A stretch of DNA of 64,000 nucleotides, taken from NCBI RefSeq assembly GCF_014610845.1, contig NZ_JABTCG010000005.1, positions 310,001 through 374,000 of the forward strand, written 5' to 3'. The DNA is from Maribacter arenosus (GTDB lineage: Bacteria; Bacteroidota; Bacteroidia; Flavobacteriales; Flavobacteriaceae). The notes beneath the pieces are model-generated. The model ran no database searches. It was not told where the DNA came from and saw only the letters and a program-made list of their open reading frames with translations. The translations under genes were made by a program, and so were the position numbers. Shown here piece after piece: positions 1 to 64,000 of the stretch (position 1 is its first letter; each line of letters begins with the position of its first letter).

Positions 1-4
1 TACC

Positions 5-346
5 ATGTCGGTAGACATGCTCAAACAAGACCTCAACAGGGAATACCAAAATATGCTCAAAACCTTTAGATATACTGCCATCATCGAGGGTATTTCGTAC
101 TTGGCCCTTTTTGCCATAAGCATGCCTTTGAAATATTTGGCCGGAATTGGGGAACCGAATAAATATATAGGCTATGCACATGGTTTTTTGTTCATTGTCT
201 ATATGATTTTGGCCGTAGTATTGACCAAAGAACGCCAATGGGGTCTTAAAAGGTTCGGGGTACTCTTCCTAGCTTCGCTCCTACCCTTTGCCACCTTTTA
301 TATAGATAAGAAGTATTTAAAGGATGATGCTAAGAGTTTAAACTGA
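5..346 (+). CDS. DUF3817-family small membrane protein
   Basis: A 113-residue integral membrane protein. The segment around residues 17-45 (MLKTFRYTAIIEGISYL) and the later KRFGVLF-type helix are characteristic of the DUF3817 family, small three-helix inner-membrane proteins of unknown function. Hydrophobic stretches lie near residues 24-43, 53-74 and 84-100. The first ATG is only four bases from the window edge and no in-frame stop is visible before it, so the true start could lie outside. An internal ATG at 53 (MLKTF) matches the usual family start and is a serious alternative. It converges on the PH-domain gene with a 2-bp gap between stops. The family assignment is fairly firm; the role is unknown. 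Confidence 0.75.
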   Translation: MSVDMLKQDLNREYQNMLKTFRYTAIIEGISYLALFAISMPLKYLAGIGEPNKYIGYAHGFLFIVYMILAVVLTKERQWGLKRFGVLFLASLLPFATFYIDKKYLKDDAKSLN

Positions 347-348
347 TT

Positions 349-774
349 TCAATCCAATAGCTTATTTTTTATCGCTGGATTTATACGGGTCAGTTCCCGG
401 GCAAAATCCATTTTGTTTTTTGGGGAAAGGATAATAACGTCATATTCCCCATAGGTCAATGCGATACGGTCCATTGAAGGGGCCGGTGAAGCGATAATGT
501 TTCCAGTTTTGTTTATGGATTTGATTTTCGAAATATCAAATCGCTTGAGATAGAAAATGCCGCATTTTACGGTTAAAATGCCCTTGTCAATGATATAAAC
601 GGTCGAAAAATTCAAATAAAGGACCACTGCGTAAACCACGATTGAGATTCCGCCTACAAACAGGAATGCCCCAAAAGGTTCATTATTAAAAACGAGTGTG
701 CTTATGATCAAGCCCAAAATCAAGGTGACAAAACCAACCATACGATACCCGAACTTTGATTTGTACGTTTTCAT
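349..774 (-). CDS. PH-domain membrane protein (bacterial PH type)
   Basis: A 141-residue protein with two predicted transmembrane helices (about residues 11-30 and 34-53) followed by a soluble domain of about 85 residues with the alternating beta pattern of bacterial pleckstrin-homology (bPH) domains (VYIIDKGILTVKCGIF, then DISKIKSI). The closing pattern of a beta strand and an amphipathic helix fits the PH fold. The start ATG directly abuts the stop codon of the upstream Ldh-family gene on the same strand, so the two are almost certainly cotranscribed. No catalytic function is expected. The biological role is unknown. Confidence 0.65.
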   Translation of the reverse strand: MKTYKSKFGYRMVGFVTLILGLIISTLVFNNEPFGAFLFVGGISIVVYAVVLYLNFSTVYIIDKGILTVKCGIFYLKRFDISKIKSINKTGNIIASPAPSMDRIALTYGEYDVIILSPKNKMDFARELTRINPAIKNKLLD

Positions 775-1785
775 TCAATCTAATAATTCCAATATCTTCT
801 GCCAAATAGTTTCATTCACCTGCATGCCATTCTTCTTGTTGAATGTACTGTTTTGTAAGGCTCGTTCCCCTGGATAATACGTCCTATCGCCCTCTTGCAT
901 GGGTGCTACATCATGGCTATAGTCTATGATTTCGTTCAAGAGTTTTTGCTGTAGATCCGTATCTTGAAAAAGTGCCGGATAGATACAAAGAAACACCTGC
1001 GAAATACCGGTTTCGTATTTTTTTAAACCTACTTTATAGGTTGAATTCCCTGCTGATAATAGGGTTGCCAACATATCTAAAACCATGGAAAGGGCAGAAC
1101 CCTTCCAATAACCTATAGGAAGGCCGCGTTGCTTGGTCAATATCCGTTCGGGATCATCCGATAATTCGTTGTTATCGTCCCAACCTCCGGGATAGGGTAA
1201 TTTTTCGCCTTTTAGCTTATAGGATTGGATCTTGCCAAAGGAATATTGTGAAAGTGCCATATCTAAAACAATATGCCCTTGTTCCCTAGGAATGGAAACT
1301 ATTAGGGGATTGTTCCCTAAACGACTGTCTTTACCCCCCCAAGCTGGCATATTTGGTTGCGTATTGGTGAACAGTATAGAAATACACCCTGCATTCGCCG
1401 CTTGCCATCCATACGCCCCACCTCGCATCCAATGATTGGTGTTGCGTAGTGCCACTAATCCCATACCATGTGTTTTTGCCAAGGCAATCGCCCGATCTGT
1501 ACATTTTAAGGCGTTGATTACGCCAGGACCGTAATTGCCATCCCAGCGTTCCATACTTCCCAAGGAATCTATTTTTTCCGCTTCCGCATCGATCTTGACA
1601 ATCCCTTTGGTTACATATTCAATGAATAGTGGAACTCGATTGATACCATGTGAGAGTACCCCAGCCAACGAATTCTCTGTATGTACCTTGGCTATGGAAA
1701 TGGCCTTTTTATCAGTAAAACCGTATTTTCGAAACAACCGGCATAGCACTTCCTGCATCTCATTGGCCTGGATCCGTACTGACAT
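775..1785 (-). CDS. yiaK: 3-dehydro-L-gulonate 2-dehydrogenase-like oxidoreductase (Ldh_2/YiaK family)
   Basis: A 336-residue member of the Ldh_2 family of NAD(P)H-dependent 2-oxoacid reductases, which do not use the usual Rossmann dehydrogenase fold. The motifs LSHGINRVP near residue 45, TNTQPNMPAWGGKDSRLGNNP around residues 140-160 (cited in part), and a G-K-R/SALS segment near residue 230 match the YiaK/DlgD subgroup, which interconverts 2,3-diketo-L-gulonate and 3-keto-L-gulonate in ascorbate or alginate-type sugar acid use. Length is normal for the family. It sits between a serine hydrolase and a PH-domain gene in a minus-strand cluster with tight spacing. No other sugar-acid pathway genes are adjacent, so the physiological substrate is inferred from family only. 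Confidence 0.8.
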   Translation of the reverse strand: MSVRIQANEMQEVLCRLFRKYGFTDKKAISIAKVHTENSLAGVLSHGINRVPLFIEYVTKGIVKIDAEAEKIDSLGSMERWDGNYGPGVINALKCTDRAIALAKTHGMGLVALRNTNHWMRGGAYGWQAANAGCISILFTNTQPNMPAWGGKDSRLGNNPLIVSIPREQGHIVLDMALSQYSFGKIQSYKLKGEKLPYPGGWDDNNELSDDPERILTKQRGLPIGYWKGSALSMVLDMLATLLSAGNSTYKVGLKKYETGISQVFLCIYPALFQDTDLQQKLLNEIIDYSHDVAPMQEGDRTYYPGERALQNSTFNKKNGMQVNETIWQKILELLD

Positions 1786-1813
1786 TTCGTATCTTTTTGT
1801 ATTAAAAATCCTT

Positions 1814-3355
1814 TTATGGAGATTTGGTTTTATAGGGTTTCAATTCCTCAAAAAAGAAATCATCGTTTGGAACATCAAAATCGAAACCGATGACCTCTAA
1901 ATTATTATCGGTCTTCAATTTCAAGGTGCCAAAACCAAACCAGGCTTGTGGATGGTCCCAATGTATTTCCCATACATCATAATGCCAATGGGTAAGCGTC
2001 GCCGACAAGAGGGGATAGTTTTCAAAATCCAAATGCAAACCCTCATTTTTTTTCTGGATATTTATGCTACCGCAAAGATCCGATGTGTATTCCCCGACCA
2101 TTTTTTCTATAGGTACCGAAGGACTGCTATGAAGTACCCTTTTTGCCATACGATCAGCAATTCGTGTATCAGATGCAGCATTTTTATTGGTCCTTTCCAA
2201 CAATTCACCCGACCAATCCTTGCCATCAATACCTAAAAAATGGTCCAGGGCATAATACGTTGCCGCCATAATCGGACTTTTAACTCCGTTGGTCAATACG
2301 ACCACACCTAAATTTTCATCCGGTATCAAATTTATGGCCGTGATAAAACCATCGTAACCCCCGGTATGTCCCACCCTCATTCGTCCATGATAATCACTTA
2401 GGCCCCAACCTAGTCCATAGCCATTAAAATGCCTATCAAAGTCGTTCGCAGATGTATGGTCTACTATAAAATTGTTGTGGGGGGTCCAAACCATATTTCG
2501 GGCGGCCGAGGTCAAGAGGGTGTCCCCTTTGTGGATACCATTGTTAAGATTAAAAATCATCCATTTGGAAAGATCCTCCACACTGGAAATAAGTCCACCG
2601 GTGGCAGCCACATTTTCCCAATCTACCCATGGGATAACATAATTTTCATCATCCTTTCTTGCATGGGGTTGGGCATAATTACCCATTTTGTCCAATTCTT
2701 TTAGGGAAGAGATACTGCGGGTCATGTCCAAAGGTTCCAAAATACGTTCTTTGACATTTTGACCCCAACTTTTACCAGTTACCGTCTTTATGATTTCACC
2801 GGCCGTTATGTACATGAGGTTCGAATAACCATATCCCGCCCTAAATTCATGGGCCTGGGGTACGTATTTGATACGTTCAATAATCTCCTTGGTAGAAAGG
2901 TTTGATTTATACCAAATATTATCACCACTAAAAGTGCCAAGGCCTACGCGATGACTCAGTATATCCCGAATGGTCATATGCTCGCTCACCCAAGGATCGT
3001 ACATGGTAAAATATGGAAGGTGTTTCTTCACCCTATCGTCCCAGTTTAATTTGCCTTCTTGCACCAACATCCCTATAATGGCCGATGTAAATGCCTTTGA
3101 ATTGGAGGCGATGGCATACAAGGTCTGGGCATTGGGTTTCCCTTTTTTCCCTTTTTCCAAAACACCATAATTCCCGCTAAAAACGAGTTTCCCATCTTTT
3201 ACAACCCCTATGGATGCACCGGGCAAATCCCAATCCTTGACCATTTGGGCATAGTAACTATCCAGTTCTTTATAATCAACTTCCTTTGTACCTTGACCTT
3301 GAATGGTGATAATAACAAACAAAGAAAATATTATCTGGCAAAGCATCTTTTTCAT
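1814..3355 (-). CDS. Secreted serine hydrolase, class C beta-lactamase family with C-terminal DUF3471-like domain
   Basis: A 513-residue protein with an N-terminal signal peptide (hydrophobic residues 5-19, then GQGTK). The beta-lactamase/transpeptidase-like domain shows the catalytic S84-N-S-K87 (SxxK), a Y-S-N motif in GYGYSNLMY near residue 175, and an HTGG motif near residue 330. The last 100 residues form a small beta domain (DUF3471-like), as in many Bacteroidota serine hydrolases of the AmpC-like esterase/peptidase group. It is probably periplasmic or outer-membrane associated. The substrate cannot be told; family members include D-aminopeptidases and esterases as well as beta-lactamases. 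It precedes the yiaK-like gene by 28 bp on the same strand, suggesting an operon. Confidence 0.85.
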   Translation of the reverse strand: MKKMLCQIIFSLFVIITIQGQGTKEVDYKELDSYYAQMVKDWDLPGASIGVVKDGKLVFSGNYGVLEKGKKGKPNAQTLYAIASNSKAFTSAIIGMLVQEGKLNWDDRVKKHLPYFTMYDPWVSEHMTIRDILSHRVGLGTFSGDNIWYKSNLSTKEIIERIKYVPQAHEFRAGYGYSNLMYITAGEIIKTVTGKSWGQNVKERILEPLDMTRSISSLKELDKMGNYAQPHARKDDENYVIPWVDWENVAATGGLISSVEDLSKWMIFNLNNGIHKGDTLLTSAARNMVWTPHNNFIVDHTSANDFDRHFNGYGLGWGLSDYHGRMRVGHTGGYDGFITAINLIPDENLGVVVLTNGVKSPIMAATYYALDHFLGIDGKDWSGELLERTNKNAASDTRIADRMAKRVLHSSPSVPIEKMVGEYTSDLCGSINIQKKNEGLHLDFENYPLLSATLTHWHYDVWEIHWDHPQAWFGFGTLKLKTDNNLEVIGFDFDVPNDDFFFEELKPYKTKSP

Positions 3356-3643
3356 AGTCCAATATTTTTAATTTAAACTCTGGGGAGTTCGTAACAGAAC
3401 TGTTGGTTTCGGGATTCAAATTACTTGTTTTTTTAGTTTTACCGCGTAGTTTAGCTTAAAAAAATCCAAGGGTTAAACCCTATGGAACTGGAATAGGGAC
3501 TTTAATCGGGAAAGTCTACGCGAAACTTTTCGCTTTAAAAGATCAATTCTAAGGTAACCTTAGTAATGCAAGGACAGATCATGGTTTAATTTACCTAACA
3601 TACGCTAAACTTTTGAAGTTCAGCACAAAGTGGATTTAAACAG

Positions 3644-3667
3644 AAAAGCCCTTGGGAAAGGGCTTTT
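3644..3667. terminator. Rho-independent terminator-like hairpin
   Basis: AAAAGCCCTT and AAGGGCTTTT form a perfect 10-bp stem with a 4-nt loop, flanked by A and T runs on both sides so it could work in either direction. No gene ends immediately next to it, so it may serve a small undetected transcript in this 548-bp gap. I found nothing else convincing between 3356 and 3863. Confidence 0.55.
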
Positions 3668-3863
3668 TATTATTTTAAGTTTGATACTATGGTACTTCCC
3701 GTTAATCGCCATAGGTATTCGGGTTTTGAAGTAATGCTGCCATAGATTGGTTTAAGGTAGCCATGGACACGTAATATATTGCCTTATATATTGCCTTCGC
3801 ATAATCTAATTAATACAATGGAAAAAGCGATTCAACTTTGCATTTGAACCGCTATTACCTTTA

Positions 3864-3903
3864 GGAATCGTAGGGAATCGTAGGGAATCGTAGGGAATCG
3901 TAG
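3864..3903. repeat. Four tandem copies of a 10-bp unit (GGAATCGTAG)
   Basis: Four perfect head-to-tail copies of GGAATCGTAG end exactly at the base before the stop codon (3904-3906) of the minus-strand cupin gene. The array lies just downstream of that gene. It looks like simple slippage expansion and may vary between strains. Confidence 0.9.
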
Positions 3904-4446
3904 TTAAATAAAACGAATTCCATGTTCCGCACAAATTTCAGTTACTTTTTCAAAATCTGGAGGTCCCTCAGGAAGTTTCGCCAATTCTTGGAACATATGT
4001 TCTATGCCCGCTGGGAATGCAGAGGTGATCATTTTGGCTTTTTCCGTGCCAACCACTTTCCATGAATGTGGTATGTTTTTGGGTGCGAAAGCCACATCAC
4101 CCTCATTTAAAATTGTAACATTACCGTCTACCATAATTTCTATCTGCCCTTTAACGACCCTGAATATTTCATCCTCAAGGGTATGGACATGGGGTGGAAT
4201 CCCAACCCCTGGCTCAACATTATCAACCCATTCGACTATTTGATTTCCAGTATCACTACCTAACAATTTATGGGTTTGAATATCACCGATTACATTCAAG
4301 ACATTCCCTTCTGAATCTTTAATAATTTTCGGTTCTACACTGTTGGTTAGTTCTTCTGTGTTGGAATTCTGGCATTGCACCATTCCTGGAATTAAAACTA
4401 GACTTAAACCAATTCCTGAAGTTTTTATGAAATTTTTTCTATCCAT
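3904..4446 (-). CDS. Exported cupin-domain protein
   Basis: A 180-residue protein with an N-terminal export signal (RKNFIKTSGIGLSLVLIPG, then a Cys at about residue 25 in VQCQ that resembles a lipobox). The rest is a single cupin barrel. The first cupin motif is visible as G-x5-H-x-H-x4-E in GIPPHVHTLEDEIFRV near residue 80, and the second as a G-D-x-A-x-x-P-x-x-x-x-H segment (GDVAFAPKNIPHSW) near residue 118. These supply the His/Glu metal ligands. Small cupins of this type are often quercetinase-like or unassigned. It stands alone, upstream of an AraC regulator on the same strand; no substrate can be assigned. Confidence 0.8.
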   Translation of the reverse strand: MDRKNFIKTSGIGLSLVLIPGMVQCQNSNTEELTNSVEPKIIKDSEGNVLNVIGDIQTHKLLGSDTGNQIVEWVDNVEPGVGIPPHVHTLEDEIFRVVKGQIEIMVDGNVTILNEGDVAFAPKNIPHSWKVVGTEKAKMITSAFPAGIEHMFQELAKLPEGPPDFEKVTEICAEHGIRFI

Positions 4447-4529
4447 GATTCTATTTTATCGCAATTTACATGGACCATGAGGTCGCCGCAATGCGAAAAA
4501 CACGGTAAAACCTTAGAAATTGCGAACAA

Positions 4530-5333
4530 TCAAGTTTTTCGAAGGGTTGAAGGCGTCACTCCTGTGTGGGTTTTAAAAAAGTAACTGAAATAATCAGGAG
4601 ATGAAAAACCCAATTCAAAACTGATTTCCTTTATCGACTGGTTTGAAAATTTTAGGGCGTGCCTAGACCGCATAAGCAGCTGTTCAATTATAATACTTTT
4701 TGAACTTACCGATAGTACTTCCTGTACACATTCATTCAAGTATTTTGGCGATATATTCAGTTTTTCTGCATAATAGGTGACTTCATGATTTTCAAGAATA
4801 TTTTGGTCGACCAACTGTTTGAACTTGTATACGACATTCGTTTTGGAATTATTATTTGAAACTATCGATTTTATATTGCATTGACCGTCGCAGTAGACAA
4901 AAAAAGTATTCAGTAGCGAGAGTATGGCTTCATCTTTATGATTCAAGTGAGACCCTAAAAGTTCATCGATCATTTCCAATATGGCCTGGGTTCTTATTTC
5001 AATGCCCGGGCTTAATTTAAATAAGGGCACTTCACCTGAATTGAAGAGCCTTACTTTGTTTATATGAAGATTGCTTAAAATAGGATTATTCAAGACCTCC
5101 TTGGACAAATGCAAAATATAACCTACCGATGTAGAACCATCACTTTTGAATATTTTCCATTGTAATTTAGGATCGAGGAAAAAAATAGAATTTGAGACAT
5201 TCCTATATAAAACATGGTCGATTTCAATGCCATCTACTTCATTTTTTATCCAGCAAACTGCATAATCATCCTTATTGGCCTTAGGTGTAATTTCCTTGAT
5301 TATCTGCGATATATTAATATAATCCTGTTTCAT
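4530..5333 (-). CDS. AraC-family transcriptional regulator
   Basis: A 267-residue regulator. The N-terminal 150 residues resemble the AraC-type cupin ligand domain (PLFKLSPGIEIR, then a helix). The C-terminal 100 residues hold the double helix-turn-helix: LNISPKYLNECVQEV is the first recognition region and IKEISFELGFSSPDYFSYFF the second, ending with the family signature FKTHTGVTPSTLRK. It lies 83 bp upstream of the cupin gene on the same strand, so the cupin gene is a possible target or co-transcribed partner. No operator was identified. Confidence 0.88.
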   Translation of the reverse strand: MKQDYINISQIIKEITPKANKDDYAVCWIKNEVDGIEIDHVLYRNVSNSIFFLDPKLQWKIFKSDGSTSVGYILHLSKEVLNNPILSNLHINKVRLFNSGEVPLFKLSPGIEIRTQAILEMIDELLGSHLNHKDEAILSLLNTFFVYCDGQCNIKSIVSNNNSKTNVVYKFKQLVDQNILENHEVTYYAEKLNISPKYLNECVQEVLSVSSKSIIIEQLLMRSRHALKFSNQSIKEISFELGFSSPDYFSYFFKTHTGVTPSTLRKT

Positions 5334-5503
5334 TCTAAATAAATACTAACAACCCGCTAAATGTTTTGGGTTCTTGATTTTAAAAATAGTGAATTTATTC
5401 CCTGATTTTAAAAAGTCGATTGAACCTAACCTTCAGAGCGCAGTGAAAACATGAAATATTATCGCAATCCGTTATGTTTTATGTAGGTTATTTCGAGCAT
5501 TTT

Positions 5504-5914
5504 TTAAAAAGCATTAGGGAACCAAATTCTATCAAGTTCATCCTCAAACCTACTTTTATGCGTGCCGCCACTACAATGTGTTAAGTATACCATTATTGAG
5601 TTTTTAGATAGATATGCTTTTGCAAAAGAACCTGTACTTCCTCCATATCTAAAAACAAGTGGATTTTCTTCTATGAACCATCCAAAACCATGTCCAAAAT
5701 GTTTTTCATCATAGGCATTCACATGTATTTTTAGGGCTTCCTTTACTGTGGATTCCTTCAATAATTCGAGATTACCGTATTTACCTTTATTCAACCACAT
5801 TTGCATAAAAACCGCATAGTCATTGGCTGGCATCCACAAACCTAAAGCACCGCTTAAAAATTTCCAGGATTGGGGATTGTTATTGACGGTTATTTTTGAA
5901 GGTCGAGGGTTATT
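5504..5914 (-). pseudogene. Remnant of a serine hydrolase (C-terminal part of a beta-lactamase-like domain)
   Basis: Reading upstream from the stop at 5504-5506, the frame stays open to an in-frame TGA at 5915-5917, giving about 137 codons. The peptide has the look of the C-terminal third of a class C beta-lactamase-like domain: SWKFLSGALGLWMPANDY (the segment before the last helices), then FGHGFGWFIEE and a YGGSTGSF motif where HTGG/HxG would be. There is no SxxK or YxN region upstream; the sequence beyond 5917 is unrelated. A TTG at 5837 could start a short peptide, but a truncated gene is the better reading. It is not a copy of the intact hydrolase at 1814-3355. Confidence 0.7.
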
Positions 5915-5942
5915 TCAAAAAATGATTCCGCCTTATGCCCTG

Positions 5943-6329
5943 TTATAGTTTGGCAAATAAAAATTGAGAATAGTCAATTATTCCGATATACTTTCCGTTT
6001 TCTTCAACAGGTGCAATCCGCACACTATAATTAAACATTAACCTCGGTACATACTTAACATTCAAGTGTGCGGAGATAGAAAATATGGGTTTGGTCATAA
6101 TTTCATAAACGCTTACTTCATCGAGGGTTTTTTTTGGGATTATCACGCCTTTTATTATATCATTCACCGTAATAATTCCGTTGGCGTCCGCATTATTTCT
6201 TTTCTGGATGATAAGCGCCTGAACATTTTTATCTTTCATTAATTGAACAGCGGATCTTACACTTGCCAGGCCATCTATATAGAATAATTTATCAGAAGCT
6301 ATATCCTTTGCTTTTTTAAAAGTTTCCAT
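5943..6329 (-). CDS. CBS-domain protein
   Basis: About 128 residues containing a tandem CBS pair: the first half (FYIDGLASVRSAVQLMKDKN, then GIITVNDIIKGVI) and the second (YEIMTKPIFSISAHLNV, then YIGIIDYSQFLF) show the usual beta-alpha-beta-beta-alpha order. CBS pairs bind adenosyl nucleotides and often gate transporters. I place the start at the ATG 6327-6329 (METFKKAKD); a longer frame to 6380 would overlap the P-II-like gene by 41 bp. It is the last gene of the minus-strand DUF1538 operon, so it probably senses nucleotide state for that putative transporter. That role is inferred from context. Confidence 0.8.
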   Translation of the reverse strand: METFKKAKDIASDKLFYIDGLASVRSAVQLMKDKNVQALIIQKRNNADANGIITVNDIIKGVIIPKKTLDEVSVYEIMTKPIFSISAHLNVKYVPRLMFNYSVRIAPVEENGKYIGIIDYSQFLFAKL

Positions 6330-6339
6330 AATCTTATAT

Positions 6340-6684
6340 TTATAATTGTTCTGTTTTGAGATTCTCTCTGATTTTTTCAATTTGATTAGATAAGCCTGCT
6401 ACTTTATCTATATTTAAAGCAATCAATATTCCGTTACCGGGATCTTCAATATGGCATTCCTTTGAAACGGATTTAATTATCTTGGAGGTATGGTGTTCTT
6501 CTACCACAAAAAGAATTATATCCGTTTTATCTTGTATTGATAATCCCAAAAAATTAGATGGTTCCATACCGCTACCTTTGCCCTGAATGATCACATCACC
6601 AGTAGCACCTGATTTTTTAGCTGTTTTTATAACTTTTTCTGTGATGCTCGGGTTAACAAACCCTACTATTAGATCGAATCTCAT
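6340..6684 (-). CDS. P-II-like signalling protein
   Basis: A 114-residue protein resembling GlnB-type P-II regulators in length and in its order of strands: a hydrophobic first strand (RFDLIVGFV), a helix (ITEKVIKTAKKSGA), the strand leading to a T-loop-like region (TGDVIIQGKGSG), then IILFVVEEHH and a C-terminal GNGILIALNIDKVAGL. The canonical uridylylated Tyr region is not obvious, so it belongs to the P-II-like rather than the classic nitrogen P-II group. Its start overlaps the stop of the second DUF1538 gene by 4 bp, indicating translational coupling. It probably controls the neighbouring membrane proteins. Confidence 0.75.
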   Translation of the reverse strand: MRFDLIVGFVNPSITEKVIKTAKKSGATGDVIIQGKGSGMEPSNFLGLSIQDKTDIILFVVEEHHTSKIIKSVSKECHIEDPGNGILIALNIDKVAGLSNQIEKIRENLKTEQL

Positions 6685-7457
6685 GATATTATTTTTTTAA
6701 ATTTAATTAAATACTTGATCAAGTCATTCATTTGTGCATATCCTAAAACGGTAATTATTGGAAAAACGCTGGCCAAGGCAATCAATCCAAAGCCATCCAA
6801 GGCCGGGTTTCGTCCTGGCACAACCGATGCCAGTCCCAAGCCCAAAGCCGCAACAATAGGCACAGTGACTGTTGAGGTCGTAACACCTCCTGAATCGTAA
6901 GCCAAAGCAACAAGGTCCTTTTTTACAAACAAGGTTTGAATCATCACGATTATATAGCCCACCATAATATAGGTAGCCAAGGAATCACCAACCACAATGC
7001 GATAAGTGCCAACAACCAATGCAAAGGCCACCCCTATTGCTACAACCAAGCGAAGATTGAATGTGCCGATAGTTCCTCCCGATACCTCATTCGCCTTTAC
7101 TGCCACGGCATATAGCGAGGGTTCGGCAATAGTCGTAGAAAACCCAATCAAGGCCGCAAAAATGTAAACCCAATAATAGGCCTGCCAGTCTGATAAAGAA
7201 CCGGAATAATTTGCACCGATAAAATCAGGATTTGAAAGTTGCTTGGCCATCAACTCTCCCACGGGAAATAACGCCTGTTCCAATCCCATAAGAAAAAAGG
7301 TTAATCCAAAAATCACCAAAACGACCCCAAAAACAACATTTTTAAGGTTTGGGATTGATTTTTTTATAATAAAAATTTGGAATATCGCAATCAATAGCAC
7401 GATAGGTGCTACATCTCTGATTGTATTTAAAAAAGTTATTCCTAATTCTTTTAACAT
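6681..7457 (-). CDS. DUF1538-family membrane protein (second copy)
   Basis: A 258-residue polytopic membrane protein with about six or seven hydrophobic helices. The hallmarks of DUF1538 are present: GLTFFLMGLEQALFPVGE near residue 55, [15 protein letters not shown] near residue 103, and YDSGGVTTSTVTVPIVAALG near residue 185. It is clearly paralogous to the gene at 7468-8202, which starts upstream and ends 10 bp before it. DUF1538 proteins are predicted transporters of unknown substrate. Here two genes supply what may be the two halves of a functional unit, with P-II-like and CBS proteins downstream in the same operon. Confidence 0.85.
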   Translation of the reverse strand: MLKELGITFLNTIRDVAPIVLLIAIFQIFIIKKSIPNLKNVVFGVVLVIFGLTFFLMGLEQALFPVGELMAKQLSNPDFIGANYSGSLSDWQAYYWVYIFAALIGFSTTIAEPSLYAVAVKANEVSGGTIGTFNLRLVVAIGVAFALVVGTYRIVVGDSLATYIMVGYIIVMIQTLFVKKDLVALAYDSGGVTTSTVTVPIVAALGLGLASVVPGRNPALDGFGLIALASVFPIITVLGYAQMNDLIKYLIKFKKIIS

Positions 7458-7467
7458 CTTAATAAAC

Positions 7468-8202
7468 TTAGAAAATCAACATACCATAACCCATTACGAA
7501 TATCATTGGTAAAAGCGATGCAAATGCTATTAATCCAAAACCATCTGTAAGGGGACTTCTGCCTTCAATTACCGTTGCCAAACCAACACCAAGGGCAGCA
7601 ACCAAGGGTACCGTAATCGTAGATGTAGTAACCCCGCCGGCATCATAAGCGATACCGATAATTTCTTCCGGTGCAAATAGGGTCATTACAATTACCATTA
7701 TATATCCCCCAATTATTAAATAATATATGGGCCAGCCCTTGATGATTCGCCATATACCCATGAGGATAGCCAATCCAACAGAAATCGCAACAGATAATCG
7801 CAAACCAAAGGCGTAACTTGATTCAATTTCGGGTTTGATCAGATCGGATTCTACAGCTATTTCCGCAGCTTTTTTTGCCACGGCAATTAATGCAGGTTCT
7901 GCAATGGTCGTTGAAAATCCTATTAGAAAGGAAAATAACAAAAGCCAAAACAAACTTCCTTTTTTGACCAATGAGTAAGATAAATTCTCTCCAATGGGAA
8001 ACAACCCTATCTCGAGTCCTTCCACAAATAGCATAAGGCCAACTACTACAAAAACCAAACCTACAAGAATTTCAAATAGATTTGGGAAGGGCTGCTGCAG
8101 TACTACAATTTGAAAGAATGATACCACCAATATAATAGGTAGTAAATCAAAAAAAGAGGTTTTTAATTTACCTGCTATATTCCCTATTATTTTTAAAATC
8201 AT
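7468..8202 (-). CDS. DUF1538-family membrane protein (first copy)
   Basis: A 244-residue polytopic membrane protein and first gene of a four-gene minus-strand operon. It carries the same signature segments as its neighbour: [34 protein letters not shown] and [20 protein letters not shown]. The Asp-Gly-Gly-rich, Thr/Ser-lined motif in mid-membrane and the Glu in the AEP motif are conserved between the two copies and are good candidates for a substrate or ion path. The substrate is unknown. The upstream 230 bp show no clear Bacteroidota promoter to my eye. Confidence 0.85.
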
Positions 8203-8578
8203 GTATTCAATCCTTATAATCTCCTAACTTAGTTATTTTTCCGGTAAACCATTGTTTTATCCCATAGAATTGAGAGTAAAATCACTAAACCCATACTTAG
8301 GCAATGATGAATAGGCGAAATTTTCTTCCTATACGCTAGCCTGGATGTTTCAATCATTGAATGTCTAAATGAATTATAATGTCTTCGTATACGGAAAGTT
8401 ACGAGGTAGCTTGTGAGGATTTTCAATAAGAAAATCAGTTATGGTAAATCCGCAACTACCAGTGTTTAAGTACTAAACCGCAATTATTTTTCATCTGGTG
8501 TTAGCTGTAGTTTTTATCAAGTTGTAATTTCATTACCATGTACTTAAATTTCACTTAGCGATTAGGCGATGGCGCGTT
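8203..8578. other. Intergenic region with an imperfect inverted repeat
   Basis: A 376-bp gap with no credible gene. It holds a short imperfect inverted repeat, GCAACTACCAG at 8452-8462 against CTGGTGTTAGC at 8495-8505, with AT-rich sequence between. On the minus strand the outer edge reads GCTAACACCAG, similar in style to the TAAC/GTTA edges of gene-cassette boundary sites seen further along this window. Confidence 0.4.
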
Positions 8579-9535
8579 TTAATGCGCTATGGTTTTTGTT
8601 GGCAGTAGTTGTTCAATTTCAAAATGTTTAAATACACGCATGGCCCTTAAGGTATTCCATCGACTTGGTTTCCCAGCTTTTTCCATTTCAAAATGAACTT
8701 GCCCAGGATGTTTTGCTTGTGTATTCCAGGTCGAATCTTTGTTCTGCTTTTTTAATAATACCTGTATGGCAGGCTTCATTCTATCGTCCCATTGTATTCG
8801 GGCGTGTTGAAAGTAATCCAGAGCACTCAAAATATTATAACGCCATCGCCTTGGATAGGTTAGTTTAAGAAAATCCTTATTGATTATTTCTCCGGTTCTG
8901 TCAGAGATAAACAACTGGTGCAGGAGTATAAATTCAATCGCTGATTTTTTTGTATTAATTAATTCCTTAAGTCGATAATTATATTGGTTAATCTCGTATT
9001 CGGTGATGCCTTCCAATACTGATAATGTAGTGTGCAAAGAACTGTGAACGGTATTATATCTATTAGACCTACAATTAAATCCACCGTCAGGCATGATTTG
9101 AGAAAGAATACAGTCGACTACAGATTTCAAGTCTTTTTCACTTGCATTAAAGTAAGAGGCGTAGTTTAAGAACATTCCATTAATACATAAGTCACTTAAT
9201 TGATTGCGACCAATGGCAAGAATTCCACCATCACTTGCTTTTTCATTTTCCAAGATTATTTCAATAGATTCCTGAATAAGTGGATTATTGGGTGCAATGC
9301 ATAAATTTCGTAAATCATAGAGTGTATAATGAGTAGAAGTCCATTTGGGTTGATAAAACTTGATGCCCCAATTTCCATCTTTTTTTCGTTTGGATAAAAA
9401 TTGTTTTCCCCACCCTTCAATAGCAATCCTAGCTTGCAAGTTCTTTTTATCATCTCCCAACAGGTCACGGTGAACCTGATATTGTATTGACACATCCCCT
9501 TCAAGCAACCAATTAATGATGTTGTTACTATTCAT
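8579..9535 (-). CDS. Terpenoid-cyclase-like (alpha/alpha toroid) protein
   Basis: A 318-residue soluble protein, mostly helical, with repeated QW-type segments such as KRKKDGNWGIKFY, MPDGGFNCRSNR and KKQNKDSTWNTQAK. Such (K/R)xxDGxW motifs are typical of the squalene cyclase/prenyltransferase alpha-alpha toroid superfamily. At 318 residues it has one barrel, about half a squalene cyclase, and it lacks the DxDD-type catalytic motif of the cyclases. No signal peptide is seen. It is therefore a toroid-fold protein of unknown activity rather than a cyclase. Upstream by 33 bp on the same strand lies a VOC protein, so the two may be cotranscribed. Confidence 0.65.
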   Translation of the reverse strand: MNSNNIINWLLEGDVSIQYQVHRDLLGDDKKNLQARIAIEGWGKQFLSKRKKDGNWGIKFYQPKWTSTHYTLYDLRNLCIAPNNPLIQESIEIILENEKASDGGILAIGRNQLSDLCINGMFLNYASYFNASEKDLKSVVDCILSQIMPDGGFNCRSNRYNTVHSSLHTTLSVLEGITEYEINQYNYRLKELINTKKSAIEFILLHQLFISDRTGEIINKDFLKLTYPRRWRYNILSALDYFQHARIQWDDRMKPAIQVLLKKQNKDSTWNTQAKHPGQVHFEMEKAGKPSRWNTLRAMRVFKHFEIEQLLPTKTIAH

Positions 9536-9568
9536 TCTTTTGGATTATCGCCATTGTTTCAACAGTTT

Positions 9569-10078
9569 TTATTTCTGATATGCGCCTGATGAATAGGTCA
9601 ATTCATAGCTGTGTGTATAGATTTCGAATACGATTCCAAATGGGTCTTCAACATAAACCATTTTATAGGGTTTTTCATTTGGGTAATACTCTCGTATGGG
9701 CATTCTCTGCTTACCACCTGCCTCTACTATTCTTTTGGTCAAATTTTCGATATCCGGGTCTTGAACACAAAAGTGAAAAAGTCCTGTGTTGAACGGATTG
9801 AATTCAGGTGCTTCTTTTTTTCCGTGTTGGAAAGAAAATAATTCTATTCCGATACCGTCTGAAGTAGACATATGGGCAATTTCAAATTCTTCCCAATGCT
9901 CTCCAAAAACATCAATACACATTTGTCCAATGGCTGTATCATTTTCTTTTTTAACTGAAGATGGTGGCATTATTACATACCATCCCATAATATCTTGATA
10001 AAACGCTACAGCTTTATTTATTTCCGGAACTGTTATTCCAATATGCGAAAATGATTTAGGGTATGTTGTTTCTTTCAT
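9569..10078 (-). CDS. VOC-family (glyoxalase/dioxygenase fold) protein
   Basis: A 169-residue protein with the two beta-alpha-beta-beta-beta modules of the vicinal oxygen chelate fold. The first opens with SFSHIGITVPEINKAVAFYQDIMGW (cited only in part) near residue 8, bringing a metal-ligand His. The second holds FHFCVQDPDIENLTKRIVEAGG and ends with YVEDPFGIVFEIYTHSYE, with the second His and terminal Glu. These are likely metal-binding positions. Substrate unknown; VOC members include glyoxalase I, dioxygenases and resistance proteins. No signal peptide, so cytoplasmic. Confidence 0.85.
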   Translation of the reverse strand: MKETTYPKSFSHIGITVPEINKAVAFYQDIMGWYVIMPPSSVKKENDTAIGQMCIDVFGEHWEEFEIAHMSTSDGIGIELFSFQHGKKEAPEFNPFNTGLFHFCVQDPDIENLTKRIVEAGGKQRMPIREYYPNEKPYKMVYVEDPFGIVFEIYTHSYELTYSSGAYQK

Positions 10079-10240
10079 ATAATTGTCTTTTTAAATTGTA
10101 TATAAAGGTCAAGTATAAGCTTAGTGTGGGATTGGGAGCATTTCTCTTTTTGTTTAACCATATTTATTAAAATTCTATTCGTTTAAATTTAGCACTTTAG
10201 TCCGCATTTCGTTTACAAAATACATTGTTCTAGCCTGTCG

Positions 10241-11911
10241 TTATTCTTTTATTATCCCTTCGGCCCTTTTAATTGCATCATTAATATTATCATGTATATT
10301 TTTTTTACCAAGAATTGAATAAAGGTCAGATTTAAATAATTCTTCTCTCACTATTCTATTTGCTCCTGAAATTATGATGGTTGTGCCACACGATTGCAGT
10401 TTTTGAATAAATTGTTTTAATCTATTGATTGCGGTAGCGTCTATGAAAGGAACATGTCTCATTCTAATAATCAAAACTTTAGGCTCTTGCTTTAAGTCCG
10501 TCAAGAATTCTTGGAATTTTTGTGATGCTCCAAAAAATAGTGGTCCATTTATTTCGTAAAGCATGGTATTTTTTGGAATGTATGGCAGTTCTTCTTCAAA
10601 TAATTTTTCTCCATTCGGTTCGGTTATTCCAAAAAGGTTTTCTGCATTCCTAATGGTTGTCGCTTCGCTCATACGTTTCATAAAAATAAAACTCGATAAA
10701 ATCATTCCTATCTCAATAGCTAAAATCAAATCAAAAAATACGGTAAGAAAAAAGGTAGTAAGCAAGACAATTATGTCCATTCGATTACTTTTTAGCAAAT
10801 CCTTAAAATGTCTCCATTCGCTCATGTGATAAGCAACCACAACTAAAATACCTGCTAGACAAGAGAGTGGAATAAGGTTGGCTATTGGGGCGAATAGCAA
10901 CATTATGAGTAATAGAAAAATAGCGTGAACAATCCCTGCAATAGGCGTTCTACCACCATTTTTGACATTGGTAGCTGTTCTTGCAATAGCACCTGTTGCT
11001 GGTATGCCTCCGAAAAGGCCCGAAAAAACATTCCCTACCCCTTGAGCGACAAGCTCCATATTTGAGCGATGTCTTCCACCGATCATTCCATCGGCAACTA
11101 CTGCTGAGAGCAACGATTCTATAGCTCCCAACAGTGCAATGGCAATGGCGGGTTCAATAAGCTCTTTAACCATACTAAAATTTAAGTGTGGTATTTGTGG
11201 CATAGCAATTTTGTTTGGTATTTCACCAAATTTGCTTTCGATAGTATCCACAGGTAACTCAAAAAAATACACGAGAAACGTGCAAAGTACAATAGCCACT
11301 AATGAACCAGGTATCTTGGTCGTGATTCGATAAAAATTAAGGGCTATTAAAACGGTACTTATTGCTATTCCGATCGCTATCCAATTTACACTACCAATAT
11401 GTTGAAAGTAAACTACCCACTTTTCAACAAAGTCAGCAGGAATTGACTCAATCTCCAATCCCAAAAAGTCTTTGATTTGCGTAGAGAAAATGACTACTGC
11501 AATCCCACTTGTAAAACCAACGATTAAAGGATATGGAATAAATCTAAGGTAATTGCCGAGTTTTAACAAACCTAGACCAATAATCAGGAAACCTGCCATA
11601 AATGTAGCTATGGTAAGGCCATCAACTCCATGTTCTTGTACTATCCCAAATACGATGATAATAAATGCACCTGTTGGGCCCCCTATTTGAACGCGGCTAC
11701 CGCTAAGAACCGAAATTACAAGACCTGCAATAATTGCCGTAATCAGTCCCTTTTCAGGCGATACGCCTGATGCTATGGCAAACGCTATTGCCAATGGCAG
11801 GGCTACTATACCCACAATAACCCCTGATAAAATGTCTTTGGCCAGTTGTTTTTTACTAATCCCTTCTTTCAACACCGAAAAAAACTTGGGCGTGAATTCT
11901 ATATTTTTCAT
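10241..11911 (-). CDS. SulP-family inorganic anion transporter with STAS domain
   Basis: A 556-residue protein with about 12 transmembrane helices followed by a cytoplasmic STAS domain (about residues 440-550). The SulP signature is visible near residues 30-50 (LSGVIVGIVALPLAIAFAIA) and at the GGIPATGAIARTATNVKNGG region near residue 305, matching SLC26/SulP transporters. The STAS domain begins at LYEINGPLFFGAS and includes RMRHVPFIDATAINRL, an anti-sigma-antagonist-like fold. Substrates in the family are sulfate, bicarbonate, chloride or dicarboxylates; none can be assigned here. It stands as a single gene, 22 bp downstream of the DUF6090 gene on the same strand. Confidence 0.92.
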   Translation of the reverse strand: MKNIEFTPKFFSVLKEGISKKQLAKDILSGVIVGIVALPLAIAFAIASGVSPEKGLITAIIAGLVISVLSGSRVQIGGPTGAFIIIVFGIVQEHGVDGLTIATFMAGFLIIGLGLLKLGNYLRFIPYPLIVGFTSGIAVVIFSTQIKDFLGLEIESIPADFVEKWVVYFQHIGSVNWIAIGIAISTVLIALNFYRITTKIPGSLVAIVLCTFLVYFFELPVDTIESKFGEIPNKIAMPQIPHLNFSMVKELIEPAIAIALLGAIESLLSAVVADGMIGGRHRSNMELVAQGVGNVFSGLFGGIPATGAIARTATNVKNGGRTPIAGIVHAIFLLLIMLLFAPIANLIPLSCLAGILVVVAYHMSEWRHFKDLLKSNRMDIIVLLTTFFLTVFFDLILAIEIGMILSSFIFMKRMSEATTIRNAENLFGITEPNGEKLFEEELPYIPKNTMLYEINGPLFFGASQKFQEFLTDLKQEPKVLIIRMRHVPFIDATAINRLKQFIQKLQSCGTTIIISGANRIVREELFKSDLYSILGKKNIHDNINDAIKRAEGIIKE

Positions 11912-11933
11912 AGGATACGCTGTTGCGCTTTCG

Positions 11934-12680
11934 CTATTTATTTAATTCTATTTTAATCATCTCTAGCATTCTTTGGCTTTCCTTTAAATGTCTTTGCATT
12001 ATTATAGAGAACCAAGATCTTTGTGCGTCTGTTTTACGCACAAGAGCAATGAAATAATGATTGCTTAACAAACTTTCTAGATCAAAAGGCTTGTAGGTTA
12101 TTCCTTTGTCATTAGGTATTTGAATAAAGTTCTCGTCAATAAATTTCTCTCTATCTGCCATATCAATAGTCCCCCAACTTAAATCTGACAGTAGATGGGG
12201 TTGGATTTCTTCGAAAAAAACCATCATTTCATTTTTTAAGGCTTGATTTCGGATAATTTCAAAACCATTATTCTTAATTACATTATATCCGGTTTCTGAC
12301 AGTCCGATATTTGATGTATTCATTAAAGCAAAATGAAAGTAGTTCTCTAAAGAATCTTGATCGTTCAGCTTATTTTCAATGGCTGAAATAATAACAGACC
12401 CTGATTCTCGATAGTAGCTAATTGCCTGGATTCGACTTTTCAGCCTGTCACAATTTTGTTCCAAATTCTCAACTAAATTCTCCAACATATTTCTTTCAAG
12501 TGCCTTCTTTTTTTGATCTTCATTCCAATTATTGATCTGAAGCGCAATTAAAATTCCAATAACGACAAGGATTATTTCTCCAATCGCATAAAGAAGATAT
12601 TTGCTGAACCTGCCTGCCGGCAAGGCAGGTTTGTTTTCAGTCAGAAGTTGCTGACGTATACGTCTGAAGAACTTGATCAT
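11934..12680 (-). CDS. DUF6090-family membrane-anchored protein with an in-frame palindromic insertion
   Basis: A 248-residue protein of a family abundant in Flavobacteriaceae (DUF6090): the N-terminal RRIRQQLL, a transmembrane helix YAIGEIILVVIGILIALQI, the signature NNWNE, then a long helical domain of unknown function. Between the usual ENK and FSKYLLYAIGE lie seven extra residues, PALPAGR. They are encoded by a GC-rich palindrome (12607-12631) of the same type as intergenic repeats in this window, so a short palindromic element seems to have entered the gene in frame. The protein probably remains functional because the insertion precedes the membrane helix. Confidence 0.8.
   Translation of the reverse strand: MIKFFRRIRQQLLTENKPALPAGRFSKYLLYAIGEIILVVIGILIALQINNWNEDQKKKALERNMLENLVENLEQNCDRLKSRIQAISYYRESGSVIISAIENKLNDQDSLENYFHFALMNTSNIGLSETGYNVIKNNGFEIIRNQALKNEMMVFFEEIQPHLLSDLSWGTIDMADREKFIDENFIQIPNDKGITYKPFDLESLLSNHYFIALVRKTDAQRSWFSIIMQRHLKESQRMLEMIKIELNK
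12607..12631. repeat. GC-rich palindrome inserted in a coding sequence
   Basis: Near-perfect palindrome with arms AACCTGCC and GGCAGGTT around a TGCCGGCAA core, inside the DUF6090 gene. It adds PALPAGR to the protein without a frameshift. Related TGCCTGCC/GGCAGGCA palindromes occur at 13707-13742 and in the 31.9-32.2 kb repeats. Confidence 0.75.
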
Positions 12681-12726
12681 AGTTTCTATTTGTGGTCTTA
12701 TTAAACCCGCAAGCGGCTATCTCGCC

Positions 12727-12747
12727 CAAATGTCCACTGGACATTTG
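12727..12747. repeat. 21-bp near-perfect palindrome
   Basis: CAAATGTCCA and TGGACATTTG flank a single central base. It lies in the 213-bp gap between the DUF2490 and DUF6090 genes. It could be an operator or an RNA hairpin; the surrounding sequence (CGCAAGCGG, CTCGGCTAA) also looks like repeat-derived DNA. Confidence 0.55.
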
Positions 12748-12893
12748 ATTTGCCGAGTAGATTTTGGCTCGATAATATCATTGGTTTTTGGTCGGTCATA
12801 GTTTCTGCTGCCGAAGCTGCAGCGTAGGAGCAATAAAGCCCAACGTCTCGGCTAATCTGCGTTTTAATACAGTTCAGGTTTTGTTGTGTGATG

Positions 12894-13592
12894 TTAAATT
12901 TTTTGATGAAAACTTAATTGTAACTGATTTTTACTCCAATTATCCGTTGTTTGTCTCATCACACCAAACTGAATTTTAAGTCCTTTTTTAATCATGTACC
13001 CCAAAGCTGCATAGAATCGGTTTCGATCAAAAATTTCTACTGTATTTCCATTTCCTATGTTTCGTTGGCCATTGATGAACAACTCATTATAGAATGCTAG
13101 GTATAATGTTTTATTGTCCATTTCTGCTTTGTTCAGGGCAATATTTAGAAACAGATTATATCGGTAGCGCGTTCTTAGATCTTGACCTTCAACAAACCTT
13201 TGCTCATAACGGAATCGATGGTTAGTATACAAACGATTCCCAAATTGAACTGGGAATAACGCTTCTTGATAAATCCTGCTCTCGGCACTTGTTGATTTAT
13301 CAGGGCCATAGGTACCCGTTGTAATATTTCCATAACCAAAAGTCAGTTTAATGTCTGCCTTTTTAGGTTTATAGGTTATTCCTCCACGTAACAATAGTTG
13401 TTCTTTGTCACCAGCAATATTCCAATTACGTAATTGAACATCTCCTTGAACGCCCCAAGGGCCTTCTTTAAATGTTGTATCGAAGAAGTACATGTACCAT
13501 GCACCCATTGCGTTTTCATTTATCTGGGCATTTGCATTCTTTGAGATCAATAAGGCAATGCCAATTATCAATACGTATAAGTACTTTTTCAT
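12894..13592 (-). CDS. DUF2490-family outer-membrane protein
   Basis: A 232-residue exported protein. A signal peptide (residues 1-22, ending NANAQ) is followed by alternating amphipathic strands with many aromatic and charged residues (WGVQGDVQLRNW, YTNHRFRYEQRF, RYRYNLFLNIAL), the pattern of DUF2490, a predicted outer-membrane beta-barrel family. It ends in a strand with a terminal hydrophobic residue, as barrels often do. No transport partner is adjacent and no substrate can be named. Confidence 0.82.
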   Translation of the reverse strand: MKKYLYVLIIGIALLISKNANAQINENAMGAWYMYFFDTTFKEGPWGVQGDVQLRNWNIAGDKEQLLLRGGITYKPKKADIKLTFGYGNITTGTYGPDKSTSAESRIYQEALFPVQFGNRLYTNHRFRYEQRFVEGQDLRTRYRYNLFLNIALNKAEMDNKTLYLAFYNELFINGQRNIGNGNTVEIFDRNRFYAALGYMIKKGLKIQFGVMRQTTDNWSKNQLQLSFHQKI

Positions 13593-13609
13593 GATTCAAA
13601 TAATATCAC

Positions 13610-13815
13610 ACAACGGTTTCTTATTACCGTCAGCTAGGGTTTTAATTTACTGATTTTCTATTAAGCACTAATGTAAGCAATTTCAAGTGGATTCCTGAGC
13701 GCACCTTGCCTGCCGATTTACCCGCCTATGGCATGGCAGGCAGCGTCGAAGGGTAGTCGAATCCGCTGTTTATAACGAATCCACCTGTGAAACAAATTGC
13801 GGTTAAACATTATTA
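13610..13815. repeat. Large imperfect inverted repeat between single genes
   Basis: The left end ACAACGGTTTCTTATTACCG (13610-13629) and the right end AATTGCGGTTAAACATTATT (13795-13814) are imperfect reverse complements. The centre contains a TGCCTGCC/GGCAGGCA palindrome (13707-13714 with 13735-13742) and the words GTGGATTC and GTCGAATCC. The region at 14401-14529 has the same ends and centre, so this is a repeated intergenic unit. Confidence 0.6.
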
Positions 13816-13829
13816 TAGCCAGTATGAAT

Positions 13830-14381
13830 TTAATTCATTGATTTCCAATCTGTCCAATTTATCTCTCTTCCAGGATAGGCAACTTTTTTAAATGGCCATT
13901 CTTTTGAAATCCACATTTTGACAGAATCAAACAAGATAGGGTCAAGTCCGTTGTCTACTTCACTTGCTCTTACCCACATGGTGATACTTGCATCATAATC
14001 CCCTTTAGTGGTTGGATTAATATATAGGCAACCAAGTACTTTGTTTTCATCTATACTAACAACAGTATATGCAAATGAACTTCTCATTTGAAATTCTTTT
14101 TGATGCCATCCCAGATCAATTAAATCCTGTTCGAAGGTCAAATCCTTTGAAGGCCAACTAGATGTCGGATACATTGCCTTTAAATGCTCAATACTAGACA
14201 TTACAGCGTCGTAATCTTTTACGACATCGTTAACGGTGAGCATTCTAATTCTGAAATGTTCATTTTGCAATGTATCAGGTACTTTAAAACCGGCCGGCAC
14301 AAAAGGTTTGCTTTGAGCCAAAATGGTATGTTGCAATCCAATTAAAAAGATTGATGTCAGAAGGATTAGTGTTTTTCTCAC
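13830..14381 (-). CDS. Exported GNAT-like N-acetyltransferase domain protein
   Basis: About 183 residues. After an apparent signal peptide (RKTLILLTSIFLIG, cleavage after ILAQ) comes a domain with the strand-helix order of GNAT acetyltransferases: FRIRMLTVNDVVKDYDAVMSS, then the central strands SSFAYTVVSIDENKVLGCLYI and a final IKxWxxxxWPFKKVAYPGRE region. The usual acetyl-CoA loop (Q/RxxGxG/A) is not obvious. An exported GNAT is odd because acetyl-CoA is cytoplasmic. The frame also opens from a GTG at 14402, but I prefer the GTG at 14379-14381 because it gives a standard signal peptide and leaves the flanking inverted repeat outside the gene. Confidence 0.6.
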   Translation of the reverse strand: MRKTLILLTSIFLIGLQHTILAQSKPFVPAGFKVPDTLQNEHFRIRMLTVNDVVKDYDAVMSSIEHLKAMYPTSSWPSKDLTFEQDLIDLGWHQKEFQMRSSFAYTVVSIDENKVLGCLYINPTTKGDYDASITMWVRASEVDNGLDPILFDSVKMWISKEWPFKKVAYPGREINWTDWKSMN

Positions 14382-14400
14382 AATATCTATTTTATTGGCC

Positions 14401-14529
14401 ACAACGGTTTCGTATAACCGTCAGTTACGGGTTAATATGCGTTAATTTTAGGTTTGGCACTGATATTAGCAATTCCGAGTGGATTCGGACGTAGTCGAAT
14501 CCGCCGTAATTGCGGTTATACATTGTTGT
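14401..14529. repeat. Large imperfect inverted repeat (second copy of the 13610 type)
   Basis: ACAACGGTTTCGTATAACCG at 14401-14420 pairs imperfectly with CGGTTATACATTGTTGT near 14513-14529. Inside, GGATTCG (14481-14487) and CGAATCC (14496-14502) form a second hairpin. The whole 129-bp unit folds as one long interrupted stem, similar in general form to gene-cassette recombination sites, and it lies between two unrelated single genes. Confidence 0.6.
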
Positions 14530-14540
14530 ACACAGTACTT

Positions 14541-15086
14541 TTATTTCCATTTTGCGATTAATTCCGTAATTCCTTTTTCAATTCCGTTGTAATATTCTCC
14601 GTTTTTGAATTCAGGAATAATAGTTTGGTCAATTACTTTCTTACAGATTTCGTCGGTCAGTATTTTTTCAGTACCATAACCTGTCGAAATTCTTATTTTT
14701 CTCAAGTTTTTACTGAAAACAATTGTCAGTCCGTTATCTTTTTCCTTTTGTCCAACTCCGTTGTAATTCGATAAGTCAATTGCGAATTGGTCAAAATCAG
14801 TATGTTTTCCAATTGAGTCTATTGAAACTACAGCAATTTGATTAGTCGTTTCTTTTTCAAATTCACGAATTATTAGGGTCAATTTTTCTAACTGTTCAGG
14901 TGTGAAAACAAATTCATAATCATTTACTTCTCGTTTTAGTTTTGGTAAATCACTTTCTCCTAAATCGAATTCCGTAAACTCAACCTTTGGTGCTTTTGGA
15001 CTCGGTTCGGTTTTATCAATCTGTTTTGATTTACAACCAGAAATGGTCAAAAATGCTAGTAATATTATTTTAAAAATGAGTTTCAT
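14541..15086 (-). CDS. TPM-domain lipoprotein
   Basis: About 181 residues. A short lipoprotein signal with the lipobox LTISGC is followed by a linker and a TPM domain (PF04536 type): YEFVFTPEQLEKLTLIIREFE, then NQIAVVSIDSIG, the conserved YNGVGQKEKDNGLTIVFSK segment and ISTGYGTEKILTDE. TPM domains occur in envelope proteins such as YgcG; some have acid phosphatase activity or bind divalent metals. The start is placed at ATG 15084-15086 (MKLIFKIILL) since an upstream in-frame ATG at 15137 would add 17 residues before the signal. It is probably anchored in the outer or inner membrane facing the periplasm. Confidence 0.82.
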   Translation of the reverse strand: MKLIFKIILLAFLTISGCKSKQIDKTEPSPKAPKVEFTEFDLGESDLPKLKREVNDYEFVFTPEQLEKLTLIIREFEKETTNQIAVVSIDSIGKHTDFDQFAIDLSNYNGVGQKEKDNGLTIVFSKNLRKIRISTGYGTEKILTDEICKKVIDQTIIPEFKNGEYYNGIEKGITELIAKWK

Positions 15087-15173
15087 TCGTATTGTGTACA
15101 ACTCGTTTATATACGTGTATAATACATCTTTATACATCCAATCTGGTATATAAATGATAAATGCGGTTACTTT

Positions 15174-15593
15174 TTATTTACTTTCAAAACTCTGTACCGC
15201 CAAATCATAACTTGGAAGACCAAAGCCCAAAATCACCCCTTTGGCCACTGGTGAGATATAAGAGAGGTGTCTAAATGCTTCACGACCAAAGGTATTCGAA
15301 ATATGTACCTCTACAACAGGTGTGGTAACCCCTTTGATGGCATCACCTATTCCGATGGAAGTATGCGTATAGGCCCCCGCATTCAAGATGATACCATCAT
15401 AGGTAAAACCCACTTCGTGGAGTTTATCGATCAGCTCCCCCTCAATGTTCGACTGATAATACTCCAAAGTAACCTTTGGGAATTTTTTCTGAAGCTGTTT
15501 AAAATAAGTTTCAAACGTGGTACTCCCATAAACTTCGGGTTCCCTTTTGCCCAAGAGGTTTAAATTGGGTCCGTTGATTATCATTATTCTCAT
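15174..15593 (-). CDS. aroQ: 3-dehydroquinate dehydratase, type II
   Basis: A 139-residue enzyme converting 3-dehydroquinate to 3-dehydroshikimate in the shikimate pathway. Diagnostic motifs are INGPNLNLLGKREPEVYG at the N-terminus (catalytic Arg and Tyr), the NAGAYTHTSIGIGDA segment near residue 75, and EVHISNTFGREAFRHLS near residue 100, with the catalytic His. The length of about 140 residues is normal for the type II dodecameric enzyme. In many Flavobacteriia aroQ and xerD are neighbours in divergent orientation; here three small outer-membrane genes lie between them. Confidence 0.97.
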   Translation of the reverse strand: MRIMIINGPNLNLLGKREPEVYGSTTFETYFKQLQKKFPKVTLEYYQSNIEGELIDKLHEVGFTYDGIILNAGAYTHTSIGIGDAIKGVTTPVVEVHISNTFGREAFRHLSYISPVAKGVILGFGLPSYDLAVQSFESK

Positions 15594-15737
15594 CGTTTCT
15601 ATTTTTTTAATTGGGCGCCCTAGACCCCAGTAGTGATATACACACCTTTTGGTCTTGCAACAACTCCCTGGAAGCCCCGAGCGGGACTATCCATAACTTT
15701 GATAGGATAAAAGTATCGAATTATAGGACATAAAAAA

Positions 15738-15759
15738 AGGGAAGCCCTATCGCTTCCCT
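15738..15759 (-). terminator. Rho-independent terminator of the outer-membrane gene at 15788
   Basis: AGGGAAGC and GCTTCCCT form an 8-bp stem with a 6-nt loop. On the minus strand the stem is followed by a run of Ts, 28 bp after the stop of the minus-strand gene ending at 15788. Confidence 0.8.
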
Positions 15760-15787
15760 ATTGGTATTATCCAGTAAGATACTTGTA

Positions 15788-16303
15788 TTATAATCTTTTC
15801 TTGTTCGGAATGGTAAATAGCAATCCAAAATTAACCGAATTCCAAGATAGTTCATTGTCCATTTTAATCGTGGTATATGAAATATTCACTTCGGTAAATG
15901 CACCCATAAGATAGCCCAATATAGGTCGGTAGTATAATCCTCCTTCGTTATCTTCATTAATCCCTACTGCCTGACCAGCATCGATACCAATTGATAGTGA
16001 ATTGGATGGCCATATACGCACTGACGCGGCCAAAGGCACAAATTGCATATCGGGTAAGCCTTCGACCAATAGCTGTGAATCAAAAGTTTCGGCAAAACCA
16101 TGGATAAACCCTGCGCTTACCCCAAGGTCAACGACTTCGCCCAATGCGAACATATAGCCCGTATCCAAAGCTAGGCTCAAGCTCACCGCATCATTGAAAT
16201 CATCTATGGGCAAGCCACCATGAAATCCGATTTTAAAGCCCTCTTGGGCGTGGACTCCCATTCCTAGAAATAAAAGGGATATAGCAAATACTATTTTCTT
16301 CAT
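15788..16303 (-). CDS. Small outer-membrane beta-barrel protein
   Basis: A 171-residue exported protein. A signal peptide (MKKIVFAISLLFLGMGVHAQ) precedes eight or so amphipathic strands (FKIGFHGGLPI, LALDTGYMFALGE, LGVSAGFIHGF, LAASVRIWPSN, LYYRPILGYLMG, VNFGLLFTIP), typical of an OmpA/OmpW-size barrel. There is no periplasmic domain. It is the first of three similar-size barrel genes on the minus strand, each with its own terminator, so they are probably separate transcripts. Function unknown. Confidence 0.75.
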   Translation of the reverse strand: MKKIVFAISLLFLGMGVHAQEGFKIGFHGGLPIDDFNDAVSLSLALDTGYMFALGEVVDLGVSAGFIHGFAETFDSQLLVEGLPDMQFVPLAASVRIWPSNSLSIGIDAGQAVGINEDNEGGLYYRPILGYLMGAFTEVNISYTTIKMDNELSWNSVNFGLLFTIPNKKRL

Positions 16304-16460
16304 AAGTTTAGGTTACGTTTGGTTGTGTAATAAATCTACATGAATGAACGTGTCTTAGCGTAATTTGTTGCCAAATGAACTTAAAAATATTACCTACAAA
16401 GCAAATCGTCCTAAAGAAATGCATATCGTAAATTAATGGTTCACCTTCAAAATGGGCATT

Positions 16461-16487
16461 AAAAAACGACCCTTTTACGGGGTCGTT
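16461..16487 (-). terminator. Rho-independent terminator of the barrel gene at 16538
   Basis: AACGACCC and GGGTCGTT form an 8-bp stem. On the minus strand the stem is followed by TTTTTT, 51 bp after the stop of the gene ending at 16538. Confidence 0.8.
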
Positions 16488-16537
16488 CAAAACTTTTAAT
16501 AGTACGATCAAATATGATAGTTATTAAATCATAAGAA

Positions 16538-17143
16538 TCAGAACATATAGGCCACCCCGACTTGGAAGGCGGACCCTTTAATATCGAGTACACCACCTGC
16601 AGGACCTGAATATCTATCGGTTAATTCAAAGGAATATCGTGCCTGTATGGCAAGGTTTTCGGTGACATCGAAGCCAGCTCCAAATCCAATATCAACCCCT
16701 ACGGTACGCAAAACATCATCAACATCGCCATTGGTACCCAAAAGCTCCTCCGTATCCCGTATAGCTCTTTTAATGTCATCGAGATTAGAGGAAAAATTCA
16801 ATTGGGGACCAGCCTGTATATGAAATTTATCGGCTACATAATATTTGGCCATTATGGGTAAATAAAAAAAGGAAAGGTCCTCTGCACTACCATATAAAAG
16901 TTCGGGTTGAATATGGAATTTATCAACCACCTCAATATCAACCAATCCTCCGATATAAAAACCTGTACTATTTATTTTTGCAAAATTATTGACCCCGATC
17001 AGGTTCAAGAGCGAATTTCCGGTCTTGAAATCCACATTGGTGTTCAATAATCCCCCAGTGATTCCAAACTTTGGCAAAGCTTGTGCGCTGAGTAGGTTCA
17101 TGGCAAATACGGCAATAACGATAAAAGAAAGTGCTTTTTTCAT
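16538..17143 (-). CDS. Outer-membrane beta-barrel protein (PF13568-like)
   Basis: A 201-residue exported barrel protein with a signal peptide ending LLSAQA. The strands follow the porin-like pattern of the OMP_b-brl_2 group: FYIGGLVDIEV, FHIQPELLYGS, LPIMAKYYVADKFHIQAGPQ, VGVDIGFGAGFDVTENLAIQARYSFEL and a final AFQVGVAYMF. The block KYYVADKFHIQAGPQ is also seen in the neighbour at 17279 (KYEVADSFTIQAGPQ), so the two are tandem paralogs. Function unknown; such proteins may anchor or shape the outer membrane. Confidence 0.82.
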   Translation of the reverse strand: MKKALSFIVIAVFAMNLLSAQALPKFGITGGLLNTNVDFKTGNSLLNLIGVNNFAKINSTGFYIGGLVDIEVVDKFHIQPELLYGSAEDLSFFYLPIMAKYYVADKFHIQAGPQLNFSSNLDDIKRAIRDTEELLGTNGDVDDVLRTVGVDIGFGAGFDVTENLAIQARYSFELTDRYSGPAGGVLDIKGSAFQVGVAYMF

Positions 17144-17227
17144 AATAGTGTCTAGTTTAGTGTTTCAAATATATAGATTGTTAATTCCCAGAACAAATAC
17201 AATGCCTAAACCGAAAAAAGGGCAAAA

Positions 17228-17260
17228 AAAAAGCGAAAACAATTTATGTTTTCGCTTTTT
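17228..17260 (-). terminator. Rho-independent terminator of the barrel gene at 17279
   Basis: AAAAAGCGAAAACA and TGTTTTCGCTTTTT form a perfect 14-bp stem with a 5-nt loop. T runs on both sides make it potentially bidirectional; it lies 18 bp after the stop of the minus-strand gene ending at 17279. Confidence 0.85.
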
Positions 17261-17278
17261 TAATTTTGATGTATTGTT

Positions 17279-17761
17279 TTAGAATCTATAACCAACCCCT
17301 ATCTGTAATGAGTTTAAGCTAAATCCTTCAATATCCCTTGAAACCTCTATACCATATCTGGCATCTGCAAAGAATTGTTCAGAAAAGCTATACCCTACAC
17401 CAAAGGCTAAATCCAATCCGAATTCACCTTGTGGCATATCTTCCAATAAGTAATTTATTTGAGGTCCTGCCTGAATAGTGAATGAGTCGGCAACCTCATA
17501 CTTTGCCATTATTGGAATGTATAATGAATTCAAATCACTAACAAGACTATAAAGAACAGACGGTTCAACTTCAAAAGTTTCGCTAACCTCAAAATTGTAG
17601 CCTACTCCCACAAAGAAACCCATTTCAGAATCGGAAACAGTTTCGTCGAATACGTCTACTTTAGCAGTGACGTTAGACAAGCCAGCCTTTCCAAAAAAAC
17701 CTTCCTGTGCATTAACACAGTAACCAAATAAAGCCAATGCTACTACTAGTACTTTTTTCAT
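17279..17761 (-). CDS. Outer-membrane beta-barrel protein (PF13568-like, shorter paralog)
   Basis: A 160-residue exported barrel protein with signal peptide MKKVLVVALALFGYCVNAQ. Strands run from GFFGKAGLSNVTAKVDV to the closing SLQIGVGYRF, ending in Phe as outer-membrane barrels do. It shares the YIPIMAKYEVADSFTIQAGPQ-type block (cited in part) with the 16538 gene but is about 40 residues shorter. Its start is 149 bp from the xerD start and the two are divergent, so the control regions of both lie in that gap. Confidence 0.8.
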   Translation of the reverse strand: MKKVLVVALALFGYCVNAQEGFFGKAGLSNVTAKVDVFDETVSDSEMGFFVGVGYNFEVSETFEVEPSVLYSLVSDLNSLYIPIMAKYEVADSFTIQAGPQINYLLEDMPQGEFGLDLAFGVGYSFSEQFFADARYGIEVSRDIEGFSLNSLQIGVGYRF

Positions 17762-17910
17762 AATTTTAATTTTTGTTATTAAAGACCAAACTTAGAAGTA
17801 CCTATACCTTTCACCGAATTTTCGTTGTGTTCGTCCATGAAAATGTTGTGTAACGACAGATTTTGTCGTTTAACGGGCCAATTAACCCATATAAATTGAA
17901 TATTTGTACC

Positions 17911-18807
17911 ATGAAATGGAAACAGGCGTTGGAAGATTTCGAACACTATCTAAAACTAGAGCGTGGTTTATCGGACAACTCCATCAAGAACTATCTTTAT
18001 GATGTTGCCAAATTGATCTATTTTCTTGAGACCAATGCCCTGAACGTCAGTCCTTTGAAAATCGATAAGGACACGGTACAGCGCTTTATCTACGAAATAG
18101 CAAAGGATGTAAATCCCAGATCACAAGCCCGCATTATCTCAGGCCTGAAGAGTTTTTTCAATTATTTGAACTTTGAGGGGTATCGCACGGACCATCCCAT
18201 GGACCTCCTAGAGTCGCCCAAAATCGGTAGAAAACTGCCCGATACCCTTTCCGAGGATGAAATCAACGAAATTATCGGGGCCGTTGACCTCACGAAACCG
18301 GAAGGGGAACGTAACCGTGCCATCCTGGAGACATTATATGGTTGTGGTTTACGGGTTTCCGAACTCATAAATCTACGTATTTCGGACCTTTTCTTCGAGG
18401 AGGATTTTATAAAGGTCACCGGAAAAGGGGATAAGCAGCGTTTTGTGCCCATCAGTAATTTCAATAAAAAGTACATCAATATCTATAGATATGAGGTACG
18501 CGTACACCAAACGATTAAAAAAGGCTTTGAAGATATCCTCTTTTTAAACAGAAGGGGCAAACAACTCTCCCGGGCCATGGTTTTTACGATCATAAAACAA
18601 CTCGCTGTTAAGATCGATCTGGGAAAAAGCATCAGTCCACATACATTTCGCCATTCCTTTGCCACCCATTTATTACAAAATGGGGCCGATCTTAGGGCCA
18701 TTCAACAAATGTTGGGCCATGAGAGTATCACCACCACAGAGGTATATATGCATCTAGACCGCACCCATTTGGCCGATGTTATGGACAAATACCATCCCCG
18801 AAAATGA
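17911..18807 (+). CDS. xerD: Site-specific tyrosine recombinase XerD
   Basis: A 298-residue tyrosine recombinase resolving chromosome dimers at dif with XerC. The N-terminal SAM-like domain (FEHYLKLERGLSDNSIKNYLYD) binds the core site. The catalytic domain has the Arg in LYGCGLRVSELINL near residue 145, the H-x-x-R in SPHTFRHSFATHLL near residue 243, the second His in MLGHESI and the nucleophile in TEVYMHL near residue 278. I place the start at ATG 17911 (MKWKQALEDFE); the frame stays open upstream to a TTG at 17863, which is less likely. No integrase-associated cargo is nearby, so it is the housekeeping enzyme. Confidence 0.93.
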   Translation: MKWKQALEDFEHYLKLERGLSDNSIKNYLYDVAKLIYFLETNALNVSPLKIDKDTVQRFIYEIAKDVNPRSQARIISGLKSFFNYLNFEGYRTDHPMDLLESPKIGRKLPDTLSEDEINEIIGAVDLTKPEGERNRAILETLYGCGLRVSELINLRISDLFFEEDFIKVTGKGDKQRFVPISNFNKKYINIYRYEVRVHQTIKKGFEDILFLNRRGKQLSRAMVFTIIKQLAVKIDLGKSISPHTFRHSFATHLLQNGADLRAIQQMLGHESITTTEVYMHLDRTHLADVMDKYHPRK

Positions 18808-18898
18808 GAACATGGTCAGTATCACGGTTTTTATGCCATCGCATTAACAATGAAAGAATTGCATAATGCCCATTGTAATTACATAGAGATTCCCAATT

Positions 18899-18929
18899 TT
18901 TGTATAGAAGTGTAACAATTCTAAATTTG
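18899..18929 (+). promoter_or_regulatory. Bacteroidota promoter for the ECF sigma gene
   Basis: TTTG at 18899-18902 and TAAATTTG at 18922-18929 are separated by exactly 19 nt, matching the Bacteroidota -33/-7 consensus. The GTG start of the sigma factor gene follows 35 nt downstream. Confidence 0.75.
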
Positions 18930-18964
18930 ATGCTACTAATAAGATAGCAACTACCAACCAAAGC

Positions 18965-19459
18965 GTGAATAAAAAACTGGAGCATCAATTTGTGACCGAG
19001 CTTGAGAACAATCAGAATATTGTTCATAAGGTCTGCACATTGTACACCAATGATAGGCATTCGCACAATGATCTGTTCCAGGAAATTACGATACAGTTAT
19101 GGAAAGCATACCCAAAATTTCGAGGGGAATCAAAATTCAGCACTTGGATGTACAGGGTGGCACTGAATACGGCGATCACGCTGTATCGAAAATCAAAAAG
19201 AAGCATACATACACAGGATTATGACTCGGTCATTTATAAGGTCACGGCCAATGAATACGACCCTCAGGTAGAAGAACAGCTAAAGCTCATGTATGCCGCA
19301 GTGAAGCAATTGGGCGACATAGATAAAGCATTGGTCTTTCTGTATCTGGAGGATAAGGACTATAGGGAAATTGCTGAAACCCTAGGTATAACCGAGGTAA
19401 ATGCCCGAGTGAAAATGAACCGGATAAAAAAGAAACTAAAAACAATATTGAACCCCTGA
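18965..19459 (+). CDS. ECF-type RNA polymerase sigma factor
   Basis: A 164-residue sigma-70 family factor containing only regions 2 and 4. Region 2 is NDLFQEITIQLWKAYPKFRG followed by FSTWMYRVALNTAI; region 4 is DYREIAETLGITEVNARVKM with the closing NRIKKKLKTIL. The start is a GTG at 18965. It is followed 4 bp later by a four-helix membrane protein without a recognisable anti-sigma domain, a common arrangement in Flavobacteriaceae in which the partner may regulate the sigma factor. Target promoters are unknown. Confidence 0.9.
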   Translation: MNKKLEHQFVTELENNQNIVHKVCTLYTNDRHSHNDLFQEITIQLWKAYPKFRGESKFSTWMYRVALNTAITLYRKSKRSIHTQDYDSVIYKVTANEYDPQVEEQLKLMYAAVKQLGDIDKALVFLYLEDKDYREIAETLGITEVNARVKMNRIKKKLKTILNP

Positions 19460-19463
19460 CCAT

Positions 19464-20114
19464 ATGATCGACGAACTGGATTTATTAAAAAAGGACTGGC
19501 AAAAAAGGGAGGCACATCTTCCCCAGTTGTCATACGACCAAATCCATAAAATGATCTGGAAGAAATCTTCCTCAATCGTAAAATGGATTTTGATTATAAG
19601 TATTTTGGAGATCACCCTCCCCAATTTAATCTACCTTTCCCCATCATTTCGGGAAAATAATTTCCTTGAGGATATAGAGAGCTTTAATACCGCCTTCCTT
19701 GTCTTCAATATATTTTTCTATTCAGTAGTGGCTTACTTTATTTACCAATTTTATAGAAGGTATCGGGAAATTTCGGTCTTGGCCAGTGCAAAAAATTTAA
19801 TGCGCCAGATTATCAAGACCCGAAAAACAGTGAAATATTATATTATTTTCTGCCTATCAATGGGCCTTGTCTTCTTCGCGCTGTTCATCTTTGGTATCTA
19901 CCTGGATGATGACATATTGCTCTCCCTTGATGGTATAGCCGAAAAGAGTAAGGAAATCCCCTTGGAGAAGATCAAGACCACCGCGATTTGGGTACTTTCT
20001 ATAGGGGCCATTGTCTTTACGGCCGTTGCCGCTGGCATCTACTTTCTACTTTACGGATTGTTGCTGAGAAAATTGAAACGGAATTACAAGGAATTGAAAC
20101 AATTAGAGGTTTAA
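19464..20114 (+). CDS. Membrane protein encoded with the ECF sigma factor
   Basis: A 216-residue protein with a short N-terminal soluble segment (about 35 residues, LLKKDWQKREAHLPQLSYDQ) and four hydrophobic helices near residues 40-60, 75-95, 128-150 and 178-202, with a charged C-terminus. It starts 4 bp after the sigma gene, so the two form an operon. The cytoplasmic N-terminus followed by membrane helices resembles anti-sigma partners in layout, but I do not recognise a known anti-sigma fold. Its C-terminus overlaps the convergent acyltransferase gene by 4 bp. Confidence 0.7.
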   Translation: MIDELDLLKKDWQKREAHLPQLSYDQIHKMIWKKSSSIVKWILIISILEITLPNLIYLSPSFRENNFLEDIESFNTAFLVFNIFFYSVVAYFIYQFYRRYREISVLASAKNLMRQIIKTRKTVKYYIIFCLSMGLVFFALFIFGIYLDDDILLSLDGIAEKSKEIPLEKIKTTAIWVLSIGAIVFTAVAAGIYFLLYGLLLRKLKRNYKELKQLEV

Positions 20115-20926
20115 ACCTTCTTTCGGTTCCGGTACCTTCGCAATTCGTTCTCTTCTTCATAGGCCAATAATTCCTTTTGGGAAATCACCTTTAAGAACGA
20201 TGGATGTTGCTCAATCGCATATTCCAATTTTTCGATGATGGATTCAAACGATTCATTCTCATAATCAATATCCAACGGTTCTTTGATGACCATAGATTGA
20301 AGAATGCCTTTTTTCTTAACCCGAAGACCTTTCTTATCAAATGAGCGTCTAAACCCATCGATAACAACAGGTACTACAATCGGCCTATATTTTTTAATAA
20401 TGTGTGCCGTACCCTTTCGTAATGGTTTCCAAGGCGTTGTGGTCCCTTGGGGGAAGGTGATGACCCAACCGTCGTTCAATGCTTTACCGATATTCGAGAT
20501 ATCGCTCATCTTAACCTGTCGATTCACATCTTTCCCTTCCGCTCTCCATGTTCGCTCAACGCTTATAGATCCCGCATAGGCGAATATCTTCGTTAAAAGA
20601 CTTTTTTTCATGGTCTCTGCTGCCGCTACATAGTAGACGTTCAATTTCGGATTCCACAGGTAACCCACATTCTTTAGGGAATCGTCGCGACCACTTAAAC
20701 TGGCATTAAAGACGTGGAACATAGCCACCACATCGGCGAAATAGGTTTGGTGATTGCTTACAAAAAGTACATTGGTATCCGGAAGGTTTCGGATAATTTC
20801 CGAGCCTTCGATTTCCAACGTATTAAAACCTTTATAGCGTTGATGGGTAATGGCCCCCATAATGCGAATAAGCCATCTTTTGAGAAAAAGAATGTGGCCA
20901 AATGGATTTTCCTTGAATATGCCCAT
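20111..20926 (-). CDS. 1-acyl-sn-glycerol-3-phosphate acyltransferase-family protein (PlsC-like)
   Basis: A 271-residue membrane-associated acyltransferase. The acceptor-site motif appears as NHQTYFADV near residue 58, that is H-x5-D where the classic PlsC has H-x4-D. FPQGTTTPW near residue 150 corresponds to the FPEGTR phosphate-binding motif. VVPVVIDGFRRSF follows as the third block. The family transfers an acyl chain to lysophosphatidic acid or related lipids. The altered H-to-D spacing suggests a lineage-specific subgroup, possibly with another acceptor such as an amino lipid. That last point is speculation. Confidence 0.8.
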   Translation of the reverse strand: MGIFKENPFGHILFLKRWLIRIMGAITHQRYKGFNTLEIEGSEIIRNLPDTNVLFVSNHQTYFADVVAMFHVFNASLSGRDDSLKNVGYLWNPKLNVYYVAAAETMKKSLLTKIFAYAGSISVERTWRAEGKDVNRQVKMSDISNIGKALNDGWVITFPQGTTTPWKPLRKGTAHIIKKYRPIVVPVVIDGFRRSFDKKGLRVKKKGILQSMVIKEPLDIDYENESFESIIEKLEYAIEQHPSFLKVISQKELLAYEEENELRRYRNRKKV

Positions 20927-21114
20927 AAAAACAAATCTACAAAATAAGCACTGAACTCGTTTATACTTTTTACGTTGAAGTGAAAATTAGAGATTTTGGC
21001 TCTGGATGAAGACTTTTTTGAGATTCATAGCTGGGCTAAGGAGCAAGAAAAAGGCATAATACAGGGGTAAAATATCAATTTTTTAGCCAATGGTATAAAT
21101 TATAATCGAGTTCA

Positions 21115-21765
21115 TCATAAAACCTGTTTTAAAAGCTCCTTGATTTCACTAAGCATCATGGCCGTTGCGCCCCAAACAACGTAACCGTTTAATTTAAAAG
21201 CAGGTACATCGATGTCCTTTGCGTATGAAGTTGATAATTTTTGGGTAAAGACCTTGGCATCATCCATAAAATCAAGCAAGGGTACCTCGACCAATGCGGC
21301 CACTTCCGATTTTTGAAGCACAAATGGCCTTGGATTTTCATAAAGACCCATGAATGGCTTTACCTCAAAATTACTTGGTGGAATATAGACCTCGCTCAAC
21401 GATCTTATGATGGATATGCGTTCGGGGGGCACACCCACTTCCTCATGGGTTTCCCGCAATGCCGTGTGCATAATATCAAAATCTTCTTTTTCCGCTTTCC
21501 CTCCCGGGAAGGCTATCTGGTTCGAATGTACCCCTTTGTAAGACTTGCGCAGTATCAAGAGTAAATTGGTGCCATTTTTCCTATTGGGATAGAAAAGGGC
21601 CAAAACACCTGCTTTTTTAGGGTTTGATTTTTTGATCTGCCCCGCCTCCAGCTCTTTAATCCGAATCAGGGGAGCCATTTTATAATGGGAAGTCCTCCCC
21701 GGTAAGGGTAGATTTTTTATTTTTGAACTTCGTAGGGCAAAATCATCAAAATTCATGGTATTCAA
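21115..21765 (-). CDS. NUDIX hydrolase, probable CoA pyrophosphatase
   Basis: A 216-residue NUDIX protein. The Nudix box is clear: GGKAEKEDFDIMHTALRETH followed by EEVG, fitting G-x5-E-x7-REUxEExGU (residues about 95-117). Upstream the segment NQIAFPGGK is typical of the NudL/YeaB group that cleaves CoA into phosphopantetheine and 3',5'-ADP. Length and the KAGVLALFYPNRKNGTNLLLILR strand region (cited in part) agree. The start codon overlaps that of the divergent cyclophilin gene, so the two genes share 11 bp of 5' coding sequence. Confidence 0.85.
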   Translation of the reverse strand: MNTMNFDDFALRSSKIKNLPLPGRTSHYKMAPLIRIKELEAGQIKKSNPKKAGVLALFYPNRKNGTNLLLILRKSYKGVHSNQIAFPGGKAEKEDFDIMHTALRETHEEVGVPPERISIIRSLSEVYIPPSNFEVKPFMGLYENPRPFVLQKSEVAALVEVPLLDFMDDAKVFTQKLSTSYAKDIDVPAFKLNGYVVWGATAMMLSEIKELLKQVL

Positions 21766-22471
21766 AAGATTCTATTCCATCACAATATTACTACTAATAT
21801 TTTTAGTTGCCTGTAAAGAAAATCCTAAAGCAAGTGCAACCAAAAAGGAAACTACGGAGGAGCAAAAAGATTCCATTGCCGCGCCATCGGAAGTGGCACA
21901 GAAAGAGGAAGAAGAACCCTTTGTACTGACCGAGGACAATGTCATAGATTTCTTTTTTAAGTACAACAAGGATCTAAAGGATGACAAGGTGAGGATCACG
22001 ACCAAATTTGGCAGTTTCACCGTTCAGTTATATGATAATGTACCCTACCATAAGGCAAACTTTATTTATTTGACGAAGAAGGGATATTTTGACAATACCC
22101 AGTTTCATCGTGTCGTGAAAAATTTCATTATTCAAGGAGGTAATTCAGACGACCAGGCCACGGCCGATAAACGTAGGGCCATAGGTCGGTATTTGCTCCC
22201 ACCCGATGCCAAGAAGGGTTACAAACATCATAGGGGAACCATTTCAATGCCCAGTAGTGAGGTGAACAATCCACATATGTTGGCTTCGCCCTTCGAGTTC
22301 TTTATTGTGGTCACCAAACCCGGTTCCTATCATTTAGATGGGGAATACACACCCTTTGGAAAGGTCATCGATGGTATGGATGTGGTGGACAAGATCAATG
22401 CACAACGTGTCGGTAAAGGGGATTGGCCTTTTAAGAACATCTATATCACCAAGGCTGAAGTGGTAGAATAG
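21755..22471 (+). CDS. Peptidyl-prolyl cis-trans isomerase (cyclophilin), lipoprotein
   Basis: A 238-residue exported isomerase. The N-terminus is a lipoprotein signal with lipobox LVACK near residue 19, followed by a charged linker (about residues 24-60). The cyclophilin domain has FGSFTVQLYDNVPYHKANF, FHRVVKNFIIQGGNS with the catalytic Arg, and later the FFIVVTKPGSYHLDGEYTPF region and GKVIDGMDVVDKI. It likely helps fold envelope proteins. The ATG lies inside the 5' end of the divergent NUDIX gene, so its promoter must sit within that coding sequence. Confidence 0.9.
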   Translation: MVFKRFYSITILLLIFLVACKENPKASATKKETTEEQKDSIAAPSEVAQKEEEEPFVLTEDNVIDFFFKYNKDLKDDKVRITTKFGSFTVQLYDNVPYHKANFIYLTKKGYFDNTQFHRVVKNFIIQGGNSDDQATADKRRAIGRYLLPPDAKKGYKHHRGTISMPSSEVNNPHMLASPFEFFIVVTKPGSYHLDGEYTPFGKVIDGMDVVDKINAQRVGKGDWPFKNIYITKAEVVE

Positions 22472-22911
22472 AGGGCTGAAAGTTGTTGGTTAATGGTAAA
22501 GGGGTGACGGAAGAAGGGGGACGGTTGTTGGTTAATGGTTTCTGGTTTCTGGGTGGTTTGAGTCGAAGGTCAAAGGTTGGAAAGTCGAAGGTTGATGGCA
22601 AACAGAGCTCAGATTTCAGTGGGCAGATGCCAGTATTAAGTAATTAGTAAAACGTTTTGTGTTTCATGTTTCTGGTTGATGCGAGTCAAAAGTTGGGAAG
22701 TTGGAAAGTTGAAGATTGGTAGTATCCAAATTACCAAGGGTAGGTTAAAGTGATTTTCAAGGAAAATCGTATCGAGAACCAAAAGCCAATGGTTAGTAAT
22801 AAGTAACGAGTATTGGGAATTGAGATAGTGGTTGAAAAGTTAAACTTTCAACTTTGGATATTAGACTTTCGACTTTCTACTTTAGACATTCGACTTTCGA
22901 CCTTAGTACAA
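22472..22911 (-). repeat. Modular low-complexity array R1 (minus orientation)
   Basis: A 440-bp gap filled with degenerate words GTTGGTTAATGG, GTTTCTGGTTTCTGG, AAAGTCGAAGGTTG and GTCGAAAG, the reverse complements of the CAACCAAC, GAAACC and CTTTCGACTT words in arrays R2 to R8. A copy of the 38-bp hairpin module lies at about 22744-22778. Near 22840-22905 the composition flips to CTTTCGACTTT words on the plus strand. No gene is credible here. The array sits between two convergent gene ends. Confidence 0.85.
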
Positions 22912-23523
22912 TTATTTCCCTGCCCGATAAATACTAGGTAAAGCAATCTTAAATTTTACGGCCAACAATCGAATTACAATAATGATTATGATGGCTGTGA
23001 TATATGCGTAAGCCCCGTCAAAAGGCAATTGTATCAACAGAAAATAACTTATACCTCCCAAAATGCAGGCCGTTGCATAAATTTCTTTATGAAAAATCAC
23101 CGGTATTTCGTTACATAGAATATCCCGGATCACACCTCCGAACGAAGCCGTAATCGTTCCAAGGATTATACACATTATAGGCATTAATTCAGCAGAAAGT
23201 CCTTTTTCAATACCCACCATGGTGAACAACCCAATGCCAATTGTATCGAACAAGAATAAGGTCTTTCGTAAATATTTTAATTGTTTTACAAACATGATGG
23301 CGAAAACCACCGTTCCTAATATGGTGAATATATAAACCGATTCGCGCATCCAGACCACAGGGGTATTTCCAATGAGCATATCGCGCAATGTTCCCCCGCC
23401 AACTGCGGTTACAAAGGCGATAATAAGTACCCCGAACAGGTCTAGCTTTTTCTCCATGGCCACCAAGACCCCTGAAATGGCAAAGGCCATAGTTCCTAAT
23501 ATATCAATAGCAAAATAGAACAT
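22912..23523 (-). CDS. Trimeric intracellular cation (TRIC) channel family protein (UPF0126/YadS)
   Basis: A 203-residue membrane protein with seven hydrophobic helices built as two repeated halves. The duplicated glycine-rich motif AVGGGTLRDMLIG near residue 42 and ASFGGVIRDILCNEIP near residue 126 identify the UPF0126/TRIC family, whose members act as homotrimeric monovalent cation channels. In bacteria a glycine link has been proposed for some homologues. It starts 3 bp after the RDD gene stop, so the two are transcribed together. Confidence 0.88.
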   Translation of the reverse strand: MFYFAIDILGTMAFAISGVLVAMEKKLDLFGVLIIAFVTAVGGGTLRDMLIGNTPVVWMRESVYIFTILGTVVFAIMFVKQLKYLRKTLFLFDTIGIGLFTMVGIEKGLSAELMPIMCIILGTITASFGGVIRDILCNEIPVIFHKEIYATACILGGISYFLLIQLPFDGAYAYITAIIIIIVIRLLAVKFKIALPSIYRAGK

Positions 23524-23526
23524 GTA

Positions 23527-24243
23527 TTAGAGTGTTTGGGTGTAATAACTATAATCCTTAATGACCTTATCCACAAAATCAAAAGGTTTTACTTCGGTGT
23601 TGATTTCGGTCACTTTCTTAATCCGCTCGCTCAACGAAACGATAATTTGATGATCTCCATTGCGCCGTGCCTGATCATACAATTCCTTGATGGTCTGCAT
23701 TTCACGATCTTCAAAAATCGTGACTTGGGGATATTGGGGTACGTAATCCTCAGGCAAGTCCCGTAACAGGGTATCGCGTAACCCAACACGCTTCTTTTCA
23801 CTGATTACCGTGGTACCCGCAGCAATATCCCCTATACGTTGTCCATTACCTCGAATCAATATCGTTAAAACCGCTAAACCACCAGAGGTAAGCACCACAT
23901 CGACGATTCGAAAGATCCAACGAATAAAATAACTGGAAAATCCGGGTTTGGAACCATCCAATTTAACCACGCGAATATGCATTAAGCCCTTACCGATCGT
24001 TTTCCCATCCATAAAGGTTTCCAAGAGCACATAGTACAAAAATGCCGGCAAACCGAGCAACAGATAAAGGGCCCACATATCACCAAAATCAATGTCCATA
24101 GCAATCAATATCCAAATGATCAAAATGGTATAGGCAAGAATGACAAAACTATCGATCAAGTAGGCGAGCATGCGATCTCCCAAATGGGCGGTATTTTGGC
24201 TAATGCTTATATTTTGGGCGGTTTCTATTTGAAATTGTTCCAT
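23527..24243 (-). CDS. RDD-family membrane protein
   Basis: A 238-residue protein with an RDD domain of three membrane helices: LGDRMLAYLIDSFVILAY bears the first RxxA..D motif near residue 27, GLPAFLYYVLLETFMDGKTIGKG (cited in part) follows, and YFIRWIFRIVDVV matches the second Arg-Asp motif. A soluble C-terminal tail of about 80 residues ends at the TRIC gene. It is divergent from the SpoIIM gene with 32 bp between starts. In Bacteroidota and Actinobacteria RDD, SpoIIM, DUF4129, DUF4350, MoxR and DUF58 genes commonly cluster, as here. Confidence 0.88.
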   Translation of the reverse strand: MEQFQIETAQNISISQNTAHLGDRMLAYLIDSFVILAYTILIIWILIAMDIDFGDMWALYLLLGLPAFLYYVLLETFMDGKTIGKGLMHIRVVKLDGSKPGFSSYFIRWIFRIVDVVLTSGGLAVLTILIRGNGQRIGDIAAGTTVISEKKRVGLRDTLLRDLPEDYVPQYPQVTIFEDREMQTIKELYDQARRNGDHQIIVSLSERIKKVTEINTEVKPFDFVDKVIKDYSYYTQTL

Positions 24244-24275
24244 ATTTTAGTTTCTTTGGGTAAAACCCGGTAGTA

Positions 24276-25256
24276 ATGCGTGAGGCCGCCTTCGTAAAGC
24301 AAAATAAAGACAAATGGGTAACTTTTGAAAATGCACTGTCAAACAAAACGAAGATAGCGCCCGATGTATTGTCTGACCTCTACATAGAAATTACCGACCA
24401 CCTAAGTTACGCCAAGACCTTTTATGCCGGTAGTAATACGGAGTTTTATCTCAATACCCTGGCTTCCCAGGCGCATCAAAAAATCTACAAGACCAAAAAG
24501 GAACCCAAGAACCGTATCTTGGGGTTTTGGAAGACCGAATTTCCCACTCTATTCTATTCCCATCAAAGGGAACTTTTGATCGCTTTCCTCGTCTTTGCGT
24601 TTTTCACCATGGTCGGTGCATTTTCAGCAGCCAATGAGGGCGATTTTGTACGCTCCATTCTAGGGGATGGGTACGTGAACATGACCCTCGACAACATTGA
24701 TAAAGGCGACCCTATGGCCGTCTATAAGAAAATGGGGGAATTCAATATGTTCCTTGGGATTACCATCAACAATATCCGTGTGGCTATGATGGCCTTCGCC
24801 TATGGTATATTATTGGGCATTGGCACCTTATGGATTATGATGCAAAATGGGATCATGTTGGGCAGTTTTCAATATTTCTTTTACGAAAAAGGACTGCTTT
24901 GGGAATCTGCACGTACCATATGGATCCATGGCACTATAGAGATTTCGGTGATCATTATCGCGGGTTGTGCGGGCCTGGTCCTAGCCAATGGGATGCTTTT
25001 TCCCGGCACCTATACCCGATTGGAGTCCTTCAAAAGAGGGGTTAAGAACGGATTGAAAATTATGCTGAGTACCGTTCCCTTTTTTATCATTGCTGGGTTT
25101 TTGGAAGGCTTTGTGACCCGACATACCGAAATGCCCGATTGGTTGGCAATAGTTATAATTATTGCCTCCTTGGCACTAATCCTGTTTTATTACGTTATAT
25201 ACCCATATCAAATACATTCAAAAACCAACCCTAATGAACCAATACATACAGTTTAA
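24276..25256 (+). CDS. Stage II sporulation protein M family (DUF95) membrane protein
   Basis: A 326-residue protein. A soluble helical N-terminus of about 100 residues is followed by five or six membrane helices. The family-specific region NMFLGITINNIRVAMMAFAYG near residue 170 (cited within limits), IWIHGTIEISVIIIAGCAGL near residue 211 and a PGTYTRLESF motif identify the SpoIIM/DUF95 family. There is no sporulation in this group; the gene belongs to a conserved envelope cluster with MoxR and DUF58. It overlaps the next gene by 23 bp. Confidence 0.88.
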   Translation: MREAAFVKQNKDKWVTFENALSNKTKIAPDVLSDLYIEITDHLSYAKTFYAGSNTEFYLNTLASQAHQKIYKTKKEPKNRILGFWKTEFPTLFYSHQRELLIAFLVFAFFTMVGAFSAANEGDFVRSILGDGYVNMTLDNIDKGDPMAVYKKMGEFNMFLGITINNIRVAMMAFAYGILLGIGTLWIMMQNGIMLGSFQYFFYEKGLLWESARTIWIHGTIEISVIIIAGCAGLVLANGMLFPGTYTRLESFKRGVKNGLKIMLSTVPFFIIAGFLEGFVTRHTEMPDWLAIVIIIASLALILFYYVIYPYQIHSKTNPNEPIHTV

Positions 25257-26109
25257 AAAACAGCGCGAATTGGGCGAGATCCTTTCAGATACTTTTGCCT
25301 TTCTAAGAGCAGAGTTCAAACCCTTTATGTCGACCTATTTTAAGATCGTTGCCCCTTATCTGGTGATCCTACTGATTTCCATGGGGTTTTATCTCTATTC
25401 CTTCAGTTCAATTTTGGATTTCAATACCGAGAGTTCCAATGCGCTTTTTAGTGGGGTAAGTATGGTGATCGGAGTATTGGTTTTTATGGCTTCCTTAATC
25501 TTGGTTTATGCCATATCGCAGTCAACGGTACTACACTACATAAAATCATACACCGCCCACAATGGGCAAATTGAGTTTGATGAGATTAAAAAAGACGTCT
25601 ATGATTCCCTATGGAGCTTTATAGGTCTAGGGATCATTGTAGTGTTATCTATAATGGTAGGTTTTGTTTTTTGTTTCGTACCCGGTATTTACCTCGCCGT
25701 GCCTCTCTCTTTATCCTTTAGCATTATGGTATTTATGAATAAAAGTGTTGGGGATTCCTATAGCTATGGTTTCACCTTAGTAAAGGATGAATGGTGGATT
25801 ACGTTTGCTACCCTTTTGGTCATCGGAATCATCGTGGGTATTACCGGCTATGCGTTTAGCATACCTGCCGTTATTTACCAATACGCAAAAATGGGTATTT
25901 TTTCAGGTGAAATCGATGCTGTAGGCATGAATGGTTTTATCGACCCCATCTATATGATCCTGAATATGGTAGGCACCTTGGCCCAGCTTTTATTGAACAT
26001 TATTTCTATAGTCGCGGGCGCCTTGATCTTCTTTAATCTGAATGAAAAGAAAAACTTTACGGGTACCTTTGAACGTATTCAGAATTTAGGAAAAACCCCG
26101 GAGCTTTGA
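25234..26109 (+). CDS. Polytopic membrane protein of the MoxR/DUF58 cluster
   Basis: A 291-residue protein with about six membrane helices (near residues 38-58, 75-98, 128-150, 152-172, 190-215, 245-270) and a short charged N-terminus (FKKQRELGEILSDTFAFLR), a pattern shared with DUF4013 and glycerophosphodiester phosphodiesterase membrane-domain proteins. I do not recognise catalytic residues. The start overlaps the end of the SpoIIM gene, implying translational coupling. The gene at this position in homologous clusters is usually annotated as hypothetical. Confidence 0.72.
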   Translation: MNQYIQFKKQRELGEILSDTFAFLRAEFKPFMSTYFKIVAPYLVILLISMGFYLYSFSSILDFNTESSNALFSGVSMVIGVLVFMASLILVYAISQSTVLHYIKSYTAHNGQIEFDEIKKDVYDSLWSFIGLGIIVVLSIMVGFVFCFVPGIYLAVPLSLSFSIMVFMNKSVGDSYSYGFTLVKDEWWITFATLLVIGIIVGITGYAFSIPAVIYQYAKMGIFSGEIDAVGMNGFIDPIYMILNMVGTLAQLLLNIISIVAGALIFFNLNEKKNFTGTFERIQNLGKTPEL

Positions 26110-26217
26110 TTACCGCCAAAAGCAGGAAATCGGAAGTGGACCAAGCTCCAAACCAAGGTAAAAATTATTGGGCAAATCGACAAAACAGAAGTTAGCTTCC
26201 TAGAACCGAGCACTACT

Positions 26218-26958
26218 ATGATTAAACGGCTTTCGATCTTATTGCTTTTCGGTGTAATGGCTTTTCCCCTAGGAGCACAACAAGATTCGACCTTGATTCA
26301 GTACGATACGGTCAACCTAAGTGTGATGCAAATCACCGATGGGGACCTGCTACCCTATCGGGAAGACCCTAAATTCGATTATGAGATCGTTAAGGCCGAC
26401 ATCACCTGGTGGGAAAATCTTAAAACCTGGATGGGCAACCTCGTCCTTCGCTTTTTTGAATGGCTGTTCGGTGCTGAAAAAGCCACTGGGTATTTTTTAT
26501 TTTTCTTGCAGCTACTGCCCTATATCCTTATCGGAATCCTACTTTTTCTACTGATAAAGTTCTTTTTGAACGTAAATTCAAGGGCCCTGCTATATTCCAA
26601 ATCCAACGAAGCAGTCGTATCCCTTTCCGATGAGGAACTGATCATCAAAAACGAGGATATTGACCAACTTATCCAAAACGCGTTGAAAGAGAAGAACTAC
26701 CGCTTGGCCATTCGGTATTACTACCTGCTCATTTTAAAACAATTGAGCCAGAAAGAACTCATCAACTGGGAAATACAAAAAACCAATGATGACTATATCG
26801 ATGAATTGAAAAAGGAGGAGCTAAAAAAAACGTTCGCTCATATCACATGGTTGTACGACTATATCTGGTATGGCGACTTCCCAATAGATGAGGCTAAATA
26901 TCTGAAAGCCGAACTGAAATTTGCATCGTTGCGAAAAACCCTGGATGCCGATGCGTAA
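26218..26958 (+). CDS. DUF4129-domain membrane protein
   Basis: A 246-residue protein with signal peptide (LLLFGVMAFPLGAQQ), an exoplasmic region of about 60 residues, a membrane helix near residues 90-115 (YFLFFLQLLPYILIGILLFLL in part) and a cytoplasmic C-terminus. DUF4129 is recognised by AIRYYYLLILKQLSQKELI near residue 162 and YIDELKKEELKKTFAHITWLYDYIWYG (cited in part). In actinobacteria the domain accompanies transglutaminase-like or DUF4350 genes. It precedes the DUF4350 gene with a short overlap. Confidence 0.85.
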   Translation: MIKRLSILLLFGVMAFPLGAQQDSTLIQYDTVNLSVMQITDGDLLPYREDPKFDYEIVKADITWWENLKTWMGNLVLRFFEWLFGAEKATGYFLFFLQLLPYILIGILLFLLIKFFLNVNSRALLYSKSNEAVVSLSDEELIIKNEDIDQLIQNALKEKNYRLAIRYYYLLILKQLSQKELINWEIQKTNDDYIDELKKEELKKTFAHITWLYDYIWYGDFPIDEAKYLKAELKFASLRKTLDADA

Positions 26959-28168
26959 AAAAGGTTCCATATATATCATCATCGTTTTGGTCACTTTGGC
27001 CCTACTGATGCTATTTCAGTATAGCAAGCCCAAGCAAATCAATTGGTTCCCATCATTCGTATCCCAACACAAAATCCCATACGGCACCTTTGTTCTGAAT
27101 GAACTAATGGGGAAAAAGTATAAGGAGCACCTAAAACAGGTGACAAGACCACCCTATGAAGTGCTTCAAACTAACGACTATTTTCAAGGCACCTATTTCT
27201 TCGTGAACGATCGCATTTCGTTTGGCGAGGCTGAACTGAAAAGTCTACTCGATTGGACATCTAAAGGGAATACCCTTTTTATCGCTTCGGGCAGTTTTGA
27301 TACCGAACTAAAGGATACCCTGAATTTTGAAACCTCAGGGTTATACGCCGATTTTGGAGAGGACCAAAAACAGGTACATAAACTGCTGAACCCAGCTTTT
27401 ACGAATGATAGCCTCCCAACCTTCGATAAGGACAATTTTGCCTTGTATTTTAGTGAAATCGATACGGTAAATGCCAAGGTCATAGCCCAAGTGGAGTATG
27501 ATTCCGAAGCGGATTCTCTTAAGCAAGGGCACTTTAATGTCATAAAACAGGATTTTGGTCAAGGCAAAATCATACTCAGTGCTTTTCCCAAAGCCTTTAC
27601 AAATTATTTTATCCTCAAAAACAACAACAAGGATTATACGGCCGGACTCCTGTCCTATATCGATGGCAACCGGCCCATTTATATGGACAATCATTATAAA
27701 TCGGGAAAATCGTTTTATACTTCACCCATGTATATCTTTTTGAATACCAAAGAATTCAAATGGGCCTATTACATCGTATTGATCGGGGTTCTGTTCTATG
27801 TGGTTTTCGAAGGAAAACGCAAGCAAAGGGCCATTCCCGTAGTGGTGCCCTTAAAGAACCAGACTCTTGCCTTTACTAGGACCATTGCCGATATGTATTT
27901 TGAAAAAGACGAGCAGAAATCGATTACCGAACATAAAATCGCCTATTTTATGGAATATATCCGTTCCCATTTTTATATGGATACCACAAAGCAAGATGAT
28001 GCCTTCTTTCACAATTTGGCGGCTCGAAGCAACCATTCCGAAGAAGAAGTGAAAAAGCTTTTTTCCTTTATGGAAAAACTCAAAATACGCGCGGTAATCA
28101 CCAATGCCGATTTAAAAAAACTGAATACGTTAATCGAAAAATTTAAATTGAAAGCCGATGGAAAATAA
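26945..28168 (+). CDS. DUF4350-domain membrane protein
   Basis: About 407 residues. A membrane helix near the N-terminus (GSIYIIIVLVTLALLMLFQY) is followed by an exoplasmic DUF4350 domain in which a sugar/nucleotide-like alpha-beta fold is suggested by YGTFVLNELMGKKY, then by a second helix near residue 275 (YYIVLIGVLFYVVFEGKRKQ) and a cytoplasmic tail. The start is ATG 26945 or ATG 26951 (MRKKGS), both overlapping the DUF4129 gene end. The family accompanies MoxR and DUF58 in envelope clusters. Role unknown. Confidence 0.82.
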   Translation: MPMRKKGSIYIIIVLVTLALLMLFQYSKPKQINWFPSFVSQHKIPYGTFVLNELMGKKYKEHLKQVTRPPYEVLQTNDYFQGTYFFVNDRISFGEAELKSLLDWTSKGNTLFIASGSFDTELKDTLNFETSGLYADFGEDQKQVHKLLNPAFTNDSLPTFDKDNFALYFSEIDTVNAKVIAQVEYDSEADSLKQGHFNVIKQDFGQGKIILSAFPKAFTNYFILKNNNKDYTAGLLSYIDGNRPIYMDNHYKSGKSFYTSPMYIFLNTKEFKWAYYIVLIGVLFYVVFEGKRKQRAIPVVVPLKNQTLAFTRTIADMYFEKDEQKSITEHKIAYFMEYIRSHFYMDTTKQDDAFFHNLAARSNHSEEEVKKLFSFMEKLKIRAVITNADLKKLNTLIEKFKLKADGK

Positions 28169-29156
28169 TCCACAAAATAGCAATGACCTGAATTTCGACA
28201 ATAGGATTTCGTTGGAGGAGTTAAAAAAAGCGGTAACCGATATCAAGTCCGAATTGGCCAAGGTCATCATAGGGCAGGAAAACTTTATCGAACTCTTGAT
28301 CGTCTCCCTCCTGGTCGATGGCCATGTACTTATTGAAGGGGTTCCGGGAATCGCAAAGACCATCACGGCCAAACTTTTTGCCAAGACCTTGAAAACGGGT
28401 TTTAGCCGTATACAGTTTACCCCGGATCTAATGCCCAGTGATATTTTGGGCACCTCGATCTTCAACGTAAAGTCATCGGAATTCGAATTTAAAAAAGGCC
28501 CTATTTTTTCCAATATCATTCTCATCGATGAGATCAATCGGGCACCGGCCAAAACACAGGCGGCCATGTTCGAGACGATGGAAGAACGACAAGTGACCAT
28601 GGACGGATTTACCTATAACATGGATACCCCATTTATGGTCTTGGCCACCCAAAACCCCATTGAACAGGAAGGCACCTATGCCCTACCTGAGGCACAATTG
28701 GATCGGTTTATTTTTAAAATCAAGGTAGATTACCCTTCTGTTGCCGAGGAAATCAAAATCATACAAACGCATCACGAACGCAAAGGGGCGACCCCCCAAG
28801 AACAAATTTCAGGGGTTTTGACCCCGGAACAACTAGCCGATTTTAAATCGAAGATCCAGGATGTCGTCGTTGAGGAAAAAATAATCAAATACATAGCCGA
28901 TATCATTACCAAGACCCGAAACCATCCCCATTTGTATTTGGGGGGATCTCCCCGGGCCTCGATCGCCACCCTCAACACGGCAAAAGCCTTTGCTGCGATT
29001 CAGGGAAGGGATTTCGTCATTCCCGAAGATGTAAAAAAAGCCTTGGTTCCCGTGTTGAACCATAGGGTGATCCTGACCCCGGAGCGCGAAATGGAGGGCA
29101 TGACCACCGATAGCGTGGTGAAAATGATTATGGAATCTGTGGAAATACCCAGATAA
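28158..29156 (+). CDS. MoxR-family AAA+ ATPase
   Basis: A 332-residue AAA+ ATPase. Walker A appears as GVPGIAKT near residue 62, Walker B as ILIDEINRAPAKTQ near residue 125, and the sensor and Arg finger region as ATQNPIEQEGTYALPEAQLD near residue 175. The C-terminal lid domain ends at the stop. MoxR ATPases act as chaperones for assembling von Willebrand-type metal-binding or envelope proteins; the partner is normally the DUF58 protein encoded next, here 5 bp downstream. The start overlaps the DUF4350 gene by 11 bp. Confidence 0.93.
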   Translation: MENNPQNSNDLNFDNRISLEELKKAVTDIKSELAKVIIGQENFIELLIVSLLVDGHVLIEGVPGIAKTITAKLFAKTLKTGFSRIQFTPDLMPSDILGTSIFNVKSSEFEFKKGPIFSNIILIDEINRAPAKTQAAMFETMEERQVTMDGFTYNMDTPFMVLATQNPIEQEGTYALPEAQLDRFIFKIKVDYPSVAEEIKIIQTHHERKGATPQEQISGVLTPEQLADFKSKIQDVVVEEKIIKYIADIITKTRNHPHLYLGGSPRASIATLNTAKAFAAIQGRDFVIPEDVKKALVPVLNHRVILTPEREMEGMTTDSVVKMIMESVEIPR

Positions 29157-29160
29157 TAAA

Positions 29161-30492
29161 ATGCAATTTCTAAAATCGCTCTACATACACAACACTTTTT
29201 TCTGGTATATCGCAATCCTTGCGGGTTGTTTTATACTTTCCTTTTGGATACCCTTATTATATCCCATCACTTGGATCTTAACGTGGGTCTTATTGGGTCT
29301 GTTTTTATTCGATATCTACCTGCTCTATTCCCATTCCAGAGGTGTGGTCGCCGAGCGCAACTTGCCTCAAAAACTCTCGAACAGCGATTTGAATCCCATC
29401 CCCATCATTTATCGATCATATTACCCTTTCAAAACCTATATTTCCTTGATCGATGAGTTACCCCAACAGTTCCAAAAGCGCGACTTTGAACATCGAACGA
29501 ATTTACTGAAAGATCAAAAAAAGGAATTCGAATATTTGGTGCGACCCGTGGAACGGGGAGAGTATGTTTTCGGGAACCTTAACGTCTATGCCTCTACCCC
29601 TTTGAAGATCATTAAAAGGCGTTTCGTGTTCCAAAAAGACCAAAAGGTGCCCGTATACCCCAGCATTATTCAAATGCAACAATACGACTTTCTGGCCATC
29701 AGCAATAAACTCACCCTATTTGGGCTTAAGAAAATAAGGCGTATAGGGCATACACAGGAGTTTGAACAGATCAAAGAATATGTGGCTGGGGATGATATAC
29801 GCACGGTAAATTGGAAAGCTACCGCCAAACAGAACCAGTTAATGGTGAACCAATATCAGGACGAAAAATCGCAACCTATCTATTCTATCATCGATACGGG
29901 GCGGGTCATGAAAATGCCCTTTAACGGCCTGAAATTGTTAGACTATGCGATAAATTCCACCTTGGCCTTTTCGAATGTCGCCTTGAAAAGGAATGACAAA
30001 ACCGGTTTGGTGGCCTTCTCTAAAAATATAGAAACTTTCGTGCCCGCTGTTCAAAAAATAACCCATTTAAATACGATTTTGGAGCAGCTATATAACATTA
30101 ATACGGCTTTCACCGACTCCGATTTTGGGCTACTGTACGCCCGAGTAAAACGCAAAATAACACATCGAAGTTTGCTGTTGCTCTACACCAATTTTGAACA
30201 TATATCGGCCTTAAAAAGACAATTGCCATTTCTACTGGCCATGGCAAAAAAGCATGTCCTAGTTGTCATCTTTTTTGAGAATACGGAATTGGAAGCCCTT
30301 ATAAGTTCGGATGCCGAAGACCTTCAAACCATCTATCATAAAACAATAGCCGAAAAATTCTCTTTGGAAAAAAGGTTGATGCAAAAAGAATTACAACAGC
30401 ATGGTATTCAGACTATCCTTACCAAACCAGAGCAGCTGACCATCAATACCATAAACAAGTATTTGGAAATAAAGGCAAGGGGATTGTTATAG
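29161..30492 (+). CDS. DUF58-domain protein
   Basis: A 443-residue protein with two N-terminal membrane helices (about residues 13-30 and 33-52) and a DUF58 region around residue 210: the conserved EYVAGDDIRTVNWKATAKQ, followed by YSIIDTGRVM, a VWA-like metal-binding site of the DxSxS type in degenerate form. DUF58 proteins associate with MoxR ATPases. It ends the plus-strand operon; no terminator hairpin is visible in the 191 bp before the pirin gene. Confidence 0.9.
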   Translation: MQFLKSLYIHNTFFWYIAILAGCFILSFWIPLLYPITWILTWVLLGLFLFDIYLLYSHSRGVVAERNLPQKLSNSDLNPIPIIYRSYYPFKTYISLIDELPQQFQKRDFEHRTNLLKDQKKEFEYLVRPVERGEYVFGNLNVYASTPLKIIKRRFVFQKDQKVPVYPSIIQMQQYDFLAISNKLTLFGLKKIRRIGHTQEFEQIKEYVAGDDIRTVNWKATAKQNQLMVNQYQDEKSQPIYSIIDTGRVMKMPFNGLKLLDYAINSTLAFSNVALKRNDKTGLVAFSKNIETFVPAVQKITHLNTILEQLYNINTAFTDSDFGLLYARVKRKITHRSLLLLYTNFEHISALKRQLPFLLAMAKKHVLVVIFFENTELEALISSDAEDLQTIYHKTIAEKFSLEKRLMQKELQQHGIQTILTKPEQLTINTINKYLEIKARGLL

Positions 30493-30683
30493 CATATGCC
30501 CTAAGGCCTCTATTCAAGGATGATGGTCAACAACAGGACTTTTATCCGTTTATTTACATCAAAATATATTGGTAACTTTATACGAATTGCATTGGCCATA
30601 TAATGCCAACGATAAAAGGTGCAGTTAAGATGGTCGAAATCCAATCCGCCAAATCGTACTCTAAATCCAAACATCAAACGCCC

Positions 30684-31397
30684 ATGAAAACAGTATTACA
30701 TAAGGCCGAATCAAGAGGCCATGCCAATCACGGCTGGTTAGACTCCCACCACACTTTTAGTTTTGCCAGCTACCAAAATCCAAGCCGGATGAACTTTGGG
30801 GTCATACGGGTACTCAATGACGATGTGGTTTCCGAAGCTCGCGGTTTTGGCACCCATCCACATCGCAATATGGAAATCATCTCCATACCCTTGGAAGGTG
30901 ACTTACAACATATGGACAATATGGGCAACGCTACGGTAATAAAACAAGGGGATGTGCAGGTGATGAGTGCCGGAACGGGCATTCAGCATAGCGAATACAA
31001 TAAAAACAAAGATCGGCCCGTAAAATTTTTACAAATCTGGATAATGCCCAACAAAATTGATGTGGAACCTCGATATGATCAAATTTCACTTCAGGAAATC
31101 GAAAGAAAGAACGCTTTGTACCAGATTTTATCGCCTTTCCAAGAAGACCCTGGCGTTTGGATACATCAGGATGCCTGGTTTCATATGGGGGATTTTGATC
31201 CAGGACACAAAACAACGTATACCCTAAAGAAAAAAGGGAATGGTGTTTATGTTTTTGTGTTGGAAGGTGAGTTGGAAGTCAACGGTCAGTTAGTGCAAAA
31301 AAGGGATGGTTATGGGCTTTGGGATGTTGACCAACTCGATATAAAAACGAACCGCGCATCCAAAGTTTTACTAATGGAAGTACCCATGTCACTTTAG
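30684..31397 (+). CDS. Pirin-family protein
   Basis: About 237 residues of bicupin pirin fold. The N-terminal half has HTFSFASYQNP and FGTHPHRNMEIISIPLEGDLQHMDNMG (cited in part), giving the metal-binding His residues, and HSEYNKN follows. The C-terminal half is a degenerate cupin (VYVFVLEGELEVNGQ). Pirins act as quercetinases or redox-linked regulators. I place the start at ATG 30684 (MKTVLHKAESRG), the normal pirin start; an ATG at 30603 would add 27 residues of low complexity. Its stop overlaps the convergent DUF2279 gene by 4 bp. Confidence 0.9.
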   Translation: MKTVLHKAESRGHANHGWLDSHHTFSFASYQNPSRMNFGVIRVLNDDVVSEARGFGTHPHRNMEIISIPLEGDLQHMDNMGNATVIKQGDVQVMSAGTGIQHSEYNKNKDRPVKFLQIWIMPNKIDVEPRYDQISLQEIERKNALYQILSPFQEDPGVWIHQDAWFHMGDFDPGHKTTYTLKKKGNGVYVFVLEGELEVNGQLVQKRDGYGLWDVDQLDIKTNRASKVLLMEVPMSL

Positions 31398-31750
31398 AAC
31401 ACTACAAGGGTTAGCTGATTTCTTTTTCGCCTCTTTTTCCCCGAAAACAAATCTATGGTCACACCTACGGTTACCCCTCCAAGGATTGTAGCTGCTAAAT
31501 CCCCATTGTCCCATGGATTACCGTTGCTTTGGTCTATGGACTCTTTGGCCAGACCGGCCAAAAGACTTGTACCCACGGCCCCAACATAGGTCCATGTGCG
31601 ATCACCATCCGAAATTTCACTGGCCAAAAGTCCGCCTATGGCCCCACTTAATACCCCTGCTCCGAAATGCAAGACCTTATCGTTCTCTAATTGGGCATTC
31701 AGCCGTACTACGGTAAAAAGCAAAATAAGAAGTGCAAGACTATTTTTCAT
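31394..31750 (-). CDS. DUF2279/YfiM-like small exported protein
   Basis: A 118-residue protein. A signal peptide (LALLILLFTVVRLNAQ) is followed by DKVLHFGAGVLSGAIGGLLA, a second glycine-rich hydrophobic helix (TYVGAVGTSLLAGLAKESID) and GNPWDNGDLAATILGGVTVG. The order DKxxHFGAG, KExxD and GNPWDxxDLxA is that of the DUF2279/YfiM family, small membrane proteins related to VanZ-like lipoproteins. Function unknown. It is convergent with pirin. Confidence 0.75.
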   Translation of the reverse strand: MKNSLALLILLFTVVRLNAQLENDKVLHFGAGVLSGAIGGLLASEISDGDRTWTYVGAVGTSLLAGLAKESIDQSNGNPWDNGDLAATILGGVTVGVTIDLFSGKKRRKRNQLTLVVF

Positions 31751-31937
31751 ACTATCGATAAAGATAATTAGAACTGGGATATTTGCAAGAATTGACCACC
31801 CCGACCTTCGGCCACCCCTTCTTGTAAAAAGGAGGGGACCTTAAAAAGTAAGGTCACAACACCCTTGGTCTTTCCGTAATTTGGAGATACACACGGGTCT
31901 ATAGTTCAATAAGCAAACCTAAAAAACTATTCCCCGT

Positions 31938-32160
31938 CCTCCCCTTAATAAAGTAGTGCCTGCCTACCTTTGGTAGGGTGCCGACAGGCGGAGGGGTGAA
32001 AAAACAATAAGAACACTCCTCCCCCTCCTCCCATTAATAAAGTAGAGCCTGCCTACCGTTGGTAGGGTGCCGACAGGCGGAGAGGTGAAAAAGAAAACAT
32101 AAGCATACTTATTTGTCCTCCCCTTAATAAGGGGATGTGCCGACAGGCGGAGGGGTTCCC
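31938..32160. repeat. Three copies of a GC-rich palindromic repeat
   Basis: Copy 1 (31938-32004), copy 2 (about 32025-32094) and copy 3 (32117-32160, lacking the left arm) share TAATAAAGTAG, TGCCTGCCTAC, a GGTAGGGTGCCGACAGGCGG centre and a GGGGTGAAAA tail. The TGCCTGCC and ACAGGCGG arms pair with each other. The remaining sequence of the 489-bp gap (31751-31937) contains a short hairpin (GACCTT with AAGGTC at 31837-31855) and no gene. Confidence 0.85.
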
Positions 32161-32239
32161 GTCAAATTAATTATTTTTATCAATAGCCAAATATGTATTT
32201 CTGGAACCAAATTTGATACCCTTTGATTAAAACCTTATC

Positions 32240-33199
32240 ATGAAAACGATTATCACTCTTTTTTTTGGATCGATCACAGTCCTCGTTCTAAACCTCAATA
32301 CCTGTGCCTCCAAACGTGGGGCTACGATTAGCGACCAGACCTATACACTTCAACACGATGGTATTAAACGTAATTATATAGTTCATATACCGCCTGCAGA
32401 TAAATTACAGAAACCAGTACCCTTACTTTTTCATATCCATGGAGGGGGAGGAACGGCCAAAGGTACGGCCGGCCTCACTTTTGGCCGCTTTAATGAATTG
32501 GCAGATCGGGACGGATTTATTGTCGTCTACCCCAACGCCATTGACAAAAACTGGAACGATGGCCGAAAATTGGCAGATGTCAAGGCATCGGAAGAAAATA
32601 TAGACGATGTTGGTTTTATCATCGCCATCGTAAATGTAATCAAGCAAAAATATAAAATCGATACAACACGTATTTTCACCACGGGCATGTCGAATGGCGG
32701 CTTTATGTCTGCCCGTTTGTTATGTGATGCCTCCGAGCTTTTTAGGGGCGGCGCTATTTTAACCGCCTCACTCTCCAAAGATTATCTACCCAAATGTGAC
32801 CCACAAAAACCGGTAGCGGTGATGGTGATGAATGGTACTGATGATCCCCTCGTCCCATATGATGGTGGTCCTGTGAAGGTGTTTCGAAAAACGAGGGGTG
32901 ATATAGTCTCTACAGATGAATTTGTTGGGTTTTGGAAAGAAAAGAATGGCTGTACCACCAAAAAGAATACGGTCGAATTACCAAATACGGCTGATGATGG
33001 TACTACCGTCAGTGTGGACGAATATGACGATTGTGAAAACCAAGGGGCCTTGGTACTGTACAAGATAAATGGGGGTGGACATACATGGCCAGGCGGCAAG
33101 CAATATTTAGGGAAGCGTTGGATCGGAAGGACCAATCGGGACATCGTTGCCTGTGATGTGATATGGGATTTTTTCAAAACCTTGCCCGACACCCAATAA
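32240..33199 (+). CDS. Exported PHB depolymerase/feruloyl esterase-like alpha/beta hydrolase
   Basis: A 319-residue esterase. A signal peptide with a possible lipobox (NLNTC near residue 22) precedes an alpha/beta-hydrolase of the LpqC/PHB-depolymerase family. HIHGGGGTAKG near residue 72 forms the oxyanion hole region, TTGMSNGGFMSARLL near residue 155 carries the nucleophile Ser in G-x-S-x-G, and GGGHTWPGG near residue 280 carries the catalytic His. Bacteroidota homologues often deacetylate or de-feruloylate plant or algal polymers. The substrate here is not determined. Confidence 0.85.
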   Translation: MKTIITLFFGSITVLVLNLNTCASKRGATISDQTYTLQHDGIKRNYIVHIPPADKLQKPVPLLFHIHGGGGTAKGTAGLTFGRFNELADRDGFIVVYPNAIDKNWNDGRKLADVKASEENIDDVGFIIAIVNVIKQKYKIDTTRIFTTGMSNGGFMSARLLCDASELFRGGAILTASLSKDYLPKCDPQKPVAVMVMNGTDDPLVPYDGGPVKVFRKTRGDIVSTDEFVGFWKEKNGCTTKKNTVELPNTADDGTTVSVDEYDDCENQGALVLYKINGGGHTWPGGKQYLGKRWIGRTNRDIVACDVIWDFFKTLPDTQ

Positions 33200-33204
33200 T
33201 AATG

Positions 33205-33241
33205 TCAGTATGAGTGACTTTCAAGGAAAATCGTTCGAGAA
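33205..33241 (-). repeat. Degenerate copy of the 38-bp hairpin module
   Basis: Directly after the esterase stop codon the plus strand reads GAGTGACTTTCAAGGAAAATC then GTTCGAGAAG, the reverse complement of the hairpin module found in arrays R4, R5 and R7, with several changes. It stands alone here, outside a long array. Confidence 0.6.
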
Positions 33242-33286
33242 GCAATTCAAGCCCTTTTTACCATGGTCCTTGGCTTGGTCTTAACG

Positions 33287-33329
33287 TGACTTATGTTACA
33301 AAATAGTTTCGTTTTTACCCCTACCTTGC
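33287..33329 (+). promoter_or_regulatory. FNR-type site and promoter for the OsmC gene
   Basis: TGAC-TTAT-GTTA at 33287-33298 (one mismatch from the TGAY-N4-RTCA palindrome) is followed after 23 nt by the -7 box TACCTTGC at 33322-33329. The OsmC start follows at 33391. Confidence 0.6.
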
Positions 33330-33390
33330 AGGTCTAATTACCAATGATAAGAATAGGGTGTTTTTAGACACTTCATTAAAAATAAACCAT

Positions 33391-33837
33391 ATGGAACCGC
33401 ACTTTTATAATGTAGAAGTAAATTGGAACAAGGACCGCAAAGGGGTTATGTGTTCCCCAGAATTGATCAGGGATGCAAACACCTGTATCGAAGTGGCTAC
33501 CCCCCCAGAATTTCCTAAAGGTATGCCCGGGATATGGTCGCCTGAACATTTGTTTACCGCTTCGGTAAGCACCTGCTTAATGACCACTTTTCTGGCCATT
33601 GCCGAAAATTCGAAATTGGAATTTTCAAATTTCAGTTGTAAATCAAAAGGAAAATTGGAACGCGTAGAAGGAAAATTCGTTATGAGCGAAATTTTGCTGG
33701 AACCCTCGGTCACCATTACTGACGAAAAATATAGGGAAAAAGCGGAAAAGGTCTTACAAAAATCCGAGGCGGCCTGTTTGATTTCCAATTCCATAAAATC
33801 AAAAATAACTATGGTACCTACCATTTTGGTAGGTTAG
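33391..33837 (+). CDS. OsmC-family peroxiredoxin-like protein
   Basis: A 148-residue OsmC/Ohr-fold protein. Two redox Cys positions are visible: STCLMTTFLAIAE near residue 65 and EAACLISNSIKS near residue 129, matching the catalytic pair used to reduce organic hydroperoxides. The strand-rich N-terminus (HFYNVEVNWNKDRKG) fits the fold. I place the start at ATG 33391 (MEPHFYNVE); a GTG at 33358 lies upstream in frame. It sits below an FNR-type promoter, which is consistent with redox or oxygen control. Confidence 0.88.
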   Translation: MEPHFYNVEVNWNKDRKGVMCSPELIRDANTCIEVATPPEFPKGMPGIWSPEHLFTASVSTCLMTTFLAIAENSKLEFSNFSCKSKGKLERVEGKFVMSEILLEPSVTITDEKYREKAEKVLQKSEAACLISNSIKSKITMVPTILVG

Positions 33838-33954
33838 GGCCCATAAATATTATTTACTTGCAGGGCCAGGGGATAAAACAAAATTGAAAGGGAATTATAA
33901 CTAGTACACAACACCCCCAAAGTGATATCCAGCTCATTAAACAATAGTATTTGT

Positions 33955-34464
33955 ATGAAATATGTCATCTCCCTATTCATTTTTGTATTTCTAACCGTAT
34001 TAGGCTCCTGCAACTTTAAGGATAAGGTGCCCAATGCCACTATTGAGATCATTGATCAATTTTCAGGGATCGAGGAGGTCATCAATGGGAAAGATAATGA
34101 GGTAACCGTACTCAACTTTTGGTCAACCGCCTGTCCGCCATGTATCAAGGAGCTGCCCCATTTCAACCAACTGGCGACGGAGTATAAAGACAAAAAGGTG
34201 AAAATACTCCTCATCAGTCTGGAGGATCCCAAACGATTAAACAGTCATATCTATCCCTTTGTACAGAAACATGGTATTCTACCGGAAGTGGTAGTGCTTA
34301 ATGATCAAAACTATACCGCATGGACCGATAAGATCGATACCTCCTGGTATGGGGCCCTTCCCGCCACCTTGATCGTAAAAGGGCCGCATCGAAAATTCAA
34401 GTTTGGAAGTTATACCACCTATGAAGAGTTACAAACCGATCTTGATGAAATCATTGGGCAATAG
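33955..34464 (+). CDS. TlpA-like thioredoxin lipoprotein
   Basis: About 169 residues. A lipoprotein signal with lipobox VLGSC near residue 18 is followed by a thioredoxin fold: VTVLNFWSTACPPCIKELPHF gives the catalytic C-P-P-C near residue 57, then KILLISLEDPKR and the cis-Pro region ALPATLIV. TlpA-type proteins reduce disulfides in the periplasm, for example in cytochrome maturation or in handling of stress. Start is ATG 33955. It follows OsmC by 117 bp and may share its transcript. Confidence 0.87.
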   Translation: MKYVISLFIFVFLTVLGSCNFKDKVPNATIEIIDQFSGIEEVINGKDNEVTVLNFWSTACPPCIKELPHFNQLATEYKDKKVKILLISLEDPKRLNSHIYPFVQKHGILPEVVVLNDQNYTAWTDKIDTSWYGALPATLIVKGPHRKFKFGSYTTYEELQTDLDEIIGQ

Positions 34465-34489
34465 TAAATAGCTTGCGGGTCAAAGCAAA

Positions 34490-34630
34490 CAACAACCAAC
34501 CATCGATTTACGATTTGAGATTTTTGACCACTAAATTAACACCTCAATTCCCACTGCTGACATCTGACATTTGACATCTGACCATCCTTAACCTATTTCC
34601 TGACTCGCGTCTTCCGTCAACCTTCAACCA
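34490..34630 (+). repeat. Modular low-complexity array R2
   Basis: Words AACAACAACCAACCATC, TTACGATTTGAG, CTGACATCTGACATTTGACA and CGTCAACCTTCAACCAAC. It is G-poor on the plus strand, lies between the TlpA-like and FAH genes, and ends about 39 bp before the FNR-type site of the FAH promoter. Confidence 0.8.
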
Positions 34631-34668
34631 ACAACTAACAAACATCACCTATCAGCAAAAAAAATCCA

Positions 34669-34711
34669 TGATAATTGTCAGTTATAGTTTCTTGCCGATC
34701 TGCTACCTTTC
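34669..34711 (+). promoter_or_regulatory. FNR-type site and promoter for the FAH gene
   Basis: TGAT-AATT-GTCA at 34669-34680, then 23 nt to the -7 box TACCTTTC at 34704-34711. The FAH start is 50 bp downstream. Confidence 0.65.
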
Positions 34712-34761
34712 GGTGTGATATTCTTAGTACACATTTATAGCGTAACCTAAAAAATTATTTT

Positions 34762-35376
34762 ATGAAAATACTTGCCATTGGTAAAAACTACGTAAACAAT
34801 AAAGTAGAAAAAAGCGCGAACAAAACCGGCCAACAAATCATATTCTCGAAACCCGAATCGAGTTTGGTTACTAATAACAAGAATGTTCCTTATCCTTCGT
34901 TTACAAAAGATCTTAGATATGAGGCCGAATTGGTCCTTAAAATAGGTAAAGCGGGGAAAAATATTTCGACCCAAGACGCTATTGCCCATATCGCCGAAAT
35001 AGGGATCGGCATAGATTTTACAGCTAAGGATATTTTTGATGCCTCTAGGGAAGTTAAGGGACCTTGGGACCTTGGAAAAGGTTTTGATGGGGCCGCACCC
35101 ATATCCCCTTTCAAACCTGTTTCCGATTTTAAGGATTTGAACAACATCGATTTTGATTTAAAAATCAACGGAAAACGATTACAAGAAGGGAATACGGGCC
35201 TTATGATCTACAATTTTCAGGAAATTATCGCTTTCATCTCACAATTCATGACCTTGCAATCGGGAGACCTGATCTTTACGGGAACGCCCGCGACAGGTAC
35301 GGGACAAATATTCAAGTACGACCATATACAAGCCAGTATCGAAGGGGAATTGCTGTTGGACTTTAAAATGATCTGA
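34762..35376 (+). CDS. Fumarylacetoacetate hydrolase (FAH) family protein
   Basis: A 204-residue FAH-fold protein. The divalent metal site is seen in YEAELVLKIGK near residue 53 (E-x-E), GIGIDFTAKDIFDASREVKG (cited in part, with D) and KGFDGAAPISPF. Family reactions include acylpyruvate hydrolysis, oxaloacetate decarboxylation and ring-opening of aromatic intermediates. The exact substrate is unknown. Expression is probably controlled by the FNR-type promoter directly upstream. Confidence 0.88.
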   Translation: MKILAIGKNYVNNKVEKSANKTGQQIIFSKPESSLVTNNKNVPYPSFTKDLRYEAELVLKIGKAGKNISTQDAIAHIAEIGIGIDFTAKDIFDASREVKGPWDLGKGFDGAAPISPFKPVSDFKDLNNIDFDLKINGKRLQEGNTGLMIYNFQEIIAFISQFMTLQSGDLIFTGTPATGTGQIFKYDHIQASIEGELLLDFKMI

Positions 35377-35429
35377 TCTTGACCTTGGATTTGTGCTCTG
35401 GTAAATCGTTGGATATAAATTAAATCAGC

Positions 35430-36212
35430 ATGGATAAAAAAATCATACTATTCCTTTTCACAGTCATAATGGTGTTGGGTTCCTGTAAGAACAATAAAAA
35501 ATCCGATCATTTGGATGAACATGCAGTGCAAAAGCATTGGAGCTACCATGGGGAGACCTCCCCTGAGCATTGGATGGAAATTGAAAAAAATTCCGATTGT
35601 GGAGGTACGGCCCAATCCCCCATAAATATCATTGACAATACCACGGTTCCCATAGAGATCAAGGATAGTCTTCAACTCTATTATTCCCCAAAAACATTAT
35701 TGAGTAAAGTGGAGAACAATGGCCACTCCATTCAATTCGATTTTGAAACGGGCGATTCCATACAATTCAATAACGAAGTATACTACTTAAAACAGATTCA
35801 CTTCCATGAGCCTTCCGAGCATAAGATCAACGGTGTAACCTACCCTATTGAGGTCCACTTGGTACATATGTCCAAGAACAATGGATTAACGGTATTCAGT
35901 GTCATGGGCATTGAAGGGGAAGAAAGTCAATTATTTGAATTTTTCAAAAGTTTTCTGCCCCTTGCCAATGGGGAAACCAAAGAAATACACCAACAACTTG
36001 ATATCACGGGATTGTCCCTTGAAAATAGGGGGTATTATTTCTATTCCGGTTCCTTGACCACCCCGCCCTGTACCGAAAATGTAAATTGGATTGTATTTAA
36101 AGACCCTATTGTTATCTCTTTGGATGAAGTGCTCGCCCTACGAAAGAATATGCCGTTGAACAATTATCGCAATGAACAACCTATAAATGGCAGAACGATA
36201 TACCATAAGTAA
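35430..36212 (+). CDS. Alpha-type carbonic anhydrase, lipoprotein
   Basis: A 260-residue carbonic anhydrase interconverting CO2 and bicarbonate. The N-terminal signal ends with lipobox VLGSC. The three Zn ligands are visible in QIHFHEPSEHKI (two His) near residue 130 and EVHLVHM (third His), as in the alpha class. The C-terminal segment TTPPCTENVNW holds the Cys and Thr that support the active site. Periplasmic or surface location is expected. It may provide bicarbonate for growth or buffer the envelope. Confidence 0.95.
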   Translation: MDKKIILFLFTVIMVLGSCKNNKKSDHLDEHAVQKHWSYHGETSPEHWMEIEKNSDCGGTAQSPINIIDNTTVPIEIKDSLQLYYSPKTLLSKVENNGHSIQFDFETGDSIQFNNEVYYLKQIHFHEPSEHKINGVTYPIEVHLVHMSKNNGLTVFSVMGIEGEESQLFEFFKSFLPLANGETKEIHQQLDITGLSLENRGYYFYSGSLTTPPCTENVNWIVFKDPIVISLDEVLALRKNMPLNNYRNEQPINGRTIYHK

Positions 36213-36391
36213 GGGATAAAACATAAGGTAGTTTAAGCTTTGAATCATGTCTACGGAGTTGCTGGTTTTTCCGGTTAAATATCTTAGCTACTGTATATGA
36301 TACAATACCCTTTTCTTTCGTTGATTGCGCAAAATACAAGTATCTTTATTCCACCCTTTTTGGGCGAATATCGTATTCAAAGCATATTTGT

Positions 36392-36405
36392 TTCCAATTT
36401 TGGAA
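36392..36405. repeat. Perfect 14-bp palindrome upstream of the CBU_0592-like gene
   Basis: TTCCAATTTTGGAA lies 19 bp before the start at 36424, in a 211-bp gap that otherwise shows no gene. A possible operator; no partner protein can be named. Confidence 0.4.
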
Positions 36406-36423
36406 TCCGTTAAATAATAAAAA

Positions 36424-36684
36424 ATGAACAGGGTAGATTGGATAGGTTTTATCGGAGTTTTTTTAATTTTATTAGCCTATATCCTCAATATTTTTGGAAA
36501 ACTGGAAAGGAACGATCTGCGCTTTATTCTGTTCAATTTAATCGGAGCTGGTTTAGCGTGTTATGCATCCGTATTAATGGATTATATGCCTTTTGTGCTG
36601 TTGGAAGGGGTTTGGGTCTTGGTCTCAGTCATCGCGCTACTAAAATATATAAAACGACAGGGGAAAAATACCTCGGTAAATTGA
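36424..36684 (+). CDS. CBU_0592-family small membrane protein
   Basis: An 86-residue membrane protein with three hydrophobic helices (about residues 6-24, 33-50 and 55-75). The order DWIGFIGVFLILLAYILN, NLIGAGLACYASVLM and FVLLEGVWVLVSVIAL is that of the CBU_0592 family, found widely in bacteria as a hypothetical membrane protein. Function unknown. Confidence 0.72.
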   Translation: MNRVDWIGFIGVFLILLAYILNIFGKLERNDLRFILFNLIGAGLACYASVLMDYMPFVLLEGVWVLVSVIALLKYIKRQGKNTSVN

Positions 36685-36755
36685 TCCGTGCTATGACCCC
36701 TGAATCGAACCAAAGGAGTTGTGTAGGTAATGAACCTCGATTTTAAAAGATAGAA

Positions 36756-37097
36756 ATGGATAATTCGGAAAAGTTGTTTGCCATAAAACTGGTTCATACG
36801 TTGATTTGGTTGTTCTTCGTAAGTATCATCTTTTACATCCTATATTCAGGAATTACAGACCGCGTATCTACGTTAACATGGATTGCGATAGGTTTGGTAA
36901 TTGTAGAAGGAATCGTCTTGTTGCTTTGTAATATGTTCTGCCCTTTGACCATCGTAGCCAGAAGATACTCCAACTCCAAAAAGGACAATTTTGATATTTT
37001 TTTACCGAATTGGCTGGCCCGGCATAACAAATTAATATTCACATCGATTTATCTCATCGGTGTCCTGATTGTCTTAATTCGGGTAGGATTTGGTTAG
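36756..37097 (+). CDS. Hypothetical membrane protein
   Basis: A 113-residue protein with three hydrophobic segments (about residues 13-30, 40-60 and 92-110) and a polar loop (ARRYSNSKKDNFDIFLPNWL) near residue 70. The CNMFCPLTIVA segment carries two Cys close to the membrane. I do not recognise a named family. It follows the CBU_0592-like gene by 71 bp on the same strand. Confidence 0.55.
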   Translation: MDNSEKLFAIKLVHTLIWLFFVSIIFYILYSGITDRVSTLTWIAIGLVIVEGIVLLLCNMFCPLTIVARRYSNSKKDNFDIFLPNWLARHNKLIFTSIYLIGVLIVLIRVGFG

Positions 37098-37155
37098 GTT
37101 CGACTTTAGACTTTCCAACTTTAGACTTTAGACTTTCGTCTTTCGACCCACAAAT
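37098..37155 (+). repeat. Short modular array R3
   Basis: Repeats of CGACTTTAGACTTTCC, CTTTAGACTTTAGAC and TTTCGTCTTTCGAC between two convergent genes, with no hairpin module. Smallest member of the array family. Confidence 0.75.
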
Positions 37156-37160
37156 ATCCC

Positions 37161-37676
37161 CTAAGTGAGCACCTCACTTAATTGGAATTTCCATACCAAT
37201 TCTACGATAGGTTCAATACCAGATCTGTCCATATAGTCAAATCCTTCAAGTTCCTCTTTTCTAGCCTGGGGATCCTTGTTTGCCATGGCACCTATTTTCA
37301 ACAATATGCGGTCATACCAGCTAAGTTCAGCCGGAATCTGCCTTCCACGCAGCACCACGTGATACATTCTTGAAATGAATTCTTTAGGGAGGCTGTCGGC
37401 AATCCACCCGTTAAGTTTCTCCCCGGCCGGGGCACCGGAAACCGAATAAAAGATGATCGGTTTATTCCCAAGCTTATTCAAATTCTTTTTCACCCACTTA
37501 TGGATTGTAAGCTTATAATAGATTATTGGGCTACCTAAGATCAAAAAATCGTATTTCGTTGGATCGGCATTACCCTTTTTTATATCATATACGGGCAATC
37601 CGGTCGCTTCAGCGATCCAGTCGGCATATTGGGCCGTACTGCCATACTTGGATGAGAAAAAAATTGCACCTTTCAT
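37161..37676 (-). CDS. Flavodoxin-domain protein (HemG-like)
   Basis: A 171-residue flavodoxin-fold protein. The FMN phosphate loop is SSKYGSTAQYAD near residue 8, followed by the glycine/serine strand LILGSPIIYYK and IIFYSVSGAPAG near residue 75 for isoalloxazine binding. The HemG protoporphyrinogen oxidase subgroup has this length and order. Whether it acts in haem synthesis or as a general flavodoxin cannot be decided. It sits behind an FNR-type promoter on the minus strand, consistent with low-oxygen or redox control. Confidence 0.82.
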   Translation of the reverse strand: MKGAIFFSSKYGSTAQYADWIAEATGLPVYDIKKGNADPTKYDFLILGSPIIYYKLTIHKWVKKNLNKLGNKPIIFYSVSGAPAGEKLNGWIADSLPKEFISRMYHVVLRGRQIPAELSWYDRILLKIGAMANKDPQARKEELEGFDYMDRSGIEPIVELVWKFQLSEVLT

Positions 37677-37716
37677 AATCGATCCCTTTTAAATTAACTG
37701 GTATAACATCCAACGT

Positions 37717-37759
37717 TAAAAGTAAGGTTGATTTTAATTAGCACAAATGACATTGGTCA
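37717..37759 (-). promoter_or_regulatory. FNR-type site and promoter for the flavodoxin gene
   Basis: On the plus strand TGAC-ATTG-GTCA at 37748-37759. Reading the minus strand, the site is followed by TTTG, then 19 nt, then the -7 box TACTTTTA (37717-37724 on the plus strand as its complement). The coding start at 37676 is 40 nt further on. Confidence 0.65.
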
Positions 37760-37779
37760 TATTCTGCTGGCTTTCTACA

Positions 37780-38590
37780 ATCGATTTTAGAATTTTCACC
37801 TTACATCTCAATTCTCACTACTGACCACCGATCACTGCCCACTATCTTCCGGTTCTCGATACGATTTTCCATGAAAATCACTCGAACTGACCCTTTGGAA
37901 TGTGGATACTGCCAAGCTTCAATTTCCCACTTTCCAACTTTTGACTTTCGACCCAAACCAACCTGAAACCTGAAACTTGAAACCTCAAACCAACAACCAA
38001 CAACCAACTTACGATTTTAGATTGTAGATTTTTGATTTTTGATTTTTGATTTTATACTATCATCTCAATTCCCACTACTGACTACTGACCTCTGACCACT
38101 ACTTCCAGTTCTCGATACGATTTTCCTTGAAAATCACTCGAACTGACCTTTTTAAATGTGGATACTACTAAACTTCGATTTTCCAACTTTTGACTTTCGA
38201 CCCATACCAACCTGAAACCTGAAACTTGAAACCTCAAACCAACAACCAACTTACGATTTTAGATTGTAGATTTTTGATTTTTGATTTTTGATTTTTGATT
38301 TTATACTATCATCTCAATTCTCACTACTGACTACTGACCTCTGATCACTAACTTCTGGTTCTCGATACGATTTTCCTTGAAAATCACTCGAACTGACCCT
38401 TTGGAATGTGGATACTGCCAAGCATCAATTTCCCACCTTCCAACTTTCCAACTTTTTACTTTCGACCCAAACCAACTTGAAACCTGAAACTTGAAACCTC
38501 AAACCAAACCTTCAACTATCAACCATAAACCCTCAACCAATAACCAACCTTCGACTTTCCAACTTTCGACTTTCGACTTTCGACTTTCAA
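37780..38590 (+). repeat. Modular low-complexity array R4 with three hairpin modules
   Basis: About 810 bp of words such as CTACTGACCACCGATC, GAAACCTGAAACTTGAAACC, CAACAACCAAC, TAGATTGTAGATTTTTGATT and CTTTCGACTTTCGAC. Three near-identical 38-bp modules lie at 37853-37890, 38109-38146 and 38359-38396, each containing the hairpin GATTTTC-cwt-GAAAATC. The block around module 1 (CTGACCACCGATCACTGCCC, ACTATCTTCCGG) recurs almost exactly in R5. No gene is present in this 1.0-kb gap. Confidence 0.88.
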
Positions 38591-38604
38591 CTAAAACCAT
38601 TCTA

Positions 38605-38647
38605 TGACAATCATCAGTTGATATCACTATTTTTACTTTTACCTTGC
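38605..38647 (+). promoter_or_regulatory. FNR-type site and promoter for the aldo/keto reductase gene
   Basis: TGAC-AATC-ATCA at 38605-38616, then GTTG and 19 nt to the -7 box TACCTTGC at 38640-38647. The start codon follows at 38723. Confidence 0.65.
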
Positions 38648-38722
38648 TGGTTCGTATAGAAAAAAAGGCATGCTTTTGCCGTATACAATTTACTTTATTC
38701 ATGAATTTAAACCCCTTGTAAA

Positions 38723-39712
38723 ATGAAAAAACGCACCCTCGGAAAAACCGGATTTAAGATTGCCGAAATCGGCGCAGGAACATGGCAAGTAGGCGGTAAA
38801 TGGGGCAGTCCATTCAGTCATGCCAATGCCGATGCCATTTTGAATACGGCCGTGGATCATGGGGTGAATTTTATCGATACGGCCGATGTGTATAGCGATG
38901 GGGAAAGTGAAAAAGCCGTGGGGCGCTTCGTACGGTCCCGTAGCGAACGTATTTATGTGGCCACAAAATGCGGCCGACGTATTTCCCCCCATACCGACAA
39001 AGGCTATACCCCCAAGGTATTACGAAAGTTTGTGGAGGACAGCCTAAAGAATATGGGCTTGGAGACCCTGGACCTCATCCAATTGCATTGCCCACCTACC
39101 GAAACCTATGAACGCCCAGAGATCTTTGGCCTCTTTGATGATCTGAAGAAAGAAGGCAAGATCTTGAACCTTGGGGTAAGCGTCAAAACCGTGGACCAGG
39201 CCTTGCGGGCGATGGAATACGATAATGTGACAACAGTACAAATCATATTCAATATGCTACGACAGTTGCCCTCGGAACGTTTTTTTGGGGAAGCCCAAAA
39301 AAAGAATGTCGGCATTTTGGCACGGGTGCCCTTGGCAAGTGGACTCCTCACAGGCAAGTTCACGGCAGCGACCGCCTTTGGTAAGGACGACCACCGTGCG
39401 CCCATTAAGGAAAATAAGGCATTTAGCAATAACGAAGCCTTCGGAGGAATAGATTATCGGATAGGTTTGGAGGCCGTTGAAGAATTGAAATCGCTTTTTC
39501 ATGTACAGGCGAACCTCTCTACCTTGGCCTTGAAATGGATTTTAATGTTCCCCCAAGTGAGTTGTGTCATACCCGGGGCCTCCCGACCCGATCAGATGTT
39601 GGCGAATATACATGGCTCCGATGTGCCTGAATTTGCACCGGAGATCATGGAGAAGATCAAACGAATCTATGAGAAGCATATCGTACCGAATTTAGCCAAT
39701 ACACATTGGTAA
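38723..39712 (+). CDS. Aldo/keto reductase
   Basis: A 329-residue TIM-barrel NADPH-dependent oxidoreductase. The catalytic tetrad is seen as FIDTADVYSDGESEKAVG near residue 52 (Asp and Tyr), VATKCGR near residue 85 (Lys) and LIQLHCPP near residue 117 (His). NADPH phosphate binding is suggested by CVIPGASRPDQM near residue 292. Substrates of the family range from sugars to aldehydes from lipid damage. The FNR-type promoter upstream suggests redox control. Confidence 0.92.
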   Translation: MKKRTLGKTGFKIAEIGAGTWQVGGKWGSPFSHANADAILNTAVDHGVNFIDTADVYSDGESEKAVGRFVRSRSERIYVATKCGRRISPHTDKGYTPKVLRKFVEDSLKNMGLETLDLIQLHCPPTETYERPEIFGLFDDLKKEGKILNLGVSVKTVDQALRAMEYDNVTTVQIIFNMLRQLPSERFFGEAQKKNVGILARVPLASGLLTGKFTAATAFGKDDHRAPIKENKAFSNNEAFGGIDYRIGLEAVEELKSLFHVQANLSTLALKWILMFPQVSCVIPGASRPDQMLANIHGSDVPEFAPEIMEKIKRIYEKHIVPNLANTHW

Positions 39713-39770
39713 CCCTATTGAAAATAATTATTGACCGAATTGGACCTAACGTCCCAATAAGAAAAAACAA

Positions 39771-40316
39771 ATGAAGAAAACGAACATACTCCTGGTTTTA
39801 GCCAGTTTGGGGCTTATGGCCTTTATCGCGGACAAGGCAACCACCCCTACTCCGGATATTTTACCGAATACCAAAATGGCACATATTGGCATCGTAGTGC
39901 CCGATATTGAACATGCCTTGGATGCATGGATCAACGTACTCGGACTCGAAAACAGGCCTAAAATCAGCGATGCTGTGGGCCATGCGGACAATCCCACCCA
40001 TTTTAGGGGCGAACTTTCCGATGCCAAGGCCAAATTGGCGTTTATCACCTTGGAAAATATACAGGTGGAACTTATAGAACCCTATGGCGATGCCCTTAGC
40101 CATTGGAAGGAAATACTCGCGAAAAACGGGCCAGTGGTACACCATGCCGCCTTTCATGTACAGGGATTGGGGGAAACCTATGTAGACCTTTTTAAGGAAA
40201 AAGGATACGAAGAAGCCCAGAAAGGAGGCTGGGACGGGGGCGAATATAGTTATATGGATACCCAAAACGACCTAGGCCTGTTTATTGAACTCCTGGAACA
40301 ATATCCCAAGGAATAA
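39771..40316 (+). CDS. Exported VOC-family protein
   Basis: A 181-residue protein. The first 22 residues form a signal-like hydrophobic stretch (ILLVLASLGLMAFIA). The rest is a VOC fold with MAHIGIVVPDIEHALDAWIN at about residue 38 and later HHAAFHVQGLGETYVDLFKE, plus a terminal FIELLEQY, giving candidate His and Glu metal ligands. Exported glyoxalase-fold proteins are unusual but do occur in this group. It follows the aldo/keto reductase gene by 58 bp and could share its promoter. Confidence 0.78.
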   Translation: MKKTNILLVLASLGLMAFIADKATTPTPDILPNTKMAHIGIVVPDIEHALDAWINVLGLENRPKISDAVGHADNPTHFRGELSDAKAKLAFITLENIQVELIEPYGDALSHWKEILAKNGPVVHHAAFHVQGLGETYVDLFKEKGYEEAQKGGWDGGEYSYMDTQNDLGLFIELLEQYPKE

Positions 40317-40346
40317 GAGGGTAACTAGATGTGACGCTTTAAGCGT

Positions 40347-40377
40347 TTTGAAATTATACCAATTTTTGGTATATTTG
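40347..40377 (+). promoter_or_regulatory. Toxin-antitoxin promoter with overlapping palindromic operator
   Basis: TTTG at 40347-40350, 19 nt, TATATTTG at 40370-40377: a perfect match to the Bacteroidota consensus. Between them ATACCAA (40356-40362) and TTGGTAT (40366-40372) form a 17-bp palindrome overlapping the -7 box. The antitoxin start is at 40395, so this is the likely autoregulation site. Confidence 0.75.
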
Positions 40378-40394
40378 AGTCAAATAGCATCAAA

Positions 40395-40646
40395 ATGAAC
40401 AAAAACACCTCAATATCATTAGGAAATTATTTTGACCAATTTGTTCAAAGTAGAATAAAAGAAGGTCGATTTAAAAATGTTAGTGAAGTTATACGCGCAG
40501 GATTAAGGCTTTTAGAAGAAGAGGAAAGCAAAGTAACTGCATTAAAAAACGCAATTCAGGACGGAATTGATAGCGGAATTGCGCAAGATTTTGACCCTAA
40601 AAAACATCTTGAATCCCTAAAAGCTAAAAAACGCCCAAATGGCTGA
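40395..40646 (+). CDS. ParD-like antitoxin (type II, ribbon-helix-helix)
   Basis: An 83-residue antitoxin. The N-terminal ribbon-helix-helix is visible as NTSISLGNYFDQFVQSRIKE, then GRFKNVSEVIRAGLRLLEEE, the DNA-binding part of ParD/CC2985-type proteins. The C-terminal tail binds the toxin. It should neutralise the ParE-like toxin encoded next and repress the operon by binding the palindrome in its promoter. Start codon and spacing to the promoter are normal. Confidence 0.9.
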   Translation: MNKNTSISLGNYFDQFVQSRIKEGRFKNVSEVIRAGLRLLEEEESKVTALKNAIQDGIDSGIAQDFDPKKHLESLKAKKRPNG

Positions 40647-40938
40647 ATTTAGATTGACGAATAAAGCTGTTGAGGATTTATCGAAAATTTGGGATTATAC
40701 TTTCGAGGTTTGGTCTGAAAATCAAGCCGACAAATACTATGAGATGCTGATTTCAAGCTGTCAAGAAATTGCTGACAATCCACTTTTAGGTAAAAACTAT
40801 GACGGAATTACTCCCGGTCTTTTCGGAATGAAAATGAATCGACACATCATTTTCTATCGAACTTTAGATGAAAACTATGTTGAAATCACTAGATTTTTAC
40901 ACGAGAGAATGGATTTAAAAAAAAGAATAACCGAATAA
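40639..40938 (+). CDS. ParE/RelE-family toxin
   Basis: A 99-residue toxin with the RelE/ParE fold: AEFRLTNKAVEDLSKIWDYT at the N-terminus, a helix-strand core and MKMNRHIIFYRTLDENYVEI before the C-terminal RFLHERMDLKKRI. ParE members poison gyrase, RelE members cut mRNA on the ribosome; the ParD-like partner favours the ParE group. The start overlaps the antitoxin by 8 bp, which couples translation. Confidence 0.88.
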   Translation: MAEFRLTNKAVEDLSKIWDYTFEVWSENQADKYYEMLISSCQEIADNPLLGKNYDGITPGLFGMKMNRHIIFYRTLDENYVEITRFLHERMDLKKRITE

Positions 40939-40954
40939 CAAATCGACACGTAAC

Positions 40955-41570
40955 AAATTACTGACCATCCGTCGCCTGTCTTCCGTCAACTTTCGACTTT
41001 CGACTTTCGACTTACAATTTACGATTTACGATTTTCTACCCACATCCGCCAACTGCCTTCTGACCACCGATCACTGCCCACTATCTTCCGGTTCTCGATA
41101 CGATTTTCCTTGAAAATCACTCGAACTGACCCTTTGGGAATTGGATAAAATCATCCGTCTTCCGTCAACTTACCAACTTTTGACATACGATTTACTTTTT
41201 ACCTTTTTAACTCATTCCCTATTTAACTCCCAACTTTTAACTCTGAACTATCACCCGTCTTCATTCTCGCGTCTCCCCTCACCTATCAACCATCAACCCT
41301 CAACCAACAACCAACAACCAACAACCAACAACCAACCATCAACCCTCAACCAACAACCAACAACCAACTTTCGCCTTTCGACTTTCGACTCAAACTAACC
41401 TGAAACCAGAAACCAGAAACCAACTACCGTCCCCCGTCTCCCCTCACCCATCAACCATCAACCCTCAACCATCAACCCTCAACCATCAACCATCAACCCT
41501 CAACCCTCAACCAACAACCAACCTTCGACTTTCCAACTTTCGACCTTCGACTTGCGACTCAAATCCCTCA
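40955..41570 (+). repeat. Modular low-complexity array R5
   Basis: About 615 bp of CTTTCGACTTTCGAC, CAACAACCAACAACC, CATCAACCCTCAACC and GAAACCAGAAACC words. A 38-bp hairpin module lies at 41092-41129, preceded by the same CTGACCACCGATCACTGCCC block as in R4. A spurious reading frame of 85 codons runs through it (41141-41398) and is not a gene. Confidence 0.88.
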
Positions 41571-41591
41571 ACAATAAAAAAAAAGCAACTA

Positions 41592-41640
41592 TGATAAAAA
41601 TCACATTTTATTCTAAATACCCATCGTAGATTTGCGATAA
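41592..41640 (+). promoter_or_regulatory. FNR-type site, promoter and ArsR operator for the arsenic operon
   Basis: TGAT-AAAA-ATCA (41592-41603) is a perfect FNR core, 23 nt upstream of the -7 box TAGATTTG (41627-41634). Overlapping the -7 box is the probable ArsR operator ATCGTAGATTTGCGATAA at 41623-41640, repeated at 42060. Dual control by oxygen/redox and arsenic is suggested. Confidence 0.7.
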
Positions 41641-41645
41641 GCAAT

Positions 41646-42041
41646 ATGAACGGAGCTGTTAGTAGTTCGTTGATGTCAACTAAAATAAACGATAGCGAAT
41701 ACCATCCGACCTATGGAAACAGTAGTCAAAAGCAGATGAAAAGAAGTTTGGAGCAAATAGAATACAAAGAGAATACCGAAGCTTTGGCAAGATTCGCAAA
41801 AGCCTTAGGACACCCTACCCGTATCGCTATTTTAAAACACCTTGATAATCAATCTTGCTGTTTTACTGGGGATTTGGTTGAAGTTTTTCCTTTGGCACAA
41901 TCTACCATTTCCCAACATTTGAAAGAATTGAAAAACGCGGGCCTTATTCAAGGAGAACTAAAACCCCCAAAAATAAAGTACTGTATCAATCAAGATAACT
42001 GGAAGATAGCAAAGGCATTATTCCAGCAATTTTTTGATTGA
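41646..42041 (+). CDS. arsR: ArsR-family metalloregulator
   Basis: A winged-helix repressor of up to 131 residues. The domain starts near residue 45: FAKALGHPTRIAILKHLDN, then SCCFTGDL with adjacent Cys residues able to bind As(III), the recognition helix AQSTISQHLKELKNAGLI and the wing. The first ATG (41646) is only about 12 nt after the -7 box, so ATG 41673 or ATG 41736 (MKRSLEQ) are likely alternatives. It should repress its own operon through the operators at 41623 and 42060. Confidence 0.9.
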   Translation: MNGAVSSSLMSTKINDSEYHPTYGNSSQKQMKRSLEQIEYKENTEALARFAKALGHPTRIAILKHLDNQSCCFTGDLVEVFPLAQSTISQHLKELKNAGLIQGELKPPKIKYCINQDNWKIAKALFQQFFD

Positions 42042-42059
42042 TATTTTTTTAATAAACTA

Positions 42060-42077
42060 ATCGTCTATTGGCGATAA
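42060..42077 (+). promoter_or_regulatory. Second ArsR operator
   Basis: ATCGTCTATTGGCGATAA differs from the upstream operator ATCGTAGATTTGCGATAA at three positions and keeps the inverted ATCG/CGAT halves. It lies between arsR and the thioredoxin-like gene, so ArsR may also control this internal point. Confidence 0.65.
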
Positions 42078-42092
42078 ACAAATAATAGTAGT

Positions 42093-42329
42093 ATGTCTAA
42101 AGTAATTAAAATATTAGGGACAGGATGTCCAAAATGTCAATCGATGACCGGGGTTGTTAAAGATGTGGTTTCAGAAAACAACATTGAGGCAACAATCGAA
42201 AAAGTTGAGGATATCATGGAAATTATGAAATACAACGTCATGACAACACCAGCCTTGGTGATAGATGATGTTATTACCATAAAAGGTAGAATCCCCTCAA
42301 AAGATGAAGTATTGGCTCTTTTGAACTAA
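42093..42329 (+). CDS. Small thioredoxin-like redox protein of the arsenic operon
   Basis: A 78-residue thioredoxin-fold protein (Thioredoxin_3 type). The active site is GTGCPKCQS near residue 11, and MTTPALVIDD near residue 50 gives the cis-Pro. In ArsEFG-type operons such a small thioredoxin-like protein precedes ArsF and is thought to support reduction of nitroaromatic arsenicals; whether this one is ArsE is an inference from position and size. Confidence 0.78.
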   Translation: MSKVIKILGTGCPKCQSMTGVVKDVVSENNIEATIEKVEDIMEIMKYNVMTTPALVIDDVITIKGRIPSKDEVLALLN

Positions 42330-42443
42330 AAGCATTGTATTGAATGACATATCGTATAAAAGGATCCTCCTTCCCAAATCGGGAGGTAGTTTCCCTTATA
42401 AAGCAATCAAATCTAAATGTTGATCGTATCATAGCCATAAAAA

Positions 42444-43421
42444 ATGTTTGATTGGGTACAACATATTGCCGATTGGTTGGTCTATGATGTCTTGAATTTC
42501 AATAAAGGACAGCATTTGGCAGAAGCCCTGAACTTCTTTATATATGACACCACCAAAATTTTAATTTTACTTTTTGTGGTTATCTTTTTTATGGGAATCG
42601 TCAATAGCTATTTTCCTATAGACAAGGTTAAAAATTATCTTTCAAGAAATAAATTATACGGGTTGGAATATCTGATGGCAAGCCTTTTTGGTGTGGTAAC
42701 GCCCTTTTGTTCCTGTTCGTCAGTTCCGCTGTTCATCGGATTTGTAAGAGGAGGCATACCGTTAGGCGTAACCTTTGCATTTTTGATTACCTCACCTTTG
42801 GTCAATGAGGTTGCTGTAGGTCTCTTTATCGGCCTGTTCGGCATTAAAACCACTGTTATCTATGTGATCAGTGGTGTTTTATTAGGCACTATTTCAGGGG
42901 TAATCCTTCAAAAGCTAAAGTTGGACACGTATTTAACACCATGGGTGAAAGAAGTTTTGGCGACCGCACAAAAGGAACAAGATGCTTTTATTGCCGAAAA
43001 ACAAACCTTAAGCCAGAGATTACCCATTATTTGGGACGAAGTACTAAAAATTCTCAAAGGTGTGGTGCCTTATGTTTTGGTCGGGATCGCTATAGGCGGA
43101 CTCATGCACGGTTATATTCCGGAAGGGTTTTTTGAAAAATATATGGCTAAAGATAATTTATTCGCGGTGCCTATTGCCACGATTTTGGCCGTACCCATGT
43201 ATTCCAACGCCTCAGGCATTCTTCCGGTGGCCCAAGTATTGGTGGCTAAAGGGATTCCCTTAGGTACTGCGATCGCCTTTATGATGGGCGTAGTAGGTCT
43301 ATCGTTACCAGAAGCTATGCTCTTGAAAAAAGTAATGACCTTTAAGCTTATTGCCATCTTTTTTAGTGTCGTAACACTTTGTATCATCTTTTCAGGCTAT
43401 TTATTCAACCTTATATTATAA
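42444..43421 (+). CDS. ArsP/DUF318-family permease
   Basis: A 325-residue membrane protein with about eight helices in two halves. The conserved FGVVTPFCSCSSVPLFIGFV near residue 88 contains the Cys cluster of the ArsP_1/DUF318 permease family, and AVPMYSNASGILPVAQVLV near residue 250 is the equivalent motif of the second half. ArsP proteins export trivalent organoarsenicals such as methylarsenite and roxarsone(III). It is separated from the thioredoxin gene by 114 bp containing a weak hairpin (CCTCC with GGAGG near 42366). Confidence 0.87.
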   Translation: MFDWVQHIADWLVYDVLNFNKGQHLAEALNFFIYDTTKILILLFVVIFFMGIVNSYFPIDKVKNYLSRNKLYGLEYLMASLFGVVTPFCSCSSVPLFIGFVRGGIPLGVTFAFLITSPLVNEVAVGLFIGLFGIKTTVIYVISGVLLGTISGVILQKLKLDTYLTPWVKEVLATAQKEQDAFIAEKQTLSQRLPIIWDEVLKILKGVVPYVLVGIAIGGLMHGYIPEGFFEKYMAKDNLFAVPIATILAVPMYSNASGILPVAQVLVAKGIPLGTAIAFMMGVVGLSLPEAMLLKKVMTFKLIAIFFSVVTLCIIFSGYLFNLIL

Positions 43422-43439
43422 ATTATAAATCGATAAAAA

Positions 43440-43877
43440 ATGAAAACAATTAATTTTTTCGCAGTACTCGCAATCAGTTTTATGCTCACCTCCTGTTACG
43501 GTCAAGACAAAAACAATCCCAGTTCGTTAGACCGATCCGTTTCAAAAATCGAGGTCTTGGATTTTCACTCCACCCACAGATGCATGACATGTAATGCCAT
43601 TGAAGCCAATACGAAATACACCTTGGAAACCTATTTCGCGAAGGAGTTGAAGGAGAATAAAATTACATTTCAAGTGATTAATGTAGATGAAAAAGAGAAT
43701 GAAAAAATTGCTGAAAAATTCGAGGCAGCAGGGACTTCCCTATTCTTGAATGTTATAAAAAACGGGGAGGAAACCCAAATCAATTTAACCGATTTTGCCT
43801 TTATGAACGGCAATGATAGGGAAGCCTTTAGCCAAGAACTGAAAACTAAAATTGATAAGGAGTTCAAAACGCTTTAA
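43440..43877 (+). CDS. arsF: ArsF-family nitroreductase-subunit-like lipoprotein
   Basis: A 145-residue exported protein. A lipobox MLTSC near residue 18 is followed by a thioredoxin-related domain with HSTHRCMTCNAIEANTKYTL near residue 45, a C-x-x-C motif. The combination is that of the ArsF family, described as a subunit for reducing nitrophenyl arsenicals in ArsEFG systems. The stop codon shares its last base with the ATG of arsG (TAATG), indicating translational coupling. Confidence 0.82.
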   Translation: MKTINFFAVLAISFMLTSCYGQDKNNPSSLDRSVSKIEVLDFHSTHRCMTCNAIEANTKYTLETYFAKELKENKITFQVINVDEKENEKIAEKFEAAGTSLFLNVIKNGEETQINLTDFAFMNGNDREAFSQELKTKIDKEFKTL

Positions 43878-44587
43878 TGGATTTTTTAAAATCGCTTTTA
43901 GAGCATTATAATTTCCCGATAAGTTCGGCATTCATACTCGGACTGATGACAGCCATAAGTCCTTGTCCTTTGGCGACCAATATCACCGCTACTGCCTTTA
44001 TTTCCAAGAATATTTCGAGCAGACGAAAGGTTTTTTTAAGTGGGTTATTATACGCTTTGGGAAGGGGGTTTAGCTATACCGCCATTGGCTTTATATTATA
44101 TTTTGGGGCGAGCAAATTTCATATGGCCCGCTTTTTTAATCAAAACGGGGAGAAGTTTTTAGGACCATTATTGATAGTGATCGGATTGATCATGCTGAAT
44201 ATCATCAAACTTGATTTTTTAGGCAAATCCGATTTTCAAGAAAAATTATCTGAAAAATTCAAAGACAAAGGACTTTTAGGCTCATTTTTGATTGGTATTG
44301 TATTCGCTTTGGCGTTTTGTCCGTATAGTGGGGCCTTGTTTTTTGGGATGTTGATCCCAATGACCATAGCCTCGGCAGACGGACTTTATCTACCTCTCGT
44401 ATTTGCTTTTGGAACAGGGTTGCCAGTCATTCTTTTTACCTATTTATTGGCCTTTACAGCAGGTAAAATAGGTCTGTTCTACACTAGAATCACAAAAATC
44501 GAAAATGTGATGCGTATGATGGCCGGGGTCGTTTTTATTATTACAGGATTATATTATGTTTCCATTTTCATTGGACTACTGAAATAG
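43877..44587 (+). CDS. arsG: ArsG-family permease for aromatic arsenicals (DsbD/CcdA-like)
   Basis: A 236-residue membrane protein with six or seven helices. GLMTAISPCPLATNITATAF near residue 22 and VFALAFCPYSGALFFGMLIP near residue 142 each carry one Cys in the positions of the DsbD/CcdA core, which is the ArsG layout. ArsG is known as an efflux permease for amino-substituted aromatic arsenicals. It closes the arsR-trx-permease-arsF-arsG operon, 95 bp before the convergent glycosidase gene. Confidence 0.82.
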   Translation: MDFLKSLLEHYNFPISSAFILGLMTAISPCPLATNITATAFISKNISSRRKVFLSGLLYALGRGFSYTAIGFILYFGASKFHMARFFNQNGEKFLGPLLIVIGLIMLNIIKLDFLGKSDFQEKLSEKFKDKGLLGSFLIGIVFALAFCPYSGALFFGMLIPMTIASADGLYLPLVFAFGTGLPVILFTYLLAFTAGKIGLFYTRITKIENVMRMMAGVVFIITGLYYVSIFIGLLK

Positions 44588-44682
44588 CAACTCTTAACGC
44601 TCAACGAACATTCATCAGGCTTTTCTAGCCATTTTAGTCGTAGTAAGACTTTTATTGATTTGGGTATCGAATAGGTATGGGT

Positions 44683-46440
44683 TTATTTTCCCCACACCTC
44701 GATTTCCTTCCAGGATACCCAAGAAGGGCTAACCGTGGTGGTGATGCGTACATATCGGTATTGTACGGGCGTGGCAGGCTCATAAACCAGCACATCGGCC
44801 TCTTCGGTTTCCCCTGTAAAGGTCTGCAACGTATCCCATGTACTGCCATCGGTACTTGCCTCTAGGATATGGGTGGTACTGCCCGAAGGATATTGGGCTA
44901 CCCGCATGGTAATTTTATAAATATCATAGTCCGTCTCTAGATCCAATGCGATCCATTGGGTCGCATTTAGACCAGACCCCCATTGGGAGACTATGTCACC
45001 ATCAACGGCCATTATAGGCGTCTCATCGGGTAGGTTTGCGGAAGCTGTAACCGGTTTGTTCAAAGCTACATTCGCAGGTAAAAGAAAATTTTCATCACAG
45101 GGATCCGGATAATTCACAGGGGCCATGGCATCCAACATTTCCTGATTTTCATCCATAAAACCCCAACTGGTATCATTGGCATTCCCTTCGCCTCTGTACA
45201 TACCCCAATATAACCATCCGTTGAACCCATAGGCACAAGCTTCTGCCTGATAGGATTGCATGGTCTTAACGGCATCGTCCAAATTCGGATACCTATCAAG
45301 AAACGCACCGTACTCCCCTAAAATAATCGGTTTTAATACATAACCGACCATCCCATAATTTTCGACCAAGGGGTAAAGCGGGTCATCCCCTGGATAGGCA
45401 TGAAAGTCAAAAAAATCCAATTGGGCCTGGTATAACAAGTCTGCTGTTTCTACGTACCTAAAATTGCCAAGACCTATGGGATTCGGATAGTCTGGATTAA
45501 AAAAGCCCATGGTTACCAAAGCGTTGGAATCATAGATATTAATGATTTCCCTTACTTTGTCGATGTAATGGACTATACCTTCTACGGCCATCAACTTTTT
45601 ATCCCCAGCACTGGCCATGTCATAGTTTTTGCCATTGGCGGTAGTCACGATCTGTGAGGTAAGACTGAAAGGGGGTTTATCCCTAAAATACCATTGTTCG
45701 TTAAGAATAGACCATGCCAATACGTTTTCAAATGGGGCGCCCCTATCATATAAGGCTTTAAGCAGATCACCCCAATATTTCTGTGCGGACTCTATACCCT
45801 TGGGGGTTAAATAGTGCGCGTTTCGGTAGCCCTCAAACTGATCATTGGCCCCGGCATTCGAAATATCCCAATAGTTGCCGGTATCGGGCAGATCATTGGA
45901 AGTCAATATTAGAAATATACCCTCATCTTGCGCAATTTGGAGGGTCTCTGCCATATTCGCGATGTAGGCCGAATTTAGCCCCGGAGCCGATGCATTGCCA
46001 ATACAATCAGGCCCATCATTACAAGTGTCCATAAAAATACGAATGGTATTGTAGCCTTTGGCAACCAGCAATTCAAAATCTGCCCTTACCCGAGTGCGGT
46101 CAAAATTCCCAGGGGCAAAAAAGCGATCTTGAAAAATACCGTTATGGGCCACTATCCAAGTGTAGTTTACCCCGCGCATTACAAATTCCTCGTTTTTATC
46201 CTTGTTCCAGAACTTTGCGGCACCATCGATCATTTTTGTTTCGATGGCATGTGGGGCCTGCAATATAACCTCTGGTGGTTCAACTGTTGTGGTATCCTCC
46301 GAAGGGGTTGGTACACTATTCTCGGGTGGCGGTGTACGTATGGCATCCTCCTTTGAGCAGGTAATAACACAAAACCCAAAGACAAAAGCACCAACAATCA
46401 GAACGATTCTAGAGATTTTAATACCTATAGCTTTTTTCAT
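44683..46440 (-). CDS. Clan GH-A glycoside hydrolase (GH5-like) lipoprotein with C-terminal discoidin domain
   Basis: A 585-residue secreted enzyme. A membrane anchor signal with lipobox FCVITCS near residue 27 and a Pro/Thr-rich linker (TPPPENSVPTPSED) precede a TIM barrel. The acid/base Glu is in AWSILNEQWYF near residue 245 and the nucleophile Glu in IILGEYGAF near residue 370, as in GH5 and relatives. The last 130 residues form an F5/8 type C (discoidin) carbohydrate-binding domain (NVALNKPVTASANLPDETP, and the closing WVSWKEIEVWGK). It probably cuts an algal or plant polysaccharide at the cell surface. Substrate unknown. Confidence 0.85.
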   Translation of the reverse strand: MKKAIGIKISRIVLIVGAFVFGFCVITCSKEDAIRTPPPENSVPTPSEDTTTVEPPEVILQAPHAIETKMIDGAAKFWNKDKNEEFVMRGVNYTWIVAHNGIFQDRFFAPGNFDRTRVRADFELLVAKGYNTIRIFMDTCNDGPDCIGNASAPGLNSAYIANMAETLQIAQDEGIFLILTSNDLPDTGNYWDISNAGANDQFEGYRNAHYLTPKGIESAQKYWGDLLKALYDRGAPFENVLAWSILNEQWYFRDKPPFSLTSQIVTTANGKNYDMASAGDKKLMAVEGIVHYIDKVREIINIYDSNALVTMGFFNPDYPNPIGLGNFRYVETADLLYQAQLDFFDFHAYPGDDPLYPLVENYGMVGYVLKPIILGEYGAFLDRYPNLDDAVKTMQSYQAEACAYGFNGWLYWGMYRGEGNANDTSWGFMDENQEMLDAMAPVNYPDPCDENFLLPANVALNKPVTASANLPDETPIMAVDGDIVSQWGSGLNATQWIALDLETDYDIYKITMRVAQYPSGSTTHILEASTDGSTWDTLQTFTGETEEADVLVYEPATPVQYRYVRITTTVSPSWVSWKEIEVWGK

Positions 46441-46599
46441 TGCCCCATGAATTACAAAACTTAGCTATATGCCCCATGCATGGGCCTTAGTGTGTTTATC
46501 TAAAGTTACTTAAAACGATTACCCGCTTATGAAGAAGTGTATACTTTACCTGTTTTTTGGTATAAACTACCCAAGCGTTGTATATACCGCACTTTACTT

Positions 46600-46905
46600 T
46601 TTACTCTTTCCCTCTTTAACTCATTTACTCGTAGGTTTTAACTCTGAACTTTCACCCGTCTTCATTCTCGCGTCTCCCTTCAACCAACAACCATCCTTCG
46701 ACATTACAACTTTCGACTTTCGACCCACATCAACCAGAAACCAGAAACTAGAAACCAACACCCGTCCCCCGTCTCCCCTCACCTATCAACCGTCAACCCT
46801 CAACCCTCAACCAACAACAAACTTTCGACTTTCCAACTTTGGACTTACCCTTTACTCTTTATCTTTTTAACTCTTTAACTCTTTCCCTCTTTCCCTCTTT
46901 ACTTT
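46600..46905 (+). repeat. Modular low-complexity array R6
   Basis: Words CTTTCGACTTTCGAC, GAAACCAGAAACTAG, CAACCGTCAACCCTC and finally AACTCTTTAACTC and TTTCCCTCTTT, ending close to the lipid kinase start. No hairpin module is present. The 494-bp gap 46441-46934 otherwise holds only a CCCCATGCATGGGC palindrome near 46475. Confidence 0.85.
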
Positions 46906-46934
46906 TTACTAAATAAAAATATTACCTTGACCCA

Positions 46935-47852
46935 ATGAACATCGTGTTTATCGTCAACAACAAAAACAACCGCCTGGCCAAAATGCTCCCAAGGCTTGAG
47001 CATTATTGTCAACAAGCGAAGTTGGGCAGGGTGCAGTTTATGTCCACCCTACGCAGAAAGCACGCTATCGAATTGGCCAAACAGGCCGCAGAAGACGGCT
47101 GTGAGTATCTGGTGGCCGTTGGGGGCGATGGCACCTTACATGAGGTGATCAATGGGGTGTTGCAATCTAACATCCCTGCGAGTGAATACCCGGCAGTAGG
47201 ACTCCTCCCCTATGGTTCGGCCAATGATTTCGCCAGAACGGCGGGCATCTCCAATTCCATTGAAGACTTGTTTGCCCTGATGAGATCGAATACCACCCAA
47301 AAGGTAGACCTTGGGAAAATAGTGCTACAACAGCCCCAGGAAACCCGCTATTTCAGCAATATTGCAGGGGTTGGACTCGGTGCTAAGGTGGCCCAACAGC
47401 TGGAAGGATCCTCAAGTGTGTTGGGCCCTAGCTTCAATTACTATAAGCACATTTTAAAAGGGTTTCTCCGTTATACGAAAAAAGAGGTGCGTTGTACCAG
47501 CGACACCTGGGAGTGGCAGGGCAAGTTACTGGTTATGGCCGTGGCCAACGGACGTTATTTTGGCAATGCCATCTGCATCGCCCCCGATGCCCAGCTTACC
47601 GACGGCCGGTTTCAGATAGCTATTTTTGGGGATTTGAGCCTGTGGGACTATCTAAAAAATTTGGGCAAGTTAAAAAAAGGCGTAAAGATCAACCTGCCAC
47701 AGGTGAGCTACCATACCGCCAAAGAAGTAGAGCTTACAAGCAACGACCCTTGTGGTATTGAGGCCGATGGGGAGTATGTGGGCCTGCTCCCAGCGACGAT
47801 AAGCATAGTACCCAAAGCGATCCGCTTTCTAATGCCTCCCGCTGTACGCTAA
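46935..47852 (+). CDS. Diacylglycerol kinase-family lipid kinase (YegS-like)
   Basis: A 305-residue kinase. The nucleotide-binding motif AVGGDGTLHEVINGV lies near residue 63, and GLLPYGSANDFARTAGI near residue 98 is the second conserved block. The C-terminal half contains GPSFNYYKHILKGFL and EADGEYVGLLPATISI. Members phosphorylate diacylglycerol or related lipids. The sequence TACCTTGA sits just 5 nt before the ATG, too close to be its own -7 box unless translation is leaderless. Confidence 0.9.
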   Translation: MNIVFIVNNKNNRLAKMLPRLEHYCQQAKLGRVQFMSTLRRKHAIELAKQAAEDGCEYLVAVGGDGTLHEVINGVLQSNIPASEYPAVGLLPYGSANDFARTAGISNSIEDLFALMRSNTTQKVDLGKIVLQQPQETRYFSNIAGVGLGAKVAQQLEGSSSVLGPSFNYYKHILKGFLRYTKKEVRCTSDTWEWQGKLLVMAVANGRYFGNAICIAPDAQLTDGRFQIAIFGDLSLWDYLKNLGKLKKGVKINLPQVSYHTAKEVELTSNDPCGIEADGEYVGLLPATISIVPKAIRFLMPPAVR

Positions 47853-47859
47853 TCGCCAT

Positions 47860-48600
47860 TCGCTATTCGCAGTACGCAATGCGCTTAGCGCTAACAGCCA
47901 TAAGCCAATAGCCAACCTCCCAATACTCACCCTCAACGAACAATCAACTTCTGACCACTGTTTATTGTTCAATGTTTATTGTTCATTGTTCACTGTTCAC
48001 TGCTACTGCCTACTGCCTTCCGGTTCTCGATACGATTTTCCTTGAAAATCACTCGAACTGACCCTTTGAAAGGTATATACTACCAACTGCCATCCGTCCC
48101 CTTTCCCATTTTTACTTTTTAACTTCTTAACTCTTTAACTTATTAACTTCCAACTCTTAACTATTCCCCGTCGCCCATCACCTTTCAACCATCAACTATC
48201 AACTCCCTTCTGACATCTGACCACTGACATCTGACCTCCTTCAACCTTCGACTTTCCAACTTTCGACTTTCGACTCAAACCAACCTGAAACCAGAAACCA
48301 GAAACCTCAAACCAACAACCGCTCCCCGTCGCCCCGTCGCCCCTCACCCATCAACCAACTTTCGACTTTCCAACTTTCGACTTTCCAACTTTCGACTTTC
48401 CAACTTTCGACTTTCGACTTTCGACCCACATCAACCAGAAACCTGAAACCAGGAACCAGAAACTAGAAACCAACAACCGTCCCCCCTCTCCCATCTACTA
48501 TCAACTCCCTTCTGACATCTGCCCACTGACATCTGACCTCCGTCAACTTTCGACTTTCCAACTTTCGACATTCGACTTTAAACTTTCGACCCACACCGAC
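47860..48600 (+). repeat. Modular low-complexity array R7 with one hairpin module
   Basis: About 740 bp between the lipid kinase and CPBP genes. The first part contains CATAAGCCAATAGCC and GTTCATTGTTCACTG words, then the hairpin module at 48024-48061, then long runs of CTTTCGACTTTCCAA, GAAACCTGAAACCAGG and CCCCGTCGCCCC. It ends at the CPBP gene's FNR-type promoter. Confidence 0.88.
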
Positions 48601-48606
48601 CAAAAA

Positions 48607-48649
48607 TGACCTGTATCAGTGCATTCCATACATTTTAGGAATATCTTGA
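48607..48649 (+). promoter_or_regulatory. FNR-type site and promoter upstream of the CPBP gene
   Basis: TGAC-CTGT-ATCA at 48607-48618, then 23 nt to TATCTTGA at 48642-48649. The leader to the start at 48804 is about 150 nt and holds only two tiny open frames. Confidence 0.6.
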
Positions 48650-48803
48650 GGTACCTGAATATTGAGATTCTTAACCATTAACAATGAGTATATGTGCGTG
48701 TAACTAAACAAAATGTGCACAAGCAAGAAAAACAATGACATGCTAAATCAATAAGGCATGAAAAAGTGATTGCCAGTAACCGAAAGACTACTGTAGAATT
48801 GAC

Positions 48804-49625
48804 ATGGATAAAATAATTACCTCAAAACCATTTGCATTTTTTGCATTACTGATCGTTATGTTGTCAGTAACCATGACTTTATTTTTGCCGATGGCTGCGG
48901 AGGTAAAGCTCATTATAAGAATAGTATTTATCGGTGCCTTTTTCATTTCATGGAGACTATTTCAAAAGTCTGATTATACCAACGCCAAAGACCTTGCTTT
49001 CGCATTTATGGCTTTGAATATTGCATTTCTAGTTGTATCCTTTTTTACCCCAACATTCTGGAATCTAAACGAGGAGACCTCACAAGGTTTTGCGCTCATG
49101 AAACTCAGCGATGCAGTTATCATAAGTGTAGTCTTGATCCTCGCTTTTGTAATCGGAGGGTATAGGTTAAAGAACATCTTTTTGACCAAAGGACGTTTAC
49201 TTCCCGGTTTAATCATCGGAATCCTTCTTTTTATCCTATTTGGCTATCTCGCACTGAACAATCCAGAGCATAGGATCGAACCGGATTTTTTAAGAAAGCA
49301 TTATGTATGGATACTGATCTTCGTATTTGCAAATGGGTTTATGGAAGAATTGGTTTTTAGGGGTATTTTTTTGAAAAAGTTATACCGGTATATGAAACCC
49401 GTTTGGGCCATTGTATTGACATCCATATGTTTTGCAGTGCCCCATCTTACGGTTAATTATGATCCGGATGTCCTGGTTTTTGCCGGGATCGTATTTGTGC
49501 TTGGGTTAATTTGCGGTTTTGCCATGTACTACACGCGAAGTATAATTGCTCCCATGCTAATCCACGCAGGGGCCGATTTAATGATCATTATCCAGGTATT
49601 TGCTTCATACGATGTAATTACCTGA
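48804..49625 (+). CDS. CPBP-family intramembrane metalloprotease
   Basis: A 273-residue membrane protein with about eight helices. The first CPBP motif is MEELVFRGIFL near residue 180 (Glu-Glu-x3-Arg), the second is FAVPHLTVNY near residue 212 with a conserved His, and the third is LIHAGADLMIII near residue 252. CPBP (Abi) proteases cleave prenylated or other membrane peptides; in some bacteria they act in immunity to bacteriocins. No bacteriocin genes are adjacent. Confidence 0.87.
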   Translation: MDKIITSKPFAFFALLIVMLSVTMTLFLPMAAEVKLIIRIVFIGAFFISWRLFQKSDYTNAKDLAFAFMALNIAFLVVSFFTPTFWNLNEETSQGFALMKLSDAVIISVVLILAFVIGGYRLKNIFLTKGRLLPGLIIGILLFILFGYLALNNPEHRIEPDFLRKHYVWILIFVFANGFMEELVFRGIFLKKLYRYMKPVWAIVLTSICFAVPHLTVNYDPDVLVFAGIVFVLGLICGFAMYYTRSIIAPMLIHAGADLMIIIQVFASYDVIT

Positions 49626-49669
49626 TTGTTGCAACGAAACGTTCAATTAGGTGAAGTGCAACATCTACA

Positions 49670-49805
49670 ACCAGCAACACAACCGCCTGACTTTCGACTC
49701 AAACCAACCAGGAACCTAAAACTAGAAACCATTAACCAACATTCGCCTTTTGACTTTCGACTTACCCTTTAACTTTTTAACTTCTTAACTCTTTTACTTT
49801 TTCAT
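49670..49805 (+). repeat. Modular low-complexity array R8
   Basis: A short block with GACTTTCGACTC, CAACCAGGAACC, AACCAACATTCGCC and AACTTTTTAACTTC. It ends at the FNR-type promoter next to it and lacks the hairpin module. Confidence 0.78.
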
Positions 49806-49816
49806 TAGAAAATTCA

Positions 49817-49859
49817 TGACTTTTGTCAGCTATTCTTACAAATTTTAACAATATATTGC
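49817..49859 (+). promoter_or_regulatory. FNR-type site and promoter at the edge of the AT-rich island
   Basis: TGAC-TTTT-GTCA at 49817-49828, a perfect palindrome, then 23 nt to TATATTGC at 49852-49859. The next coding start is at 49958, so the leader is longer than at the other members. The gene now downstream may not be the original target. Confidence 0.6.
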
Positions 49860-49910
49860 AGTACCTCTTTTCTTCACGCCTTGCCTACATGCCTTTGGTA
49901 TATAAAAGAA

Positions 49911-49932
49911 ATATAGATACTTGTATCTATAT
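49911..49932. repeat. Perfect 22-bp inverted repeat
   Basis: ATATAGATAC and GTATCTATAT flank TT, followed by TTCTTTTG. It lies between the FNR-type promoter and the gene at 49958. It could be an operator for the island, or a terminator hairpin of a short upstream transcript. Confidence 0.6.
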
Positions 49933-49957
49933 TCTTTTGTTACCAACAATTTAAAGA

Positions 49958-50617
49958 ATGAATAAAGATTTTTTTAAAAAAGAGAATATTCACAATGCAA
50001 TTTGGGCATTAATAATTGCTCTTTTTGCCTTTATTGGAGGTCTAGTATGGCAAAGTTTCACAGGACCTGAGAGAGTGATTGTTGAAAAGGATGAAAATAT
50101 AAGCAGAAAAGATACAACTATAACTATCATAAAGTTTGAAGGAGATTCTGCGACAATAAATGCTATTAAAAATTTCAACCCTCAGCTATCCGTAAAATCC
50201 TCTTCAGATAAATCAATCAGAAATACAGCTTCTATTGCACGACCTAAAATTAGACTCCCAAATATGGTTGAAGGCTACATTCAAAAGCCTTTAAATACTT
50301 TTGCCTCAGTTGTAATTCCAAGGTTAACTTACTCTAAAGGTGAAATGATTGAACTAGAATTAAAAATATTTGATGAAGAAACCTTAAAGAAAATAAGTCC
50401 ATTATTTATTGGGGTAGTGAAAACAAATAGTGAAAAATCTATAACTCAAATTTGGGAAGAACAATTTAATATAACCGATTTAAACAACACCATAAGATTT
50501 TCTTCTGACTTTGGGAGAGATGAATATGAACTTTCCGTTGGATTTTACCTAATGGACGAATTACATCAAAAATACCCTACGCGTTACTCAAAGAGGTTTA
50601 AAATTGTAATAATATAA
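49958..50617 (+). CDS. Single-pass membrane protein of unknown function
   Basis: A 219-residue protein. A transmembrane helix near residues 15-35 (AIWALIIALFAFIGGLVW) is followed by an exoplasmic region of about 180 residues. A low-complexity linker (about residues 60-100) leads to a beta-rich domain with TFASVVIPRLTYSKGEMIEL and FSSDFGRDEYELSVGFYLMD. I do not recognise a family. It is AT-rich like the genes after it and stands first in the island that carries the AAA/HNH pair. Confidence 0.65.
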   Translation: MNKDFFKKENIHNAIWALIIALFAFIGGLVWQSFTGPERVIVEKDENISRKDTTITIIKFEGDSATINAIKNFNPQLSVKSSSDKSIRNTASIARPKIRLPNMVEGYIQKPLNTFASVVIPRLTYSKGEMIELELKIFDEETLKKISPLFIGVVKTNSEKSITQIWEEQFNITDLNNTIRFSSDFGRDEYELSVGFYLMDELHQKYPTRYSKRFKIVII

Positions 50618-50880
50618 AAACTGTGGCTAACAATACCTATAGCAAATAGGGCGTAAAATGCTAAATTTAATGATTTGCGTTTACTAACTAAGTCCGCCAA
50701 ATCTTTTGGATTTGGCTTTTAAAATTAAAAAAATAATAAAATTTAAAAATTCGGCTTGTGTTAATCCGAAAAGTTAGCGTCGCCATTACATCGGCTCGCC
50801 CGCTGCCGCCGCAGACGGCGTACCACCGCACTACGCTTAACTGGAACGTTGTATGCAATTTAAAGACATTACATCTATAA
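50618..50880. other. Intergenic region with hairpin and cassette-like ends
   Basis: After the stop, a GCTAACAATACCTATAGCA segment (about 50626-50644) begins a region that ends with GAACGTTGTATGCAATTTAA (50844-50863). The hairpin GCCAAATC (50696-50703) with GATTTGGC (50709-50716), followed by TTTTAAAATT, may end transcription of the 49958 gene. GC-rich hairpin-forming sequence (GCCGCCGCAGACGGC) lies near 50806. No gene is present. Confidence 0.5.
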
Positions 50881-52833
50881 GTGAAACTGACAAAAAAAAT
50901 AAGATTAGACATACTCAGAACACTTTTATCTGAGAATGATTTATTTGGAACACCACAAGATGATATAAATATTATTAATTTTTTGGATGAGATGTTTGAT
51001 TTAAAATCTCTTCCATCTGAAGATAGTAGGTATAATAATGCTTATGATGACGCCTTTCAACATTTAGTTAATAACTACGATTGGGGGTACGAATATGTAC
51101 TTACAGAGAGATTCAATATTGTTGATGACCTTGATGTTTTTCTTTCCTTTTTAAATAAAATTATTCATCCAGACATTAGAGATAATGAGGACGATATTAC
51201 AAGGTACTATTTATTAATTAACCCATATTTAGAAAAGGAGAATTTAAGCTATTCACTTGAATCATATACTGAAGAGGGATTATCAGTTTATATTGTTAAG
51301 AAAGTAGACGTTAAAAATGTAGTGCCCTCTACAATAATTGAAAATAAAATTCCATTTTTTGTAGATAATAAGCCTGATGGATTTTATGATTATAAAAGTT
51401 CTCACAAGACTCCAAGTTTATATCCTTGTTTTGTTTTGGCTAATAATAGTGGTTGGAATGATTTTAGGAATAGGTCAACTTACTATTTGTATTTTTATCC
51501 AGACAGGGATGAATGCCTAAAAATAGGCTCTGTAAAAATTATTCATAAAGAAGCAGATAATACTCCTGATATTATAAATGAGAGCTTTACTGTTTTAAAT
51601 GAAAATTTTTGTTCTCTAGGTCAGGAGTATAGCTACTATGATAATTTAAAATCAATATTTGATAGGACTTACGACAGTATTTTTTGGGCATTAAAAGATG
51701 CTGCAATATTTCCGGACATTTTAGAGGAATTTGAAAATCACAATTATTTTAGAAATTCTTTAATAAGGTACGATGAGCAAGAGCAGTTATTACGTGAAGT
51801 AAAGTACCGTCTTTATGATTACAACCTTAAAAACCTCTATAGTTTCCAATATTCGTTCAAACCTAAATTTGCCAATGAACCAATAGATGTTCATTTTGAT
51901 TTTGATGCAAATAGGGCTGTTCCAAGTAGAATTTTCGCATTAATTGGTAAAAATGGAACAGGAAAAACTCAATTAATTACCTCGTTGCCAATTGATATTT
52001 CGAAGAAGAATGATAATGTTTTTACTCCAAAAACGCCATTGTTTAGCAAGGTAATAGCGGTTTCTTATAACGCATTTGACTCATTTGATGTTCCTAAAAA
52101 AACTGCGGATTTTAATTATGTTTACTGTGGTCTAAAGGATTCCAAAGGTGAACTTTATAGTGAAAAAGGACTAAAATTAAGATTTCATAGTTCTTGGAAA
52201 AAAATAGCTGCTAATAAAAGATTTGACAAGTGGCTTAATCTTCTTCCTTTCTTTTTAGACCAAGAACTTATTAATGAATTTATAGTTGAAACAGAAGGCT
52301 CTAGGGAGTACATAGTTGATATAAAAGGCTTTAATAGCGTTAGTAAAAAGCTAAGTTCTGGTCAAAGTATTCTCTTGTATATAATAACAGAGATTGTAGC
52401 AAATATTCGTTATGCTTCATTAGTTATTTATGATGAGCCAGAGACACATTTGCATCCAAATGCTATATCTCAATTAATAAATGCGATATATAACCTAACT
52501 AATGAATTTCAATCTTATTGCATCTTAGCAACACACTCTCCTCTTATTGTTAGGGAACTTCTTTCAAGCAATGTTTATGTAATGGAAAGAGAAGAGTCCA
52601 TTTTAAGTGTTAGAAAACCGATTTCAGAAACATTTGGTGAAAACTTGACAGTAATTACCGAAGATATTTTTGGCAACACTAGTATTCCTAATCAATACAA
52701 AATGATATTAAGTCGACTAGTTGAATCAGGTAAATCGTATGATGAAATAATATCTCTAATCTCATCTGAAAATATCCCATTGAGCCTTAATACGAGAATC
52801 TATTTAAAAAGTATAATTGATGAGAAACCTTAA
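50881..52833 (+). CDS. AAA/ABC-type ATPase of a two-gene defence module (PtuA-like)
   Basis: A 650-residue ATPase. The N-terminal 340 residues match no domain I know. The C-terminal part is an ABC/RecF-type ATPase: Walker A G356-K-N-G-T-G-K-T363, a signature-like LSSGQS (491-496), Walker B with D518-E519 in LVIYDEPETHLHP and the switch His in ATHSPLI (H552). The start is a GTG directly after an in-frame TAA (50878-50880). The HNH nuclease gene overlaps its end. ATPase plus HNH is the layout of Septu (PtuA/PtuB) defence systems. The long N-terminus makes it a divergent member or a related but separate type. Confidence 0.82.
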   Translation: MKLTKKIRLDILRTLLSENDLFGTPQDDINIINFLDEMFDLKSLPSEDSRYNNAYDDAFQHLVNNYDWGYEYVLTERFNIVDDLDVFLSFLNKIIHPDIRDNEDDITRYYLLINPYLEKENLSYSLESYTEEGLSVYIVKKVDVKNVVPSTIIENKIPFFVDNKPDGFYDYKSSHKTPSLYPCFVLANNSGWNDFRNRSTYYLYFYPDRDECLKIGSVKIIHKEADNTPDIINESFTVLNENFCSLGQEYSYYDNLKSIFDRTYDSIFWALKDAAIFPDILEEFENHNYFRNSLIRYDEQEQLLREVKYRLYDYNLKNLYSFQYSFKPKFANEPIDVHFDFDANRAVPSRIFALIGKNGTGKTQLITSLPIDISKKNDNVFTPKTPLFSKVIAVSYNAFDSFDVPKKTADFNYVYCGLKDSKGELYSEKGLKLRFHSSWKKIAANKRFDKWLNLLPFFLDQELINEFIVETEGSREYIVDIKGFNSVSKKLSSGQSILLYIITEIVANIRYASLVIYDEPETHLHPNAISQLINAIYNLTNEFQSYCILATHSPLIVRELLSSNVYVMEREESILSVRKPISETFGENLTVITEDIFGNTSIPNQYKMILSRLVESGKSYDEIISLISSENIPLSLNTRIYLKSIIDEKP

Positions 52834-53680
52834 TGTATTCAATGGCAGCACATCGGATTTCTTAGATGAGGTAATAGCTTCAAAAAGAAATTCTCCAAAA
52901 GACCCTGATTATAAACAAAGAATAAATCTACTTTCTCCCAATATTAAAGTACTTTATGGTAATTATGATATGGCTCATAATGCAAATAATCACGTTAGTT
53001 TAATTTCAAATGGGTATGTAAATCAGGAAAAAACGGATTTATTAAAACTATATTCTTCAGGCAATTCACGTTTAGTAAAATTAAAAAATAGCGTTACGAC
53101 TGTTTTAGATAACAGAGCTATGAACACTTGTCAATATTGCACTATTACGCCAGTTGGTTCCTTAGACCATATTGTTCCTAAAGATGAGTTTCCTGAATTT
53201 TCAGTTAACCCAAAGAATTTATTACCTGCGTGTACAACTTGTAATAGCCATAAAAATGAAAATTGGAAAGAGAACAACAAAACTATTTTCCTAAATCTTT
53301 ATACGAACATTTTACCAAGTGACCAGTATTTATTTGTGGATTTGGTTATTACTGCGAATAACATACAACCAACTTTTGAATTAAGGAACGTTAATAATAT
53401 AAATCCTGATTTTTTTGAATTATTAGAGAATCACTATTCACGTTTACATTTACCTCAAAGATTTAAAAAAGAGAGTCATAAAGTCATATCTGAATTGACT
53501 AACTTAATCTCTGCAAGTAGTCATCTTCTTGATGAAAATCAAATCAAACAACTTGTCTTAACCAAAATTCATGAAGATAAAGCGGTGTTTGGTAATAATT
53601 ATTATAAATCAATCTTAGAAGAAGCTTTGATAAAAAGTCAGTCTTACGTAGATAGTATATTAACATTAAACTGCATATAA
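52820..53680 (+). CDS. HNH endonuclease of the defence module (PtuB-like)
   Basis: A 286-residue nuclease. The zinc and catalytic centre is clear: C-x2-C in NTCQYCTIT near residue 105, the D-H pair in SLDHIVPKDEFPEF near residue 117, and C-x2-C-N-S-H in ACTTCNSHKNENW near residue 140, a complete HNH/His-Me finger with structural Zn. The start is ATG 52820, overlapping the ATPase stop by 14 bp; a TTG at 52817 is possible. The C-terminal 130 residues are helical. It probably cuts nucleic acid once the ATPase senses infection. Confidence 0.85.
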   Translation: MRNLNVFNGSTSDFLDEVIASKRNSPKDPDYKQRINLLSPNIKVLYGNYDMAHNANNHVSLISNGYVNQEKTDLLKLYSSGNSRLVKLKNSVTTVLDNRAMNTCQYCTITPVGSLDHIVPKDEFPEFSVNPKNLLPACTTCNSHKNENWKENNKTIFLNLYTNILPSDQYLFVDLVITANNIQPTFELRNVNNINPDFFELLENHYSRLHLPQRFKKESHKVISELTNLISASSHLLDENQIKQLVLTKIHEDKAVFGNNYYKSILEEALIKSQSYVDSILTLNCI

Positions 53681-53702
53681 CAATGTGCCTTAACGAACAT
53701 TT

Positions 53703-54308
53703 ATGAAGAAATTTTTTAGAATAATAATTCCAATAATCTTAATTACAGTATTTGCAGTTCTACATATTGTTGATAAAGTGAATTGGAAAGCAACAGATTA
53801 CCTAAGTTTTGGAATGATGTTTCTGACATATTTCTATGTAATCTTTACTTGGGAAATGTTACAAAGAATAGAAACACAAAATTACTTAGAAAAAAGACCA
53901 TATATAATTGCAGATTTTCATAAAGAAAGACAAGTTTTAAAAATTTACATTAAGAATATTGGAAAAACACCTGCAAAAAACGTCAAAGTTGAATTACAAC
54001 CAGACGTTATTACTTTTGACAATAAATCATTAAATCAAACTCTTTTCGAAAAGCCAATCCAATTTTTTCCTCCAGGGAAAAAAGTTGAAACTGCAATTAA
54101 TTCTAGAAATGAATTTTTCAAGAATAAAGAAAATAGAATTTATCAAATCAAGATTTATTACGAAGACGTCGCTTCAAATAAGGTATTTAGAGAGTTAATT
54201 GATATTGATTTAGACCATTTAGAGAATGAAAATGACATTATAACTAAGACAACGCATGATTTAGTAAAAAGTATTGATAAACTTACTGAAGTAATTAAAA
54301 AGAAATAA
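53703..54308 (+). CDS. Two-helix membrane protein next to the defence module
   Basis: A 201-residue protein with two N-terminal membrane helices (about residues 5-23 and 34-50: DYLSFGMMFLTYFYVIFTWEM). After a short linker (RPYIIADFHKERQVLKIYIKN in part) comes a beta-rich domain of about 120 residues whose NIGKTPAKNVKVEL segment resembles Ig-like hypothetical proteins. It begins 22 bp after the HNH gene, the same strand, so it may be part of the same transcript. Membrane proteins in this place often act as effectors, but that is a guess here. Confidence 0.6.
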   Translation: MKKFFRIIIPIILITVFAVLHIVDKVNWKATDYLSFGMMFLTYFYVIFTWEMLQRIETQNYLEKRPYIIADFHKERQVLKIYIKNIGKTPAKNVKVELQPDVITFDNKSLNQTLFEKPIQFFPPGKKVETAINSRNEFFKNKENRIYQIKIYYEDVASNKVFRELIDIDLDHLENENDIITKTTHDLVKSIDKLTEVIKKK

Positions 54309-54345
54309 ACGCTAAACAACAATGGCTATACCTAATTGCTTGCCT

Positions 54346-54363
54346 ACCTGTCGGCAGACAGGT
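54346..54363. repeat. GC-rich palindrome
   Basis: ACCTGTC and GACAGGT flank GGCA, within TTGCCTACCTGTCGGCAGA. It is related to the TGCCTGCC-type palindromes at 12607, 13707 and 31938 and follows a CTAAACAACAATGGCTATA segment after the 53703 gene. Confidence 0.6.
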
Positions 54364-54458
54364 TCTCGCCTACATCTGAAAATACCGTTATGATATCAAG
54401 ACAATATTGAAAGTCTAAACTAGTTCTTAAAAAATAGAACTACCAAATAGACCATAAT

Positions 54459-54758
54459 ATGGATTATAAAATAATTCTCATATTAATTGTTGGAATAGTG
54501 GGGTGGTTTATTGAACGTTCGATATTTAATTGGAAGAGCAGACGTCGCCGGAACTATTATCGGAATGTATACCTCAAATCTGATGCTTGGAAGCGTAAGC
54601 GTTATGTTGTGCTGAAACGGGACAATTGGAAATGTGTTTATTGTGGCAAGCGTGCAACTCAAGTTCACCACAAGAGATACGCGAAAAGAAATATCGGTAA
54701 GGAACCCATAAAATGGCTAGTTTCAATTTGTAAAGCTTGTCATGATAAACGCCACTAA
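54459..54758 (+). CDS. Membrane-anchored mini HNH endonuclease
   Basis: A 99-residue protein. An N-terminal membrane helix (IILILIVGIVGWFIERSIF) is followed by a basic region (KSRRRRNYYRNVY) and a compact HNH domain: C-x2-C in WKCVYCGKRA near residue 62, the H-H in QVHHKRYAKR and the closing C-x2-C-H in ICKACHDKRH at the extreme C-terminus. All metal and catalytic positions are present. A membrane anchor on an HNH nuclease is unusual. It is separated from the 53703 gene by 150 bp. Confidence 0.78.
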   Translation: MDYKIILILIVGIVGWFIERSIFNWKSRRRRNYYRNVYLKSDAWKRKRYVVLKRDNWKCVYCGKRATQVHHKRYAKRNIGKEPIKWLVSICKACHDKRH

Positions 54759-54835
54759 TAGGAATGCAAGCCAGTACATAACATCGTATTAAATTAATTG
54801 CCTATTCTTACTACTTCGGAAAATTAACCCTTGAA

Positions 54836-56026
54836 ATGAAAAAAATAGCCATTCTTTCCTTTTTACTCTTTACTTGTTTCACTTTTTCCCAACATCCTGA
54901 CATTAAACCCTACGTAGATCATTTAAAAAAAGTAGAAAAGAAGTCGGCCAAAGATTACATCCTGCAAAAATTTGAAAATCACGATATCGTCATTCTATGT
55001 GAACGGGACCATCGAGATTTATCGCAATATGAACTGATCAAGGATGTGTTATCGGATGCTTATTTTAAAAAAAATGTAAAGAACCTTTTTACAGAAATTG
55101 GGGTTATAAATCTGCAACCAGAAATCACTGCCTTTTTAAAAACAAAGGGGTTGGACAGTCTTTATGTTGAACACAAATTAGCGGAATTCCAGTTTAATTC
55201 AAGTTTTTGGTCGCTATGGGAAAAATACAACTATCAGTATCTCTTAAGAACCATATATGACATAAACAACCCGTCAGCAGATCAAATCAACTATTACCCC
55301 TCAGACGTTGAATTCGATTGGTCCCAAGTACTCAATAGCGATGACTACAGAAGGGAAATGGAAACCGAGACTGAGCCTAGGGATAGTCTAATGGCCTATA
55401 ATATCATAAGACAATATGAAAAGTTCACATCTGAAAGCAACACGAAGGCACTGATTATTTTAAATTACCGACATGCCTTTAAAATACATACGCTCGGTGC
55501 GGGTGGTTTGATGAAAAACACGACAAAATATTTGTTCGATTATTTTGGTGACCGTGCTACGAATATTATGATCAGTCAGGCCAATTTCTCGGAAAAGGAT
55601 AATGAATTTGAATATACCCTTATTCAAAATGGCAAATGGGATGCTTCATTTAAGTATCTGAATATCGATGATGTTGGCTTTGATTTGGGCGGTACTGCTT
55701 TTGGTAAGGACAATTTGGACATCTGGAATGTGGATGCAACGCATACGTATGAAGAAACTTTTGATGGGTTTGTCTTTTATAAACCTATCGAAGCCTATCA
55801 ACTCGTCTCTTACTTTGATGGACTGATACCAAAAGAAATGGAAGAAGAATTTTTTAGACGGTTCAAAATACAGTTGGAATATCAGAATAATACAGCCTTG
55901 CTCGAAAAACTAAATACTACGGATTTTAGAGAACGAATTTTGAAGGAAGTCAATACACGAAGGGAAGATAAATACCCTAATTTAGCACAATTGATTACGG
56001 ATAGGGATAATTATTTAAAGGAGTAA
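54836..56026 (+). CDS. Exported EreA/ChaN-like protein
   Basis: A 396-residue exported protein with signal peptide MKKIAILSFLLFTCFTFS. The early motif HDIVILCERDHRDLSQYELIK (cited in part), near residue 48, places an Glu-Arg-x-His after a hydrophobic strand, as GE-x-x-H does in erythromycin-esterase-like and ChaN-like proteins. A second conserved-looking His is in LNYRHAFKIHTLGAGG near residue 215. No Tyr or Asp triad can be confirmed. It is probably a secreted or periplasmic hydrolase or haem-related protein; the assignment is at superfamily level only. Confidence 0.6.
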   Translation: MKKIAILSFLLFTCFTFSQHPDIKPYVDHLKKVEKKSAKDYILQKFENHDIVILCERDHRDLSQYELIKDVLSDAYFKKNVKNLFTEIGVINLQPEITAFLKTKGLDSLYVEHKLAEFQFNSSFWSLWEKYNYQYLLRTIYDINNPSADQINYYPSDVEFDWSQVLNSDDYRREMETETEPRDSLMAYNIIRQYEKFTSESNTKALIILNYRHAFKIHTLGAGGLMKNTTKYLFDYFGDRATNIMISQANFSEKDNEFEYTLIQNGKWDASFKYLNIDDVGFDLGGTAFGKDNLDIWNVDATHTYEETFDGFVFYKPIEAYQLVSYFDGLIPKEMEEEFFRRFKIQLEYQNNTALLEKLNTTDFRERILKEVNTRREDKYPNLAQLITDRDNYLKE

Positions 56027-56050
56027 AGCATTACATTCAAAAGACTATGT

Positions 56051-56260
56051 ATGAAAGTCCAAACTAAAAAAATATTAAAATACGGGCTATTTTCTGGCCT
56101 TGGTTTTGCCGGACTAACAGCTGTATTTGATTATATAGACGGTCATGATTTTAAATTATGGAAGTTTCTATTTGGCTTTTTCTTTTTTGGACTAGCGATG
56201 GGAGCCTCGATACGCTACGATCTTAAAAAATACGCACAGCAAGAACAAAATAGCAACTAG
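56051..56260 (+). CDS. Small two-helix membrane protein
   Basis: A 69-residue protein with two hydrophobic helices (about residues 11-26 and 35-52: WKFLFGFFFFGLAMGASI) and basic ends. I do not recognise a family. It lies 24 bp after the exported EreA/ChaN-like gene and 8 bp before the next small gene, so all three may be cotranscribed. Confidence 0.6.
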   Translation: MKVQTKKILKYGLFSGLGFAGLTAVFDYIDGHDFKLWKFLFGFFFFGLAMGASIRYDLKKYAQQEQNSN

Positions 56261-56268
56261 CCCTTACA

Positions 56269-56619
56269 ATGACAGAAACGATCATCCTACGCGATAAACC
56301 CGCATTACAACTAATGCTGCATACGAACCATCTTGAAATTGTGGACCGTTCCGACCCCAACAACAGTGGCACCTATCCCTTTAACGACATCAAAAATGCA
56401 AAAGTGAATGCCGAAGACACCGACTGGTTCGTTTCTATCTTGAGTTATGTCGTAACCCTATTTGTGGGTGGTGCCCTATGGGGTAAGTATAAGAATAAAG
56501 CGCACCTAACCTTGACAACGGATGATGGCATCGTAAAAATTTGGCTGGTCGATGCAGATCTTCAGCAAGCAAAAAAGGTAGCGGCTAGGATCAACGCTAA
56601 AAGAACTGGCACCCCATAA
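56269..56619 (+). CDS. Small PH-like or strand-rich protein
   Basis: A 116-residue protein. It has a strand-rich N-terminus (LQLMLHTNHLEIVDRSD), a hydrophobic helix near residue 60-75 (FVSILSYVVTLFVGGALWG) and a further strand pair (AHLTLTTDDGIVKIWLVDAD), compatible with a bacterial PH-like fold holding a membrane segment. No family can be named with confidence. It ends 35 bp before a repeated element. Confidence 0.58.
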   Translation: MTETIILRDKPALQLMLHTNHLEIVDRSDPNNSGTYPFNDIKNAKVNAEDTDWFVSILSYVVTLFVGGALWGKYKNKAHLTLTTDDGIVKIWLVDADLQQAKKVAARINAKRTGTP

Positions 56620-56654
56620 AACCCATATTCTATTTTAGTGATTGTGTCCCCCTC

Positions 56655-56850
56655 GCTGGCGCGAGTGTCCCACTCGTGCTAATGCCCGCCCCAACCCCCG
56701 ACACCTTGGTGATTGTGTCTCCTATGATCTTTAAAATAGGGCCTGCAAAATGACTTTTAAAATCAAATTCCCTTTGGGTGTCGTGAAGAACTAGTATATT
56801 CGTTCTTATACCTAAGATATAGCTACTGATTATTCCTTTGTTGTGCATAA
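56655..56850 (+). repeat. 190-bp repeated element, copy 1
   Basis: Begins GCTGGCGCGAGTGTCCCACT, with the hairpin CGAGTG-TCC-CACTCG, and runs through CACCTTGGTGATTGTGTC, CTATGATCTTTAAAATAGG, TATATTCGTTCTTATACC and GATATAGCTACTGA to TTCCTTTGTTG. The second copy at 59200-59398 has nearly the same sequence in the same orientation. An extra TGATTGTGTCC just before the start (56640-56650) repeats an internal word. Confidence 0.88.
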
Positions 56851-57160
56851 TAAAAAACTGAAATAGGAATCCTATTCCATTTTCCGTGGTCCTATTAGGT
56901 GCCATTACTGGGCATACTTTACAGGCACTTCCCACCTACCCTTACATTGATAAAATAAGAATAGCGGGGCCCTGCTTTGTCCTACCGAAAATGCATCATA
57001 AGTCTTCTCCAATACCTCGTGCAACCCAACTGCTATTTTATTCCTCAAAATTGCAAGTATTCGCAACCTCTTTGCTATGTCTTGCATATACTAATTCCTG
57101 AAATTGTTGTTGGATTAAATCATTTCCAAAATTATTATACAAACTATAAAATTCAAGACT
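56851..57160. other. Intergenic region without a recognised gene
   Basis: About 310 bp between repeat copy 1 and the beta-helix gene. Short open frames on both strands occur (for example a 60-codon frame on the minus strand ending at 56905) but none has a recognisable fold, ribosome site or family. It could hold the decayed end of a gene; nothing firm can be said. Confidence 0.4.
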
Positions 57161-58594
57161 ATGAAAACACTAAAAAGTATTTTTCTGATCTTAACTTGCT
57201 TTGGCTTACTACTGAGCTGCAGCAAGGATGATGTCCTGGTTGAAGACCAGGCAGAAATGACCTTACTTAAAGGAAAAAGCAAAATGAAAGGAACAAGGCC
57301 TGCTGTATTTACAGTTGAACCCAATGGGGTCGATGATACGCAAAACCTTAACGATGCCTTTACCGATGCTATTAATGCCGGGGCCTGTTCTGTAGTTGAG
57401 CTTGCGGCCGGAACATTTTATATCGATCTTATTGAAATTCGCGATTTCCATGGTACACTCAAAGGTGCCGGAAAAGGTAATACGGTCATTACAACTATTG
57501 ACGGCCTCAGTCTTGATGAAGTGAATGGTCAAAACCTGTTTCCCGCCCTATTAAAGTTTGTAGGTGGGGACGTTTACCTGAAAGACCTTTCGTTGAGATC
57601 AGATGCCGAAAACCCTGATTGGCTGGAAGGTTTAATCGGTTTCTTTGGCTGGTCACAGGTATATGAACCCGAAAACAGCTATATCAATGCAATAGTTGAT
57701 AATATTGAAATAATAGGACAACCCTTTAATGTAGGCTACGGTTTAATGACCGGCTCCGATTCCCGGGGGTTGCCTGAAGGTGTTCCGTTTGCTAATATTG
57801 ATATTTCAGTGACTAACAGTTATTTTGCCAATTGTGCCTGGTATGGGGCAGTTATTATGATGATCAAAAAAGGAAATGTTGTAGTAGGTACCAAAAAAAA
57901 TGACGGCAATACATTTGTAAGTCCTGACGGGTGGTCCTACGGCAACCTTGGCTTCTGGCACTTCGTGAACACGAAAATTTCGGTTGTAGGTAATCATTTT
58001 CAGGGCCAGGGAGGGCGCAATGGCGGTTTGGATCTGTTCAGCGCTCCATATCTTGCCCATCATCAAGCTGCAGCACAAAATTTTGCATCGGTGGCTACGA
58101 TAGAACACAATACTTTCGATGTTTCTAATTTTGTCAGTGCTATTATTATCAACGATAATAGAAGGTTTGAATATCCCGAAGATGAACCTATGCGGGTTCA
58201 GCTAAAAAGCAACAGAATTCATACGGATGGGAACACGATGGCTTTGATAGGCCTCAATGTAGACCGCACCATAATCCGAAATAATAAGTTTACAGGTAAT
58301 GCTGCAAAAGGTTTATTATTATTAGGAGAAGGAGATGTATATAATGAAAACGGATTGATACTTGGGAATAATTTCTCTAACGCTATATATTCTGTCGCTA
58401 CCGTACATTTTGGAGTCAATACACGTAACTGGACCATTGTAGGTGGCAATTTGGGCGAATCGGTATGGGATGAAGGCGAAAATAATAGAATCACCGGTTG
58501 TAAAAATAATACTCGCGGTGTTGCATTAGGTAAAACCATTGTTGACAGTCCAGATTTGATGCGCCTTCCTATGCACGATTTAAAAGGCCATTGA
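57161..58594 (+). CDS. Right-handed beta-helix lipoprotein
   Basis: A 477-residue exported protein with lipobox LLLSCS near residue 20. After a linker, the protein has the short repeated turns of a parallel beta-helix: NAGACSVVELAAGTFYIDLI, ITTIDGLSLDEVNG, VYLKDLSLRSD, then many segments such as ISVTNSYFANCAWYGAVI and NRIHTDGNTMALIGL. The N-terminal part resembles pectate-lyase superfamily (PbH1) proteins. No catalytic residues of a known lyase are evident. It may bind or cut a surface polysaccharide. A terminator follows at 58689. Confidence 0.78.
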   Translation: MKTLKSIFLILTCFGLLLSCSKDDVLVEDQAEMTLLKGKSKMKGTRPAVFTVEPNGVDDTQNLNDAFTDAINAGACSVVELAAGTFYIDLIEIRDFHGTLKGAGKGNTVITTIDGLSLDEVNGQNLFPALLKFVGGDVYLKDLSLRSDAENPDWLEGLIGFFGWSQVYEPENSYINAIVDNIEIIGQPFNVGYGLMTGSDSRGLPEGVPFANIDISVTNSYFANCAWYGAVIMMIKKGNVVVGTKKNDGNTFVSPDGWSYGNLGFWHFVNTKISVVGNHFQGQGGRNGGLDLFSAPYLAHHQAAAQNFASVATIEHNTFDVSNFVSAIIINDNRRFEYPEDEPMRVQLKSNRIHTDGNTMALIGLNVDRTIIRNNKFTGNAAKGLLLLGEGDVYNENGLILGNNFSNAIYSVATVHFGVNTRNWTIVGGNLGESVWDEGENNRITGCKNNTRGVALGKTIVDSPDLMRLPMHDLKGH

Positions 58595-58688
58595 AAAAAA
58601 TAGTTGGGCTGGTAGCATTACAAACTGTTGTTGGGAACTATTTCAAGCTATGATTTAATCTAAAGGTTTCATAAACCACAACAGTTTT

Positions 58689-58724
58689 CCCCTCCTACAA
58701 TTCAATTTTTGTTGTTGGAGGGGG
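58689..58724 (+). terminator. Rho-independent terminator of the beta-helix gene
   Basis: CCCCTCC and GGAGGGG form a strong stem extended by partial pairing (TACAA with TTGTT), followed by TTTCTTTTG. It lies 95 bp after the stop at 58594. Confidence 0.75.
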
Positions 58725-58797
58725 TTTCTTTTGATGTATTCCCTCAGTTAAGAGTTTTCAATTATGCCCATATACCCTTAATTAGTATTTTCACTAC

Positions 58798-59199
58798 ATG
58801 AAATATCGGATCATACTCGTGTTCGTTACCTTGACCACTTTGGTTTCCTGTAAGGAACAACCCCAAAGGCCCAATATCATTTTGATCATGACCGATGACC
58901 AAGGCTGGTACGATGTTGGCTTTAACGGCAATACCCAAATTAAGACTCCAAACCTGGATAAATTGGCGGCAGATGGTATTATTTTCCATCGGTTTTATTC
59001 GGCATCGGCCGTATGTTCCCCAACAAGGGCCAGTGTGATCACGGGGAGGAATCCCTTGCGTATGCATATCCCGGATGCCAATAGCGGTCATATGTTGCCC
59101 CAAGAACTGATACTTCCAGAAATTCTTGGCGAACAAGGCTATGCCACGGGCCATTTTGGCAAATGGCATTTGGGGGGATTGCCTAAACGAAAATCCCCC
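58798..59199 (+). pseudogene. Truncated sulfatase (type I, Cys-type)
   Basis: The first 134 codons of a sulfatase. A lipobox TLVSC at residue 18 is followed by [17 protein letters not shown] (metal Asp-Asp at 33-34) and the formylglycine signature C73-S-P-T-R77 in [16 protein letters not shown], then [10 protein letters not shown] near residue 118. The reading runs straight into repeat copy 2 at about 59195-59200, and the remaining 300 to 400 residues of a sulfatase are missing. The frame continues to a stop at 59298 in repeat-derived sequence. It is therefore non-functional. Confidence 0.85.
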
Positions 59200-59398
59200 G
59201 CTGGCGCGAGTGTCCCACTCGTGCTAATGCCTGCCCCAACCCCCAACACCTTGGTGATTGTGTCTCCTATGATCTTTAAAATAGGCCGTGCAAAATGACT
59301 TTTGGGATCGAATACTCTTTGGGTGTCATTAGGATATAGTATATTCGTTCTTATACCTGGGATATAGCTACTGACTATATTCCTTTGTTGCCCACAAT
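59200..59398 (+). repeat. 190-bp repeated element, copy 2
   Basis: Nearly the same as 56655-56850, including the CGAGTG-TCC-CACTCG hairpin and the TTCCTTTGTTG end. It begins inside the truncated sulfatase and ends directly at the ATG of the next gene (59399), so its last part serves as that gene's upstream region. Confidence 0.88.
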
Positions 59399-59770
59399 AT
59401 GAAAAAACTACTTGGAATAATACTAATTCTAACTTTAAACTCTTGTTTTTTTTACAAAAAGGACGGAATTGAGATGAAAATTAAAAATGACTCAAGCGAA
59501 CCGATAACCAATGTGGAATTTACAACGACGGAAAAACTGGATGTGATAAAAATTGAACGAATTGAACCGAATGAAAGTGCGACGGAATTTTTATCGATGC
59601 GTAAAAATAAATCTGATGGAGCTTACTCTCTGACTTTTACTCGTGCGAGTGGAAAAAACGAAATCAGTGGCGGCGGATATTATACGAATGGTGGCTCACT
59701 TGACCATTGGGTTGACTTCATCATAGAAAATGACACGACAATAGTAAAATTTGATGCACCGATTTATTGA
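59399..59770 (+). CDS. Small lipoprotein of unknown function
   Basis: A 123-residue protein with lipobox TLNSC near residue 16. The mature part (IKNDSSEPITNVEFTTTEKL) has the strand pattern of a small immunoglobulin-like or cystatin-like beta domain. No family is recognised. The start follows repeat copy 2 directly. A 4-bp overlap (TTGA) links it to the next gene. Confidence 0.65.
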   Translation: MKKLLGIILILTLNSCFFYKKDGIEMKIKNDSSEPITNVEFTTTEKLDVIKIERIEPNESATEFLSMRKNKSDGAYSLTFTRASGKNEISGGGYYTNGGSLDHWVDFIIENDTTIVKFDAPIY

Positions 59771-60045
59771 GAAATAACCAAGTGAAAAAGTGGACAATCT
59801 TAAGAATTTATTTTCTTATCTATTTAGCCTTTTGCATAATTTACACAATAGCTAAATGGAAAGTTTTATCATTTGAAGAAGGTTGGGGAGTTGTCTATAT
59901 GATTGGGCTAATTTCAATTGGATTAGTTGGTTTATTAGCTGACTTCATTCTAACTCTACTATTCAAAAATAAAAGATTATTAAACGGAATTGGAATATTA
60001 ATAGCAATCGGATTTTCGATTATGCTATGGATTGAATTAAATTAA
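59767..60045 (+). CDS. Small three-helix membrane protein
   Basis: A protein of up to 92 residues with three hydrophobic segments (about residues 10-28, 38-58, 68-88). The start is either TTG 59767, overlapping the previous stop as TTGA, or GTG 59782; the second gives a shorter N-terminus. No family is recognised. It forms a pair with the lipoprotein before it. Confidence 0.55.
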   Translation: MRNNQVKKWTILRIYFLIYLAFCIIYTIAKWKVLSFEEGWGVVYMIGLISIGLVGLLADFILTLLFKNKRLLNGIGILIAIGFSIMLWIELN

Positions 60046-60095
60046 TCAAAGACAAACTTAGGATGACTATAATTCATTGCGGCGGGATTTCCTAA

Positions 60096-60112
60096 TCACG
60101 CCTTTGGCGTGA
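60096..60112. repeat. Hairpin in an intergenic repeat-like segment
   Basis: TCACGCC and GGCGTGA flank TTT, within the 181-bp gap 60046-60226 that also contains ATTGCGGCGGGATTTCC and AAATCACGCGC. No gene lies here. It may be a terminator or part of a dispersed repeat. Confidence 0.5.
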
Positions 60113-60226
60113 CAGGCCTCAAATCACGCGCAAAAAGCTAACTTTGTGTTCGACTGGATTGTTCTTCGGACGAATCACAGCAACGAACCTTAACCCAACC
60201 GTAATAACACATTACCCAAAAAATAA

Positions 60227-60790
60227 ATGAATAAAATTTTGATGCTTTCATTGTGCATAACCATTGTATTTGGTTCCTGTAAAAATCCCGAAAAAGGTAT
60301 CGATAAAATTGAAATCGCAAAACAATACTTCAATGTTCTTGACACTTCCGATTATTCAGGAATATCAGCTTGGTGCCCCGATACCCTCACGACAAAAGAA
60401 GGCGAATATGAACAGACATATACCCAAAGCGGGTACTTGGCGTTTTTAAAATGGGATGCGGTTTTTGACCCTAGCTATGAAATACTTGAAATTGAGCAAC
60501 AAGACGGACTTGTCAAAGCAAAGATTTCAAAAATGGACAAAAGAATCCTTTTTCTTCATGAAGAACCCATGATCACCCATCAGGTTATCCGATTTCAAAA
60601 AGATAAAATCAACAGTATAACCATAGACTACCTGAATTTTAATACTGCGACATGGGAAAGGAACAAAAATGGACTTTTAAGCTTTATTGACGAACATCAC
60701 CCCGAACTAAATGGGTTTATATACGACCAAACCGAGGCTGGTGGCCTAAAATACCTTAAGGCCATAGAACTCTATAAAAACAGAAAGTAA
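60227..60790 (+). CDS. Lipoprotein with SnoaL-like fold
   Basis: A 187-residue protein with lipobox VFGSC near residue 18. The region KIEIAKQYFNVLDTSDYSGI, then YLAFLKWDAVFDPSYEILEI has the helix-strand order of a SnoaL/NTF2-like domain, common in small secreted Bacteroidota proteins. No catalytic residues can be named. The closing ELYKNRK is a short basic tail. Confidence 0.65.
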   Translation: MNKILMLSLCITIVFGSCKNPEKGIDKIEIAKQYFNVLDTSDYSGISAWCPDTLTTKEGEYEQTYTQSGYLAFLKWDAVFDPSYEILEIEQQDGLVKAKISKMDKRILFLHEEPMITHQVIRFQKDKINSITIDYLNFNTATWERNKNGLLSFIDEHHPELNGFIYDQTEAGGLKYLKAIELYKNRK

Positions 60791-60833
60791 CGTGCTACAA
60801 TCTTCCATAAACCCAAAAGTAGCCTATAGCAGC

Positions 60834-60974
60834 TTAGAACTGCTTCCTCGCCCTTCTATTTCTACTGCTTCTAAAATTCCTACTGCTTTTGGTTAAATAA
60901 CCTAATAAACCCAGCGCTGCAGCAAGTACAATAACTGGGATCATGATATAGATGACTTCAATGGGTAAATCCAT
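60834..60974 (-). CDS. Small one-helix membrane protein (46 residues)
   Basis: A short frame opens at ATG 60972-60974 and ends at TAA 60834-60836. The peptide begins MDLPIEVIYIMIPVIVLAAA, giving a single hydrophobic helix (about residues 5-27), followed by a strongly basic tail rich in Arg and Ser (RSSRNRRARKQF). The sequence AAGGG precedes the ATG by 2 nt. The helix plus basic tail is the look of a real small membrane protein, but there is no family match by eye and no proof of expression. Confidence 0.5.
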   Translation of the reverse strand: MDLPIEVIYIMIPVIVLAAALGLLGYLTKSSRNFRSSRNRRARKQF

Positions 60975-61204
60975 ACCCTTAAGATACGAATAATATTTAA
61001 GTCAGTGGGAACTTCAACCTGTGGCTCATTGGTTCTTACATTTTGGTCCTAAAGGAAACGACGAAGTGCCTACCGTTTTTCGCGACATTCAGGTGTACTC
61101 ATCCCACCCTACTGATCCGTGTCATTGCCATCAGTAGAAGAACGCAATACATTTATGGGTGTAATCAGAAGGGGTTATAAGCCCTTCTTCCAAAATGTAT
61201 CGCT

Positions 61205-61687
61205 ATGAAAACGTTCACCTATATCTTTTTGACCGCGCTGATTTCCCTAACGTTCTCCTGTAATAAGGATGATGATCCCGAAGACGTACTGACCAAAGAC
61301 GGTCGGTTCCCGATCAGCGAACTCGCCGGCACCTGGGAGGCCACCAAAGCCCAATTCAGTGTAAACACCGTCTCTGTAGACGTGGTCGAGGACGGGGGTA
61401 CAGCCAGCATGTCCGTACAATCCAACGGCCGCTTTACCATGACCCTGGATCCCGTAAATAGAGCTGCATATACCGTTAGTGGGGAAATGTTCTGGGAAGA
61501 GTGGCAGAACACCTTCTATTTTGCCATTACCTGGGATGATTACCCCGATGATTGGGATACCTATGGAGAAACCTTTGATGGGACAACCCTAACCCTTAAT
61601 GGGGGCGCCGATACCGGGGAATACGACTTTGACAATGACGGGGATATGGAAGCCTGCTCGGTTCATTTCATCTTTGTTCGTTCCTAA
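61205..61687 (+). CDS. Lipocalin-like lipoprotein
   Basis: A 160-residue protein with lipobox TFSC near residue 19. The mature part is a small beta-barrel-like domain (FPISELAGTWEATKAQFS, FTMTLDPVNRAAYTVSGEMF) with a terminal acidic segment, matching the lipocalin-like lipoproteins found widely in Flavobacteriaceae. Function unknown. Upstream, an 8-bp inverted repeat CTACTGAT/ATCAGTAG (about 61109-61137) lies in an otherwise featureless gap. Confidence 0.7.
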   Translation: MKTFTYIFLTALISLTFSCNKDDDPEDVLTKDGRFPISELAGTWEATKAQFSVNTVSVDVVEDGGTASMSVQSNGRFTMTLDPVNRAAYTVSGEMFWEEWQNTFYFAITWDDYPDDWDTYGETFDGTTLTLNGGADTGEYDFDNDGDMEACSVHFIFVRS

Positions 61688-61749
61688 AAGCGGGCGTACG
61701 CACCGGCTAAATGAATTTGCACCCACGCACCATTTATACAAGAAGCGGC

Positions 61750-61840
61750 ATACTCTACCAAAACATTGGAGATCGTGCCTGTGGCGGTCTTTTTATTAAA
61801 GCCACTTTCCTTTTACTTTTGGTTATCTTATATTAGGCTA
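61750..61840 (+). repeat. Duplicated upstream segment, copy 1
   Basis: About 90 bp resembling 62650-62745: shared words include CCAAAAC, GTGGCGGTCTTTTT versus GTGGTCTTTTTT, TTTACTTTTGG versus TTTACTGTTAG, and TATATTAGGCTATA versus TATCTTAGGCTATA. It precedes the gene at 61884. Confidence 0.55.
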
Positions 61841-61883
61841 TATAATACATACTCAAAAGTTATATTCAAGGGTTGCCATACTT

Positions 61884-62618
61884 ATGAAAAAAAGATTTGT
61901 AATAACTATTACCCTGTTGATGTCGACTACATTTTTTCTGAATTGTAGGGAGAAAAAAGTGCTGTTTGAAGTTGATTTTGAGCAAAGTGTGTTTTATGAA
62001 CTGTTTCCTGAATTATTTGATGCGCTCCATTTTGATTTACGGCTTATTCCCGACCCGCCACCGCCATCGCCAGAATATTTGATAAAAGGAGGCTATGATG
62101 CTAAAAGCGACTATACTCAAGCATATGAAGATTGGAAAAAATCAGCTGAATATCAGGAAATTTTAGAGGAAAGAAAACGTATAGCGGATTCAATCAAAAA
62201 TGATACAACTTCAATGTATTTCATAGTTCAAGATTCTGCTTACAGTCCAAAAAACAGCCTTAAAAAGGAGTTAGTCGATCATTTCACAGCTAAGGATATT
62301 AGTTCAGACTCCATTGATTTAAATCTTGGATTTAAAATCAACATATCTAAATTAATAACAAAACATAGTAAAGTAAAATTCAAATATGGCTCCGAATTTC
62401 CAAAAGGAAAAGAATATTGGCCCCGAAGAAAAGAATCCAATATTATAGCAAGCCTTGATTTTTCGGGAATAATTTTTGACCAAACTAAAAATTATGGTGT
62501 GCTAGAGGCTGGATATGTCAAGGGGCGATTGAATGGCGGAGGTATTAGAATATTTATAAGAAAAACTGATAAAGGAAAGTGGGTTATTGATAAAATTGTC
62601 GAAACGTGGGTATCTTAA
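61884..62618 (+). CDS. Lipoprotein of unknown function
   Basis: A 244-residue exported protein with lipobox FFLNC near residue 20. A Pro-rich stretch (IPDPPPPSPEYLI) near residue 55 and a helix (AYEDWKKSAEYQEILEERKR) lead to a beta domain of about 120 residues. I do not recognise a family. It is preceded by the duplicated segment at 61750-61840. Confidence 0.6.
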   Translation: MKKRFVITITLLMSTTFFLNCREKKVLFEVDFEQSVFYELFPELFDALHFDLRLIPDPPPPSPEYLIKGGYDAKSDYTQAYEDWKKSAEYQEILEERKRIADSIKNDTTSMYFIVQDSAYSPKNSLKKELVDHFTAKDISSDSIDLNLGFKINISKLITKHSKVKFKYGSEFPKGKEYWPRRKESNIIASLDFSGIIFDQTKNYGVLEAGYVKGRLNGGGIRIFIRKTDKGKWVIDKIVETWVS

Positions 62619-62649
62619 ATTCCCCATATCCTACCTTCCTAAAAAACGA

Positions 62650-62745
62650 CATTACGCTCCAAAACCTTTATGCTATCACCTACCGTAGTGGTCTTTTTTA
62701 AATCGAACTGTTCATTTACTGTTAGATATAGTATCTTAGGCTATA
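62650..62745 (+). repeat. Duplicated upstream segment, copy 2
   Basis: Second copy of the segment described at 61750. It is followed by CATATCCCTTTGTT near 62766, similar to the TTCCTTTGTTG ends of the 190-bp elements, and precedes the GNAT gene at 62793. Confidence 0.5.
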
Positions 62746-62792
62746 GAAAAAAATAGCATCAATAGCCATATCCCTTTGTTATAAAGCATAAA

Positions 62793-63320
62793 ATGAAAAC
62801 CTTGATTGAAACCGAAAGGCTGGTATTGAGAGAAATTACTTTAGAAGATAAGGAGGAATTGTTTCAATTGCACGCTGATCCAAAAGTACAAAAATGGACA
62901 GGGGAGCCTGTTGTTGAATCATTGAAGGAGATGGAACAGGCCATAAGGATAAGACTTAAAGACTTTAGGAAGTATGGATTTGGGAGATTAGCCGTAATCC
63001 TAAAGGAAACAAATGAATTCTTGGGTTGGGCGGGCCTAGCATATTTACCGGAATTTGATAAAGTGGATCTTGGGTACAGACTCAAAGAGAAATACTGGGG
63101 CATGGGCATTGCAACGGAGGCCTCTGAAGCCATTATTGATTACGGCTTTAACGTGCTTGATCTTGATTTAATAATAGCGATAGCATTGCCTGAAAACAAG
63201 GCTTCAATCAGGGTAATGGAAAAGGTAGGTATGATATATGATAAGCAAGCTCCTTATGATGAAATGATACAAGAGGCAATTTGGTATAAATTAGAAAGAA
63301 AAGTTTATAACAAAAGATAA
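62793..63320 (+). CDS. GNAT-family N-acetyltransferase (RimJ/RimL-like)
   Basis: A 175-residue cytoplasmic acetyltransferase. The family start ETERLVLREITLEDKEELF is followed by the beta strands FLGWAGLAYLPE and the acetyl-CoA region LGYRLKEKYWGMGIATEASE near residue 90 (R/Q-x-x-G-x-G/A), and NKASIRVMEKVGMIYD near residue 133. The RimJ/RimL group acetylates ribosomal proteins or small amine substrates. No substrate is known. Confidence 0.88.
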   Translation: MKTLIETERLVLREITLEDKEELFQLHADPKVQKWTGEPVVESLKEMEQAIRIRLKDFRKYGFGRLAVILKETNEFLGWAGLAYLPEFDKVDLGYRLKEKYWGMGIATEASEAIIDYGFNVLDLDLIIAIALPENKASIRVMEKVGMIYDKQAPYDEMIQEAIWYKLERKVYNKR

Positions 63321-63361
63321 AACAAATTAAAACCCATTTTATAAAGACCGTTAGGCAATAT

Positions 63362-63946
63362 ATGAGAGACTTAATCATTATTTTGGGAATATGCTGTTTC
63401 ATACGTACTTCTAAATTATTTTCTCAGGTGACATCAAATAAATACGAAGTGGAAGAGGAAAAAGGAATCGCAAAGGAGAATCCTGAATATTACACTGGAC
63501 TTAAAACAATTCTATGGGAGTTTCAAGAACACCTTATTTCTAGTGGAATTATTAAAAATAATGATTATGAAAGCTACATTGGACTTTTGGAGCAAATCCG
63601 CATGGACGACAAAAAAGAGTTTGACATAACATATAATCTTAGCGATGCACTAGAGGGGCTAATACAGCACTTAAATAACGATGGGCTTTCTGTCAAAAGT
63701 TCTATAATTGGAAACAAGTACTTTAATTACACTGATTCCAAAAGTTTTCTCTTTAATCAAAAAATGTCCGAACTTATCGCAAAAAAGGAAGATTTGAATC
63801 GTTCTACTCTTGCAAATGTTATTTTACAAGTATATGACGAGAAGGATTTTGAACTACCGCTGATAAAGTTGAAAATTTTCAGGTTTCTTGACCCGAATTC
63901 GGACAACATTATGTATATCTATGCTGGTAGACCAAGTCCTGAATAA
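63362..63946 (+). CDS. Exported hypothetical protein
   Basis: A 194-residue protein with a hydrophobic N-terminus (MRDLIIILGICCFIRTSKLF, then SQ) that could act as a signal peptide. The rest is mostly helical with scattered strands (NYTDSKSFLFNQKMSELIAK near residue 120). No family is recognised. It begins 41 bp after the GNAT gene, so the two may be cotranscribed. Confidence 0.5.
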   Translation: MRDLIIILGICCFIRTSKLFSQVTSNKYEVEEEKGIAKENPEYYTGLKTILWEFQEHLISSGIIKNNDYESYIGLLEQIRMDDKKEFDITYNLSDALEGLIQHLNNDGLSVKSSIIGNKYFNYTDSKSFLFNQKMSELIAKKEDLNRSTLANVILQVYDEKDFELPLIKLKIFRFLDPNSDNIMYIYAGRPSPE

Positions 63947-64000
63947 ATATGTTGCCCATAATTACCTATAATTCAAAACTACCCTTCATCTAACCTGAGA

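Follow-up and report, generated by a model that had tools for sequence, protein, structure and literature searches.

At class II promoters of Escherichia coli the FNR or CRP site is centred at -41.5. The FNR operator reads TTGAT-N4-ATCAA, the E and R of the recognition helix contact TGA/TCA, and the FNR cluster cysteines are C20, C23, C29 and C122 (E. coli numbering). In the rhizobial FixLJ-FixK cascade, a PAS histidine kinase acts through a receiver on a Crp/Fnr-type activator of cbb3 oxidase genes.

In Flavobacterium psychrophilum, mapping of transcription starts places the -7 box at -12 to -5, with the TAnnTTTG class assigned to sigma-A and the TAnnTTGY class to a probable alternative sigma factor (PMC9723704). 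Boxes resembling both classes, found there in the SM1-3 and SM5 promoters, occur in the DNA described here; in the parts of that account at hand an Fnr-type operator is not mentioned, and the terms fnr and crp have no occurrences (PMC9723704). If the F. psychrophilum box position holds here, a palindromic site 23 nt upstream of the box is centred at -41.5. The 12-bp TGAY-N4-RTCA core plus 23 nt to a box beginning at -12 then gives a geometry identical to that of E. coli class II promoters, with a different box (TAnnTTTG in flavobacteria, TATAAT in E. coli), different flanks (A/C...T here, T...A there) and binding that is, in the present case, predicted. The first-pass annotation of the window (the whole 64-kb stretch of DNA analysed) had proposed a redox or oxygen regulon whose sites take the class II position and whose Crp/Fnr-type regulator is encoded elsewhere, and, with the F. 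psychrophilum box position as support, this is still the best reading. We consider it very probable that these sites serve an Fnr-type anaerobic or redox regulon as class II operators, most likely read by three paralogues, R1, R2 and R3.

Sites in the window

All seven sites and boxes listed by the first-pass annotation were found on direct checking to lie where it had placed them, exactly 23 nt apart. Scores come from a matrix trained on the 89 sites that lie outside the window, whose own leave-one-out scores have a median of 24.6 and a minimum of 14.5; because logo and matrix were built from fixed-pattern matches, conservation of the letters that the pattern fixes is built in, and only the unfixed positions (flanks and the last two box letters) are independent. 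Five of the seven are solid members (17.3-29.5), 49817 is a fair one, slightly below the minimum of the training sites, and 33287, lower than all 89, is a doubtful candidate. The list was also incomplete, having overlooked 61113 (+), a putative operator that looks real.

33287..33329, plus strand: weak member, TGACTTATGTTA-N23-TACCTTGC, score 8.0, upstream of an OsmC-like gene, 33391-33837 (PF02566)
34669..34711, plus strand: site, TGATAATTGTCA-N23-TACCTTTC, score 21.5, upstream of an FAA-hydrolase-family gene, 34762-35376
37717..37759, minus strand: site, TGACCAATGTCA-N23-TACTTTTA, score 29.5, upstream of a flavodoxin-like gene, 37161-37676 (minus strand)
38605..38647, plus strand: site, TGACAATCATCA-N23-TACCTTGC, score 17.3, upstream of an aldo/keto reductase (AKR) gene, 38723-39712
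41592..41634, plus strand: site, TGATAAAAATCA-N23-TAGATTTG, score 19.8, upstream of an ArsR-family gene, 41646-42041, followed by an ArsP-like permease
48607..48649, plus strand: site, TGACCTGTATCA-N23-TATCTTGA, score 22.2, upstream of a CPBP/Rce1-like gene, 48804-49625
49817..49859, plus strand: fair site, TGACTTTTGTCA-N23-TATATTGC, score 13.7, upstream of an ORF, 49958-50617 (no match in a Pfam search)
53499..53541, minus strand: chance match, score 6.8, within an HNH-type ORF, 52817-53680 (286 aa)
61113..61155, plus strand: additional site, TGATCCGTGTCA-N23-TACATTTA, score 23.4, upstream of a lipoprotein-like ORF, 61205-61687 (no match in a Pfam search)

The match at 53541 (-) was rejected for its coding position and low score. 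Scanned with the matrix, the window gives 10 places that score above 9 and the reversed window gives 1; apart from the named sites, the 10 comprise the partner of 37759 in its palindrome, and also 52966 and 7505, which only the matrix scan found (14.0 and 10.8) and which were not accepted as members. Intergenic DNA near several window sites is rich in 7-nt repeats, some of which contain CTGACAT.

A genome-wide pattern at one fixed distance

The pattern TGAYN4RTYA-N23-TANNTT matches 9 times in the window, at the seven listed sites and at 53541 and 61113, against a mean of 0.13 in 100 dinucleotide shuffles. Across the whole genome the site-N23-box arrangement has 97 matches (53+44) and its reversed pattern 3, and at a gap of 22 there are 7 matches versus 4 for the control. 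In 424 kb of the same genome, made up of stretches picked mostly because gap-23 sites were present, the gap of 23 accounts for 97 cases and any other gap from 0 to 59 for at most 8. This is a palindromic site at a single fixed distance, 23 nt, from the promoter box, as in class II Crp/Fnr promoters. Only 2 of the 97 gap-23 sites fall within ORFs of at least 100 aa, and for 84, in intergenic DNA, an ORF of at least 80 aa begins within 300 nt; the corresponding numbers, within ORFs and intergenic with a nearby ORF start, are 38 and 7 for 53 sites with no box at gaps 0-59, and 23 and 11 for 45 sites with a box at another gap.

Among the genes downstream of the 97 sites are those for cbb3 oxidase, a HemN-like protein, PFOR and NiFe hydrogenase. 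The family scan covered 36 hand-picked first genes of 92, several of which have no anaerobic look.

Conservation in related genomes

Within the genus, the pattern occurs in 11 of 11 other genomes searched (706 matches, control 37), and 60 other genomes of the family hold 1304 matches (control 171). In 80 loci from other genomes, fetched by protein, the 23-nt gap was seen 160 times and each other gap from 5 to 44 at most 13 times. In a survey of the class, 143 of 149 genomes have at least one match, many of them close to control level. The predicted operators are conserved in many Flavobacteriaceae.

Comparison of orthologous promoters, which the first-pass annotation had called for, covered hemN, PFOR and three window genes. 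A site lies upstream of hemN in 24 of 30 loci (all those supplied, from a gene with a match in 36 of 60 genomes), at 58-72 nt in 23 and at 368 nt in one (G171), and upstream of PFOR in 9 of 15 loci, these being the 15 read of 25 after L234 and L240-L248 were excluded because they match only in part or are fragments of split homologues with lower identity; L239 is one of the PFOR loci with no site. The 6 hemN and 6 PFOR promoters without a site are mostly in genomes that have a regulator match. Relatives of these three window genes are scarce at the set E limits: of 40 genomes, own genome included, 6 have one for AKR, 2 for flavodoxin and 2 for FAA hydrolase. The nearest AKR relative (G157, 79% identical) keeps one, TGATCATTGTCA-N23-TATCTTGG, and none lies upstream of five more distant AKR homologues (43-62% identity), which include a paralogue from the genome analysed here. 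In G159 a site precedes one of two flavodoxin relatives (48% identity), with none in the 239 nt examined before the other (57%), and the FAA hydrolase relative in G161 has no upstream site.

Candidate regulators

Six proteins in the genome have a Crp-type helix-turn-helix; three of them, R1, R2 and R3, rather than one, carry a fitting recognition helix, ATE[ST]xIR. These likely regulators are encoded outside the window, where the first-pass annotation had placed its single regulator.

R2 is a solo Fnr-like protein combining a cNMP-binding-like fold with a Crp helix-turn-helix (PF00027, PF13545, PF00325). Its best solved match is 2gau, 'transcriptional regulator, Crp/Fnr family' (E 2.1e-26, residues 25-227), which does not reach R2's CxxC, has no Glu in the aligned helix and no Cys at the positions of Cys58 and Cys111. 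Over residues 8-228 R2 also matches FNR-type chains (among them 9qlt, E 5.3e-22, and the 5cvr/5e44 sequence, E 3.6e-21), which we take to be from Aliivibrio fischeri. The CxxC and the later cysteine of these structures align with R2, the third N-terminal cysteine becomes Asn18, and the helix reads E-x-x-I-R in R2 versus E-x-x-S-R in FNR. R2 has four conserved cysteines, three of them at FNR positions, and the conserved Cys58, present in 23 of 24 solos, may replace FNR's third. The four are found in 23, 23, 23 and 24 of 24 solo proteins versus 0, 0, 0 and 9 of 66 fusions (own R1, L072, included). R2 is probably an oxygen-sensing [4Fe-4S] variant.

R1 and R3 are receiver-Crp fusions (PF00072 in both), each with a PAS histidine kinase gene directly upstream. 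The receiver aspartate lies in the context D[IV]MMP in 64 of the 66 fusions. A histidine kinase is encoded directly upstream of 30 of the 66 (again counting own R1) versus 0 of 24 solos, and in the other 36 none was found within 250 nt upstream. The fusion group occupies one side of a weakly supported tree branch (72/43). The predicted order of PAS kinase, receiver, Crp/Fnr-type activator and cbb3 oxidase targets matches FixLJ-FixK, with receiver and activator here forming a single protein.

Among the matches listed, from which weak fusions may be absent, median sites per Mb were 7.4 in 24 genomes with a fusion, 4.2 in 28 with a solo only and 2.4 in 8 with neither; fusion and solo genomes differ at p 9e-6, the genomes being related and the points not independent. 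Among the same matches and related genomes, sites per Mb follow regulator count with a Spearman coefficient of 0.58 (-0.08 for the control pattern). G206 (82% complete), without a detected regulator among the matches listed, has 34 sites.

Each of the kinase genes that precede R1 and R3 has a site at the 23-nt gap, so these loci are probably self-activating. In R2's own promoter the site stands only 9 nt away from the box, with its centre at -27.5, and R2 is for this reason probably self-repressing; promoters of solo-type regulators have the gap-9 site in 18 of 23 cases.

Consensus, box classes and alternative readings

The genome-wide consensus, [AC]TGAY-N4-RTCAT, departs from the FNR operator: T makes up 8% at the left flank, and at the right flank A makes up 4% and T 83%. 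This corrects the earlier label of FNR/CRP-type site as far as FNR's own sequence is concerned. Likewise, three of the boxes described as TAnnTTTG-like (TACCTTGC twice and TATATTGC) rather resemble the TAnnTTGY class, as set out in the available part of the F. psychrophilum account. Most of the predicted operators in the window belong to a minor subclass that precedes accessory genes, has G or C as its right flank and in some cases a TAnnTTGC box. Outside the window 80 of 89 sites have T as the right flank, compared with 2 of 7 inside it (p 6e-4; RTCA sites, without 53541), and right-flank G is associated with TAnnTTG boxes (5/9 versus 6/88, p 7e-4), in tests that overlap, 4 of the 9 G sites being the window's own. 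The window cluster might on these grounds be a separate regulon: its G-flank sites and TAnnTTGC boxes would be read by an SM5-type alternative sigma factor or by an activator that is related but distinct, and the T-flank sites elsewhere would fall to the anaerobic regulators; SM5 promoters of F. psychrophilum have TAnnTTGY at the same position (PMC9723704, as far as that source was available), and the AKR relative retains a G-flank site with TATCTTGG. We regard this as unlikely, if worth keeping in view: core and 23-nt gap are identical in both classes, G is the second commonest right flank among all 97 sites, two of the window's sites, 37759 and 61113, belong to the common type, and the six Crp-type proteins include no further regulator with a fitting helix. 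The G-flank class was also considered as a feature of solo-only genomes and dropped, since right flanks in one such genome, G217, are mostly T (listed places, by eye). Within this network the window cluster forms an accessory branch, with genes of redox, arsenic-type and island kinds; its promoters are an atypical part of the regulon, which has its core elsewhere.

Another Crp-family protein, cAMP-CRP-like or otherwise, is an improbable binder. R4, R5 and R6 are encoded in the same genome, but their recognition helices (TRAVVSR, SRVVITR and SRVVISR) lack the E-x-x-x-R arrangement, and motif number tracks the R1-R3 types, which are those covered by the cross-genome counts. The rigid spacing to the -7 box would also suit an upstream element of an unusual sigma-factor promoter with no activator site; this is very improbable, since the two-fold symmetry suits a dimeric binder, the same core stands at gap 9 before solo regulator genes, helix and motif resemble the Crp/Fnr family, and site count tracks the Crp/Fnr paralogues. 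The 7-nt repeats, dense near several window sites, are what might have suggested a chance or repeat-driven artefact, a reading that the shuffle, reversed-pattern, gap and orthologue controls refute and to which we give practically no weight.

Proposed mechanism

In the Fnr-type reading that we prefer, a Crp/Fnr-family dimer would occupy [AC]TGAY-N4-RTCAT centred at -41.5, the spacing being observed and the binding predicted, and would activate RNA polymerase at the -7 box. The binders would most likely be R1, R2 and R3, with their common helix ATE[ST]xIR; R2 would in that case bind the genome-wide motif, and R1 and R3 would presumably be phosphorylated by the PAS histidine kinases encoded directly upstream.

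A broader reading, whose chances we judge to be about even, is that many marine Bacteroidota use a single anaerobic operator that two kinds of sensor read at once. One would be an Fnr-like protein whose four-cysteine cluster site is rearranged, the other the receiver-Crp fusions, a FixJ-FixK-like cascade merged into one protein under PAS kinases. The operator would serve as a class II activator site at gap 23 and a repressor site at gap 9, in the promoter of the Fnr-like gene, and could also couple to the alternative -7 box.

Significance

In the open-access literature, outside which most subscription journals fall, we found no such regulon, consensus or regulators. For oxygen and redox control in Flavobacteriaceae, the present analysis puts forward some 90 promoters as a regulon, together with a sharply defined consensus and named candidates for the regulators. 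The results suggest that class II geometry persists with the divergent sigma factor of Bacteroidota, and the analysis makes the role of the receiver-Crp fusions directly testable.

The proposed operator and its spacing

The palindromic core and the -7 box form a fixed-gap composite motif that is in excess genome-wide, is conserved in relatives and lies before genes. All seven TGAY-N4-RTYA sites that the first-pass annotation had attributed to an Fnr/Crp-type regulator (at 33287, 34669, 37748 on the minus strand, 38605, 41592, 48607 and 49817) are where it placed them, each exactly 23 nt from its box (a gap-23 site). TGAYN4RTYA-N23-TANNTT has 9 window matches, compared with an average of 0.13 over 100 dinucleotide shuffles, and the proposed scan of the whole genome (4.17 Mb, 24 contigs) returned TGAYN4RTCA-N23-TANNTT 97 times (53 + 44), against 3 for the control pattern, the motif read backwards; at gap 22 the counts are 7 and 4. 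In 424 kb of the same genome, gap 23 accounts for 97 cases and each other gap from 0 to 59 for at most 8, although these stretches were picked mostly because they contain gap-23 sites, so that they inform only on how common the other gaps are. Eighty loci of other genomes, picked by protein and not by motif, gave 160 cases at gap 23 and at most 13 at each other gap from 5 to 44, with at least one gap-23 case in 53 loci.

Only 2 of the 97 gap-23 sites fall inside ORFs of at least 100 aa, whereas 84 lie between genes and have an ORF of at least 80 aa beginning within 300 nt. Cores without a box at any gap (n=53) lie inside ORFs in 38 cases and are intergenic with an ORF of at least 80 aa within 300 nt in 7; for cores with a box at another gap (n=45) the counts are 23 and 11. 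At positions left free by the pattern, the 97 sites favor [AC] directly left of the core (A 49%, C 36%, T 8%), T directly right (83%; A 4%), and T then A/G at the box end. The FNR consensus is TTGAT-N4-ATCAA, to which this operator consensus is close but not identical.

A Flavobacterium psychrophilum study (PMC9723704) places the sigma-A box TAnnTTTG at -12 to -5 on the basis of mapped transcription starts; if this placement applies here, a 12-bp core followed by 23 nt would center the site at -41.5, the class II position claimed for it. The same study describes SM5, a TAnnTTGY box at the same position and a probable alternative-sigma class in that species, and three of the seven boxes (33287, 38605, 49817) have the TAnnTTGY form.

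Genes behind the sites

A simple ORF rule assigned a first gene of at least 60 aa to 92 of the 97 sites, although a few (e.g. that of an oxidase gene 261 nt away) may have a smaller gene first. Forty proteins were scanned with Pfam: 36 of the 92 first genes, picked for window membership or a recognizable look and hence biased to namable genes, plus OsmC and the candidate regulators R1, R2 and R3. No Pfam match was found for 5 of the 36.

First genes behind gap-23 sites, from Pfam
CcoN-CcoO fusion (COX1 + FixO)
Radical SAM protein, read as HemN-like
Pyruvate:ferredoxin oxidoreductase (PFOR)
POR/KorA-like subunit
Ferredoxin
NiFe hydrogenase small subunit
NuoE/F-like protein
Molybdopterin oxidoreductase
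Pyruvate phosphate dikinase
Serine dehydratase
Thioredoxin
Two PAS histidine kinases

Targets that do not look anaerobic include an AraC-type regulator, an outer-membrane transport protein, a TonB-type protein, an EVE/AAA protein and proteins of unknown family; further first genes are putatively Universal-stress, ferritin and Hsp20 proteins, named by eye from N-terminal sequence. In the window, two of the ORFs behind the sites have no Pfam match; the other genes there are OsmC, FAA hydrolase, flavodoxin, aldo/keto reductase, ArsR and Rce1-like.

Regions in which many of the sites cluster
C1:201-222 kb
C12:150-200 kb
C18:535-567 kb
C19:421-445 kb
C20:14-43 kb

The window sites as a subclass

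Outside the window, 80 of 89 sites have T directly right of the core; inside it, 2 of 7 do (p 6e-4; 53541, judged a chance match, excluded). A G at this position is associated with TAnnTTG boxes (5/9 versus 6/88, p 7e-4, window sites counted in), and the subclass might be a second regulon. Genes of this subclass look accessory, because close homologues of three of them occur in 6, 2 and 2 of 40 genomes, our own counted. One aldo/keto reductase relative (G157, 79%) has a right-flank G site with TATCTTGG; the promoter regions of five more distant homologues have no site.

Degenerate repeats of 7-nt period (units include TTCGACT, AACCAAC and CTGACAT) fill the intergenic DNA before several promoters (37100-38600, 40989-41560, 46730-46900, 48100-48590), and a 249-nt unit is present in 2.7 copies at 37804-38507.

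Neighboring and other loci
35430-36212: carbonic anhydrase, eukaryotic (alpha) type
40395-40938: ParD-type antitoxin gene, then an overlapping ORF of 99 aa, a possible toxin partner
50881-53680: AT-rich island, first part, with a protein of 650 aa (AbiJ N-terminal domain 3, AAA ATPase domain) followed by an HNH protein; resembles a phage-defence module
L045:840-3905, minus: 1022-aa EVE + AAA_5 protein with a possible role in type IV restriction or defence, preceded by a gap-23 G-flank site with box TACCTTGC

Conservation in relatives

Comparison with related genomes, proposed as a check, gave 18-83 gap-23 matches in each of 11 other genomes of the genus (706 in total versus 37 for the control pattern), and 1304 versus 171 in 60 genomes that represent 60 further genera in the family. 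Orthologous hemN promoters carry a gap-23 site in 24 of 30 loci read, our own counted; it is missing in G182, G184, G173 and three genomes of other families. No regulator was among the matches listed for G182, and the other five do match a regulator, so the absences do not share a single cause. Of the 15 orthologous PFOR loci read, 9 have the site in the promoter, 8 of these 9 being loci of the genus, and the other 6 lack it.

Candidate regulators

As first thought, the candidate regulators are encoded outside the window, which holds none of the genome's six Crp-type helix-turn-helix proteins (PF13545, E <=0.001). Among these six, the helix ATE[ST]xIR occurs in three only.

R1: 366 aa, C12, receiver + cNMP-binding + Crp helix-turn-helix fusion
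R2: 233 aa, C12, solo (without receiver fusion)
R3: 351 aa, C1, receiver + cNMP-binding + Crp helix-turn-helix fusion

The gene for R1 lies ~160 nt downstream of that of a 1088-aa PAS/GAF kinase, the gene for R3 a few nt downstream of that of a 414-aa PAS kinase, and a gap-23 site precedes both kinase genes. The Crp part of R1 is 85% identical to its nearest named record in Maribacter luteus, and 82% to those in both M. polysiphoniae and M. polysaccharolyticus. Among relatives, 30 of 66 fusions versus 0 of 24 solos have a same-strand histidine kinase no more than 250 nt upstream (phmmer E <=1e-15), and 64 of 66 fusions keep the receiver aspartate context; phosphorylation would be part of the signal path. 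Receiver-Crp or solo genes belonging to this group also occur in records titled Bacteriovorax, Bifidobacterium, Oligoflexia and Deltaproteobacteria (L129, L130, L139, L143, L177); in the tree, L130 (Bifidobacterium) sits among Bacteroidota rows, and it may be a mislabeled metagenome bin.

Of 24 solos, 23, 23, 23 and 24 keep the cysteines at R2 positions 9, 12, 58 and 111; of 66 fusions, 0, 0, 0 and 9 do. Cysteines of solved FNR-type regulators align with Cys 9, 12 and 111, but their third N-terminal cysteine is Asn18 in R2, where Cys58 could replace the missing ligand; the aligned part of R2's best solved match, the Crp/Fnr-family protein 2gau, lacks these cysteines. R2's own promoter (L066, C12:114476, minus) has the site TGATAATTGTCA at gap 9 from the box, and its center would fall near -27.5, over the polymerase site. 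Among 23 solo-type relatives with CxxC, a site lies within 100 nt before the CxxC codon in 19 and at gap 9 in 18 (11 of 11 in the genus). This is where a repressor would sit, and the Fnr-like R2 may repress its own gene.

The motif co-occurs with these three paralogous regulators, which would bind the sites and activate from them; any assignment of regulator to promoter is presumptive. Across the family, the median number of sites per Mb is 7.4 where a fusion is present (24 genomes), 4.2 where there is only a solo (28) and 2.4 where neither is among the matches listed (8) (fusion versus solo, p 9e-6), a descriptive comparison since the genomes are related to each other. The literature searched, excluding most subscription journals and so weak evidence of novelty, held no account of the operator, the regulon or Bacteroidota receiver-Crp fusions; PMC8510549 ties Crp/Fnr homologues of reactor Flavobacteriales to a MalR-like carbon response, and PMC7366714 and PMC4999443 give general background. 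Oxygen would be among the signals sensed. PMC9723704 reports that cbb3 oxidase and haem biosynthesis are up-regulated under oxygen limitation, a response that agrees with the target genes found here.
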